Source: Thamnidium elegans
Lineage: Eukaryota > Mucoromycota > Mucoromycetes > Mucorales > Mucoraceae
NCBI GenBank assembly: GCA_025201345.1
Contig: JAIXMG010000004.1
Span: forward strand, 806,001-870,000
DNA: 64,000 bases
Direction: 5' to 3'
How positions within the stretch are numbered: the stretch's first letter is position 1; each line of letters starts with the position of its first letter. Made by a program: the position numbers and the translations under genes. Of the stretch, positions 1 to 64,000 are shown piece after piece. Below the pieces are notes generated by a model. That model was not told the DNA's origin. It worked only from the letters and a program-made list of their open reading frames with translations, and ran no database searches.

Positions 1-914
1 TTTTTTTTTTTTTAGAAAGCGCGGCTGTTGAGCCAATATTTCTGGAATACTAAGTGCTTTATACATAGTCCAACGTAGTACCATATATATCTTTCTTTTG
101 CTAGCATATTTTATAGCACATTAAATACAGGATTTAAATAATTTATTCTGGTATATCAAATAGATTTTTTTATTATAAAAAAGGTATACACGTATAAATA
201 GAGAAGATACTATTTGTATCTTATCAGATCTTTTTTTTTTAAAAAAAAAAAAGGACTTCATTACTGTGTAATGACGAATAGATCAACATAGTGACAAATT
301 AGTTTAATTGATTTCCAAAGTATACTAGATAATTCTAACCCGTCTAAGCTTGAAATGACAATGTTACTATTATGATCAATTGAAAAAAATAAAATAAGAA
401 AAATATCACCGTTATCTCATGCGCATAATACATCTTTTATATGAAGTAAAATCCTAAATAACATTAAAATATGGGTAATGGGGAAAGCTACTGTACTAGA
501 GATTGAAAAAAAATTTATAACCAAAATAATACGGCTGCGGGAACCAATAGATTGTTTGATTTCATACTTTATTTATTCAATACGATTACTTACCAACATA
601 ACTTTGTACGGATATCCACACAATTATAGACTAAGACCTTCTTCATTGTGTACCAAACAAAACGCGAGAGGGGATAACGGTCAGGTATATGTACACTTGA
701 CAAAAGTTTAAAATATTTCCTTTATTTCTCATGCGCGCATAAATAAACCAGAAGAGAGGTAGTTACTGAGGTTAATTATCTCTTTACCTTTTTCAGTTTC
801 TAAAAAAGAATGGATTTGGAAAGCATGTCGATAGGGCGGCACTTCATTTGATGTAAACATCCCATGTGACTTCGAGAATCGTAGTATACCATTGGGCAGG
901 CTTGTAAAACGATA

Positions 915-952
<38 letters not shown>

Positions 953-1014
953 TAGTATTTTATCTAAAATTTGAATTTATTTCTTTTTCTCTCTTTAACA
1001 TATATTAGAAGAAA
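1..1014. other. Intergenic, no gene recognised
   Basis: AT-rich sequence with no open frame that resembles a protein family and no tRNA-like fold. The only long frame (478-711) lacks any recognisable motif and has no splice partners. A run of 33 T (917-949) lies about 65 bp upstream of the PTC7-like start and may be part of its promoter region, as long dT tracts are common nucleosome-poor elements in fungal promoters (inference). Confidence 0.6.
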
Positions 1015-2221
1015 ATGAGACCAAATTTAAAAAGAATAGCAGCGGCTTCCTTACTATTAAGGTCTAGTCGACCTGTTTGGACAAACACATCTTACGTGAA
1101 ACAAACTTTAGCTTTACAATTACCTTACTACTTGCAACAACAACAACAACAACAACTTTTGATAGAATCGCCACGTCACTTTAGCACCAGTAGAACAAGT
1201 CAACTTATAGATACAGCTTCTGCTATTGTAGATGAAGATAACACTAAAGTTAATAATATTGCTTCGGAAAGTTTTCAATTTGTAGCCTATGCAGCTTGGC
1301 ACCCAAAGACGAGACAAAAGGCACCTACACAAAAGAAAGTTCCTTATTGGAAGGAGGATCAAAAAGCAGGTAAAGTGGATGCAGGAGAAGACGCATTTTT
1401 TCAAACAAATACACCGGAAGGCCTTGCTATTGGTGTTGCAGATGGTGTAGGAGGATGGTCCTTGGTAGGCGTAGACCCTGCTCTCTTCTCTTGGACTTTA
1501 ATGGATAACGCTGCTATTGTAGCCAAAAATGAAAAATCAATTGATGCTCATCAAATTTTAGATTCTGCCTTTCAAGAGTTGAGAAAGAGTGGAAAAGTAG
1601 CTGCTGGAAGTAGTACTGCTTGTATTTTGAATTTATCAAAAACGACCGGAGAAATGACAACATGTAACCTAGGTGATTCTGCATTTTTGTTAGTACGTGA
1701 TAAAAAAATTGTTTATGAAAGTCCAAGTCAACAACATTATTTCAATTGCCCGTAAAGTATAATATATTTCCTTTCAAATATCGGACCATGTTTTTTTTAA
1801 CTCGTTTTCTATTATATATAGTTATCAGCTGAGCGTTGTACCCGATACTTACCCTAACAGGGATGACATGGTAACTGACTTACCAAAGGACGCAGATACC
1901 AAAAGATTCTTCTTAAAAGATGGAGATTTAATTTTGTTGGCAACAGATGGATACTTTGACAATATGTATTCTCATGAAACGCTTGAATTAATCAATTCAG
2001 GTATGAAACCTATTGAAGAATCCCAAACCGGTAATGAAATAGTCACTGCTACTATAAGAGGATTAGCTAAAACCCTGACGGATAGAGCTCGTCGTTTAAG
2101 TCTTAATCCAAAACGCCTCAGTCCTTGGGCAAAAGCTGCGCAAGCGCATGGTAGTAATTATAGAGGTGGAAAAGTAGATGATATCACATGTATTGTTACT
2201 CTTGTCTCTCAAAACAAGTAA
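1015..2221 (+). CDS. PTC7: PTC7-like mitochondrial PP2C protein phosphatase
   Basis: Two exons, 1015-1751 and 1822-2221, joined in frame across a 70-nt intron (donor gtaaag, acceptor atatag), give 378 aa. The N-terminus (MRPNLKRIAAASLLLRSSR) is basic and amphipathic like a mitochondrial presequence and is followed by a short poly-Gln stretch encoded by a CAA repeat. Metal-dependent phosphatase motifs are in order: GVADGVGGWSLVGVDP near residue 140, GSSTACIL, NLGDSAF, GDLILLATDGYFDNM in exon 2, and KVDDITCIV at the C-terminus. The Asp residues of DGVGGW, ATDG and KVDD are the expected metal ligands. The PTC7/PPTC7 family acts in the mitochondrial matrix; yeast Ptc7 promotes coenzyme Q synthesis by dephosphorylating Coq7. 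Start chosen as the first in-frame ATG that supplies the presequence. Family assignment is firm; the substrate is inferred from yeast. Confidence 0.95.
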
Positions 2222-2728
2222 TAATTTCTAAATGCTTCTTTTTTTGTTTTGTTTTTCAATTTGTATAATTTTCGTTTATTATTATTTTTTTTTATATTGT
2301 ATTTCACTTGTTTATCCCTTTTCCTCTTCACTTCAGAATAAATATGTACACACCTAATATATGTTATTTTAACTTGACATAAATACAAAGTAGTTATCAG
2401 TGGAAGTAATCCAGGAACGGAGGTAATGTGTGTTACATCCTCTTGCAATCAAATGTTGTTATACATCATTTGACTGTTTCTCACGCATTTAGCCAGTATG
2501 CAATATTCCTTTTCCACGCGATGTATAATAGAGATGACATAATGATTATCTGTCACAGGTTCTATACTATGACTATTAAGCGGAATCGGACGGAAGCCGT
2601 AGAAAACGATGTGTCATCTAACAGACAATATACAAATATCCGCGGGAAGAACACTTGTGCCATGTGGTGTTTTCTGCATTATTTGTTTATTTACCTTTTT
2701 TTTTATTTTTTTATTTTTTTATTTTTTT
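2222..2728. other. Tail-to-tail intergenic spacer
   Basis: About 500 bp between the convergent stops of the PTC7-like and POLD2 genes. It contains T-rich tracts that could serve as polyadenylation regions for both genes. The overlapping short frames are low complexity and match nothing recognisable. Confidence 0.6.
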
Positions 2729-4507
2729 TTAGGATTCATCCATGCTATCTTGCACAGTTTGAATACCATTATTACTAATATGAATAGTACTACATTCTAA
2801 GGTTTTAAGATTGACAAGCACCATAATACCAGTCTCCGCAAAAGAAGGTACAAGAATAACTCTCGTCTTTTGACCATTAGGACCTGTATAGAAATATAAG
2901 TATATATATACGCCCTTTTAAATATACAAGTATATACTTTACCAACTAAAAGGCTATCTTCAAACTCTGGTTGATTACCGATAAAATATACATGAGGTGT
3001 ATTTTCAATAATAAAAGGATCTTTATCAGGGAATGGATAAGACCATAACGTATCTGGTGCTGAAGGTGCCATATGTCTCCAGTACATACACGTTTCTGCC
3101 ATTTTTATACGATCCATACTATCAATATATCTATAAATATCGTCAATATTTTGACCAGATGTACCCAAAAATCTACAGTAAAAAAGAAAGTTAAGCTATG
3201 CTTTTCGTGTTAAAAAAATAGAATACTCACTTGACACCATCTACATCACACCAGTAGGGGTTTGTGACGCTGTGAAATGTAGAAAGTCTGTGTGAATTTT
3301 TAAACATGGACGGGTGCATAGGTTGTTGAGGAATATGTGAGGGTGCAGGATCAGTGGGTCCTGACATGACATCTACATCTACAGTACTGCATATTTCCTC
3401 TATTATCTCGTCTAGCTGTAACATGGAAGAAGCATTAAATGTAGATGAATCGTACCCATATTTTTTCTACAACGCAAGTTTTAATTACAAGCAATTTCTC
3501 GATATGTATACGTATATATAACTTACAGGCTTTTTGGTATCAACCATTTCACTTGGTTTAGCAATTGAATTACCAGCTAAAATCACTCTTGAAATAATCG
3601 AACTAGATTTTTGATCAATTGAACTTCCTAATTCACCTGTCAAGAATTCAGATAATAATTCCGTTCTCATTTCTAACTCATTACTTCCTCCAATATTCAA
3701 TCCAGACAATAATGCAACATATTTGGCATCACCTTTCACTTCAGGTAATGGATCTTGATCGGCCATACCGGGTAAACATATATCAAGCGCTTCAAACGCA
3801 CCTGAAGCTATTTCTTTACCCAATATACCAACTACCATACCCGTTACCAAAAATTCTTTCGATAAACATGTACCACTAATTTCTACTCGGCCAGATTCAT
3901 CTTCTAAAGAAATAATATCTTCATCGCTTTTATATTTTGCTGGTGTGCTGGGTCTAATAATTGAATTCTAGATATATCAAAAAAAAAAAAGAATCAATAT
4001 TTTATAGTGTAATCCATACATATGTAACTTACTTCATCCTGTAAGTTTTTCATCACATTGGGCTTTGCTGGCATTTCCAAATAAATCGTACCAATCATAT
4101 AACATAACTGACCTACTTGGATATCGAGAATCTTTTCAACATATTGAGGGTTTTCTATTGTAATAATACTACCAGGTAAGTATATATCCATAAAAACTAA
4201 ATACTTTATACCTGTTACAAACCTGGTAAAGAACTCCAACGTTGTTTTGAAGATAATAATACCGCTTCGCGTAATTTTAAGAGTCGAATAAAGTATATAC
4301 TAGCATATTGTTGTTTATAAGAGTGTTTTTTAATAAGCATTTGATCCTTAAGCTCAAAAAGCTCATCATAGTTGGAACATTCTCGGTTTAAACTGGCATG
4401 GGCAGTAGGTGCACTACAAAGTTGTGATCTATAATTATTTTAGCCTTATAAACCGACTTTTAAGACTTTTAGTAACATGTATATATTTACGCTGCACTTT
4501 CTGACAT
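2729..4507 (-). CDS. POLD2: DNA polymerase delta small (B) subunit
   Basis: Seven exons on the minus strand (4491-4507, 4223-4428, 4033-4154, 3527-3967, 3231-3466, 2943-3172, 2729-2883) give 468 aa, the usual length for POLD2/Pol31/Cdc1. Diagnostic stretches are KILDIQVGQLCYMIGTIY (OB-fold region), VALLSGLNIGG and ISRVILAGNS (start of the inactive calcineurin-like phosphatase domain), DVDVMSGPTDP, LPQQP-like PQQPMHPSMF, VTNPYWCDVDGV, FLGTSGQN and the C-terminal HVYFIGNQPEFEDSLL. The subunit bridges the catalytic subunit to the rest of Pol delta in nuclear replication. Exon 1 is only 17 nt (MSESA plus two bases). The gene is divergent from a MULE relic beginning 190 bp upstream of its ATG and shows no damage. 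Confidence 0.96.
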
Positions 4508-4696
4508 GATGTTGAAGTGAAAAAAAAAAAAAAAAAAAAACCTACAAATCTAAAAACACGAACTCTAGTCCGCGAAATCTACGCGAATGTGACCTTTAAA
4601 TTTTCGATTTACTTATTTCCCTCAACTTTGTGGTTTAGAAAAGAATTGATTACCCCTTGTTACTCCCCTTTCTATTCTATTATATTATTTAATTAA

Positions 4697-6147
4697 ATGT
4701 CTGACATCCCTACTTACAAATATACTCCTTTACCTGCTTTAGAAGTAAAAATTACGATACCTTTCGATGACTATGAGGCTTATATTAAGAAAGAACCAGA
4801 GGTTCATGGTGCTAAGTGGGTATATAAATACTATCGTTGCGCTTCTGGACTTATGAGTAAAGACATAATATATAAGTCTGAGTCTTGGACCAAGTATTAC
4901 CAATGTCATCGCGCTGGATCAGCTAGAAAAAGAACACGTATTGAGATGGAAAATACAACTAAAAAAAGACCCATTCAAAAAGAATCCAAAAAAAAATTGA
5001 TTGTAAGCTAAGCTACAGGTTTCCTTTAACCCTGCCGAGCCATCCAACGTAACAATTAAGTACTCATGTCAACACAACCATACGATTGGAAATTTCGAAG
5101 ACATGAAACATCTTACATTGTCTTCTACTTTGAAAGAGTTAATTGAATCGCAATTAACTCTTGGTTACGATAAGCGTGATGTACGAGTTTCATTGCAAAA
5201 ACATTTCTCGCGTATGGATACTTCGACCCATCGTGATCATTTTGTACTCACAGATGAAATTTACAATATCTATTTCAAAATCGAAGAACGCAAATACAAG
5301 TTGAAAAACAATCTGTTTGAGTCTATTGAAGCATGGTTAGAGAACCTACGTAATGATGGCTACTCAACCTATAAGTCTCCCTGCTTCTGTACGAGCTATT
5401 CATTCTGTTTTCTTTCGTGTTGGCAAAAGGATCTTCTTTTGCAATCTAATAATTTTTGTCTGGATGCTACTCACAACACAACCAACATCGAGAAAGGGAT
5501 TTGGTACTGGTTGTCCTGTTGCTTTCTTTTTCACGAAGGATCATTCAGCTGATCCTGTCATTGAATTTTTACGTCTTTTGAAAGACTTAGGATTGGTTAA
5601 CCCTGCAAAAATTACCATAAATGTATCTCACGTGGAACTATTAGCCATTAATACCGTTTACCCCGATACAGCAATACAATGGTGTTTATTCCATGTTGGT
5701 AGAGCCTGGTACGGTAAAATAAGAGAACTGATTAAGTGTGCAGCTTTTCACAACACGAACCGTCTTCAAAACAAAGTTATGAGAGATTTAAGACGTCTAG
5801 TTGAGCAGTCAGATGAGACGAGTTTCGGATTAGCTTTAGAAGCATTTTTTAACGTATACGCCGGCTATCCCGAGATTTTAACTTACTTCAGCCGAAAGTA
5901 TATTAACAACGGGTGGTATAAGCACTGGGCGAAAGCTTTTCAACCTCGATATTATACCAACATGGAAACAAATAACTATGTAGAAAATTCGCATAATCAG
6001 CTCAAAACTACGTATCTCAAAAGAAACAGAAACAGAAGGTTAGATAGACTGATCTACGTTTTATCTCAAGATGTTTTGCCAGACTACTTGAGAAATATTC
6101 GTAAAATCACGTTCAACATAGGTAGAACATTCAAAACCCTAAAATAA
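4697..6147 (+). pseudogene. MULE (Mutator-like) transposase relic
   Basis: The stretch reads as a Mutator-like element transposase broken across frames. Frame one gives MSDIPTYKYTP to about 5000 with an N-terminal FAR1/WRKY-like region (KWVYKYYRC...). A shift near 5000 leads into NVTIKYSCQHNHTIGNF and the frame starting at 5104 (DEIYNIYFKIEERKYK, then NFCLDATHNTTN with the first catalytic Asp near 5463). Near 5500 another frame change with a small deletion leads into GCPVAFFFTKDHS, the second acidic site and WCLFHVGRAW, ending at 6147. The second catalytic position, usually an Asp in a D-x-S motif, reads INVSHVE, so Asp appears replaced by Asn. No convincing terminal inverted repeats were found. 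Two frameshifts and a lost catalytic residue make it non-autonomous; one shift could be a sequencing error, but not all three defects. Confidence 0.85.
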
Positions 6148-6149
6148 TA

Positions 6150-6676
6150 GATTAGTTATATTATAAAATGTAAAGCCAGTTAAAGCAATAAACGTCATAA
6201 CAGTAGCATGTAAATCAATATCCATCGCCTTCAAAGTAGAGATATGTCTAGATACTCCAAAACGATGATAAGCAATGCCTTGATGAGAAGCAAACATATG
6301 CTCCTATAAAATAAAAATAAAAAAGTATCAATAATCAATATTAACCGAGTAGTATAAAATATTTACATGCCAACTAGATCTGCTGCATATACCTTTCTTT
6401 TTGCCAAAATTTGCATACGTGATACATTATGTGCTACATGGCCTTGAGGATCCAACAGTGATTCATCTAATTTATGTTTTACTGACCTAAATGTACTGCT
6501 ACTCCTGCACGTCCAGCCAATCTTTGATCTCCGAAATAAGGGCTGATCAATAAAGGTACATTTTCTGCTCCACCGTGGCTCACAAACAGGGGGTGTAACA
6601 AGATGGAATCAGACAGTACTACTGGAGAGGGAAAAGTCGGAAACGGGACTACTGACAAATAAACTGTATTACTCAC
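6150..6676 (-). pseudogene. UDP-glycosyltransferase C-terminal relic
   Basis: Minus-strand frames resemble the C-terminal half of fungal UDP-glucosyltransferases. At 6676-6480 there is LFVSHGGAE, then PLLISPYFGDQRLAGRAGVAVHL, the signature in which His-Gly-Gly and the acidic/Gln pair contact the UDP-sugar; here the usual ten or so residues between GGAE and the next strand are missing. A frameshift near 6485 continues into NVSRMQILAKRKVYAADLVG. An intron-like gap (gtaaat...tatag, about 6304-6366) precedes HRFGVSRHISTLKAMDIDLHATVMTF, which looks like the membrane-anchor tail found in Mucorales members. The deletion, the frameshift, the frame mismatch across the intron and the lack of an N-terminal acceptor domain mark it as dead. 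It abuts the MULE relic tail-to-tail with almost no gap. Confidence 0.75.
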
Positions 6677-6976
6677 ATAACATTGTTTATCCTGCTAATT
6701 TATGTATAGGGAATATGTGTACTACTGAGTTTACTATTGAATATACCGAGATCCTCTCTCACTCAATAATATGAACACATTCGGTCCGTTAGTTTACATA
6801 TTAGGACTGATTGTTATGACTTTAATACAATTAATCATGCTACAGTAACCAGTTGTATACTTGGATCCGAACATAAAGTTCATGATTGATTATTCACACG
6901 ATATCGAATAAATTTGGCTGAAAAAATATAAAAAGAAGACGTCTCTCGACTCCCTCTCAAAAACCAAAAGTAAAAA

Positions 6977-9131
6977 ATGGAAAGTAAGTTTAGCTAAGGG
7001 ATTTCAAATACTTAATTGATTATAACCAAACTCATCATATTTATATATAGCAAGAAGAAAAAGAAAGAGTAAATCTCAAGCTAGCTCTTCAAGAAGAAGA
7101 AAAAAACCCTCTGAACCACCACCTCCTCCTCCTCCTCCTGTTGATAAGGATTTAAAAACTCAATATGTAAACAGAACATGCAAACTTGGTCCTCTATTAC
7201 GACTACGTTACAAACCGTATAAGGTATAATTGCAAAACAACATTGCGAATATATACCAATTCTAATTATTCTCTCTATGTACCAATTAGATCTTATTGAG
7301 AGCAGCTGCTGAAGAATTTTCTCTTCTTAGACAAGATGCAATCAATCTCACTTTACTTATTCTGATTCAATCCTTTAATACACAGCAAGTTGAACTTGTT
7401 CGACGATATACCAATATAATCCCTGAAATTCAACGTTCAATGAACCAACTTAATCATTAATCTCGCCTTGCAGATCAATTGCTCACTGAATTGCTTGCTC
7501 TAAATACTATCTCCAATCAAGACAATGCTATCACGGACTCTGAAGATATTACCACTGCATTACAAAATCTGGTAACTCCAATTAATAACCAACTTGATCA
7601 GCTTAGACCAAACATCGAAGAAATCAATAATATCGCCCAACAAGTACATACAGCTATCGCGCAAGGAAATCTCAATGTTGTACAAATCAATCATTTACAT
7701 TATATGTTAAATCGTTCTGTTACTCAGTTTCACCCTCAAATCATCGATATATTACAATCAATCACTCGATTATTGCAACAAATACGGCAAATTAGAACAC
7801 AATTTGAGAATGAAATAACAATAATCCGTGGTCGTCTTATTCAACAACATGGAATTATTGTAAATGTCATCATTGAATCTAGAGACACAGCATACCGGGT
7901 TGAACTTGGAAGACTAGTGTTTCAAACCCGTCTTAATCAATTACAAAGAGAAGATTTGACTGAAGAAGAATGGCTATTGCAAGCACAATTAAGTACACAA
8001 GTACGCATCTTTATCCAAAATGAGCAAACACATTTAGCAGCTTTACGACAGTATGAAACTCAACACCGACAAACAATTGAAGCTCGAAATGCCACGTTAT
8101 TTCAACAGGCTGAAATAATATCCCAACAACTTTTACTTGCTGTAGCAAATCCTGAAGGCAACCAGTTTTTCCCCAAAATAACGAATGCCACTTTCTGGTC
8201 TCATGTTTATCGAAAAGCAGCAAACGATCCTAATCAACTAAATACAAACATAGTAAGTTTACGTCTTTCTTGTTTTTTTTTTGCTAATTTTCTTTGTAAT
8301 AGCGATTTAATCAATCCATTCAAAGAAATTTTGCTGATTTCGAAATTTCAAGAAAAATTCTTGGAACTGAACAGTACGCTTACGATATTCCAGCACTGGA
8401 TCAATTACATATCGCTATCTCTTCAAACTATGGAACAGCCATTATACAAAGTGAGAGATTTTAAATATTTTTTCAATATATTTGTGTACTTATAGTTATT
8501 CTTTTTGTAGATGTAGTCATGCATTTATTAAACACAAGGCTCTGGGTGGTGTGTATCTTCAAAGGTTATTTTCTTCATCAGCAATACCCACGACAACAAC
8601 AGGAACTAGAGCCAGAATAACAGCAACAGCCAAGGCCACGCAGATTACCTATCATGTCACTTGGTAAGATAATAAACTGAATCAGCATTGAAAGTTCTCT
8701 TACACTAATCCTTAAAAATTTGTTTATTAGCTAAGAAAGCTGCTGATGGTACAATTAGCCATAGACCTTTTAATGAAATCGTGTTCCGTGAAGAAAATGA
8801 AGAAGAAGTTGTAGACGAACTGCCTGAATTTGTGAACTTAAACGAGCTATATAATCAAATACAACTAATATACGAGGCTGAATTTTCTGAATTGAATTAC
8901 GCTCAAGTAAACGATTATAACAATGCATCTAATCACCCATTAAAGTATATCCGCATAAGTTACCGTCTACTTCAAGTTGCTACTTCCTTGCCTGACTATC
9001 CTATAAAACTTTGGAGCCTTATCCCTGAGGGAAGCCATTCGATTGTACACGTACATCTTTTTGGATATATCCAGCTTAATCATCATCCTCTCCAATTGAC
9101 AGCTGCATTTTCCTTAATGTTTTATATTTAA
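6977..9131 (+). pseudogene. Q-rich coiled-coil protein gene with two in-frame stops
   Basis: Six exons (6977-6983, 7051-7223, 7290-8252, 8303-8450, 8511-8663, 8731-9131) have good GT/AG borders and stay in one phase, giving 615 codons including the final stop, but TAA codons at 7458-7460 and 8618-8620 interrupt the frame. The N-terminus is basic, then proline-rich (seven Pro in a row), then helical; the middle (about residues 120-420) is a long Gln/Leu/Ile-rich coiled coil; the end is acidic, then LWSLIPEGSH. I do not recognise the family. The layout weakly recalls the N-terminal half of large mobile-element-associated proteins of Mucoromycota, but that is a guess. Both stops could be CAA to TAA changes in Gln-rich context. 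A 39-nt intron (about 7434-7472) could in principle skip the first stop, but it is shorter than any other intron here. Confidence 0.6.
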
Positions 9132-9291
9132 ATCACTGAGGCTATTAATAATTTGAAAACTTAAAGGAAAAGATCAATTTTGTAAACAATACTTCTCTTT
9201 AAAACAGCTCTTTTATTTTGATTCTATATTCTATATTGTGTTACACGACAAAATACTAGTTTACCTTTTAAGTTTTGGATGGATCTATCCG

Positions 9292-9324
9292 ATGCATGAA
9301 CAACCTGCTAGATAGTTCATGCAT
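9292..9324. repeat. Perfect 10-bp inverted repeat
   Basis: ATGCATGAAC at 9292-9301 and its reverse complement GTTCATGCAT at 9315-9324 are separated by 13 nt and could form a hairpin. It lies in the gene-free stretch between the broken coiled-coil gene and the tRNA. Function unknown. The rest of 9132-9888 holds nothing I can recognise. Confidence 0.5.
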
Positions 9325-9876
9325 ACAAATAATTTTTCAAATATATTTTTATTTAAAACATTAATACCAAATCAATTATCTTACTGCTTAACTAAAACAT
9401 AAAAAGAGCTTTCTCCTTAATTACTCTTAATCTTTTTATTTCTATTTTATCTCCTTCTCTTGATTCCCTTGACTTATTTGAAGTTCATTGTATCTTTTAT
9501 ATTTTCATTAAAAACTATACTACTACAGCCTTCAAGTCGTCCTGCTTTATAAAACAGGAACTAGTACTCATATTACTTACTATTTCCAATATTTCCACCT
9601 CTTTTTCTTTACCACTGTTACGCGCTGTGTTTTTCATACTCCTCAAACTTTTATCTTTGCTACTGTTTCTACTTAAACTATTCATTTGCTGCTACAAACT
9701 TATCCAATTTGTTACAATGTCAAATTAAGTACAAATTACTTTAAAAATAGACTCAATAAAAGATCATCTTTTTACTAAAATACATTTATTAAAATAATTC
9801 TGACAACTAATTAAGAACGATCAAGACACAATTAGTAATTTCATGAGACGTTTGTTTTATATCTTAACAAAAAAGC

Positions 9877-9882
9877 AAAAAA
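9877..9882 (-). terminator. Pol III terminator of tRNA-Glu
   Basis: Six consecutive T in the transcript sense lie just downstream of the tRNA 3' end, with a second six-T run at 9869-9874 as back-up. This is the normal RNA polymerase III stop signal. Confidence 0.8.
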
Positions 9883-9888
9883 GGATAT

Positions 9889-9959
9889 TCCCCAACGGGG
9901 AGTCGAACCCCGGCCGTATCGGTGAAAGCGATAAATCCTAGCCGTTGGACCATTGAGGA
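9889..9959 (-). tRNA. tRNA-Glu (UUC)
   Basis: The minus strand folds as a full cloverleaf of 71 nt. The acceptor stem TCCTCAA pairs with TTGGGGA, and the anticodon stem TATCG/CGATA carries loop CTTTCAC with anticodon TTC. The internal promoter boxes are intact: A box TGGTCCAACGG and B box GGTTCGACTCC. No intron is present. The sequence closely resembles fungal tRNA-Glu. Confidence 0.97.
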
Positions 9960-11469
9960 CAGATATATTTACTGAATCATGTAAATTTAAATAATCAAAT
10001 TTAAAAACTATCATTCACGTGACATCCACGTGAAAGGATATATATTTATGCGGTTTTTTTTTTTTTAGTTTTTTGAAGGAGGTGATGGATTTGACACGTA
10101 TTAGTTTTATCTTATAAATCTGACAACACCCACCTAAAAACATCTAATCGTAAAAAGAAAAATAATGTATTAAAAAAAAAGTATCGCGTATAGTGTGCTA
10201 AAAAGGGTAGCGCAAGTATTATCGACTTTTTTTTAATAAATAAAGAGCGATTTACTATCGTCTAATAAAAGTTGCAATTTAGCAGGAAAAATACCGGAAT
10301 TAGCTATTACGATAATTTAAAACGTTTTAAATTTACAGACTCTTATAACCCGCAGATAAAAAGATCACTGAAGTTTATTCAAATATGAGAATCTTCATTT
10401 TACCATGGATAATGCGCCTATTTATATTAATTGATGAGTAACGTTTGGGCCCGGAACAAAAATGTCAAAAGTTACCGAAGTTAAGAAATAATTTCAAGCT
10501 GCGAACGATGTTCCTGCTAAGCATTTTCAAACTATTATTTCGAAAAAGAGTCTTTTTTTAAAAAAAAACGTTCCAGTCAAGAGTGCGAGAGTGTGTCCGA
10601 TTCGAGATGTTTTTTTTATTTCAGTAAGGGTCAAATACAACAATAATTTATCACAATGAAAAACTGATAAAAAATGATATTTCTTTTTTTTTTCTCTCTC
10701 CAAACATTATTATTTATAATCACCTATGGTAAGAATATATATATAATATATTGCATGTCTTTTCTTCTTCTACGGAAGGTATTTATAAGAATGGTTTCTT
10801 GGTGGTACTTTTGTATGAAATGGCTACTTTCTGCTGTTATGCTTCTGAAGACTGTGTGAGAAAACACTTTGGCGACAGAAAGGAAATGAACAAAGCAAAG
10901 CTCGATAAAACCTCAAGGATTAATGCTTTACTTAACACGTAAGTAGTTTATACTTCTTGTAATCGTATATTTATTAATTGAATTCATTTTAGTTTGCTTA
11001 AAAAAAAAATTACTTTTAGATGAAACAGTTGATCACACCTTGATGTAACATTTTCGTTTATTTTACCCTCCTTCCCACAAAGTACCAACTTTTTATTATT
11101 ATTATTGACACTGATGGTAGTGAAAACTGGCATATCAAGTATTATTTAAACGAAATTTGAGATTTCCCATACATTATTTCGTCGAGTAGTTGACCTTTGA
11201 ATAAATAGTATATAATTTATTGGATTTTCGATAGATCTTATGTCTTTTTGAGGTATATCAAAACATGCCCTTTAAGAAAATAAAAACCGTCCTTTTTTTT
11301 TTAAAAAAACATCAATTGGTGTTGTGGTCACTGTACTTAAATGTTTCTTCTTTTCATACAGATGGTGCTGGATAATTTACATATTATGATCACTGAAAAA
11401 AAAAAAATATTCTATTTTATTTTTTCAAAAAAAAAAAAAAGAGGGGGTATGTTTAAAATTTTTCTTCTT
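9960..11469. other. Gene-free AT-rich stretch
   Basis: No supported gene. A short plus-strand frame at 10751-10942 ends in a donor-like site (ACACG|TAAGT) but has no recognisable domain and no convincing partner exon; it could be a relic exon. The remainder is low-complexity A/T sequence. Confidence 0.5.
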
Positions 11470-13044
11470 TTAGACTCTAATCAAAGGGTTCCAACCAGCT
11501 CTAGCCACCCTAAGCACCCAACAAAGCACGCCGCCTGCCGTCATCAACATACCGCAATACACAGCTGCATAAGTGTACCCGGACCTACTAATGATAGCTG
11601 AGACAATAGGCGATCCAAACATATACCCAAGTGTTGAAGTGATATAAAACAACCCGTTCGCTGCAGAGATATTATCGTACCCAGCTACCTCAGGAAGCGA
11701 AGCACCGTTTAAAGTAAGATATCCTCCGCCAAAGAAACCGTAAAGCACAACATAAACCCAAATTGCTGCTTCTGTGGTAGCCGTTGTCCAAATTGCCAAT
11801 GTAAAGATACCAGCTAAGAACGTGCAGAGGAACAATCCGTTGATACGGCCTAATCGATCACTGATCCAACCTGTTGAAAGCATAGACACTGCATTGACTG
11901 CTGACATGATGGCTCCCAAGTTTGTACCGATCCAAGGATCCAAACCAATTGATTCAGCATATGCTAATGAATTAAATAAATAAATACCTCTTTATATATA
12001 TATATAGTATTCCTTTCTACTTACAAGCCAAGAAAAAAGCAGGCGTCTGAAGAAAAAAAAAACACATTGTCAATACTTTTTGTTTTTTAATATACATGCG
12101 TAAAGGGGTAACTTACCAGATACCCAAAAGTAGTGATGGTACCACATGCAAGCATAATTTGAAACTGCTTGTTCTCCACAACCAACTTTTTTTGTTTTTG
12201 ATACAACTGGCCAAACCCTTCTTGTTTGATTACCACAGCATTAGCAGGAGGTCTCACCAGTACAGTAGCTACCAGCATAAACGCAAAGCACACAAAGCCA
12301 GCAATACGCAGAGCCCAACGATAATCCAAGTTTGAAATAGCAGCTTGACACATATTCGAGAAGATCAAGCCACCTATACCGGAGCCGGACATACAAAGAC
12401 CAACAGCTAATCCTCTACGAGTAGTAAACCATTGCTGAGGAGCAGCTAAACAAGGAAAGAAAATAAACGATGCACCAATACCAAACATGACACCTTGAGT
12501 TAAATACAAGTGCCAGATTTCATGACTGATACTAGCCAACATGAGAGCTAAGGGACACAAGATGTTACCGATGGCAAGCATCTTGGTGTACCCAAGTTTA
12601 CTGGTGACCCATTCATTGATAGGCCCCAAGATAAAAAATAATGCGATACAAATTGAACCGATCCATGATAATTCGTTCATTCTACCGGGATAGACTACTT
12701 CGTTGTAATGGTTAAGAAATACACCCCAAGTATAATTTACACCGTACCTACAAAAAAAAAAAAAGTTTTTAATTCAACCCCTAGAAATCTATTTCTTTAT
12801 ATATACATACTCTGCTACCATGCCCTAATAATTTTTTTAGTTGAATGATTTAACAATATATGTATTTATAGCTTACACAAAAACCTCCAAAAACAACTAG
12901 CCAAGCAGCAAGACCCCCGTTAGGTGGTTCTTGACTTGTTACTGATATATTATTTTCAATATCTTGTCCACTGGATTCATCATCAAGAGTTTCTTTGGTA
13001 TTAATTACATATAACGCCTTATCTGAATCGATTTTACCGCTCAT
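11470..13044 (-). CDS. Monocarboxylate transporter-like MFS permease
   Basis: Five exons (12877-13044, 12811-12824, 12117-12747, 12025-12046, 11470-11963) give 442 aa. The start region reads PPNGGLAAWLVVFGGFC, the conserved entry to helix 1 of the MCT/Mch branch of the major facilitator superfamily, preceded by about 35 polar cytosolic residues. After the splices it continues YGVNYTWGVF, then ISDRLGRINGLF at the loop after helix 8; about 12 hydrophobic segments can be counted. Exons 2 (14 nt) and 4 (22 nt) are micro-exons required to keep frame and restore the conserved helix 1 and helix 7 regions. Fungal members sit in the plasma membrane and carry monocarboxylates or riboflavin (Mch5); the substrate here cannot be told. 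Confidence 0.92.
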
Positions 13045-14312
13045 TACAAAAAAAAGGGGGAGAGGGTTGGGGTTGGGGTTTTTAAAGAAAAAGAAGAAGA
13101 AAGGAAAAAAAAAAGGAAAGAGGTTTCCAGCAGTGTGGAAAAAGTTAAAGAAGTCAGCAAATCGGGGGTTGTCAAAAAAAAAAAAAAAAAAAAAATGTTT
13201 TTGAGGTTCCGTTTCAGTTAAACTTTTTTTTGTTTTTTTTTGTTCATAAAAGCTGTCAAAATAAAATAATTTAGCACGAATCAGAAATTACAGTCAATTT
13301 TTCTTTTTTTTCTGGTAGGGTCACCCTTTTTTTTTTTTACTACTTTGTTTACAAAAAAAAAAAAAAAAAAGAGTAAATAAATCTTATCCGTAATTCGTTT
13401 CCATTTTGTTTAAATCCGAGTTTCAAAAAAAAAAAAAACTATTGCCTTGTCATTTTTTTAAAAGGATAAAAGAAGAAATTTGTTCTTCTATTCTTTTCTT
13501 TTAACTAGAATGTATTTTTTTTCTTAAATACTTAATAGACCAAAGTGTGTGTCCCTTTTAATTGAACTGGGTTCTCTCTCTCTCATGCGCAGAGGATTAA
13601 AATAATAAAAAAATGACAGCTCGGTTAAATAATTATGACGAACCAATTAGCCCCCGTCATCTCCTATAAACAGTTAAATCCCGAAATCCCAAAAAAAGAT
13701 GGTCCTAACAAAGCTGTCTCTCTTTTTTTTAATGCAAATATTTATGGACAACAATTTATTTTTGGAAACAAAATGTATTTATAAAAACAAGATTGGGCTT
13801 TTTGTGTGTGTACAAATACGGAAGGTTTAGTTTAGTAAAATGTAACAGTGTCAATTTAAATACGTTTATCAACAAAAGTACTAGGACCGAAGGTGATGGC
13901 AACAAAATACTCCTTCTCTTCTAAATAATATGTTACACGTAAGAATGCTAGTTACAGTTTTTAGACGTATCTTAAAAATAATAATAATAAAAAAAGAAGT
14001 TATGTTTCCGAATTCTGCATGTTATTGGTTACAAGATTGATAGCTTTGATGGTAAATACAAATAAATAAAAAAGGTCCTATGATTATTCCACATTACACA
14101 CTACTTTTAAGTTAACTCCGAATGATTTAGCGGGTAGCGTATAATCTAGACTAAATAAAACAAAGCCTAAAAGAAGCAGATGTGATTAATGCACAGGTCA
14201 TGATGATTGAAGAAATACACACATTAAGAAAGTATATATATATATGTACAACAACAAAAAAAAAGTTTATTTTAAAATATCTGTACAGAGGGGGATTATA
14301 CACAAAAAAAGT
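13045..14312. other. Intergenic, low-complexity
   Basis: Long A and T tracts (for example 13170-13194 and 13353-13370) and no gene-like frame. It should contain the promoter of the MFS gene, which starts at 13044 and reads leftwards. Two TTGGGG units near 13065-13078 look telomere-like but are too few to call. Confidence 0.5.
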
Positions 14313-14705
14313 TTATTTTGATGATTTTACACCAACAGCTCTTAAGACGCAAGATTTCCAAGACGATGAAGTAGCTTTTACGTTTTGTCTAGCGTAGTTT
14401 GATTGTTTCGCGAAAAAAGTGTTTTCATCGCTATACTCATCAGATTCATCTTCAGGTTCTGGATAGGATACAGGTGTAGTAAAAGCTCTTTGACCAGTCA
14501 TACCAAGCTTCTTTCTTGAAAAATTTGTAGTATTTGATTTATTTTCATCTATTGAAGTATAAGACGACGACCTTGATCTGAAGCCTTTGCATTTTTGACG
14601 AATAGTTGTTTGTAAGTTACTTCTTTTATAAGAAGGTTGAGAAGAGAAATAGTTTTCATCATCTTCTTCTTGGTGATATAATAAAGTGGATTTTGTAGAA
14701 TTCAT
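14313..14705 (-). CDS. Small hypothetical Ser-rich protein
   Basis: A single open frame of 130 aa starting at the MNSTKS methionine; the longer upstream extension is hydrophobic, T-tract derived and unlikely to be coding. The protein is polar, rich in Ser, Arg and acidic residues (YPEPEDESDEYSDENTFF), ends in a basic C-terminus and looks intrinsically disordered. No family recognised. Codon usage and composition differ clearly from the surrounding A/T tracts, which supports real coding, but there is no domain or splice evidence. Confidence 0.4.
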   Translation of the reverse strand: MNSTKSTLLYHQEEDDENYFSSQPSYKRSNLQTTIRQKCKGFRSRSSSYTSIDENKSNTTNFSRKKLGMTGQRAFTTPVSYPEPEDESDEYSDENTFFAKQSNYARQNVKATSSSWKSCVLRAVGVKSSK

Positions 14706-15219
14706 AAGGAAAAAAAAAAAAATGGTTAAAAAAGAGAGAAAAAAAGGTAGGAAAATACAAATTAAAAAAAGTCTGTATTTATATGTATGATACTTGTGGT
14801 GGCATTTTAAAAATTCTATTAAAGGCAATGTTTAATTTGTGCCATGTACCAACATCCGTTTAATTTGATCAAAGCGTTTTTGATTTCGTGGTACTACATT
14901 AGTTTCCCGCTCTTTTTTTTTATCTGTTAAAAAGAAACTTTATAATTAAAGCATACAATTACCACAAACACCGCGTTTGGCAGTGCATACATTCCTCTTT
15001 GTTCTTTTATTTTAGTTTTAAAATGACCACTCTCTATACGTACGCTACTAAAAAAAAAAAAGAGAGAATCATATATGGTTCCCCTTTAAACAATCATCAA
15101 AATAACCTCTAGTAAAAAACGTAGATCTCGGAACACAAATTAAGCTAATTACAGTCTAGCTCTAGTACTTGAAAATCAAGTTTATTAAAAAGCAGTTGGT
15201 GTTAAAAAATAAACTTTTA

Positions 15220-17090
15220 TCAATATATATCAGACGGTAAATTATGATGATGATGATCGGATGGGGAATAATAAAAATCCATTTGACTAAATAATGGACT
15301 AGGTGGGGTTAAAACAGATGACGATCGATTATTTGGTATCTTTGTAGTGGTAGTAGTGGGTACTAGTGATAATCTCTTTTCCTTTTTTTTCTTCAAGAAT
15401 CCAAGTGGAGAGAATAATAGTGAAGTCTTTTTGGTTGGGGTTGGTAAGAACTGGTGTGGTTCATAATCATTTGTTTCTTCATAAGGTGTAAGGAGTGTCG
15501 ATTTGTTTTTATTGTAACCTATATATATATGATGTATGAGAATGAATCGTTTTTTTTTTACTGTTTGTAATACTTACTTTTATCATCTGTAAATGTCAGG
15601 TTACTTAATATTGGATCACTTTTTGATTTGTTACTTGATTTATATAATGGATCTAGTGGGTATTGATGCGGTGGTAATAAAGTCTTTTTTTTTTATATGG
15701 TTCTATTAGTTACTAATAATAATCAAAAAATCTCTTTTTTTTTACCTTCTTTTTTGTATCCCAAGGACTAGGTATCTTTTTTAATTGTTCATTTACTGAT
15801 CGTAACTGTTCATCGTGTCTGGTAGGTATATTAATTTCTTTAATCGTTCTAGTAGTTTCTGGTTGTCGTTCTCTTCCATCTCTTTTATATTTAGTATATT
15901 TTGGAATCTCTTTAAAAAAACAAAGTTTAGTGTATGGGGGGTAAAATATCTCTATTTTTTTTTTACCTGGTAATGTTGAGCCTGTACCATAATTAGTTAT
16001 AAATTTATATAATTGTTCTTGAACATTTATATCATCCATAACTGTTAGTAATCTTTCACAAGTCTATATATAAACATAATGTATATAAATAAAAATTGTT
16101 TATTGCATAACTACACACACACCTGATCGTCAATGCTATATGTACAAGCCGTCATGCTGGCAAATCTACATATATAATTATAGGGTTAATATATATGCAT
16201 GTTAAATAACAAGTCTTTTTTTTTTTTTACGTCTTTATCACTGCTTTTAAATACTCTAATCGATTAGACTCTAATGATTCAAAGGTCTTACAAGACTCTC
16301 GCCAATCATGTATCCATAAATGTGAATTGGATTGCATTAAATTAATAGCCTTTTGGTACTCGTAATCTAATATATCTGTTTCTTTATCAGATGGACTAAA
16401 CTTTTGGCATTCTTGAATATATAACTGTCGAGACTAGTAAATAATATAAGATAACATATTATATGTAAATAATCTGTACATACTTTTTTTACATTATCAC
16501 CATGCAATATCTTTATATTTTGTGATTCCTTCATTTGATTGGTCATCTATATAAAACTTTTTTTTTTTAGATAATCTTTTTCTTAAAAAAGTAAATAAAA
16601 AAAAAAAAAAGCGTACAAATGATTTAATAGTTTCTTGTTCTTTAAAGTAATCCTTTAAAGGTATTTCTAATAAATTCTTTATATTATCACTTAAATCCAT
16701 ATGTGCTCTTGCGTTTATTTCTGTTGTATTCGAAAGCACACTAAAGTTTTCATCTTGTGTATGAAACGTCTCTGATAATTTTAGCAGCTGATTTCCATAT
16801 TCTAGTTCTATTTGTGCTCTTTTTTATATGTAAATAAAAAGAAGATATCTTTTTGTCGTTGTTGTTTTTTTTAAAAAAAAAATAAAGCTAACCTTTGGTT
16901 GAAAAAGTTTTGAATGGCAACATTGGTTTTATTAGATTGTTCAAGTCTATCTATTAAAATATTCAGGGCAGCTTTATCCGAAGACTAGTAAAAAAGAAAG
17001 AGTTTTAATAAAGGAGTTTTGCAAAAGGAAAAACAGTAGGCAAATTACCCAAAAGTTGTTCTCTATAGAACAAGTCGTATTTATTATCAT
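15220..17090 (-). CDS. F-BAR domain protein
   Basis: Ten exons (17049-17090, 16893-16984, 16617-16818, 16484-16546, 16231-16433, 16123-16165, 15967-16063, 15746-15909, 15578-15683, 15220-15518) give 436 aa. The N-terminal 250 residues show the F-BAR pattern: NNFWSSDKAALNILIDRLEQ, FFNQRAQIELEYGNQLLKLS, ARAHMDLSDNIKNLLEIPLK, then a helix with SHLWIHDWRESCKTFESLES before the tip of the coil. The C-terminal third is disordered, Ser/Pro/Thr-rich and basic (a run of Lys near the end) with no SH3 domain. The F-BAR region most resembles the Cdc15/Imp2/Hof1 or Bzz1-like groups, which bend the plasma membrane and scaffold actin in cytokinesis or endocytosis. Exon 3 to 4 joining removes an A/T-rich intron and is the least certain border. 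Confidence 0.85.
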
Positions 17091-19030
17091 GGTTTATTGA
17101 ATGATGGTCAATTGAATAAGAAAAGAAGAAAAAGAGAGAATTATTTTTAACCTAATTTTCTTTCACCCCCTTCTTAAAGAGTACGAAGTATATCATGTGA
17201 CTAATCTTTATGTGTCTTTTTAAGCAAGTACTCTTCAGCATTTCTTATTCCTCTTTAATACGCTCTTTTATATTAACATTCTAACAAAAATAGATATTAC
17301 ATTGTATGCTTTAACATTCACTTTATTGTAATTGAATTAAACAAAAAACTCTTTTTTTTTTCTTTGTGCAACTTTTCCTTTGTGTATCGCTTCAAGGGTT
17401 TCTATTGTTTAAAATAGCTTTTTATTTTTAAACATAAAGAAAAATTTGCTTAGCTTTTACCGTATGTAAATGACGCACACATATATATACATATTACCAT
17501 TTGATTTATAACAAAGTTCTTGGCATTCAACGTAGTTTCACTGCTGGATTTTCCACCTATTCTTAAGTCTAGTAAAAAAAATGTGTGACCCATTACCTTT
17601 ACGGGATGGCCGTCGTCAGAACTGTATTGATTTGTAACCAACATAAAAAAACAAGTAAAGAAAAAGGCCTGTTAAAAAAAAAGAAAAAAGAAGGAATAAG
17701 TGAATAAACCCTCTATTTTATTGTGATCTATTAACGCATAATACCGGTTTCGGCGATACTCTATTTTTGATCTATTTTGCAAAGATGGAAAGCTTACTGC
17801 TATTAAAAACAAAACAGCTACCTTTGGTTCAATACTTGATGTTAAGCGTATCAAAACATAATGCTACTTCCAGAAAATTTTCATTTATGCATAGAGCTCT
17901 TATTCTACCCGCGTTAAATCACATCTAGTAGCATATTAATCCTCCTACTAGTCCAACATAACAGTACAGTAAATATCGAACAGTTTGAAGAAACAGTCAA
18001 GATGCGTTGAACAAACGACTCTAAGATAGAAGCTGTTTAATTTAGAAGAAAGCAGATCGTGAAATAAGAGACTTGAAGCGAGAAAGAAATGCATCACAAA
18101 GAAGCAAAGAAGGCGGAGGAGATAGAGTTCAAGCATATATGTAGAAAAATTACGTTGTGAAATTGAGGGGATAAGATAGCTTAATAACAAATATGAAGTA
18201 GTTACATTTTTTAGTGGAACTGATTACGGTTTACGAACAATGTCTGTAACAGTAAGTATAAATAATTACAGGCTTTACTATATATCGTAACTTATAAATG
18301 TCAAACTAAATATTTAGGCCAATAGAACACATACAAGCTAACTTCAAAAGACATAAGTTACTTTTCCTTGAAAAAGAGAATGTCATATAAAGTTGAGCAA
18401 AGAAAAAAAAAGAGAAAACGGCTCGTATAAAACAGTATAAATACATAGATATTAAGAATCAATTGTAACTAAACCCAATCTTCTACATTTATAGGGGCTG
18501 GGAAAAGATGTAAGTGAACTTGTCAAAGCTTGCGAAACCGGCGAGTTCAAAATGAGATTAAAATAAAGAAGCAACTTAATGTATATTATACAGAAAACCA
18601 AACATGCATTCACTTGTATATGTAGTACCATGCTAGAGAAAGAGATATGTTGCGCGCGTTCTACAATGCTCGAGTCACGTCTAGAGATATTTATCGTCGT
18701 TAAAGATATAATTACTTTTTCCTTTTTTGTGATTTTGACTTATTTCACCGTTCAGCAGCCAATGAATTTTGTTCTTTGCGTGTTAGTCATTAGATGCTTG
18801 TTTTATTGAGAAAAAAAGGGAGGCTTTACATGTATTTTTTATTTTACAAATAAGGCAAGTCTTGTGACTTACCATTCAACCAGTTGACAACTTCCATTCT
18901 AATTTTATACATGTATATTTTTTTTTTTTCCTTTTTTGAGAGTTTCTTTTTTCCCTTTTATTATTATTTTTTTTTATAAAAAGAGCCATTAGTTTTTTTT
19001 TTAAAAAAGAGAAATAGAGCGAGTTGAAAT
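17091..19030. other. Gene-poor stretch with a possible ORF relic
   Basis: No intact gene. Scattered plus-strand fragments between about 17950 and 18570 look like one decayed protein: LKRERNASQRSKEGG near 18070-18110, FFSGTDYGLRTMSVT ending at about 18252 beside a GTAAGT donor, and after an acceptor at about 18494 GLGKDVSELVKACETGEF. Stops and frame changes separate the pieces. A Gly-Thr-Asp-Tyr-Gly-Leu motif of this sort is reminiscent of the first acidic motif of RuvC-like nucleases in mobile-element proteins, but this is unproven. Confidence 0.35.
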
Positions 19031-21991
19031 ATGCTCCAACGACTCTTTCGTAACAAAACTGGCTCAAGAGACGCTGACGACCATCAGAGCCAATTACTAT
19101 TAGAATCCCAATCGTAAATAAAAACCACAATTAAATACTTTTTTTTTTAAAAAAAGAAAAAGAAAAAAGGAAGAGGGAGTGTGTAAGAGAAAAGTGTAGC
19201 TTTACGGGAAGGTGGGGGCAAATTTCTTTTCTTTTTTTTTTTTTTTTTAAAAAATATATGCTTGTGTTTTTTTAAAAAGAACTTTTTTTTTTTTTTTTTT
19301 ATAAAAAAAAAACTAGATGGCAACCAAATAATATACAACCGCAAGATTTACGAATACTATTTTGTCAGGATGTAGGAGATTCCAACAAGACAATTTTATA
19401 CGATTCCGATTACTTTTTAAATATGGAAACAGATAGTCGGTCACCACCACCTCCAAACACTCCTTTGGCTCGTTCTTGGAATGGTTCTCAGTTACATAAT
19501 AGTAGACCAAACATGGATATAGGTTCATTTAAAGACCAACGTCATGACTGGAAACCTTCTTATATGAGAACAATGCCTTCGTTATCAGTAGATCCAAACC
19601 AACAGAGTAATTATAGACAAGTATGTTTTTTATTATTATATAAACCCCTCTCTTTTTATACTTATCAAAAACAATAGAGCAACCGCAAATTAGATTTAAC
19701 TGGTGAGATGATCTTTGGTACTGCACCGCTTGCTTATAAAGGAATGAATACTAAAGTTCATTACTATAAACGAGACAAGAACCCACAAATTATTATATCT
19801 AAATTATTTACATTAAATAATACAGCTCAAATGGATGCAACTAGACGTACTTCGTTTTCATCTGTAAACAGCGATAGATCTACTACTTCATTTACTGCCG
19901 CATCATCTATTTGTGAAGACAATATATCTGAACAGTCAAGTGACGATGATCATCTCTCGGCCGCCTCCATTTATCCTCCTGTACTAGGTCTGTATCAATC
20001 AACAAAACGCACGCGTAGATTTAGCCAGACAAATATGGAAAATGGTATATTTAGTCCTACCCCGTTACCAACAACTAGAATATCTCCTTTAGAAAACGTA
20101 AGCTAAAAAAACCCTCCTTTTTCTTATTATTATGTGTATAACATATTTTTTTCTTAGCCTGTGCGACAACATACATCAAGATCCGTCAAATTTGCTGTAG
20201 CCATTATTATTACACTTCAAGACAAGAACGAAACGCTTTACGATTTTATATTCTCTCACTTTGCTTTAATTGAAAATAGATTACATCAATTACAAGCAGT
20301 TGCATTCAAACAATTATATCAATACTTTAAATCTCATCCTCCTCATTCTTACCTTCAACCTCGTAAACGATCAAGTTCCATCCTCCTAAGTCCAAACACT
20401 TTTCAAAAGGATATGGTATTAATGGAAGCTGCCAATCAATTTAAAACGTGTTTCTTTGATTTATATCAAACACCTCGCATACAAGTAAGTTGCGCCACTA
20501 AAATCCTGTAGTTATTCTATATTTTGACTTTAAAATGATAGGAACCCTTATGGTTAAATATGTCGACATACCCTGATAGAAAATCGGATTATGAAGCCAG
20601 TTTAATAAAAGAATTAATGGGTTTAATACAACTGTACGATACAAAATCTTACAATTACTTTATTTCTACTTTATTAACTGGCGTTTTGATGCATCATCTA
20701 TCTTGGGTAAACACTGTAGCACCTCCTGAAGCAGATATAGTAAGTGTTTATGTCACTTGTTACTTTCATCTGACCAACAATCTATTTTTTTTATATAGCA
20801 TGCTGGATGTCATCACGGTAATTATGACCCACTTTGGGCTCAACTAAGGTAACTTTTTTCTTCTTCTACCGCTCCATTGGATTATTTATTAAAATTTTCA
20901 TAAAGTGACCTGTACGGATTTATCGGCACACCTTCACGTATTACACGTACGCTTGTGGTTGGTCTTCGTCCCAGCCTAGTCCGTCGCATCCTTTATATCC
21001 TCACGTACTTTATCCGATGCAACGAAGTATTTGAAAACACCGAAAGTAGAAACAGCTCATCCGATTCCATATTTAGTCACGAACTAGATGATACCAGGGA
21101 CAAGTTTGAAGATAAAATCGTACGGCATTTGACCGGTGATGTTGAATCCATCGCTATTCCAAATAACAATAGAAATCATCTGTATACACCGTCTTCGGTA
21201 GAATCTACTAATTCCATAAAGAGTTCGTCAAAGTGGTATAGTGATGCCGAGGATAGACCGTGGTCCCCAGATCCGTTTGTGGTAATATCCTCGTCTTCGT
21301 CGTCGTCGTTGGAGGTACCGTCACTTACTGTTTCTCCCACTGGAAGTTGTCATGTTGCTATGCCAAAGTAAATTATTTTTTTTTAAAAAAAATATGTATA
21401 TATGGATATTTCTAATCTCTCTCTTTCTCTCTCTTTCTCTCTCTTTCTTTTAGATCGACAGTGACCCATATGGAACCTGATATCACTCCCGAATCAAATG
21501 ACACCCCAACCAGAACTGACCGCCTCTTTTCCAAATCATACGGTCGCTCATTAATGGCGTCTTACTGTGACACATACAAATCCGATTTTGTATTAATGGG
21601 TATCCCCACTCTACCTTCCACAACTATACTTGATAACGATTTACGTACTACCTTGGAACAATTCACACTTTCCGATTCAGTTTCCGAAGCTTCTTGTCTT
21701 GTTATTGATACAAATAATTTGTAAAGCTTTTTTTTTGGTATTTGTATGTATATGTATATCTAATTTGTTTTGTTTTTTAGTAAATGTCGTGTGTTGAATC
21801 ATAAATTGTCGGAGACAGATACAAAGAAACCAAGCCCAGGTAATTGGCAAGTAATTGGTATGTCTAACTTAGTACATACCATGTTGATAGACATGAAGGA
21901 GCTTTTTGAACAAAACAATAATGATTTATCTTGTTCAGAACAAGTAAGTTTTTCTTTCTTTCTTAGTATTACTTTTATATATTCTTACTAA

Positions 21992-22036
<45 letters not shown>

Positions 22037-22268
22037 GGTCATCCATTTAATGGAAGATAGTTTACAATTGATGTATCTACATAGTACAATGTTACAAGAC
22101 ACGGTACAAGACGCTCTCCAAAACGGTCAGGAACCACTAAGTAATACCTCACGCTTAGCAGAGACCTTGGGTTTGCATCAAAATGATATTCCGTTGCTGC
22201 TTAACGTCTGCAGTACTTATGATACCAAGATGTGGGAGTTGCAAAGGAATGCGTTTAATAATAATTAA
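19031..22268 (+). CDS. Folliculin-interacting protein (FNIP/Lst4 family)
   Basis: Ten exons (19031-19113, 19317-19620, 19678-20097, 20158-20484, 20542-20739, 20799-20848, 20906-21367, 21454-21720, 21781-21943, 22038-22268) give 834 aa. The start [11 protein letters not shown] matches the basic N-terminus of FNIP proteins, followed by [20 protein letters not shown] and [20 protein letters not shown] (FNIP N-terminal longin region). The middle domain is marked by [38 protein letters not shown] and [18 protein letters not shown]; the C-terminal domain by [20 protein letters not shown] and [16 protein letters not shown]/Lst4 pairs with folliculin/Lst7 as a Rag GTPase-activating complex at the vacuole or lysosome in amino-acid signalling to TORC1. 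Several Ser/Asn-rich insertions separate the conserved blocks. Intron 9 contains T30 directly followed by A13. The stop is 22 bp from the convergent stop of the next gene. Confidence 0.92.
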
Positions 22269-22290
22269 AATAAAGCGTACATAAGATATT

Positions 22291-25200
22291 CTAATTTTCA
22301 AGTGTTTGTTCAATCTGTAAATCACCAATTTCGACATGCTGACTATCATCATAGATATTTGCTACCAAAAATTCATCTCTAATATAAAAATCAGGTATCT
22401 TTCGACCTAATATTGAGCATATTTGTGCTTCAAACAGAGCTTCGTAGTTATTGGCAGTATAACTAATATCAAAGGAAAGACGAGAGTTATCAGTCATGGC
22501 TGTCGGATCATCCTCATCCACTTTCAAATAGATTTCGAACCGATGAATCTTTCGAAAGCTGCTAGAGACTAATTTGGATTCGTCTTGTGGTAAATCATCC
22601 AGGTCAGACCGATAAATAGCTACAGTACAAAAAAAAAAAAGGAAAAAAAAAGTTGGAATTATATTACTATAAAAAAAAAGAAACTTACTGGCGTAGACAA
22701 GACAATCCCTTTTAGCAAAAAACGTTTTTGAAATCTTATCTTCTAAAACTTTATCACCACGATGAGTGAAAACTATCAAATGATCAGGATTTAATTGAGA
22801 ATCCTTTGTATGATGAAACAATTCTACTTGTTGTTCAAAATCAGCTGCACTTAAATCAGATTCTAAATTATAAACATCGTGCTTTTTATCATTTCCATCC
22901 TTCTTTCTTTCGTTTTCAATATCGTCCTTATCTCCTGCGCTAAATTGTTTAATAGCATAAGCTCTAATATTAACAGCATAAGAGTGTTTGGAAACTCTTT
23001 CAGTAAAGTCTGTGGGACGGATACCATAGTGTGTAGCGCCTAACAGAGCTTCCTTGCCGTCACAGTCAGAAGGTATAATATGATTAACATCAACATTGAC
23101 AAGCGCCGAAATTTTTTTCATAAGAAAAAGCTCCAAAAAAGAATAGGCAGGTTTGTTAGTTTCGATTAATGCACCAAGTAAGAATATCTTATCAAGCTTG
23201 AATTTAGGTAACATAATATCAGCTTGTCTGGCAAAACGCTCTATTTCAGATGCTAAATCTTCAAGAGCAGGGAAAAGTATATATTCTAAAAGATCATATA
23301 CTTTTATAAGAGTAGTGCAGCATTTTGAATCAGTGATTTGAATATGTTGAATTTCACCGCTCTTCGAAAAATCCAAGCTGGTCTAATTTTTTATAAATAT
23401 GCGTGTATACGTTTAAAAAATGAATTGAATGGACTAACCTTTAAAAAATTAAGAAATCCCTTTTTAAGGTCTGAATAATAAAACGAGTATGGATCATGAC
23501 CATCTTTGCATTCAATACAAGCATTTTCTGTTACATATTTGTTCAAATTAAGAACAGTTCTATCAATAAAATCAAAATCAAACGTAACTGATTTTAAGCG
23601 TCTGACATTTCTACAATATCCGGCATCAGAATGATTACCTCTACCCTTAAGTTTGATAGACTCAAACAACGATATATAACAAGTATCATGGTACATGTTA
23701 ATTTGTAAGAAGTAATGGGTACAAGCAAGAGATTCTAAAAAGTGTTTCTTTTCAAAGTACATGGCTGAAGCATGATCACGATTGATTAATAAAAGGCGAT
23801 GAGCAGAATCTTCTGCAGAAGTAATACCGGCTTTTTCAACTATTTTACGCATTTCGGACTTATCGGTAAAGAACGGATAACAGTTTTCAGTGGTGATAAC
23901 ATATCTGTACCTACCCCTGTTCGAAAGAAGAGAGTTTGGGCCAGAAATTGTTTCGTAGACGTGGTTTAGTACAAGTTGCAAGTATTGACAAAGGTATTTT
24001 CGAAAATCTGCCTTGACAAGTGCCATTAATTTACTCGGCGTAATCAGTTTTTTGTGACCTCGATTAAAAGGATCATTAACACTAGCGCCCCAGTATGTTT
24101 TATCGTTAGTGGTTTCTTTTGCAGTGGGGATAAGGATGTTTTTTCCGTTTTCAGGCCTATAATAAATACATATCAGATTATATGGTACATACTATATCGA
24201 TATATTACCAATTAGTGATATCAACTATTTCACCAGATGTGCTTGTTAAATCTTTATAGGAGCATGATGTTGATTCGTATCCAATGTCTGTATACACGTA
24301 AATAGTTGCGACTTATTTAAGGAAAACATATGATAATAATAAAAATTCAAAATCTTACCCAAACAAATCAAAGTATCATATTTGTCTGTAGTAGTATATC
24401 CAAACTCATTCTTGACAATATCAGATTGCGGCACCTCTTTTACATCATCCGTACCATATTTTATAGCACCTTTCATTACAGCCAAAGGACCAGAATCAAC
24501 CAAGCTACCAATACGAAACTTGGTATGAGGAAAGAGATTACCTTTAACATAAAATCTTCTAAAGATCATCTTTTGCAAGAGAGGAGAGCTTGCGAATCCA
24601 CCAACAATATAAATACGCTTAACACTGCCGTTGACTTTTTTTATCTGATTCTCTATTAGATTTAGCGTAGATCTGATAACGCTATTAAAGACTTCTGTTC
24701 GTATAATGCTGTAAGGAACTACAAGTGTACAAACACCCCCACTTTTAGTATATTTAACGCCATCTGGTAAATACAGCTTCAGCTTGGGGACGATAATAGC
24801 ATCTTCCAACCTAATAGTAAAAGCTACAGAAAAATAAAAAATTAAACGACCGAATGTAATTACAAATACATATATAAAAAAAGCTTTACAATCCCCAAAA
24901 CGCTCTCTATGCAAATGTTTAAAATCTCCTAATTTACAAATAATACAATTATCGTCATTGGATTTATCTTCATCAATAGATATTTTAGAGATATCATTTG
25001 CATATGTCTCCAAAACTCTATAATGGTTACATTTAGGAAATTTAAATTCGCTCGAACGTCGACCAAAAACTGGCTACAATATAAAAAATGAAATATATTA
25101 GAGAGAAAAAAAAAGGGGGGGAGGGAGGATATTTCGTTTATGCATTTTTTTTTTTACTTTAATTTCGTTTATAAACTTTTTCATGATAGGTGCAAATAAT

Positions 25201-26217
25201 CCATCACGTTCGTCTTTTTCTTCTTTATTTTTTGGCGGTTCACCGTTATAAAAAAAACGCGTAAGAAGCTTATACATTTTCATGTCTATAAATGTAGATC
25301 CACATTTAGCACTACTACTGTTAGTCAATTGACAGTGACCAAAAGTACCGACAGGGTCGTTTTCAGATCGCTCTACACATTCAAAAGTAGCAAGTTTTAC
25401 AGTATAACCACCAGCATCACAAACAATATATTTATCTCCTAGTTTCATATCTTGCGAATCAGTCATTTCTAGGTCACAATATAAGGCAGCAGCAAGAGAT
25501 TCATTGATAATCAATAAACGGTTTTCATGATCTTGGTCATCAATCATTTTAGCTTTCTTAGATATGCTACGCATAACTGATCTTTCAGCACCGGCCCACT
25601 GAGCAGGTACAGTAATAACAAATCGAATTTTGCCGTTACTTCGCATCTGGTCAACAGTATAATTAAAAATCTCTGTAAAATAATCAATAATTGCGCCCAT
25701 ATTATCGTATTTCATCTTTTTAACATTGTTTATTTTATAATCGATGCCTTCTTGTGGAACAGACACAGGAAATTCTAATTTAAGCTTTTCTTTAACTAAT
25801 CGATACGGGCTTAGATTGCCATCTTCAATATATTTTTGCGCTGGCCCTCCCCAGTGTAATAAATGAAGCTGTCTATTGTAAATGCTAACTGAAGGTGTTC
25901 TGTATTCTATCGATTGTTGTCCTGGCCTATATACGAAACGAAAGATCGTAAGCGATAACACATTCCCCATCCTCCTTTTTTTTTAAAAAATAAATAAATA
26001 AATTTACCATTTTTTAACAGTTATTGCATTAGCTTCAAATCCCATTCGAGTCAGCTCTCCGTTTAGTAGAGAATCGATATTAGCATAAGTTGCTCCCGTC
26101 GAAATTGTACCAAAATCTATAAAATAACAAGTGTTATTCTATATTTTTCTTTCGTGATTATTCATGTTTATTACCAATAGTGATAATCCTTTCATATTCA
26201 GTGGGTATGAAAGCCAT
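22291..26217 (-). CDS. HSPA12-like double-module Hsp70 protein, subfamily F1 (copy A)
   Basis: Nine exons (26175-26217, 26008-26116, 25158-25926, 24890-25073, 24359-24823, 24209-24287, 23439-24156, 22689-23382, 22291-22619), 1,129 aa, stop TAG. Two Hsp70-type actin-fold ATPase modules lie in tandem. Module 1 has phosphate-1 loop IDFGTISTGATY, FVITVPAQW, phosphate-2 IVCDAGGYTVKLATFE and adenosine motif IYIVGGFASSPLL. Module 2 aligns with DIGYESTSCSY, YRYVITTENCY, LQINMYHDTCYISLFE and IFLLGALIE, all lacking the key Gly/Asp/Thr residues. The tail (RKIHRFEIYLKVDEDD, then RDEFLVANIYDD) is shared with the other F1 copies. No substrate-binding domain or lid is recognisable. Copy A is the most diverged F1 copy: even module 1 has GGYTVK in place of GGGTVD, so ATPase activity is doubtful. 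Exon 4 carries CNH and CxxC. It reads away from the divergent ARP4 gene. Confidence 0.9.
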
Positions 26218-26848
26218 TTTTATAAAAAGTAGAAAAGAAAAATAAAGAGAAAAAGAGAGGAGTTGGGAGTGCTAAGATTCGTTTATTTGTGTAATATTTG
26301 AGGTGATACTAAAACTTTACCGAGAAAGTATATAAGAAATATTGTTACGTACCTTTCCTTTTTTCTTTCTACGGTAAGCTATAAAATAAATGTAATCGGT
26401 TTACTGTAATGATTTAGTTTCCTGTTAGTTCTTTGAAATTAAAAGAAGTTAACGTATTCAAGAGTATCTAAACGAGATGTTACACTGTGATTATTTATGA
26501 ACGGGACTGTATAAATAGGACCCAGTAGTCGGAATATTTTGTCTTGTCTTTACAAACTATATGCTGGATGAAAGTAAGGCGATCAGCTAGATATGAGTCG
26601 AAACAGCATTTTAATTACGGTGACGCATCTTGAGTATGGGGCTGTGGTCGCTTTATTTTCGAAATTAGTACCTGCAAAGGATAATCGATCTAATCATTCG
26701 CCACTTTTTTACTATGTAAGCTTATTGCATGTTCATTTTGGCGAATACACATAAAAGTGACTGTCGTCAAATTTGTTCCTTTTCTTTTTGCAGTATATTT
26801 TTTTCACCCTTTTTTTGTTGTTCTCTGTAACATAAATACATATAAACT
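26218..26848. promoter_or_regulatory. Shared divergent upstream region (Hsp70-like copy A / ARP4)
   Basis: The 631 bp between the two divergent ATGs must hold both promoters. It contains T-rich tracts close to the ARP4 start. No specific binding site was identified; I did not find a clear array of nGAAn heat-shock units. Confidence 0.4.
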
Positions 26849-28427
26849 ATGGTCACTTATGGAGGAGGTATGATACAATAAATATTGATGAGAGTTATCG
26901 AATGCTGATACCTTGTTATTTAGATGAAGTCAACGCGCTTGTGTTTGACATTGGATCAACCTCAACACGTGTAGGTTTTGCAGGCGAAGATGTCCCAAAG
27001 TCCATGTTCCCTACCTCTTACGGTATCGATAAAGAAAACAACTATTATATTGGCGATGCTAAATTAAACACCTGGAGACCCAACATGGAAATTAAAAACC
27101 CCATGAAGGATGGACTTGTACACGATTGGGAAGCCATTGAGCAAATTTGGCAAGCAGCTTATAACGACATGTTACATGTCAATTCTGCTGAACATCCTTT
27201 ATTATGTACCGAGCCTGCGTGGAATACACAAGAGAATCGTGAAAAAATGATGGAATTAGCTTTTGAAAAGTTTGATGCACCTGCTTTTTATGTTGCTAAA
27301 GATGCAGTTATGACAGCGTAAGTATATACGATACAATTTTTTTTTATTGTTATTGAATTTGGTATTTGTATAAGTTTCTCTGTAGGAAGAGCTACTGGTT
27401 TAGTTTTGGATTCGGGAGGAAGTACTACAAGTGCTGTTCCTGTATACGACGGTTACGTTTTAAAAAAGGGTGTACTTCATCAATCGATCGGTGGCGATAT
27501 TTTGTCTCAACAGATTCGAGATTATATTAAACGAAACTTACAATTGGATGTAACACCTCTTTATAAAATCGCTAGTAAGAAACCCGTTCCTGCTGGTGCT
27601 GCACCTCAACTTCAGTTACGTAAACGACCTGATACTACAAAAAGTTTTGATGACTATCAAATTTCTGTAAGCTTCTGAAATTACTATTTATTTTAAAAAG
27701 GAAGCAAATTTAACTAATCTCTTTTCTTTTGTTAGAGAGTTATTCACGAATATAAGGAATCTGTTTCACAAGTTTCTGAATTTCCTTATGATGAACATTT
27801 ATTGAATCAAAGACCTCAAAGACCCTTTGAATTTCCTGATGGATATAATAATGCATTTGGCGCAGAACGTTACAGAGTGCCAGAAATCATGTTTAACCCT
27901 CATCATATTCGTTTGGTAAGACATAGTATTTTTTTTTCGTAGATAGATATTGATAGAATCTTTCTATATTAGCCTCCCATTGAGCCTGGAAAAGAATCAC
28001 AAAAGATCCCTTCACTGGGTGTCTCTGCTAACGAAATTCAACACTCTGTTGGTGCCTCTCAATTAGTTTTCAACAGTATTAGTGCGTGTGACATCGATTT
28101 ACGTCCTTTACTCTTTAATAACGTCATCGTTACTGGTGGAAATACTCTTTTCCCTGGATTTACGGAAAGATTAAGCAACGATTTACCTATGATGGTACCT
28201 GGTGTAAGTTGGTATTTTTTTTATATATCTGTTTATTTACTTATTAATATACACCATATAATAGAGTAAGGTCAAGGTACATGCTGCTGGTAGTCAAATC
28301 GAACGTAAGAGTAGTAGTTGGTTAGGTGGCTCTATATTAGCTTCTTTAGGTACATTCAATCAATTATGGATTTCAAAGAAAGAATATGAAGAAATTGGTT
28401 CTTCGATTATTGAAACAAAATGCCAAT

Positions 28428-28429
<2 letters not shown>
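26849..28429 (+). CDS. ARP4: Actin-related protein 4 (ACTL6A/BAF53 type)
   Basis: Six exons (26849-26867, 26924-27317, 27375-27666, 27736-27915, 27973-28203, 28265-28429) give 426 aa. The start [18 protein letters not shown], with a 19-nt first exon, matches ARP4/ACTL6A. The actin fold motifs follow: [56 protein letters not shown], and the C-terminus [27 protein letters not shown] and [20 protein letters not shown] are typical of ARP4 and not of conventional actin. ARP4 is a nuclear subunit shared by INO80, SWR1/SRCAP, NuA4 and SWI/SNF-type complexes. The only plus-strand gene inside the Hsp70-like array, intact and ordinary. T29 follows the stop at 28430. Confidence 0.96.
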
Positions 28430-28458
<29 letters not shown>

Positions 28459-28604
28459 GTTAATAAAATGATACATCAAGAGAGAGGTATTTAGTGAAAA
28501 ATGAGAGTTAATTGAATTGAAGTGAGAAAAATTAAACGAAATAATTCAAATGAGAGTCATGAAATCTATACCATTATATGTGTTTATTCACATTAAAAAA
28601 GTAA

Positions 28605-28800
28605 CTATGATGATTTGGCAATAGCTAATTCGCAAACATCTTTACCAACGTCTAAATCATCGACTTCAGTAAATTGTCTATCATCGTAAATATTTGCTGC
28701 CGAGAATTCATCTCTGAAACGATAGTCAAGGATAGCTCCCAATTTTGGACTCGCTATAACTAGCTTCAAATATAGCTTGACTGTTATCAAATATAAGACG
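28605..28800 (-). pseudogene. F1 Hsp70-like last-exon fragment
   Basis: The minus strand encodes FRDEFSAANIYDDRQFTEVDDL, clearly matching the C-terminal exon of the F1 genes (FRDEFLVANIYDDRQLIEVGDL). A frameshift near 28735 separates it from an upstream piece (FDNSQAIFEASYS) that also matches the F1 tail. The rest of the F1 gene is missing: the sequence passes directly into the F2 relic at about 28800. Confidence 0.8.
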
Positions 28801-30058
28801 GTCGTCGAGTTTTATTACCTACCGTCAAAGAAATTTGCATCTAAACTGTGTTTTCTAGACAACAATATTTTTATTTTCATGATGGTTAAACTTTCATAGT
28901 TTAATTAACAGGATAATCGAGCGATATACGGTGAGAGCACATGGTTTTCTAAATTATCAGTAATGATCTTAGTGTAATTACCTTTGATACTTTATCATCT
29001 TTTTAATCGTCGTCAAAATCTTCATCACTATCCTCATCGCTTTGTTGAATATCAGTAATTGATCCTTCTTCTTCCGGCATATAAAAATAAAAGTGATGTA
29101 GCGGTTAGTACAAGGTACATACATAAAGTAATAAGTTGACACTAGTTTATTTCACTTATTTTTAGTTAAGTAATCTCTTTTAAAGCTATTTTCTAGCCTC
29201 ATTGAGCTTGCTCCTAGTTCTGCAGAGATCAAGTCTACTTCACTAAAGTTTTCAGTAGAGTAAATGCTGACCTCTTATCACAACATATTTTTTATTTTTT
29301 AGAACCATGCTATGTCTGCTTTGACTATGGGAAGAGAAAAAAGGAAAAAAGCTTTAATATAAGCCGCGACTTATTTCATTAATACTGAGAAGCACATTGT
29401 AACAAAACTCTGGTTTATTTAAATATGACTAAAAGACTTTATGCCGATTCATTAATAGATAGCTCGGGAACATCTTCATCGACGGTCGAAACACCATTAT
29501 CAGCGGTTGCTTTAACTTTAATGGTTAAATCACCAACTTCAATAAGTTGTCTATCATCGTAAATATTTGCTACCAAGAATTCATCTCTGAAACGGTATTC
29601 AGGGATCTTCTTTCCTAATCTTGAACCAACTCTAGCTTCAAACTTAGCTTCATTGTTATCAGGGATAAGACGAATATCGAAATGAAGACGAGGTTTTTTA
29701 CCAGCTGTCATTGGATCATCTTCATCACGTTTCACATAGAGTTCAAATTGATGAATCTTTCTAAAGTGAGGGTTATTTGTCTTGACTCCTTCTGTAGGTA
29801 GGTCATCCGCTTCAGAAGAATAAATAGCTATATAGATAAAATATATATTTAGTTGCGTGAATATCACAGAGAGTGGTAATTTACTTACTAGCATAAACAA
29901 TACAGTCTTCGTGAGCATAAAACTTTTTAAAGATACCCTTCTTTTGGTCTTTTTCTAAAATCTTGTCACCTCGACGAATGAGATATGTCAAATCATCATC
30001 TTTACGATCAAAATCGGTCGTGTACAAGGAAGGGTTATGAGGAGATTGATAAAACAAA
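28790..30058. repeat. Segmental duplication block, copy 1
   Basis: About 1.27 kb that is nearly identical to 40190-41456. It includes the F2 relic, the spacer, the whole last exon of F1 copy B and the 3' part of its exon 8. Similarity falls sharply at about 30058, inside exon 8. The last exons of copies B and C encode proteins that differ, by eye, at only two adjacent residues (VK versus DE), while the rest of the two proteins differs much more. Confidence 0.85.
28805..29340 (-). pseudogene. Internally deleted F2 Hsp70-like relic 1
   Basis: Nucleotide-level similarity to the F2 gene at 35092-39045 is obvious in three blocks: around 28835-28860 (the AKFFD-like third motif, compare about 37600-37640), 29000-29260 (acidic linker and the end of module 1, compare about 37900-38260), and 29280-29335 (the start codon region, compare 39010-39070). 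The blocks between them are deleted and many stops are present. A near-identical copy lies at 40195-40740. Confidence 0.75.
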
Positions 30059-33000
30059 TCGATCTTTTCATCATTAATATGACCATAAGTAGATTCCACG
30101 TCGTAAAGTTTCTTTTTCAAGGCTTTTTTGTCTGTATTTTCTTTTTCTTTTTCTACTTCTTTAATTTTATTTTTCGCTTTAGAATCAAATTCTTTAAGAC
30201 CATACGCACAGACATTAACAGCATAAGACGTTCTGGCAACTCTTTCAGTAAAATGTTCAGGATGATTACCGTAAATTACAGCACCTAAAAGTGCTTCCTT
30301 TCCATTGTCTTTTGAACGATTGATAAATTCAGTTTTAATATTCATGATTTCAGAAATGTTATTAATGACGATACCCTCCAAAAATGTATAGTTAGTTTCA
30401 TCAGCTTCCAACAATGTACCAGATAAAAAGATCTTGTCAAAACTAAAACGTTGCATCATATCGGTTTGTGTTGCGAAACGATTTATTTCGGATGCGAAGT
30501 CTTTAACTGCAGGTCGGAATATATGCTCCAAGAGATCATACACTTTAATTGAGGCAATACAACATTTAGCATCAGTAATAGGAATATCTTGAGTTTCGTC
30601 ATTGTTATTAAAGTTTAATTTTGTCTATTTTAGGAGAGAAATAATCAGTATTACGAGTATATCAAATAAAATTAATAATCAACCTTAATATGGTTCAGGA
30701 AACCTCTCTTGAGTTCAGCATAGTAGGTAGGACTGTAGGTGCCATGACTTCCAGTACACTTAATGCAATCATTTGTTGAAACATAGCTATTTAAATAAGA
30801 GACAATTCTGCCGATAAAATTAAAGTCGAAAGTAGCTGATCTAACACTTCTTACATTTCTAAAGACTCCAGTGTCTTTTTCATCTGTCGAATCTATATCA
30901 GTACCACTGATTTTGGTATGTTCCATCAATGATAAATTACAAATATCGTGGTACATATTGATCAGTAATACATGGTTAGTGTAAGCAGATACGCTTGGAA
31001 AGTGTTCTTTTTCAGTATACATGGCCGCAGCAGTATCACGACCAATCAGTAAAAGACGCTCGACAGGGTCTTCTTTCGAGATAATGCCTGCTAATTGAGC
31101 AATATAACGCATTTCGGACTTGCTGAAAAACTGATAACAGTTTTCCATAGTAATGACATATCTGTATTTATCCTTGTCAGAAAGCTCTGGTTTAGTCTTG
31201 GCAATCGTATCATGAACGTAACCCAGTACAAGCTCCAAGTACTGACGAATATAGGCTCTTAAATCGGCTTTAACAATAGACATTAATTGACTGGGAGCAA
31301 TGAGTTTTTCGTGGTCAGGGTCAATAGGCTGTCTAACTTGGGCGCCCCAAGTTGTTTCTCCGTCAACTGTTTCTTTCGCAGTAGGGATCATGAAATTTTT
31401 CTCTTTTAGACCTGGCCTAAAACACATTCAAATTAGTTTAAATATAGTATAATAACAAAAAAAAAAAAAAAAAAAAATACAATACCAATCAGTGATTTCA
31501 GTCATATCGTCAGATTCGTTTGTCAAATCTCTGAAGGAGCATGATGTTGAAAGGTATCCAATATCTATATAATAGTACAATATAAAAAAATTTGAAATTA
31601 TTTTCACTTATATACAAATCAGGTCTTTACCTAAGCAAATTAATGTATTATATTGATCAACAGAGGTATATTCAAACTTTTTTTCGACAACATCCGTTTG
31701 AGGTTTTCTTCTGCTACCGTCAATACCGTACACCATGGCACCTCTCATTGCAGCAGAACTGCCTTTATCGTCAGTGATTAATGTACCAATTCTATATTGA
31801 GTATCGGGAAACGTAGTACCCTTTATATAGAAGGCTCTAAGTATCCTCTTTTGCAAATACGGAGAAGTTCCGAAGCCACCAACCAAATACGTACGATTAA
31901 TATCATTATTGGCTTTTTTTATCTGTCCATCTATAAGGTTCAATGTATGTTTTGTGACGTCTTCAAATACTTCTGTCCGTATGATGCTATACGGAATCGT
32001 CAGTTTACAAACACCAGCTTCAATTTTCCCCGTAACACCAGTAGGTAAATATAATTTCAACTTAGGTAAAGTAATAGCATCTTCCAATACCAGAATGATA
32101 GCTATAGAAAAGAGTATATAAATTAATGACTACTATGTAATGCCATTATATATATAAAAAAAAGCTTACAGTCTCCGAAATTTGATTTATGCAAATATTT
32201 AAAATCTTCTGCTTTACAAACAATACATTGTTTATCATTATGTCTACCTTCATCAATTGGTCCTTTGGAAATGGGACCCCTATGTGTCTTCAAATGCTCG
32301 TCATGGTTACATTTAGGGAATTTAAAATCTTTCGATCGGTTACCGAATACTGGCTACAATTAAAGAATCAGAGCTGCTTTTTTTTTACTAAAGTCATAAA
32401 TTTTTACCTTGATTTCGTTAATAAATTTGTCAATAACAGGAGAAAATAATTTATCGCGCGCCTTGATTTCTTCTTTTTCTACAGCTGGCTTACCATTGTA
32501 AAAAATACGTGTAAGAAGTTCACGCATTTTTTCGTCCACAAATGTAGAACCACATTTTTCACCACTGTCAGCCGTTAACTGACAACGACGAAAACTATCA
32601 GCAGGATCCCCTTCGACAGTTTTTACGGACTCAAAAGTTGCAAGATCTACCGTACCACCACCTGCATCACAAATAATATATTTGTCCCCTGGCTCCATAT
32701 TTGATAACTCAGTTTTTTTTTGCTCACAATGTAAGGTAGCAGCAGAAGATTCGTTGATAATCAATAAACGATTCTCGTGGTCTTCATCAGTAATTAAACC
32801 AGACTCTTTAGCCACAGTACGCATAATAGCTCTTTGTACGTCGTTCCACTGAGCAGGCACAGTAATAACAAAACGAATATTCTCCTTTTCAACAGAAATT
32901 TGACCAACACCACCAATATTTTTTTGAATTGTACTAACAGTATGATCAAAGATTTCTCTGAAATAATCAATAGTTGCTCTCATATTGTCATGTTCTGTTT

Positions 33001-33484
33001 TTTTGGCGTTGTTTGTTTTATAAATGGCTCCTTTTTGTGGAACAGATGAAGGAAGTTCCAGCTTGAATCTTTCTTTAACAATTTGACCGGATTTTAAGTT
33101 GCCATTCTCAATATACACTCGAGCAGCTTTACCCCAGTGCAATAAATGGAAGTTTCTATCGTAAATGTTGATTGAAGGTGTTTTGCTTTCAACTTTTGAC
33201 TGTTCTGGCCTAAAAGAAAAGAAAAAAAAAACGGTTAGTAAGTGGCACTTGTTTAGTTTGGTTTTATAAATAAATTTACCAACTTGTAACTACCGTAATA
33301 TCAGGATATTCTTTTTCCATCAGTTCTGTAGTAGATAGTTCTTCAGTAACAGAATAACATGTTCCGGAAAATGTTGTACCAAAATCTATAGAATAACAAT
33401 CGTTAATTTTTTTTCTTTGTAAGAATTTCTTTCTCTCTTACCGATACTAATAATGATTCCGTACTTGTGGTATCTAAAAGCCAT
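29439..33484 (-). CDS. HSPA12-like double-module Hsp70 protein, subfamily F1 (copy B)
   Basis: Nine exons (33442-33484, 33280-33385, 32408-33209, 32170-32353, 31631-32101, 31486-31564, 30684-31416, 29889-30624, 29439-29827), 1,180 aa. Module 1 keeps every Hsp70 ATPase signature: IDFGTTFSGTCY (phosphate 1), FVITVPAQW, IICDAGGGTVDLATFE (phosphate 2) and TYLVGGFGTSPYLQ (adenosine). Module 2 keeps the fold outline but not the residues: DIGYLSTSCSF, YRYVITMENCY, LLINMYHDICNLSLME and IFLSGTLLEADE. Exon 4 carries C-N-H and, after about 30 residues, C-x2-C; module 2 has CIKC followed by His. The tail has a Lys/Glu-rich linker and the FRDEFLVANIYDD end. HSPA12 proteins lack the normal Hsp70 peptide-binding domain; their biochemical role in fungi is little known. 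Function here is unknown; an ATP-driven switch regulated by an inert partner module is an inference. Confidence 0.92.
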
Positions 33485-33925
33485 TTTTTTTCAACTTAAA
33501 GAAAAAAGGAGAAGAAAATAAATGTATACATTCAGACCTTGTAGTTTTTATTTTAGTACCTTGCTTGTGTAAGGTGTTACCAAAACCAAGCCAAAATACG
33601 ACATGATGCATAACTTTATTTTTTCGCATCTCTCATTTAATAAACATTCTTGTTTCTAAATGCCACAAAAGTAGAATACTTCAGCTAGAATGGCTGTATT
33701 TCAGAAGGGGTATTTTTTTTTTGAAAGTTAGCCTGTTCGATACACTCACTTGGTTGTTCTATGTGTTACACCAATAATATATTTGTGATCTCTCAGCCCA
33801 AACTGTGTCCCATTCCATTTAAAGTGTTGCTTTTAATGCTGGGGGTCTTTCTCAAAATATTACGAGTGCGACATTAAGTTCGGAATGACTTTTTTTTAGA
33901 GATGTTTTTTTGTAGCGAAGGCTGT

Positions 33926-34770
33926 GTACGCCGCAATTTATTTAACAAATGCTGAGAAATACATTACGAAAGTATCCCAGTTTACAGTGATTTCACTACT
34001 AATGTAAGGATTTGGGGAAAATAAAAAAATAAATTTGCGTATCTTTTTTGTAGAAATTTTTTTTAGTAAAAGACCATAATACGTTATACATTCTTACCAT
34101 GTATAATTATAAATAATAATGCAAAAAGAAAAAAAAGGAGACAACATTTTTTTCAATTTATTGTTGTCAGTTTCATTGTATCATCAGACCTAGAAGATGC
34201 TTAGCAGGAATATTGTATGCGGTATCCGGTTTTGTCCAGGCTTTTAACATAATCTACAATAAAAATAAAGTCCTTTGAGATTCTCGTACTTGTCCATAAT
34301 ATTTATAAGCTATTCTATTTTGTAAAAGGACGAATTTGGTTTTAAATTGACAGTGAAACCTATTTAAATATTACACACAATAAGAATTAGCTTGGTATTC
34401 GAATAGCTAACTTGGAAACGCCTTTATCTATTAGTTAAATTACCGACTTCAATAAGTAGTCTATCATCTTAAATATTTGCCACTAAGCGTTCTTCTCTGA
34501 AACGGTATTAAGGGATCTTCTATCCTATTCTAGTCTCGGATTTAGCTTCATTATTATTTGAGATAAGACGAATAACGAAGTGGAGACGAGGTTCGTTGTC
34601 AACTGTTGTTGGATCGTCTTCATCCAGTTTCACATAGAGTTCAAATTGATGAATCTTTCGGAATATACAGTTATCTGTCCTGATTCCATGTTGAAGCACT
34701 AGAAGAGTAAATAGCTAAAATATTTAGTTGCGTGAATATTATAGAAAAAGATAATTCACTAACTAGCATA
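33926..34770 (-). pseudogene. F1 Hsp70-like 3' relic
   Basis: The part at about 34430-34770 matches the last exon and the end of exon 8 of the F1 genes at DNA level (compare 29510-29910), with stops and indels throughout. The segment 33926-33990 resembles the spacer found just 3' of F1 copies B and C (compare 29360-29420). About 400 bp between the two pieces are unrelated and may be an insertion. Confidence 0.7.
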
Positions 34771-34889
34771 AATTTTTTTAAAGTCGCAATGAGGGAATTA
34801 AAAAACAGGATTGAGCTCCAATTTGGGGTGACAATACCTTTTTTTCTCTAATATGGCAAGATAATACCGTTGGCCTTTATTTGTCGAAT

Positions 34890-35070
34890 TATAAGTTCTA
34901 TCGTTAGAGCATCTCCAGCAGTCCTCTGTAGAAAAAAAAGTTCAAAAAAAAATCTCATGTTTGGCCGCTCTTAGTTTTCCGTACGCGTAGGCGCAATATA
35001 GGCACAATTGTTAAAAAAGTGCCACTACTGATATAAAAACTTAAAAAATTTTGGCACTACATTTAGGTAG
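34890..35070. repeat. Possible small transposon-like element
   Basis: Begins near GAGCATCTCCAGCAGTCC, a motif that resembles terminal repeats of small non-autonomous DNA elements, and includes GGCGCAATATAGG, also seen in similar form near 39680-39705 (GGCGCAATATTAG). No matching inverted terminus or target-site duplication was found, so the limits are guesses. Confidence 0.25.
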
Positions 35071-35091
35071 GCTAAAAAAAAAAAAAAGATT

Positions 35092-38000
35092 TTATTTAAT
35101 ATTTGAGTTTAACGAGTATGAATTTTTTGCTAAAGTATATTCTACCAAAGGCTTTTTGTTTTTCACTACAATAAGATCACATTTACGAACTATCTCCAAA
35201 GTTGTTTTCTTGCCTTTAGTCATTTCATAGATCTTTGAATTGATAAGTCTGTTTTGACATTTAATAGTAACAGTAGCGCCAATATCATCCATTTTAAGAC
35301 CAACATTAAACAGGATTGGATCACCCTTGTTAATTCCTTCAACTTCTGGTAGTTTAATTACTTCTTCCAGGATCTTGGCGTGTTTTCTGCTTACATATTT
35401 CCAGTGTTCTTCATTTTTTTCCTCCTTGAAATCACACGCAAAGACAGCTGAAGTATAATTTTTGTTAATAATCAAATAAATATATAAAGAGTGGCGTAAA
35501 AGATGTATTACCTATTACAGCATTATTGGGATAATCTACAATCACTGATCTATTGAAGAGTTTAAGACTTTCACCTTGTAAAGCGTCAGACTGACGGACA
35601 AAATACTCTAAGCGGTTTTTAGAGTACACCTCGTCTATACTTTCGCCATCTACATTCATACCATAACGGTCTACTTTATTACCAGAACGGTCTACTTTCT
35701 TATCCAAGCTATTCAAACTGCCGTCTGATTTATCAAAAGGTGTTCGTACCTCTAAAGCAATAGATTGACCAGCAAATTTGCCAGAAATCAAACGAGGATT
35801 TAAACCATAGGAGACGGCACCTTTGGAGATAGCAGCAACACCTTCCTCTGGAATTTTCACATCATACCTACCTGTGTACTCATTTTGGATACGCTGTTGC
35901 AAGTATGGGTTACGTGAAAAACCGCCAACTAACAAGATAGCTTTGATATCACTCCCACTTTTTAAAGCTTGATCTAGCTGTTGCTGAATAAGTACCAGAA
36001 TTTTTTTAATAATATGATCAAAGATTTTCTCCTTTATATCTGCATGTGTAATTTTGAGTTTTGTATTTCTTTCTATCAAGTTATATTGTTTTGCTTCTGG
36101 CGTGTTTGGAATATTGGTTATTCTTCGCTCAGCGGGTAATTTGACTTCGCAATATCTATCATTGGCAGAATCTGGCATGAAATTACACTATCGATTTAAA
36201 AGCTTATGAATAAATGTTTTACATATACAAATATATATTAATTACCTTTATGTTAGAAATAAATTCGTCCATAGTAGAGTCAAATCTTGTATCGATTTCG
36301 TTAACTTCTAAACCGATATCTTTATAAAATCCCAACAAATAATCCTTGAATGCTTTATCAAGATAGGTCGATCCACAAGTATCACCAATACCACTACCGA
36401 TTTGACAAATCATTGGGTCACCAGTCTCTTGATTACGCGTCAGACGGAAAGTCACCAAATCCACTGTTCCCCCACCAGCATCACAAACAATAAAATTAGA
36501 ATCAATATCAGGATTTTTAGGGTCCCGAATAAGGTTCGAGTACTTCTTTTCACAAAAGAGAGCAGCGGCTTCAGGCTCGCTGATAATAAGAAGTTCATCT
36601 AGTTCCTCTTTTTTAATGATAGTGGCTTTGATAGCAGCTTGTGCCATCGTTTCTCTAGCAGATGTAGTCCACATGGCAGGGACAGTAAGAACAAATTGAA
36701 GTTTGGGCTCACTTCCGGACGATTTGAAGAACCGAGTAAAGCCTTTTTTATCCTTCTTGAACTTAGATTCGGCAATAATATGTCGGATTACGTGATCTTT
36801 GACTTCTCTAAGGTAATCAGCAATTACTTGGACAGCATCTACGCTTTTACGAACCTTCCCTTTTTTAGGTTTATACGGAACTTGGCTTACACAAATGACT
36901 GGATCTTTATAATCATAGTCTTCTTTCATTTTTTTAATGTCCGGATTTCCTTCACCATATTGTGCGTCAACAGCTTCAGGAGAAAGGAACAACTTGAAGT
37001 TACCTAAAAGACTGAGATCTCTGTAGCGCTCAACATTTTGCTTTGCTTCTTGACCCCACAGCTTTGTCTTCATATGTTTATCGTACATTAGTAACGTGGG
37101 CGTTTTTCCATAAGAAATAGCGTTTCCTCCAGGCCTATTATTAATAAAGCAAATTTAGATCCATTATATAAACAAGTACAAATAACTAATATTACCAGCC
37201 TGTTTCAATAGTATGAATATATTTAATATCGTTAGCATGGGGATCTTTTGGATCAGCGTATGAACACCCGGTAAAAGTTGTACCAAAGTCTAGGAATATT
37301 TAGAGAAGTGAAAATTAGCATATGCTACCTATCCTTATATTTCAATCACCTACCAATACCAACAATAAAGTCAAAATCGTCTTTAGACTTTTTGTTAGAC
37401 TCGTTTTCGTCTTTAATATTTTCATTTTGTGATCCTGAGCTCGAAGGCTTGGATCCTGTGGCACTAAAAAAAGGAATCTGTACGTCTTTGTCTTTAGCTT
37501 TTAATCCAGAAGAAACTGCGCCTAAAGAGACAGCATCGATATTGGTATCTTCAATAAGAGAAACAAGTTTTGAAAAACCTCCAGATAATTTCTCAAAGAA
37601 GTTTGCATCTGAACTGTATTTTCCAGACAAGAAAATATTCGAGTCATTATTATTATCACGATCAACTTTCATAATATAATTAACAAGATAATCAAGGTAA
37701 GGTGAGAAAACATATTTTCCTAAATCTTCAGTGGTAATATTAATGGGATCGTTATTGACATCGAGAATATGGAAAAGCGGTGAATTCTCTTCCTCTTGCT
37801 CTTGTCCAACTTCAAGATTATCGACTTGGTCTGAGGATTCATCTTCAATGGAACTTTCTTGTAATATAAATTCTAAAGGTTTGCTACTTTTAGTATCTTC
37901 GTCGTCAAAATTATCTTCGTCGAAATCATCTTCGAAATCAGTTTCATCATCTTCTTCTTCTTTATTGTCTTCATTAACTTGTTGAATATTAGTACTTTCT

Positions 38001-39045
38001 CCATTTTCGTGAAAAGAAGACTGAGATAGCGGTTAGTACAAGATATATACATATATATATAAAGTAATTGCTTACCTTAAGTTCCTTCACAAAAATTTCG
38101 ACTAATTTGCTAATAATGCTTTCATTTAATTTCAACTTGGACTTGTTTTCAATTAAGTAATTCTTAAAGCTATTTTCTAAGACCATCGAGCCTTTTCCTA
38201 TTTCTTCAGAGATCAACTCTACTTCACTAAAGTTTTCGGTAGAATCAGCTTTAATCTTCGAAACACCAAAAGAGCTATGACCAATATCGCAGACAAGATA
38301 AGTTTGATCTGGAATTATTTTAGTAATCAATCTATCTAGACTAAGGCAATGAAAGGCAGTAGCTTCAGCTTCAGATAAAAAAACGAGATTATCTTTCTCG
38401 GTAATGATTTCAGCCTCCATAAAACAGTCAGCAAAGAAATCATTTAAAAAGGTAGGACAAGAGAGACAATAGCCAAGATTTTCGAGCTTAAAATCATCTT
38501 CAAACTTATAACTTTTACGAAAGTCTTTGTGTTCCTTTAAACACTTTATGGCCAATGCATGGAATGTTTTCAAGTAATCAGTAACAACCTTTTGGATGGT
38601 TAATCCTTCCATTTTTTGTTCGAGTTCTTCGTTTGCTTGATCGATATTAAGCGTATATTGTTTAATATTGTCAATATAAACATCTTCTTCATCTATAGGC
38701 GCTGCGCTGAGCGGGTCGTTATGTTTAGAAATGCCACAATGTATATCACCATTAGCTTTATATAAAATAGTTGTAAGAAATTGTCCAGGTTCACTTTTAT
38801 ATGATTCACCATTCCTAAAATAATATTTTATATCAGAAGAGAGGTTTTTGCTTAAAACAGGGTAAAACCAACCATGTATTCACAGTAAATTTCGAATGAG
38901 GTCTGTTTACATGAGCAATTGAGAGGCCAGAAGAAACGGCACCAAAATCTAAATAACATTATTAGACCACCATTCATCGTATTAAGCCCTTTAGGAATAA
39001 ATACTAACCTATTCCCACAACATATTTTTTATTTTCTAAAACCAT
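35092..39045 (-). CDS. HSPA12-like double-module Hsp70 protein, subfamily F2 (copy D)
   Basis: Eight exons (39009-39045, 38873-38948, 38076-38814, 37354-38020, 37196-37289, 36246-37134, 35512-36187, 35092-35447), 1,177 aa. Here module 1 is the degenerate one: VGIDFGAVSSGLSIAH, YCLSCP in place of the VPAxW strand, LVCDIGHSSFGVSKI in place of DAGGGTVDL, and IFLSGKYSSDANFFE. Exon 4 then encodes a long acidic linker rich in Asp/Glu before module 2 begins with VGIDFGTTFTGCSYA. Module 2 is canonical: FVLTVPAMW, IISEPEAAALF, IVCDAGGGTVDLVTF, GDTCGSTYLD and ILLVGGFSRNPYLQ. The tail includes FACDFKEEKNEEHW and a beta-rich C-terminal region of about 110 residues, the expected position of an HSPA12-type tail. 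The arrangement is the mirror image of the F1 genes. All reading frames are intact. Confidence 0.92.
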
Positions 39046-40189
39046 ACTTTGTTTGTTTCGAGAGGAAAAGAAAAAAAAAAGAAAAAGAGGAGAAATATGT
39101 GCTATGTATAGATGTGGTACTGATTTCGGAATCTTCTGATTAAAAGAAATTCTAGTTACACGACTACTAAGCCCGTAGTGTATTACAGAAAATGATTTTT
39201 TTTTTACGCGTCGTATTAATCTTACATTATAAAAAAAAACAGTATATCCAATTTTAACAAGTTCCTTTTTTACAGAAAAACCATTTTTAACATAGATCGA
39301 GCTTTGTTTAAGTGAGATTTAAACTTGTTTATTTGTTGCACAATTTTGTGCTAGAAGGATTTCCGAAAAACTCCTAAAGCTTAAATACGCCATAAATACA
39401 GTCAATTGGTTGAAAACACTCAGCCAGTGTTTATCTCTGGCGTTGTACATAAACAAGAGTAGGACTAGGCTTACATGTATATTTTGTATTCAATAGAGTC
39501 GTCACAGGCTTAATTGTTTTTTAGCTAGATTGAAAGTATACTTTCGGATTCTCTTCCTTACAAACCTGAAAAAAAAAGTATCGGTGGTACATCTAATTTT
39601 ATATTTTTATGATCCAACCTTGTTATTTCAAGCTTGGTATCATCACTCTACGCGTTCCTGCTTTTCCGGAGTGTTTAATATTAGGCGCAGTGTACTGGCG
39701 CAATATTAGTCCGTCAGGTGATGCGCCACCAGATTTGGATCTCATATTTTTCACGAACTTTTATAAAAAAAAATATAACAGTAGACTTTTCTTTATTGAA
39801 CGTGCTGGAACAAATCTCTCAGCTGCAGTTTGCTTTTTAAACAATAAAAAAAAAAGGTTTATAGCTATCAAAGTCGGCCTGTATTTTTTATTTTCTATTT
39901 TCAAGCGGGGATAATATGAAGGGATGGCCAATTTGGAGCAAGAAAAATCTGCGTTATGTATTCAAACAGTGTTTAATGTTCATCTTGAGAAAGAAACAAA
40001 GAAGATTCAAACCTGGTGGCACGTTAGTCAGCAACCAATCTCCTAAAAAACCGACTGATTGCTGACTACATAAAGGCTTATTATTATTCACGAACTGATT
40101 TGTTTATCATTTTATTTATGTTTATAGCGCCTCAAAGTAACCACTCTACAATCCCAACAGAGTTTCTAAATTAGTTGCTAAACTTAACA
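39046..40189. other. Spacer between F2 copy D and F1 copy C unit
   Basis: No intact gene. A frame at 39609-39914 has no recognisable domain. An imperfect inverted repeat with a perfect 10-bp core (TAGTCAGCAA at 40025-40034, TTGCTGACTA at 40059-40068) is present. The sequence around 40041-40075 resembles 45928-45950 (CCTAAAAA...GACTG...GCTGACTA), downstream of the membrane-protein gene, suggesting a shared repeat or duplicated flank. Confidence 0.4.
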
Positions 40190-41456
40190 GTTATAAGACG
40201 ATCGTCGAGTTTTATTATCTACTGCCAAAGAAATTTGCATCTAAACTGTGTTTTTTAGACAACAATATTTTATTTTCAAGATAAACTTTCATAGTTTAGT
40301 TGACAGGATAGTCGAGCGATATACGGTGAGAGCGTATGTTTTTCTAAATTATCAGTAATGATCTTAGTGTAATTACCTTTGATACTTTATCATCTTTTTA
40401 ATCGTCGTCAAAATCTTCATCACTATCCTCATCGCTTTGTTGAATATCAGTAATTGATCCTTCTTCTTCCGGCATATAAAAATAAAAGTGATGTAGCGGT
40501 TAGTACAAGGTACATACATAAAGTAATAAGTTGACACTAGTTTATTTCACTTATTTTTAGTTAAGTAACCTCTTTTAAAGCTATTTTCTAGCCTCATTGA
40601 GCTTGCTCCTAGTTCTGCAGAGATCAAGTCTACTTCACTAAAGTTTTCAGTAGAGTAAATGCTGGCCTCTTATCACAGCATATTTTTTATTTTTTAGAAC
40701 CATGCTATGTCTGCTTCGACTATAGGAAGAGAAAAAAGGAAAAAAGCTTTAATGTAAGCCGCGACTTATTTCATTAATACTGAGAAGCACATTGTAACAA
40801 AACTCTGGTTTATTTAAATATGACTAAAAGACTTTATGCCGATTCATTAATGGATAGCTCGGGAACATCTTCATCGACGGTCGAAACACCATTATCAGCG
40901 GTTGCTTCATCTTTAATGGTTAAATCACCAACTTCAATAAGTTGTCTATCATCGTAAATATTTGCTACCAAGAATTCGTCTCTGAAACGGTATTCAGGGA
41001 TCTTCTTTCCTAATCTTGAACCAACTCTAGCTTCAAACTTAGCTTCATTGTTATCAGGGATAAGACGAATATCAAAGTGAAGACGAGGTTTTTTACCAGC
41101 TGTCATTGGATCATCTTCATCACGTTTCACATAGAGTTCAAATTGATGAATCTTTCTAAAGTGAGGGTTATTTGTCTTGACTCCTTCTGTAGGTAGGTCA
41201 TCCGCTTCAGAAGAATAAATAGCTATATAGATAAAATATATATTTAGTTGCGTGAATATCACAGAGAGTGGTAATTTACTTACTAGCATAAACAATACAG
41301 TCTTCGTGAGCATAAAACTTTTTAAAGATACCCTTCTTTTGGTCTTTTTCTAAAATCTTGTCACCTCGACGAATGAGATATGTCAAATCATCATCTTTAC
41401 GATCAAAATCGGTCGTGTACAAGGAAGGGTTATGAGGAGATTGATAAAACAAATCG
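40190..41456. repeat. Segmental duplication block, copy 2
   Basis: Partner of 28790-30058: same order of F2 relic, spacer, F1 last exon and 3' part of exon 8, with only scattered substitutions and small indels visible. The left edge lies near the shared ATAAGACG...TCGTCGAG sequence. Confidence 0.85.
40195..40740 (-). pseudogene. Internally deleted F2 Hsp70-like relic 2
   Basis: Near-identical to the relic at 28805-29340 and carrying the same internal deletions, so both descend from one already broken copy. Blocks correspond to the acidic linker, the end of module 1 and the start codon region of the F2 genes. It sits 3' of F1 copy C just as its twin sits 3' of F1 copy B. Confidence 0.75.
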
Positions 41457-44400
41457 ACTTTTTCATCATTGACATGACCAAAAGTAGATTCTATATCGTA
41501 AATTCTTCTTTTCAAAGCTTTTTCGTTTTTATTTTTTTCTTTTTCTTTTTCTTTTTCATTTTCATTTTCATTTTCATTTTCATTTTTGATTTCATTTTTG
41601 ATTTCTAGTTGAGCTTGTTCTTCAAATTCTTTAATTCTATACGCACGGATATTAACAGCATAGGAAGTTCTTGCGACTCTTTCAGTGAAATATGTAGGGC
41701 AGTTACCGTAAATTGCGGCGCCTAAAAGTGCTTCCTTTCCATTAACATCTGAACGTTTAATATAGCTAGTTTCAACACCCATGGCCTCAGAAATGTTGCT
41801 AAAAACAATACGTTCCAAAAATTCGTAGTTTGATTCGTTTGCTTCCAACAAAAAGCCCGATAAAAGGATATTGTCAAAACTGAAACGTTGGGTCATATCT
41901 GCTTGAGTGGCAAAGCGATTTATTTCAGATGCAAAGTCTTTTGCGGCAGGACGAAATACATACTCCAAGAGGTCATATACTTTAATAGAGGCAATACAAC
42001 AACCAGTATCAGTAGTGGGAATATCCTGAGTCTCATCATTATTATCAAAGTTTAATGATGTCTATTTTGGGAGAGAGAAAAAGAAAAATTAGCGTTACGA
42101 ATATGGAGAATATTGTCATAGACAAACCTTTATATACTCGAGGAAACCTCTTCGAAGTTCAGCATAATAAGTAGGATTATAAGTTTCATGGCCTTTATTG
42201 CACTCGATACAAGTGTTTGTTGATATGTAATTATTCAAATTAGAAACGATTCTACCGATAAAGTCGAAATCAAACGTAGCAGACCTTACACTTCTAACAT
42301 TTCTGAAAAGTTTAATTTGGTTGTCTTCGTTGGTATATTTAGAATCTATATCTGTACCACTAAGTTTGGTATGTTCCATTAATGATAGATTACAGATACT
42401 GTTGTACATATTTATTTGTAAAATATGATTAGCGTTGGCATCCTTGTCTGAAAAGTATCGTTTTTCATTATACATAGCAGTAGCATTATCGCGACCAATT
42501 AATAAAAGACGCCCAAACGAATCTTCTTTCGAGACGATGCCCGCTAATTGAGCAATATAACGCATTTCAGACTTGCTGTTGAAGAATTGATAACAGTTTT
42601 CCATAGTAATGACATATCTATACTTGCTCTTGTCTGTGAGCTGTGAATCGGCTTTGGCAATTGATTTGTGAACATGACCAAGGACAAGTTTAAGATATTC
42701 GCAAAGATAATGTCTCAAATCAGCTTTGGCAATTGACATTAGCTTGCTGGGGGAAATGAATTTGGTGTGATCAGAGGCAATACGATCATTGTGGTCATTA
42801 TGACCAGAACCAATAAGCTGATTAACTTGAGCCCCCCAACTTGTTACTTTGTCGACTGTTTCTTTTGTTGTAGGGATCATAAAGCTGTCTTCCTGTAAAC
42901 CGGGCCTATAGTACATCCTTATTAATTTACATGGGATATAATAAAGAAGAAGAAAAGAATACATTACCAATCAGTTATGTCAGTCATTTCATTAGATTCA
43001 TTTTTTAAATTTCTGTAAGAACACGATGTTGTAAGGTACCCAATATCTGTACGGGGATGAAAAAAGTTATAATTAAAAAAAAAAATCTGATGGGAATAAA
43101 AACCAAGACTTACCTAAGCAAATTAGAGTATTATATTCATCAGTGGAAGCGCACTCAAATGTTTTTTCGACAACATCGGTTTGAGGACTTCTTCTACTAC
43201 CATCGATACCATATACCATAGCGCCTCGCATAGCGGCAGAATTACCAGCAGTATCAGTGATTAATTGGCCTGACTCGAACTCGGAATTCGGGAAGTTACT
43301 GTCTTTTTTATAAAATGTTTTGAGGATTTTCTTTCGCAAATATGGCGAGCCACCGAAACCTCCTACAAGATATGTACGCGAAATACCACCGTTGGCCTTC
43401 TTTATCTGACGATTTATAAGTTCTATCGTAGCATCAACGACTGGATCAAATACTTCTTTTCTTATGATAGAATATGGAATTACGAGTGTACAAGTACCGC
43501 CGACCTTTGTACATTTGACGGTTTTTGGTACACGTGTGTGCAATGTAGGTACGATTAGTGAATCTCGTAAAACTATTGTGATAGCTATATAGAATATAAA
43601 TGGGTTAAATAGCATATTAGGACGAGTTTTAATATAAAAACTTACAATCTCCAAAATTTTTTCTGTCTATGTATTTGAAGTCTTCAAGTTTACAAATATA
43701 ACATTGATTATCATCAGGATCTCCTTCACCAGTATCTTCAACAGGAAGATCGAACTTGCCACTCTCCAAAAGTTCAAGGTGATTACATTCGTCAAACTTA
43801 AATTTCATCGAACGTTTACCAAAATTTATCTATGAATTAAAAGCTTAGAAAAGTTATCGAATTTATGTTTATACATGTATATACATATACCTTATAATTA
43901 GTTATGAATTTGTCAATTTCAGGAGAAAAAAATTTTTCGCGCTTTTTTTCTTCTTCTTTTCCGATTTCGACACCTTTATCTTGATAACAGTACTTAGTAA
44001 GGAGTTCACGCAACTTTTTATCTATGAATGTAGAACCACATTCTTTACCGCTATCAGCAGTCAATTGACAACGACGGAAACTACCAGGAGGATCTCCAAT
44101 AACATTTTTTACTGACTCGAAGGTCGCAAGATCTACTGTACCACCGCCAGCGTCACAAATGATATATTTATCTCCCGGCTTTAGGGCACCCATACTGGTT
44201 TCTCTTTGCTCACAATGTAAAGTAGCAGCCGAAGATTCGTTGATAATCAATAAACGATTCTCGTGGTCTGCATCAGTAATTAAACCAGACTCTTTAGCCA
44301 CAGTACGCATAATAACTCTTTGTACATCGTTCCATTCAGCAGGCACAGTAATAACAAAACGAATATTCTCCTTTTCAACAGAAATATGGGCACTACTGAT

Positions 44401-44963
44401 AGCTAATTTAATTGTACTAACAGTATGATCAAAGATTTCTCTGAAATAATCAATAGTTGCTCTCATATTGTCATGTTCTGTTTTTTTGGCGTTGTTTGTT
44501 TTATAAATGGCTCCTTTTTGTGGAACAGATGAAGGAAGTTTCAACTTGAACCGTTCTTTAACAATTTCTCCAGGTTTTAAGTAACCATTTTCTATATGAC
44601 TTCGGGCCGCTTTACCCCAGTATAGTAAATGAAAGTTTCTATCATAAATTGTGATTGAGGGCGTTTTATTTTCTTCTGTGGATTGTTCCGGCCTAAAAAT
44701 AAAGAGTGGTTAGTGAATGACACTTTTTGTTTTATTTTAAGAGATAATTACCAACTGGTAACTTGAGTTATTTGCGGATAGGTCTTTTGGTTAAAATCTT
44801 TGACTGATAAACCGGAAGTAACAGAATAACAAGTTCCTGAGAAAGTGGTTCCGAAATCTAAATAATAACACGTATATTTATTAAATTCTTTTCCTAGGTA
44901 TTTTGCTCTCACTTTCTTACCAATACTGATAATGAATCCATACTTGTGATATCTGAAAGCCAT
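40834..44963 (-). CDS. HSPA12-like double-module Hsp70 protein, subfamily F1 (copy C)
   Basis: Nine exons (44921-44963, 44752-44857, 43891-44692, 43646-43829, 43114-43584, 42968-43046, 42128-42905, 41284-42061, 40834-41222), 1,209 aa. Module 1 is canonical (IDFGTTFSGTCY, FVITVPAEW, IICDAGGGTVDLATFE, TYLVGGFGGSPYLR); module 2 is degenerate (DIGYLTTSCSY, YRYVITMENCY, LQINMYNSICNLSLME, ILLSGFLLEANE). Exons 1-6 match copy B in length exactly, although much of the protein differs. The linker in module 2 contains an expanded Asn-Glu/Lys-Glu run encoded by a 6-bp repeat (about 41535-41595), shorter in copy B and absent from copy A. Exon 4 holds C-N-H and C-x2-C. Its last exon and part of exon 3 are nearly identical to copy B, so these regions have been homogenised. 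All frames are open and every splice border is standard. Confidence 0.92.
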
Positions 44964-45369
44964 TTTTCCTTTTTAAAAGTAAAAAGTAAAAAAAAGGAAG
45001 AAACAAGGTATCCTCTTATTTTATTATCTCACTTATACGTTACCAAGCCACCATGAACTGTACTACAATACCCCTCTTCCAACCTCCCTGTTTTCTTATT
45101 TCTGTTTGTTTGTTTGTTTGTTTGCATACTATCCGTTAAAAGTGCCGCAATAAAAATACGGGTTTCAAATTGCCCATACAAAAAGCTTATTTTTTTAATA
45201 ACAAACATATTCAAGATATTATCGTCAGCCGCAAATATTTGACCTTAAAAAAGGTTTTATAAATTAATGCTTGAACTCAATGACTAACAATACATATTTT
45301 GAAACTTGGCTGTGATAATAGGATTAAAAAAAAAAACTTTTATATATGCGTGTTTAATTGCGATTCTTG

Positions 45370-45830
45370 TATTTCTTTCTATCAATTATGTTGTTTTGAT
45401 GAGTCTATGTTTGGAATGCTGTTTGATTAATAGTTTTAAGGATACATGACTTGCGATTACCTCTATGTTAGCAACAAAGTGGTCCATAACCTAGACAAAG
45501 TATGTGTTGATGTAACTAACGTCTAAACCAATGTCTTTTAATTTCCAATAAGCAATCCTTGAAAGTTCTATATCGTTAAATCCGTCCAAAAGTATCACCA
45601 ATATCATTACCGATTTGACAAATCATTGGGATACCATTCTCTTTATTACGATTTAAACAAAAAGTAGCTAAATTTACTGTCTCTCCACCAGAATCACAAA
45701 CAATGAAATTATAATTAGAATCCGCATCAGGATTGTTAGGATCCCAAACAAGATTCCAGTGTTCCTTTTCACAAACTATAGCAGAGCCATGATCTTCTTT
45801 TCCCTTCATTTTTTTTTTAGCTTCAACATT
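45370..45830 (-). pseudogene. F2 Hsp70-like module-2 fragment
   Basis: Minus-strand frame 45576-45809 reads FIVCDSGGETVNLATF and MICQIGNDIGDTFG, matching the phosphate-2 region of F2 module 2 (IVCDAGGGTVDLVTF, ICQIGSGIGDTCG). Flanking blocks match exon 6 and exon 7 of copy D (compare 36060-36600) with indels and stops. The catalytic Asp/Gly are altered (DSGGETVN). No other part of the gene remains. Confidence 0.8.
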
Positions 45831-46013
45831 TCTTGTACCATACGTGCTTCCGATTTTCTGATGTATTTACTAGTGAGTATGGTATAACGAAGTGATATTA
45901 ATCCTTCTTGGAGTTAGCTATTGTGTGCCTAAAAACTGACTGGCTGACTATGCGAACGGTTACTATGATATCTAAACTAGTAGAAAGGTTCCGTTTATTA
46001 TTTTATTTATATA

Positions 46014-47521
46014 TTAACTATAGATTAATCTAACTTCTCCGTATCTACTATGTAGATTAGTTTGTGCTCCTTTACTTTGGTTGAAATATCCTGTTTTGAC
46101 TGATTTGCGTCTCGATAAAGACAAATGAATAAGCTTAGGATCCAAAGTCGATTCAATTACAGGCACGCATAACCAACAATGCGCTTTAAACCTTCCTCCT
46201 TCTTTCACTATAACTTTTACAGGCCCATCTAAGGTAACTACAGTGGACTTTAAGTTTGCAGATTGAGGTGATATTTTAATCATGGTGGCACCTTGGATTG
46301 CTGCTGCGCCAAATTTTTCTATAGGCAGGTAGTTACCTAATATAATACCATTGAGAGTACCTACAATTATATTATTTCCTTTGATATTCTACGAATAATA
46401 ACGACAATAAGTTTAAATGAATAAATAATGACTGTAAAAACTACCTTTAAATCAATAGCGCCTCTTCCTAATCCGACACTAAACGATTTAAATACAATTG
46501 ACTCTAAGTCTCCGCTGACTCTGTTTGCATGATTTGCCTCCAACTGGAAACTCTGATAAGAAGCAAGATTGGTAGGGAAAATTATATCTAAATGATATAC
46601 CAAGCACGCTGCAGTAGTATGGCGGCTGTTAATATGAATATTCTCTGCTGAAGTTTCCTTGTCTTCAATTCTAGAAAGTGATACTGTGTTGAATAGATCA
46701 TCAGTCTGCGCATACAACGTCAAATTAAGTCTGATATTATTTTTCACCATTTGTTCATTTTCAGTGGTCGCCATTCTGACATTAATCTTGCCACCATCAC
46801 TAAACAAACCATCCAATTTGATACGCGTAGTTTTAAATTTCAAAAAAGAAAATGAGACTGATATTGACTTATGATGCTGTAACTTCGTCATATCGCACTG
46901 TGGTACTTGTGATCGCTTTGGTCGCTTTAATTTCAAGTACTCTGGGGGAAAAGCTATTTTGTTTCGGATATTAGTTTTTATTTTATCAATGGTTAATATA
47001 TCAGAAAGTCTGTCAGTTTCAAGTCCAAATTCTTTTGCTATTCCTTGGATAACTTGGTTACGCTTATATTGGTTTTTAATATCTATTTCTTTTGTCCAGT
47101 ATTTATCATTACTTTCCTCAAACCCTTTATTGAACGTAGAGTATATTTTTTTATCATTTTGCCAAGTTTGACTGAGCGACTGCATAAATTGAGATAATTC
47201 TATAGCATCCTTAGAAGTGATTTCATTAGGATAGTCTAAATAGCCGTGACATTGTCTACCCTATACAATATCAGAGAAACTTTAGATATTGTTGTAATTG
47301 AATTTTTTTAAACACTTACATCTTTATTAAAGCCATACTCGTAAAACAATGAAATATGCACAAGTAAGAGTAGTGTTGTTAATACTACAAACGTACTAAT
47401 ACACCTAGCTACAAGTATATCTAATTATTTAGTTAAACCGTATCATAAAGTTTGTAGACTCACTTAAAAAGGTTCTGGAATATTGGTTGACACCATAATG
47501 CTCGCGTTGTTCTTTTTTCAT
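46014..47521 (-). CDS. Single-pass type II membrane protein, unknown
   Basis: Four exons (47464-47521, 47320-47420, 46445-47260, 46014-46388) give 449 aa. A short N-terminal tail with basic residues is followed in exon 2 by one hydrophobic helix (ISTFVVLTTLLLLVHISLF), so the protein is probably anchored with its large C-terminal part outside the cytosol. That part begins with a helical, Lys-rich stretch and continues as beta-rich sequence with alternating hydrophobics (GNNIIVGTLNGIILGNYLP, VVTLDGPVKVIV), the pattern of bacterial DUF4097-type beta-solenoids or adhesin-like folds; I would not name the family. Cys residues (GRQCHGY, CWLCVP) could form disulphides. It lies inside the Hsp70-like array in the same orientation but shares no sequence with it. 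All introns have standard borders. Confidence 0.75.
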
Positions 47522-47818
47522 GATCTATTAACTATAGTTGAACCCTCATTATTTTTATTGTTTGCCTTTTTTTATTTTATTTTTATTTTTTAACCACAGT
47601 AAAGGAGTTTGCATTATCTACAGTCACGTTGCTTTAGTTTTATAAAAAAAAAAAAAGAGTTTCAGATAAAATGAATTCAGTAAGAAAGCCTTGTGCTATT
47701 GAAGTGAAATAAAATAATAATATAAAAAGATATGAGCAATTTTGTTATACTAACTGTATTTTATTTATTTATTTTGCATTTAATCCTATTAATTATTTTT
47801 ATGGGTCAATAATTAGCG

Positions 47819-50800
47819 CTAACTTGAACCATATGCAAATCGCGATTTTGTTAAAGAATACTGAACCAAAGATTTTTTGTTTCTGAATACAACAAAATTA
47901 CATTTACGCTCCATTATTAACTTTCGACCGTTATCATTAGCCTTTCCGGGGATAATATTATTTACACTTTCAATTACGACGGTGACACCAATATGATCCA
48001 TTTTGAGGGAAACATCGAACTCGATATTTGTACCTTTTTCGAGACCTTCAACTTCTGGCAATTCGATTATTTCTTCCATAATTTTGCTATGCTTGTTGCT
48101 TACATATCTCCAGTTTTTGTCGTCAGCTTCTTCTCCTTCTTTGAAATCGCAAGAAAAAATAGCTAGAATGTAAAAATGTGAGTAAATATAACACATATTG
48201 TAACGTTTAACTTGTAATTTACCTATCAAAACATTCTGAGGATAATTTATACTAACGGTTTTATGATATATCTCGCCTTGAATAGGATCCATTTTCTTAA
48301 CAAAGTATTCTAAGCGATTTCTAACGAACTTCTCACCTTTAGGACCAAGTACTTCTTTATACTTATTTTCATTTTTCGTCTCAAAGGGTGCTTGTACTTC
48401 TAAAGCGACGGATTGACCCGCTAATCTTGTGGTAACCATACGAGGATTTAAACCGTAAGAGACGGCACCATGAGAAATAGCTGCAACGCCTTCAGCAGGG
48501 ACACAAATACCATACAGGTTGTGATAATGGTTCTTGATACGATTTTGCAAGTACGGATTTCTCGAAAACCCTCCAATCAATATAATACTTTTAATTTCGC
48601 GTGAATCGTCTTTGGCTTGTTTTATTTGCTTGTTAATAAGGCGAATAATATTATCAATAATCGGATCAAAAATTTCCTCCTTCATAACTGTGTCCATCAC
48701 TCTGATTTCTGTGCGTGATTCTCTAAGCATATATTTACCAGTTTTTCGATCATATGGTATTGGACGTTCGGTAGGTAATTTGATATCGTTATAACCATCT
48801 TTATCATTATCTGGGTTGAATTTAATCTAATGTTTTATGAGATTAATACTAAATTATATAAATCTATGATATCCTACCTTTATTTTAGTAAACTGGTCCA
48901 TAACAAAGTTAAAGTCGGTATTGTATAAATTGACGCTAACGCACATGTCCTCGTAAAATTTCAATATATACTCCTTAAAATTGCTGTCAAGATAAGAAGA
49001 GCCACAAGTATCACCAGAACCCTCACCAACTTGATAAATCATTGGTTTACCAGTCTTTTCGTGTTGTTTTAAACCAAAGGTGACTAAATCGACTGTACCA
49101 CCACCAGCATCACAGACGACAAAGTTAGATTCACGTTCAGGTTTAGCAGGGTCACGAATAAATTTCGAATATCCCTTGTCGCAAAAGAGAGCAGCTGCTT
49201 CAGGTTCAGTTATAATGCGGAGTTTATGTAGCTCGTTTTTCTTAATGATACCCGCTTCAATAGAAGCCTGAGCCATAGTTTCTTTAGCAGATGCTGACCA
49301 CATGGCCGGGACGGTAAGAACATAGCGAATATTAAAGTCTTCCTTCGTTTTTTGGCGGCTAAACAGACCGCGTAAAAGGTTTTGTTTGATTTCGGGGCCA
49401 ATAATTTTTTTAATTACGTGGTCGTGGAATTTTCTGAGGTAATCAGAGATAATATCAATAGCATCAACTTTATCATGATTATGATCTTGCTTCTTCCTGG
49501 TACCTCCTTCAGTTTTAACAGAATTTTTGAAATTATTTTGATAGGCCATCTTTTGAATCTCAGCATTATTTACACCGTAGTAAGTTTCAATAGATTTAGG
49601 TGATAAGAATAGTTTAAAGTTTCCCAAAAGATTTAGGTCTGAATTGGCATCAACTTTTTGCTTGGCCTCTTCACCCCAAAACTTGGGCTTCATTCTTCTA
49701 TCATACATAATCAATGTTGGTGTTTTGCCAAAACCGAACTTGTCTCCTCCAGGCCTATAATAATAACCAATTGAATTAAATATACATTTAAATTAGACGT
49801 TATACTTAATATTACCAGCCATCTGTGATTGTCTTGATCTGAACTTCTTCATCATCTTTAAGCCCTTTAAGTTTAGCATAAGAACATCCAGAATATGTTG
49901 TTCCAAAATCTAATATTTTATAATAGAAAATATTAGCATAAAAATAATAGCATTTCGTTTATTTGTTTACTTACCAATACCAATAACAAAGTCAATTTTT
50001 TTTTCTTCTTCCTTTTCCTTTTTCTCTTCTTTTTCTTCCTTATCTTCTCTTTTTTTCTTTTCTTCTTTTGTTTCTTCCGGTAATTTTTCCTTGGATGACT
50101 TTTCTTTTTTAGGGCTAAAAAAAGGTGTTTGCAAGTCATGAAATCTTAATCCAAAAGAAACTGCGCCCAAGGAGACTATATCAACACTGTTGGTATCATC
50201 AACAAAAGAGACATACTTCTCGAACTTTCCATTGTTTACAGTCGTTAATTCGTCAAAAAAGTGGGCATCTGAACTGTAATATCCCGAAAGAAAAATTTTG
50301 GCTTCACCTTTATTTTTACTATCCTTCTCCAAAATATAATCAGTGACATATTTAATATAGGGCTCGAAAACATTTTCGTTCAAGTCGTGTTCGGAAATTT
50401 CGACAGTATTACCGCTCAAATCTAGAAGGGAAAAGACGAACGCGGTTTCTCCTTCCGCAACTCCGAGATTTTCAACCGAGTTTTCGGTAACTTCTTGGGA
50501 TTTGTTTTCATCATCACTATAGTCATCATCACTATAGTCATCATCACCATAGTCATCATCACCATAGTCATCATCATCATATTTTGCAGCTTCTTCTTCT
50601 TCTGCTTTTTCTTGAGCTCGAAGTTCCTCTTCCTCCTTTTCGGTTACTCCGACATGTGTCACACTAAATGTGTACTTTAAAAAAAAAAGCATTAATTTTA
50701 GAATAATTATATATATTAAGAAAATAAAATAATCACCTTAATTTCATCTATGAACGTTTCGACTGTAGTGTCAATAATACTTTGATTTAAATTCAAGCCG

Positions 50801-51725
50801 TTCAAGTATCTTCTAAAGTAATTTTCCAAGTTCATTGATCCTTGTCCTGGCTCTTCAGAAATTAAGTCTACTTTACTTAAGAGTTCAGTAGTATCAGCCT
50901 GGATCTTCGACATACCAAAAGAGCAGTGACCAATATCGCACACAAAGTATTCTTGATCATGCACAATTTTTGATTTTATTCTATCTAAACTAAGACAGTA
51001 GTAAGCAGAAGCTTCGACTTCGGTCACACATACGAGTCGATAACTAAGGTCTTCCGATTCAATGATACCAGCATCAACGAAACATTTCTCCATAAAGTTC
51101 TTTTGAGACTTGGGGCAAGATAAACAGTAACGAATATTTTCTAGTTTAAAGTCTTCTTTAAATTTATCACTTTCGCAAAAGTCTTCTTGACTCTTTAAAC
51201 ATTTCATAGCCAACCCATGTAATTTTTTTAAGTAATCAGTAACAACCTTTTGAATGGTTAAACCTTCCTTCTTTTGTCCGAGTTCTTCATTCGCTTGGTC
51301 AATGTTCAGGATATACTGCTTAATATTGCTAATATAAACATCCCCTTTACCCCTAGACGCTTTATCATTTGCTGTATTAGAAAGGCCACAGATTATAGTG
51401 CCATCAGCTTTATACAAAATGGATGTAAGAAATTGTTTGGGACCTTTAGTTTTTGACTTTTCTTTCTCATCTTTCTTTTTCTCTTCCCTAATAAATCAAT
51501 TTAGAACAATTCTTATTTAATTTATTTAAAATTAAGGCAGTATTTACCACTCGTTCACAGTGTATTTTACAGAAGGTTTTCCTGTATGAGCGATTGATAC
51601 ACCCGAAGAGATAGCGCCAAAATCTAGAAAAAATGATGTCAGAGGGTCACTCTTACGACTAATACTATTTTGACGCGTAAATACTAACCTATTCCAACCA
51701 CATACTTAATATCTTTTAAGGACAT
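47819..51725 (-). CDS. HSPA12-like double-module Hsp70 protein, subfamily F2 (copy E)
   Basis: Eight exons (51689-51725, 51548-51623, 50737-51487, 49975-50674, 49816-49909, 48878-49754, 48223-48826, 47819-48162), 1,160 aa. Module 1 is degenerate (VGIDFGAISSGVSIAH, YCLSCP, FVCDIGHCSFGMSKI, IFLSGYYSSDAHFF); module 2 is canonical (IGIDFGTTYSGCSYA, YVLTVPAMW, IITEPEAAALF, VVCDAGGGTVDLVTFG, GDTCGSSYLD, IILIGGFSRNPYLQ). Exons 1, 2 and 5 have exactly the same lengths as in copy D. The linker of exon 4 carries an Asp/Tyr-rich tandem repeat and later a long Lys/Glu run just before module 2; both differ in length and sequence from copy D. The C-terminal beta-rich tail (FSCDFKEGEEADDKNW) is conserved with copy D. 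It is the right-hand end of the array; no further Hsp70-like sequence is seen to its right. Confidence 0.92.
50509..50580. repeat. 15-bp coding minisatellite
   Basis: Nearly five tandem copies of a 15-bp unit (ATAGTCATCATCACT and variants) within exon 4 of F2 copy E. They encode repeats of Asp-Asp-Asp-Tyr-Gly/Ser in the inter-module linker. Likely length-variable between strains. Confidence 0.85.
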
Positions 51726-53408
51726 TTTTTGTTTTTGTTTCTGGTAAAGAAAACAAAAAAAGGGAGTGGAACGAATTCACCTTATTTAAGTAAAATAAAG
51801 AACCTGATGACTTGAAAAGTATCTGTTACACAGCATAAAGCTTCCGTGTTATTTCGGATAAAGTGAGAATATTATACGAAAAACATTATCTGCTACCGTA
51901 GATAACTAAACATGGACATCTTTTCTCTCCCTCTTTTAGTGTGAATTGTCATTTTATTCTTTATTTAGCTGTTCATCTCTTTCTTTCCCTTCTTCTTGAC
52001 GCGTAAATATAACAAAGTAAAATGGTTTCTTTTAAAAGTAAAGTAGACAAAGTGTGTATGTATATAAATATCGGACGTTTTTCAATTTTTGGAAAAAAGA
52101 AACCCATACTTACTTTAAACTAGACGATAATCCCCCCCCCCTTTTTTTTATGCACGATCTAACGCCCGAACGCTGAAAGTGCCACATCGCTCATTCCAAA
52201 TAAACAGCCGTATACCTTCTAGAAACTATCGTTCGTCCTATTTTTATATATAATACAAATAAAGTTGCTGTTCTAACAAATAGTTTCATGTACAACTGGA
52301 AATTTCGATGCATAAGTAGGATATTTGTAGTACAAGAATAATGAATCGTCAAGTTTATTGTCATTTGTATGCAAACGTAACAGCTTGAAGGCATGACCCG
52401 TCTTTTTTACGGCTGAGGCCGTACAGGGGTAATGTTTTATAGCGTGCATTTGGTCGCGTGTAAAGCGAAATATAACAGTTTAAAGAGGTGCATATTGATC
52501 TACTGATATTAATATATCACTTCCGAACCGAATTGACTACGGTAGAAAAAGTTTTTTAAATTTGGATGAGTAACTACAGAAGTCTACTACTTCTTTTAAT
52601 AGATGATCATAATACTCTTATAAATTTAAAGTTTGGAATAAAAATCAAAAAGAGTTTTAAGCTTGAGTATTTGTATCTACACGTATATATTTCTTGCAGT
52701 ATATCTACCAATAGAAGTTTAAGTCATTAAAGTTTTTCTTTTCAAAACTAGTTAGTGAAAGGAAGTTTTCAGCTCAATGAAGGGCGTATTTAAAGTAATC
52801 TTGGATGTGTAACAAAGAAAACGTCATATAACAAACAAGTCCTAGCCATTCATGCGAGCATCAAGTTGATCGTAAAGAAGGAAGGAACTCCATGTAATAT
52901 TATTAGTGTAACAATATATCCGAACATAGACGTATGGTATGTATTTGATTGTCTCGTCCAACTTGGAATAATACTGAGAATTACGGAAGCCAGACTGTTG
53001 AAATTCAAGAAATATGCAGGAACGATTAACGGTGCAAGTACTGTAATAAAAATGATAAGCGACTTGCTCATCTTATACGTCACTTGCTACATTAGCGTCA
53101 TTATTCTGTGTACAGTGCTTTTTTTTTATTGCTGTCGCTACCATTCACAACTACAATTGTGTACCTATTTATTCATGCGTAAAAAATATAGTTGACCAAA
53201 TTATTCAACACCCGTATAAGTAAAATGTCTAGAGAGAGATGACAGATAAATAGAGATTTTTTTTACGACAGCATATTCTTAAAAAAAAAATTGAACACAG
53301 TCGTAAAAATACTGATACAAAATAACTGGCCTTATAACGACTATACGAACAGAATATACTCATTAATTGATTTAATACGTATGAAAGAGTATCTGAGACT
53401 GAACAATA

Positions 53409-53450
<42 letters not shown>

Positions 53451-53571
53451 CCATAAAAAGTTAAAATGACTGCTTCTAAAACTGCAAACGTGACAGGGCC
53501 TTGATAAAAAAAAAAAAAGAAAGAAAAAAAAAGTTTTTTTTTGTTGTTGTTGTCTTTTCCATTATTCCAAC
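51726..53571. other. Intergenic, no gene recognised
   Basis: About 1.85 kb without a supported gene. The frame at 52866-53195 has hydrophobic stretches but no start context, splice partners or known motif. A run of 39 T (53412-53450) lies about 120 bp upstream of the deoxyhypusine synthase start. The left part should contain the promoter of F2 copy E. Confidence 0.55.
53412..53450. repeat. T39 homopolymer
   Basis: Longest homopolymer of the window, about 120 bp upstream of the deoxyhypusine synthase ATG. Similar dA/dT tracts lie at 917-949 (T33), 21994-22023 (T30, followed by A13), 28430-28458 (T29) and 57824-57849 (A26). Exact lengths should be treated as approximate because homopolymers are error-prone. 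Confidence 0.8.
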
Positions 53572-54721
53572 ATGTCAAACAATACCGAACAACCTAATGG
53601 AGCTTTAGACGCCGTCTTTGTAGAGTCAGTAGAGATGCCCAAGGGATCTGTTCTTATTCAAGGGCCTGACTTTAATAAAGAGTTGACACTTTCTCAGTTA
53701 TTAGGAGCTTATAAGCAAATGGGATATCAAGGTAGTAGTCTCGGTGAATCTATTGAGATTATCAAGGAAATGGTAATATATATATATATACTTAATAATA
53801 TAAATAGTATGTATACTAACCAACGAATAGAGAAAATGGAGACTTTCAGATGATCCCATTACTGAAGACGAAGCTAAAGACTTCCTTGATCCAGAAATTC
53901 GTAAACAAACCAAATGTAAAATCTTTTTAGGATACACCTCCAACTTGGTATCATCAGGATTAAGAGAAATTATTCGATTCCTTGCACAACATAAGATGGT
54001 AGATGTAATTGTATCATCTGCTGGTGGTATTGAAGAAGATTTTATTAAATGTTTAGCGCCTACCTATTTAGGTGATTTCTCACTTGATGGTCGTGAATTA
54101 AGAAAGAAGGGATTAAATCGTATTGGTAATTTGTTAGTCCCTAATAACAATTACTGTAAATTTGAAGATTGGGTTATTCCTATTCTCGATGACATGTTGA
54201 AGGAACAAAAGGAAAATGGTATTATTTGGACTCCCTCTAGTATGATTCATCGTTTAGGTAAAGAAATTAATGATGAATCTAGTATTTACTATTGGACTAC
54301 CAAGAATGATATTCCTGTATTTTGTCCTGCTATTACAGATGGATCATTAGGTGATATGATTTACTTTCACTCATACAAGAATCCTGGTTTGATTGTTGAT
54401 ATTGCTGCTGATATTAAATTAATGAATAATCAGGCTGTTTTTGCTAAAAAGACTGGTATGATTATTTTAGGTGGTGGTCTTATTAAACATCATATCTGTA
54501 ATGCAAATTTGATGAGAAATGGTGCTGATTACGCTGTTTATATAAATACTGGTCAAGAATTTGATGGTAGTGATGCAGGTGCTCGTCCTGATGAAGCAGT
54601 TTCTTGGGGTAAAATTAGATTAAATAGTAGATCATGTAAAGTCTATGCAGATGCTACGCTTGTATTCCCCCTTATTGTAGCAGAGACTTTTGCTAAAGAA
54701 TTCCACAGTGATAAACAATAA
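53572..54721 (+). CDS. Deoxyhypusine synthase
   Basis: Two exons (53572-53772, 53831-54721) give 363 aa, the usual length. Recognisable blocks are [120 protein letters not shown], and [20 protein letters not shown] followed by KIR. The Lys in SWGKIR is the catalytic lysine that forms the enzyme-butylamine intermediate. The enzyme is a cytosolic NAD-dependent tetramer that transfers the butylamine group of spermidine to one lysine of eIF5A, the first step of hypusine formation. The 58-nt intron contains an AT dinucleotide run. Ordinary, intact housekeeping gene (DYS1/DHPS family). Confidence 0.97.
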
Positions 54722-54764
54722 TATAAATAATGATAATAAAAGAGTTTTTTTTTTATTATTATTA

Positions 54765-55523
54765 TTATTCTTCTTCATAATTTCTCTTTACTAATGCATC
54801 TAATAACACTCTTCGTTCTGTCTTTAATCTTTTGAGTTTCTTTTCAGTTAAGACCCATTCGTCACACAACATTTCATTTTCTCTTAAAATATAATTCAAT
54901 TGTGCTTTAGCCAACTTGTACTGTTCCATAATACCATCTTTCTTGATATGATTTGATTTCAATTTTGGTAAAACTATATCTCGTTCTAACGGTAACTCTT
55001 GTAAATCGTCTGATTCATCTGAAAGTTGATCATTGTATCGTTGTTGTAACTCTGCCAACTTGCGTTTCTTTTTTATTGAACTAGGTACTTTCTTTTCAAT
55101 TTGTTCGTGTTCCAACTTGCCATGTTTTTCTAATCCTTCCATACTTGAAAATCTAAATGAAGAAGAGAAAGGGAGAATAAATAAATAAAGAATAATAAAA
55201 AAAATTATTTTTTTTATAACACCATTTTTTACGTTTTGTGACAGTGACAACATTCGAAGGGACTTTCACCTGTATGCAAACGTAAATGACTAATAAAAGA
55301 AAATCGACTATGCCAATAAACATTTTTTCGATGGCATGGTTGCCATTGGCACTTGTATTCATCTTGTTTCCAACCAACATGTTCTAGTTTTTTTTATTTT
55401 ATTTTATTTTTAATCTATTTATCTTCTTTTCTTTATTTTTTTATATATACCTTCCGACAAGTGAGACGCAAGCTCCGGTACCTTTAATAAACACTTATTC
55501 CACAAACAAACTTGTTGCGACAT
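54765..55523 (-). CDS. C2H2 zinc-finger protein with INO80-subunit-like coiled coil
   Basis: Three exons (55451-55523, 55233-55383, 54765-55152) give 203 aa. The first 80 residues hold three linked zinc fingers: CLWNKC...LASHLSEEH, then YKCQWQPC...FSFISHLRLH, then PFECCHCHKTFSSMEGLEKH; the third is completed only after splicing exon 3, which confirms the model. The C-terminal half has a basic patch, an acidic stretch and a helix (NEMLCDEWVLTEKKLKRLK) that resembles the coiled-coil tail of INO80-complex subunits. By layout it could be the counterpart of fission-yeast Iec1, the zinc-finger subunit of INO80; I recall that relation only from general knowledge and it needs an alignment. It is tail-to-tail with deoxyhypusine synthase, 43 bp apart. 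Confidence 0.8.
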
Positions 55524-55999
55524 GACGACGAGCTTAAAGAAGGGTACCTTTTTTTTTTGTATCTTGTGCATAATAATAAAAACCCTTTTTTTGTTGTTGT
55601 AAACGAGAGTCACGGTTGTATTTGCAAGTAATACCCCCTTCTTTTTTTTTTTTTGGCAGCTTACCTTTTTTTAAATACAATACGAGATTCAAAAAAAGTG
55701 GTTTTTAAATCTACGCCAGTGTTGTGTATACTATAGAATTATTTTATACTTGTAATTCACTCTTATTCGTATACGAATGCCAAAGAGTAACTTATTTTTT
55801 TTTTTACGTTTCGATAAAGAAAAAAGCCCTGCATTTATTACCTCTGTAGTCTTAATAATTAGATATCGAGATATAGTCTACCCTTTATCTTTGTACATAG
55901 TTTTTAATCATGCAGCCTACTGTACGCTTAGCTTTCCGTAAGTATATATATATAAAAGAGAGACAAAGATAAATTTATTTACATTATACATTTTTACTT
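55524..55999. other. Intergenic spacer
   Basis: About 475 bp, T-rich, lying upstream of the zinc-finger gene and downstream of the MFS gene (both minus strand). Nothing else recognised. Confidence 0.5.
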
Positions 56000-57740
56000 T
56001 TAATCATCTTCTAATCTAATTCTACCACCACTCCATCTGGGTACAGCTTGTCCAATGCCTCTTGCTTGTTGTACCCGTTTATATAAATAAATGCAAGTTT
56101 TGTACGACCATTTAATAAAATGGCTAATGGCACATCGCGTATTTACTTCCAGATATATTTCTAAACTGGTTACTGTTAATGCTATCACTGTATAGAACAT
56201 GGCATTACATCCGTATCGTTCATAGATCACACCTCCTACTAAACTTCCGAGTCCGGCTCCTACGCCTGCATACATGGCTGCTAATAAGCCTTGTGATGTT
56301 GCCTGTAATGATGGAGGTGCTAATTCATCCGCTTGTACTACACCAGCTCCCCATAATGCTGAAAACGCAATACCATTTAGTAAATGCAATCCTAATGCTA
56401 TACTGGCACCTGTTGGACTCTTTGGTAAAATGGTGTATGCAAACACACGGATAATTGTCAACACGTGTCCTAGAATAACTAAACTCTTGATACCAAATAA
56501 TCGAATAAGCTAGTATACAAATTGAGTATATATTATATGTGTGTATATAACGAGTCAAGATAAGAAATGCTTACATCTCGAGAATAAAAAAAGAAGACCA
56601 ACTCGGTAGAAGAACCAATTAAACCAGTTAAACCTACTTGAGATGAACTAGCACCTAAATCTTGTTTCAAGTAAATAAACAAGAAACTGACTACCATATT
56701 TAAAGAGGCACCCATCAACATCATTGTTAAATAAAACAAGGAAACTTCAGGCTTCTTTAATAATTCTAAAATGGTAGAGGGTTCATCAAATTTAGGTCGT
56801 GCTGATCGTCTACGATGCGATGGTGGGTTGGATAAATTAACAGCTTCAATAATACTAGACTCTGTTGCAAACTGAATCAATCGTTGTATTTCGTTTTGAC
56901 GTATCTGCGAAGAATCCAAATCGATACCTACTTCTTCATAAGGGTCCACTTGAAATTGTTTCATTTTTCTCTCATATCTCTGTGTATTTGATTTTACCTG
57001 TCTAGGTTCTGGTGATGAACTTGAAGAAGACGAAGACGAAGAAATATTTGGTTGTCGATGCATATAAATCTCTTCTACTCTTTCTGATTTAAAGTGCGTA
57101 TTACCAGCCACCAAAATAAAGCAAATGGCAGAACACGCATATACGTAAAATATAGCGTTCATATCATCAGTCCAATCCGTAATAAATCCAACCAACGATG
57201 AAGCTACACCGAACGAAATGGATCCAAACATACGTTGTCTACCATACTGATCTTTATTCCTTCCCAGGATTTTTAATACTCCTCCGTCCACCAAGGGTCC
57301 CACTGGTACACCAAAGAACGCAAAGCAAATGGACGTAATGGTAACTAGTGTAATCGTCAATCGGCTCTTTTCTGTATCGTCCGTCAAATGTTGTACTACT
57401 ACCGATATACCCATCACACTGACAATAGCAATCGTAGCTAACGTATGAACAATGCACATGATGTAACCATGAGTTTTAGTTTTATCTGCTATGGTTGCCC
57501 ATAACGGACATGCAATTGCCGAAATAAACGGTGCTATTTTATACACATTGTTAGTAATTGTAATGTTGCTTGAAGTTTTTTTTTTTTTTTTTTTTTTTTT
57601 TTACCAATGGCTACAAGTAGTCCAATCTGATCACTTTTAAGTCCTAATTGGGAGGAATAGAATAAAGCAAGATAAACTGGTGCAGAGCCTTGACAAGCGA
57701 ATAAGAATGTATATAATAGTTTAGGCGCAAGATAAGGCAT
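56000..57740 (-). CDS. MFS_1-like (MFSD6-type) transporter
   Basis: Three exons (57605-57740, 56575-57533, 56000-56509) give 534 aa. The first intron border was chosen to restore GLLVAIAPFISAIACPLWA, the conserved helix 2 region with following DKTKTHG; the intron holds a good TACTAAC branch site and a 27-nt A run (sense strand). Helices 1-6 are followed by a long cytosolic loop with ten Ser in a row and many charges, then helices 7-12, including GLHLLNGIAFSALWGAGVVQ and GLGSLVGGVIYERYGCNAMF, typical of the MFS_1-like/MFSD6 branch. The C-terminal 40 residues are polar and basic. Probably a membrane permease of unknown substrate; family members include proposed nucleoside and sugar transporters, so I assign none. 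Confidence 0.9.
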
Positions 57741-57818
57741 AACCCTTTTTTTTTAAAAAGTTATATATAAATGTATAAAGGGGAAGAGGCACCAGTTATG
57801 AGTGGGGTATAATTTGTT

Positions 57819-57849
<31 letters not shown>

Positions 57850-59226
57850 GAAACCAGCTGAGATACATACATACATGTGTACGATGAAATCTCGGGATAA
57901 AAAAAAATATGATCATGGTGTGAGCATATTAGTTTATCAAGCAGGTCTTTTTCTACTTTTTTGTATACTTTCTGTCAAATTGATATCGCATCTATTTACC
58001 ATTGTTTTTTTATTTTGATAAAACAATGGTATATACCCGGCTATACGTACTTTTTATTTGGTTGTATAGGAACTTTTACAGTTCCGTTCTTATTTAAAGT
58101 CCTTTAAAAGGGCTATTCATACTGAACAAAGTGTTCTGTAGAAAGTGCATTACAAACATAAAGCAAAAAAAAAACAGTCCTTTAACCAGAGAAAAACTAT
58201 TCCTTTTTTGGACATGTTCATGTGATAAAAAAAAATCTCATAAATATCCCTCTTGCTGCGGTTTTTTTTTCTTCTTTTTTTCTTCAGAGCTACTTCGGGT
58301 ATATCATGAATACTTCAGAAGTCCATTCTTCATATTGCTCAATGTTGATGTGCGGCTTGTCTGTGGGCAAGTCTTAAAGTCAGCCCAATGTGCGGCAACG
58401 TATCCTTAAGCCCAGTCAGGTACCTAGCTCTTGTCGTTGACTATCGAAAGCTTTGAGACGTAAAAAATCAAAAAGCTGGACTTTAGATACGATCTTTTGG
58501 GTTATGGTAGCCCTACGACCATAACTTGATTGTGCAGGGTCACCTTCTCCCTTACTGTGGGTATCATTTATTTGATCATTCGGCTTCCGTGCAAGAAAGG
58601 ACGTTGGCTCTCCCAAATAAATAATGAAAATGAAAAAAACAAAAAGCTACTGCGCATTTTTTTATGTCTTGTAATAAACATATTTTACTGAATCTTTTGA
58701 CGGTAGTAATGAGAGTTATATAATGTATAATCCCACTCTCATTTTTTTTTTTATTGTCTTTAACAATGGTATGATGTTTTTTTTTTTTTACTGTGTCATT
58801 AATTTGGAAACTGTAAGAGTCTTTTTTTATAATCTCATGAACTTTTGTTATTGTTGTCTTTCATAATGATTAAGAGAAAAGCATTAGAGGAAGAAAAGAA
58901 AAAAAAGGAATGCCAGGAGCTGTGTTTTTGTCGTTGTCGAAAATGGAGTCTTTTAACTTAACGAAGCGCATTCTTTTTTATTTCATTTTTACTGTATATT
59001 TTTCAGTATCTTTTTGACAGTGGTAGTTCCATACATAAAAGAAAGGGTAATTTTATTTATTTATTTAAAAAATGTTATCATTGGGGTTTTGTGTATATGT
59101 TTTTTTTATCCTTTTTATATTTGAGGGCAAGAGATGGAACAAATGAGATAGAAAAAAAAAAAAGAGATGAATGTTGAAAAAAAAAGATGATGATATGTGT
59201 GTGTGTGTGTGTATTTGGATTTTTTT
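57741..59226. other. Intergenic, no gene recognised
   Basis: About 1.5 kb with an A26 run (57824-57849), a GT microsatellite (about 59195-59211) and many T tracts. A minus-strand frame at 58416-58616 is less AT-rich than its surroundings and could be a relic of a mobile element or gene, but I recognise no domain in it. Confidence 0.5.
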
Positions 59227-60116
59227 TTAAGAAAGTAAAAAGCTATTTTGACCTTCCTTCATGGATGTTAAGAGTCTTGCCTTCATAATTTCTTTTGTTG
59301 TATAAGCAGGCATCTTGAAATAATTAGCACAAGTCATAACGGAAGGTAAATAATCATCAGCCGTTAAAGGCTCTTCAGGGATCTTGCGTACGACTGTAAA
59401 TACAGGACGTAATGCCTTCCAACCACCAATAGGTAATCTAGGTGACCCAGTTGTGAATTGTAAGAATTGACGTCGTTCTATCGCATCCATCTCTGAAAGA
59501 ATCTGCAACAAGTATCGCACAGGATTACTTTCCATCGTGAAACCGTGATCGGCTCGAATGGTATCAGATAATGTAGCCAAACTCCAGTCTTCCTCGGCTT
59601 TGCCGAAAAGTGATACCAGTTCTAAATGAGTCAAGAGTTTTAAATCGTCAATTGCAAAGAGTCGATTAAAGCCTTGTCGGAATGCAGTTACTTGCTGTGC
59701 AATACCCGATCCTGCAATGCTGTCCTGGAGTAATTCAATATACTCTTCTACGTTATTAATTGTAACTGAGATTTCAGTACCACCCGTCTTTTTTTTAAGC
59801 ACATTAGTATTCACAATTTAAAAAAAAAAAAAAAAAGTTTTTTTTTTTGGTACCTTTAATTCATAACTTGGATCACCAGGAAGAGTAAAGTCCAGACATA
59901 AATCCTCTAATGACGCATCATCTACACGGATATCTTTAATGGCTATGGCCTTTTCTTCATATGACTATTTTTAAAAAATTAGTATCCAAAAACAAGTAAA
60001 AAAATTACTTTTTACAGCTTCTTTTTACCATAGTAGAATCGTTTTTAATTTGACGTTTCTTCTCAATAAAGGATTGTAACATATTAATTGATTTGGCCAA
60101 AACAGGATCAATTTCC

Positions 60117-60150
<34 letters not shown>

Positions 60151-63100
60151 TAATAACTTATTAAGCCAAAAAATATAAAAAATAAAAAGTTACCATCAAG
60201 AGTTCAGGCGTAGGCTTCACATTATCCAAAGCGACCTTAAAGAAAGCAGGACTAAAAGGAATATCAATGATTCTGAAATCCAATAAACCCTTTGCAATAA
60301 ACTGTCCTAATGTCTTGAACAAATGCACAATCTTCTTTGTCGATCTAGACCCTGACTTTGTCAAAGTCTTGGGGAACAATCCATTAACAGACTCCACATA
60401 CCCCTTTTCAGACTTTTGAGATCCTCTCCACATATTTAAAGAATGCTTACAAAACTCTTTAGAAGTAGATGCGTAGAATTCCAACGTAGGTCCCATGCCA
60501 GTGCCTTCCTCATTCATATACTCGATCTCAAGCACTGTAGGTGAGCTGCCAAATAAGTCTAAGATCTTGATAGCCGATTCAAGCATCTGACTACGTACAA
60601 TACGCACCTTTTGTCGTTCCATACGTCCCAACGTAGGTTGTTGTTCTGAATCATTACGTGGTCCATTTTGAGTATTGTTACGCATTTGAAGGCTTTGCCA
60701 ACGAGCAATCAAACGAGAGTAACCAAATGATGTACTTTGAATAAACAAGTATCTGGTTTCAAATGGGAACAAAAAGGGTGCAATATGCATTAACCAGTAG
60801 GTCCAGGTAGGTAAACAAGAACTGGCAACAATAAGCGGTTCTTCTAATTGACGGTTCATCTTGGCCGTGAGTTTTCTATTGATAAAGTCTTGCGAGGTAA
60901 TACCGTTAGGACGTTTAGCAATAGCAGGTGAAAGTGCCTTGAGAAGGTCAATCACTTGGTTACAGGTAGAATCATCTTGCAATTCCTTGGGACGCACAAT
61001 GTTGGCGAGTTGACGCACAGGTGTAGAAGATGATTTTTTGGCTTCTGCTTCTGTTATTTCAGTAGCGGATACCCAAATACGTTCGTAAGTAATAGGATAT
61101 GATGTAGACCAAAAGTTACGACCTTTACGATGTTCATTCTCGGGATTCATTTCGTATTGATGAACAGCAGCATATACAGTAGAATCATTAAGAATAACAG
61201 ATCCATGTAACGAGAATTGAATCTTCCATTCACCTTCCTTCTTTTTACTGGAACTGGGAGAAGCCTTTTCTACCTCCTCTTCATCGGTTTCATCCTTTTT
61301 GAGAACGACTGTTTCACTCATTTCGACATCCTCGTTCTCTTGTGTATCAATATCCATATCATCTTTACCTTCATCAATTAATACATGCTCCTCTTCTTCA
61401 TCATCCTCTTCCTCGTCGTTTTCCATATCACAAACAGCAGATGATGAACTAATACGAGCAAGTAAATATTCTTCTAATACTCTGAATGTAGCAACAGCAT
61501 GAGTAGAGACCATCAATTGCTTATAAACGTTAGGAATATCTTCTCCGGTACCAGTTAATCTTAAACGTAATTGCTTGGCCAACATACTTGTAGGGTTACG
61601 TAAACTTTCATTGGAAGAAGATTCCAAAGGAGTAACCACTTCGAATGCTTCAGAACGACTCAAGATCTCTTGTAAACGAACAACTAGTTTCTTGAGAGCA
61701 TTGTTACCGTTTTGGTCAATATCGGGTTGATCAACAAAGATAGATTCAAAGAGTTGAGTACGATCCTTGAGAGATGCCTTGAATTGGCCTTCTTCCTTTG
61801 TCAAGTAAGCTAATAAAGCCTTCATCAAACCAGAATTAATCAATTCAAAACTACTGATACCCATAATAGAATCACGTAAATAAACAGATAATTGGTGTAA
61901 AGTCTTTTCAGAGGCAGGATCATCATCGGTAGGAGAAAGAATATTGTTTGTAAAATCAATGATTTCTTTTAAGCTACCACCTGTAGGTACACAAGTACCA
62001 TCTACAGATTTCTTTCCAGCATAATTTTCAACAAAATATTGAGCTAATTGAATAATGTATTTACGAGTTGAGTTCTTTCCTACACCCTTTTCAACTTCAG
62101 CATTCTGATGACGGTTTAACTTTTGTTGTTGTTGTTGTAAGAAATCATATCTACTACGTAATAAAGCTTGTAAATCACCACGGTCAAATAATCTACGATG
62201 AGCAGATCTGAAATCACTAGAGGAAGGACCACCACTTTCTTCTCCAGATTTGGCTTCCTTTTTTGAATCTTCTTCATCCTCATCGCTTTCATCTTCCTCT
62301 TTTTTACCTTCTCTCTTTTCTGCATCTGTAGTGGTACCATCACTTTCATCTACAGTTGTATTATCATCCTGTTGCGGTGCTGCGGATTTCTTTTCTTGAG
62401 GTTGATCTTCATCTGCTACAAAAGGCAACTTGGAAATATTTTCAATTTCGTAAAGTACACCTTCTCGTTCAAATAAAAAGTGATATATCTCGGGTAACTT
62501 TTTAATCATTAGTTCAGTTTGATAAAGTGCATCGATTAATAATGCTGGGTGTTCTTGACGAGTCAAGATACCAGATAAGAAACTAGACAACGAAACATTC
62601 TTGAGTACCTTGGAGAGGGTATCGGTATCGGAATAATGAATCAATTTGACAAGTGTGTGTGTTACCAATTGACGTACACGTAAATTAACTGTAGAGGCAT
62701 ACATATCCAAGATAAGTGGAATTAAGACGGTATCCATCTTTAATAAGACTTGAGAATCATTTTGAAACCATTGGACACGAGGATCAGGAGTTGCGTCCGT
62801 CTCACTGAGTCGACGTGGTCCACCTTCTTTAAATCTTCTGGAACTAAACATATCATCTTTAGGTAAGGGAGGTAATAAATCAACAATAGTTTTCATAATG
62901 GTAGGGACAGAATCACGCCATTTGGTATCGAGTGTAATATGAATTGGTTTTTCATTATCCAGAGTAGAGGGTACAGTAGATGCACCGGACAAGATTTGAT
63001 AGAAAGCGTCAATGATGCCTAATTTTAATAACTCGAAACTGAGTTGAGGTGATGCTTTTGAGATACTACGAAATATACGTAACAGGTCTTGAAAGGTACC

Positions 63101-64000
63101 AGCATGAACTGCATTTGAATTTCCAGAAATAGGAATCAAACCAAATAAAACCTTTAATAAATCTACAGTGATTACACGTTCTAAAGATTCACGTTGGTTG
63201 CGATAACTTTCCGAGATTCTGACCCAACAGTGACATGTTAATTCGACTACGGATCTGTCAGAGTAACTAATTGTGTTCATTAATGTAGGAGTGATTTCCA
63301 TCACTTGTGAAAATGAATCTTGATCGATACCTCGCATACAGTTGGAAGCAGTACGTAATGCGGTACGTTGAGCATGAATACTAAAGAAATCAAAATACAT
63401 CATGACAGCACTTAATCCACCTTCGTGTACAACAGCTCTTGGTAACTGCGCAGAAATTTTTTCCAAAGCATAAAGTGCTTGTTCTGCTAAATCAATATAC
63501 TGAATCGATTTTAACTTTTGGCAAAGAACGCCAATGGCACCATGGAAGACAACGCTAGTAACAGCTGTAGGCATTGCCTCTAAGAGATTAGAAATACAAC
63601 GACAAGCCAATAACATGACTTCAGGGTTAGCACCAGAAAAACCTTCACTCATTGCTAATGCCAACATCATATCTTCATCCATATCTTCCGTCATAGGCAT
63701 CATTTCATCAGGGCCCTTCATAATTCTAACTAGTTCTTTACAGAAATTATCACTTGAAAAGTAACCAGCTAAATTATCTTCACTACTAACAGATAAAATC
63801 TCGGCTAATTCTTGTAAAGCGATTAATTGGATGGTAGAATCCTCTTGGTTTCTAAGACTGGCTAAAATGGATCGAAATCTACTGGAATCAGATGACATGA
63901 TACCACCAAATAATCCTTGCATTTGAAGACCTAATGTTCTGCGCATGTTTGATAATTCTTCATCTTCCTCTTCATCTTCCTCTTCATCTTCTTCTTCATC
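59227..64000 (-). CDS. UFD4: Ufd4/TRIP12-type HECT E3 ubiquitin ligase (5' end outside window)
   Basis: Four exons are visible (60194 to beyond 64000, 60029-60115, 59854-59964, 59227-59787), giving the last 1,522 aa or so; the N-terminus lies to the right of the window. The visible part opens with an acidic run, then RRTLGLQMQGLFGG and armadillo-like repeats (LIALQELAEILSVSSEDNLA), a second acidic Ser-rich insert near the middle, the conserved TYERIWVSA and SPAIAKRPNGITSQDFINRK region, and the HECT domain (EGTGMGPTLEFYASTSKEF...). The catalytic cysteine is in LPSVMTCANYF, codon 59329-59331. Ufd4/TRIP12 ligases extend ubiquitin chains on ubiquitin-fusion and N-degron substrates in cytosol and nucleus. 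Splice borders between the HECT exons keep phase 0 throughout. The last acceptor (at 59788) was chosen to give ELK joined to TGGTEISVTINNVEEYI. Confidence 0.95.
60118..60150. repeat. AAT trinucleotide microsatellite
   Basis: About eleven AAT/ATA units in the HECT-ligase intron between 60116 and 60193. Intronic, so without effect on the protein. Confidence 0.9.

Follow-up and report, generated by a model that had tools for sequence, protein, structure and literature searches.

The window analyzed here is a 64,000-nucleotide stretch of the genome of Thamnidium elegans (Mucorales). Its minus strand carries, between positions 22291 and 51725, five genes of the Hsp70/HSPA12 type with two modules each, as had been predicted from the letters and as the exon models bear out. 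The genes are of two types, F1 and F2, according to which NBD (here also called a head) is canonical and which is dead, that is, without the ATP-site letters. The features of the array, in the order of the minus strand, are:

47819..51725, minus strand: F2a, 8 exons, 1160 aa; dead NBD with an acidic insert, canonical NBD, C-terminal beta domain (curated exon model and motifs)
45456..45866, minus strand: relic of an F2-type second module; 45456-45775 has 75% DNA identity to F2b 36241-36556, and 45579-45866 is an open piece
40834..44963, minus strand: F1a, 9 exons, 1209 aa; canonical NBD, dead NBD, C-terminal beta domain (curated model)
40192..41574, minus strand: gene-conversion tract in common with 28792-30173, covering the end of exon 8, exon 9, and ~640 bases past the stop
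35092..39045, minus strand: F2b, 8 exons, 1177 aa; dead NBD, canonical NBD, C-terminal beta domain (curated model)
34427..34690, minus strand: relic of an F1 C-terminal domain, interrupted by stops; identity 69% in protein and 81% in DNA
29439..33484, minus strand: F1b, 9 exons, 1180 aa; canonical NBD, dead NBD, C-terminal beta domain (curated model)
28653..28800, minus strand: short relic of an F1 C-terminal domain; 79% DNA identity to 29526-29672
22291..26217, minus strand: F1c, 9 exons, 1129 aa; catalytic letters lost in both NBDs (curated model and motifs)

The order F2-F1-F2-F1-F1 means that the proposed alternation of the two types is incomplete: it runs through the first four genes and ends with two F1 genes. 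The relics that were expected within the array are there, one F2-like and two F1-like. The genes had also been described as open from start to stop. This is so once 38 GT-AG introns of 51–84 nt (7–8 short introns per gene) are removed, after which internal stops are absent from all five; it is not so of any single frame, the longest listed in the array being 361 aa. F1a corresponds to the public model INT48_006144 at 99.5%, and F2b to BDF21DRAFT_491033 at 100% over 1160 of its 1177 aa. Among the protein models compared, none is identical to F1b, F1c, or F2a; the nearest to F2a is P0115 (69%), and F1b stands at 82.6% against P0006 of Helicostylum. Identity in the gene-conversion tract is 96.2% over 1389 columns; elsewhere in this gene pair most 150-column windows give 54%–81%.

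The architecture of the array products is NBD-NBD-beta-domain, the first module being cut off after its NBD and the C-terminal beta domain being kept by the second. Two modules per gene depart from the single NBD per chain that is the usual HSPA12 architecture, which is no criterion of descent. Using hhalign, all four module classes match single-head HSPA12 at 99.9%–100%, which supports the HSPA12-type identity first proposed; the second modules align to nearly the whole single-head profile and the first modules to its NBD part. The degenerate halves are included in this result (F1 second head, 99.9% over 507 columns; F2 first head, 99.95% over 380 columns, in comparisons run without an unrelated control), and the two dead classes align weakly to each other (88.6%, 220 columns). 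Predicted structures of full chains of F1 and F2 relatives have mean pLDDT of 75 and 72, with a pTM of 0.48 for the F2 relative. Of the 50 structure matches listed for the F1 model, 46 lie within residues 6–511, and of the 50 listed for the F2 model, 47 lie within residues 512–992. Both stretches are the live heads, and the structure searches bear mainly on these. The fold of the dead heads was judged by profile comparison, from which we infer that a dead head probably keeps the actin/Hsp70 fold; the matches point away from the non-Hsp70 fold that would have spoken against the original prediction. The proteins are not canonical Hsp70/DnaK chains. Full-length matches to PF00012 were not seen: the scanned sequences, single exons and relatives, matched it in part, at 17.5 to 35.8 bits. 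Canonical Hsp70/DnaK has an EEVD-type C-terminal end; such an end is absent from all five chains, which terminate in NESA, TLEN, YGSS, or SNIK.

The original prediction paired an active with a pseudo-ATPase half in every protein, module 1 being canonical in F1 and module 2 in F2. The motifs IDFGTT, DAGGGTVD, and GGF are present in module 1 of F1a and F1b and in module 2 of F2a and F2b, and the phosphate-2 and GG motifs are missing from F1 module 2 and F2 module 1. The F1 rule breaks down in F1c, whose module 1 reads IDFGTISTG and DAGGYTVKL, with the catalytic letters lost. Canonical phosphate-2 occurs in none of 29 F1 second heads and none of 23 F2 first heads, compared with 14 of 28 F1 first heads and 13 of 23 F2 second heads. 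Both catalytic Asp are kept in 14/28 F1 first heads and 20/23 F2 second heads. As the second catalytic Asp is lost in half (14/28) of the readable F1 first heads, F1 as a whole cannot depend on an ATPase-driven cycle, and the pairing of active and pseudo halves does not hold as a general rule. Only F1a and F1b have the full phosphate-2 motif among eight F1 copies of the Thamnidium elegans genome; a ninth, divergent F1 copy on C30 also retains it. The F2 rule stands for module 2, canonical in both F2a and F2b, and in part for module 1: the D199-equivalent is kept in 21/23 F2 first heads and the D10-equivalent in 10/12 readable rows, and canonical phosphate-1 is found in two of 12 readable heads. 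Judging from these letters, F2 first heads may still be able to bind nucleotide. F1 second heads have a distinct signature: almost all readable rows show D-x-G-Y, and most have an HDTCHL-like stretch.

Many F1 proteins contain the patterns CxH...CxxC (module 1) and CxxCxxxH (module 2). A general zinc site in F1 was considered and is not proposed here. P0020-P0022 and P0025-P0027 lack the module 1 letters, and P0014-P0019, P0023, and P0024 have different ones; the CxxC of module 2 is absent from P0015-P0019, P0023-P0025, and P0027.

The array proteins are two fused copies of the HSPA12 module. Three introns recur in all ten heads: a phase 1 intron at I/L-D, a phase 2 intron within a W codon, and a phase 0 intron following K, mostly IK. 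This agreement among copies is not fully independent, the exon models having been corrected by copy comparison. Two complete single-head HSPA12 models in the genome were compared for intron positions. The one on C30 has those three introns and a fourth of the same phase; the other, L046, has the W intron alone in common, and its first intron falls two residues later. The positions and phases common to the heads and to the single-head model on C30 indicate that the design arose by fusion of whole modules. The AU test rejected none of six groupings of the four module classes (p = 0.249 to 0.606), so that, for the origin of F1 and F2, one fusion with opposite losses, two fusions, and a register shift in a tandem array all remain candidates; the tree program warned that long branches join the two dead classes.

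A search for two-module proteins elsewhere, which had been suggested as a check, found the same architecture predicted in eight other Mucorales species, with the F1 and F2 module order seen in 27 F1-type and 22 F2-type proteins (two of them the window's own genes). In the dead halves dN/dS stands at 0.16–0.24 (second NBD of F1) and 0.30 (first module of F2). That the dead head is retained is supported by this purifying selection, by its conservation across several genera, and by the introns in common. F1 and F2 are linked in five species, among them Mucor mucedo, where the assignment is tentative; they lie side by side on C34 and C26, and their locus tags are consecutive or near in Mucor flavus, M. 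saturninus, and Helicostylum. This linkage lends indirect support to the idea of F1 and F2 as partners, which may work together.

The explanation we tentatively favor, with confidence a little short of even, is that the dead head, in its actin/Hsp70 fold, may have been kept to regulate or scaffold the live head of the same chain, in the way that Ssz1 or Hsp110 serve Hsp70 from a chain of their own, with cooperation between F1 and F2 a possibility. F2 would then work as an HSPA12, its beta domain driven by the live head to which it belongs, with the dead head in front serving as a built-in gate. In F1 the beta domain would sit on the dead head and hold its ligand statically, and an ATP-driven switch would come from the live head or from the partner F2. 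Where both heads of a paralogue are damaged, the protein would serve purely as a scaffold. It is also conceivable, if rather unlikely, that the dead head is a passive spacer that lost ATP binding by drift and kept its fold for stability or for presentation of the beta domain, in an array that grows and shrinks by tandem duplication. The frequent decay of live heads, seen in those same 14 of 28 F1 first heads, speaks for this reading, as do the three relics and an F2 copy with many stops on C28; against it, dead heads have conserved signatures of their own, and their dN/dS is no higher than the other head's in the gene pairs compared.

Gene birth and death, relics, and gene conversion in a tandem family would also fit a repertoire of diverging non-self or microbe sensors for innate immunity or allorecognition, a role raised as speculation at the outset. 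We regard it as improbable: NB-ARC, NACHT, effector, and death domains are all absent from the matches of a Pfam scan (E 0.1) of 22 F1 and 23 F2 proteins, and pN stays below pS in every 60-codon window with synonymous change of three paralogue pairs, so that allorecognition finds little support. A stress role fares no better where classical heat shock is meant. The 64 kb hold two perfect three-unit heat-shock elements, at 8342 and 50217, and none lies within 1 kb upstream of the five starts. Quite doubtful, too, is an obligate F1–F2 complex, a two-chain, four-head machine of the Hsp70 type in which the live head of each chain would pair with the dead head of the other; the reciprocal degeneration in this putative complex would mirror heterodimeric enzymes with complementary dead sites. 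Hardly credible is an artefact of gene modeling, with neighboring single-head genes read as one. The public models are predictions, and P0175 of Mucor saturninus resembles two merged genes, but in five of five array genes the first module has no beta domain or stop of its own and the frame continues into exon 1 of the second module, and the same fusion is modeled in eight other named species. P0175 itself is a four-module model in which a native-looking F2 start with Met follows a shortened F1 end; it resembles two merged neighboring gene models more than a true fusion.

By profile, the array proteins resemble HSPA12A/HSPA12B-type Hsp70s and the fungal single-head "actin-like ATPase domain" proteins in NBD motifs and C-terminal region; these have one NBD per chain and no dead head. 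Hsp110/Sse1 proteins are nucleotide-exchange factors, Hsp70-fold partners that regulate an Hsp70 NBD. Sse1 is among the Foldseek matches listed for the F2 model, but such partners are separate chains, unlike the in-chain dead head of F1 and F2. The same difference applies to Ssz1 of the ribosome-associated complex, whose chains are among the fold matches listed for the live heads: it is an atypical Hsp70-fold protein working beside a canonical Hsp70, as the dead head is beside the live one, and it pairs as a separate chain with the J-protein Zuo1. JAK kinases and mammalian hexokinases join two homologous halves in tandem, a catalytic and a regulatory one, within a single chain; they are alike in arrangement and differ in protein family. 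The Rhizophagus proteins P0185 and P0187 also have two HSPA12 modules in one predicted chain and, unlike F1 and F2, both heads canonical. In two-head models from Mucor fragilis and M. saturninus (P0222, P0138) and from the bivalves Mya and Dreissena (P0252, P0146), phosphate-2 is damaged in the first head and canonical in the second; the Mya first head retains phosphate-1 and GG, and the Dreissena model begins after phosphate-1.

In the open-licence literature searched, among it PMC8778642, PMC2266713, and PMC12692333, no paper on two-head HSPA12 proteins was found, nor a description of a live/dead head pair in one chain within the Hsp70 superfamily. The main text of a Thamnidium elegans genome paper mentions neither "Hsp70" nor "heat shock" (PMC7928374). 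What the array encodes looks like an undescribed, Hsp70-like variant of a known chaperone family, whose dead head, without ATP-site letters, is conserved in relatives. Pairing a live and a dead copy of one fold within a chain is a classic route to allosteric control. Two opposite live/dead arrangements linked in the genome, together with the both-canonical Rhizophagus form and comparable ones from two bivalves and other fungi, make a natural series for asking how one Hsp70-type NBD is regulated by another, and dozens of predicted two-head proteins, mostly named hypothetical, gain a concrete structural question.

The T. elegans (Mucorales, Mucoraceae) genome examined here comprises 34.1 Mb in 64 contigs, the window being positions 806001-870000 of contig C34. 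Array genes and ordinary neighbours are as follows.

51725-47819, minus strand: F2a, 1160 aa, corrected exon model
44963-40834, minus strand: F1a, 1209 aa, corrected exon model
39045-35092, minus strand: F2b, 1177 aa, corrected exon model
33484-29439, minus strand: F1b, 1180 aa, corrected exon model
26217-22291, minus strand: F1c, 1129 aa, corrected exon model
53572-54721, plus strand: deoxyhypusine synthase, ordinary neighbour
56003-57600, minus strand: MFS transporter, ordinary neighbour
59227-63946, minus strand: TRIP12-like HECT ubiquitin ligase, ordinary neighbour

The five array gene models are predicted, having come from a simple spliced gene finder followed by hand correction through copy-to-copy comparison. 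Together they have 38 GT-AG introns, each 51-84 nt long, and are free of internal stops. The original prediction that they are open from start to stop thus survives once introns are removed, but none is a single open frame, and the longest single frame listed within the array is 361 aa. For F1a and F2b, public models match those built here (99.5% identity of F1a to T. elegans protein INT48_006144; 100% over 1160 aa between F2b and BDF21DRAFT_491033). The array also encloses an actin-family gene on the plus strand (26849-28429, between F1b and F1c), whose first exon is closest, among solved chains, to Actin-like protein 6A. Two open pieces on the minus strand (46017-47260) lie between F2a and an F2 relic; a 297-aa piece there has no Pfam match at 0.001, and they are possibly a remnant of another gene.

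Each protein carries two HSPA12 modules, and we call the Hsp70-type NBD of a module its head, a dead head being one without ATP-site letters. For the phosphate-2, connecting and GG (adenosine) regions, the alignment included two canonical Hsp70s from the same genome, which lack the first exon and hence are of no use for phosphate-1, and seven HSPA12-like proteins, among them P0146, later found to be two-headed. The first heads of F1a and F1b read IDFGTTFSG, INES, DAGGGTVD and VGGFG, and the F1 second heads read DIGY, then R-D and NMY-C, with GG absent. F2 is the reverse, as had been proposed: in F2a and F2b, module 1 has IDFGA-SSG, TEVEA or SEAEA, DIGHxSFG and SGxYSSD, and module 2 has IDFGTT, EPEAA, DAGGGTVD and GGFSRNP. 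The proposed pairing of one active with one degenerate half fits the motifs of F1a, F1b, F2a and F2b but not those of F1c, whose first head, supposedly canonical, reads IDFGTISTG and DAGGYTVKL. F1 proteins also contain CxH...CxxC in module 1 (C332 and C363, numbered in F1b module 1) and CxxCxxxH in module 2 (C252 and H259, numbered in the F1b module 2 piece); these patterns are common in F1 proteins of Thamnidium, Helicostylum and Mucor flavus and are not universal across F1. Inside the F2 dead head, at about residues 315-370 of F2a, is a repetitive acidic insert (YDDDDYGDDDYGDDD), a region of low confidence in the predicted structure of a relative.

Searches with F1a and F2a returned 114 and 60 related proteins, respectively. 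Module order was checked in 53 of these 174, picked by name and rank, and is F1 in 27 (P0001-P0027) and F2 in 22 (P0115-P0136), a set that includes some incomplete modules and two of the window's own genes. All are predicted proteins, most annotated as hypothetical, and the named sources are Thamnidium, Helicostylum, M. flavus, M. saturninus, M. mucedo, M. circinelloides, M. bainieri, Parasitella and Backusella. Motifs were counted over class alignments without the duplicates P0001 and P0116, without proteins first found in the profile search, and with gapped rows excluded motif by motif; P0028, P0137, P0138 and P0157 were never included. Residue names follow bovine Hsc70 numbering. In the F1 second head, phosphate-2 (0/29), D199 (0/29), GG (0/27) and canonical phosphate-1 (0/28) are all absent, yet D10 is kept in 28/28. 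The F2 first head likewise has no phosphate-2 (0/23), D206 (0/23) or GG (0/23), with canonical phosphate-1 in 2/12, D10 in 10/12, D199 in 21/23 and E175 in 14/23. Live F2 second heads have canonical phosphate-2 in 13 of 23, both Asp in 20/23, canonical phosphate-1 in 18/23 and GG in 22/22; for F1 first heads the figures are 14/28 for canonical phosphate-2, 18/22 for canonical phosphate-1, 28/28 for GG and 27/28 for D199. Dead heads thus lack phosphate-2 and GG in all readable rows, and live heads, above all those of F1, are often damaged. A division into ATPase and pseudo-ATPase halves fits the letters lost from the dead heads but is weakened on the live side by D206, present in only 14 of 28 F1 first heads. 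An Hsc70 D206S mutant is among the structure-search matches listed (1qqn).

Profile comparison shows module 1 of both types to be an NBD only, and module 2 an NBD plus the C-terminal beta region. Against a 681-column single-head HSPA12 profile, used with no unrelated control, module 1 covers columns 123-544 (F1) and 127-527 (F2), and module 2 columns 125-680 (F1) and 127-656 (F2). Since the beta region is on module 2 in both, the mirror image is one of dead-head place, not of beta-region place. Introns lie in 10 of 10 heads at three places, I/L-D in phase 1, inside a W codon in phase 2 and, in phase 0, after K (mostly IK), although this agreement is not fully independent because the exon models were adjusted by comparing one copy with another. 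Module 2 has one additional intron, in the beta region (phase 1), and F1 has another inside module 1. The ab initio model of a single-head HSPA12 gene on C30 (L042) shows I-D, W and IK introns in identical phases, and a fourth in phase 1. In L046, also a single-head model, only the W position is in common, and the first intron lies two residues further on; the model of a third locus (L047) is incomplete. The common map of the two NBDs points to a whole-module duplication or fusion.

In a tree of 50 modules selected from the classes, with three long rows removed, F1 module 1, F1 module 2 and F2 module 1 each form one clade (100/100), and F2 module 2 forms another (98/97) that includes P0137, an F2 relative whose first module is truncated. 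The two F1 modules branch in near-identical order, only P0025 and F1c being placed differently, a pattern expected of modules inherited together from before the Backusella/Mucor split. By a simple Nei-Gojobori count, dN/dS for F1a/F1b, F1a/F1c and F1b/F1c is 0.22, 0.34 and 0.30 in module 1 and 0.16, 0.22 and 0.24 in the module 2 NBD, with F2a/F2b at 0.30 in module 1 and 0.32 in module 2; these ratios are rough, because dS is 1.0-1.6. In F1a/F1b, F2a/F2b and F1b/F1c, pN stays below pS in every 60-codon window that has synonymous change, and one converted window has zero changes. Recent conversion has joined F1a and F1b in a tract of 1389 columns at 96.2%, running from the last part of exon 8 through exon 9 to ~640 bases past the stop, and in a shorter patch in module 1.

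Protein searches, whose locus counts are lower bounds, place at least three F1-type loci each on C34 and C23 and one each on C26 and C4, plus a divergent one on C30, and at least two F2-type loci on C34 and one each on C26, C13 and C1, plus a stop-rich one on C28. Only F1a and F1b among the eight F1 loci have the full phosphate-2 motif, as does the divergent C30 copy; ab initio models of the C23, C26 and C4 first heads read GGGTAN, GGVTLG, GGSTIN, GGNTVN and GGATVN. F2 second heads are canonical on C26 and C1 and read GGLTVN on C13. Two C15 loci match the public protein P0028, whose first half is canonical and F1-like and whose second half is not recognised by module profiles.

F1 and F2 adjoin on a single strand on C34 and C26, the C26 order (F2 then F1) being that of F2b-F1b; C23 and C4 carry F1 alone, and C13, C28 and C1 F2 alone. 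Consecutive locus tags join the types in M. flavus (MFLAVUS_002446 F1, 002447 F2, 002448 F1) and M. saturninus (INT47_012672 F1, 012673 F2), the Helicostylum tags are two apart (HPULCUR_001502 F2, 001504 F1), and in M. mucedo there are two cases of an F1 and an F2 from contigs of equal length, which may be one contig. This linkage would also follow, with no interaction needed, if the two genes had been duplicated together. In P0175 (M. saturninus INT47_009542, 2201 aa), F1 and F2 are modelled as a single four-module protein, likely a merger of two neighbouring genes.

A profile search found 929 proteins, 120 of them listed; among those listed, Rhizopus, Phycomyces, Lichtheimia, Absidia, Cunninghamella and Mortierella proteins have lengths compatible with a single head. 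Of all proteins collected, those of at least 850 aa and four more were scanned individually, yielding an F2-like group (P0188, P0190 and P0192, from M. circinelloides and Parasitella) and two proteins whose first head is damaged and whose second is canonical (P0222, M. fragilis; P0138, M. saturninus). Phosphate-1 and phosphate-2 are canonical in both heads of P0185 and P0187 (Rhizophagus), whose first module has no beta part, and of P0186 (Microbotryomycetes sp.), which has two whole modules and is perhaps merged genes. P0252 (Mya arenaria) has phosphate-1 and GG in its first head with NAGGVSVN at phosphate-2, and P0146 (Dreissena polymorpha), modelled from after phosphate-1, has NHESDIIH; both second heads are canonical, perhaps an independent case of first-head damage. 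Two-headed models therefore also occur outside Mucorales. No paper describing a two-head HSPA12 design was found in the open-licence literature searched.

The main rival to a working role for the dead head makes it a passive spacer; the proteins could also be a sensor repertoire, a reading with little support. Composition, conservation, the lost letters and linkage are shown by the sequences. Our preferred reading is that the dead head would keep the NBD fold and regulate or scaffold inside its own chain, and that F1 and F2 might cooperate as partners.
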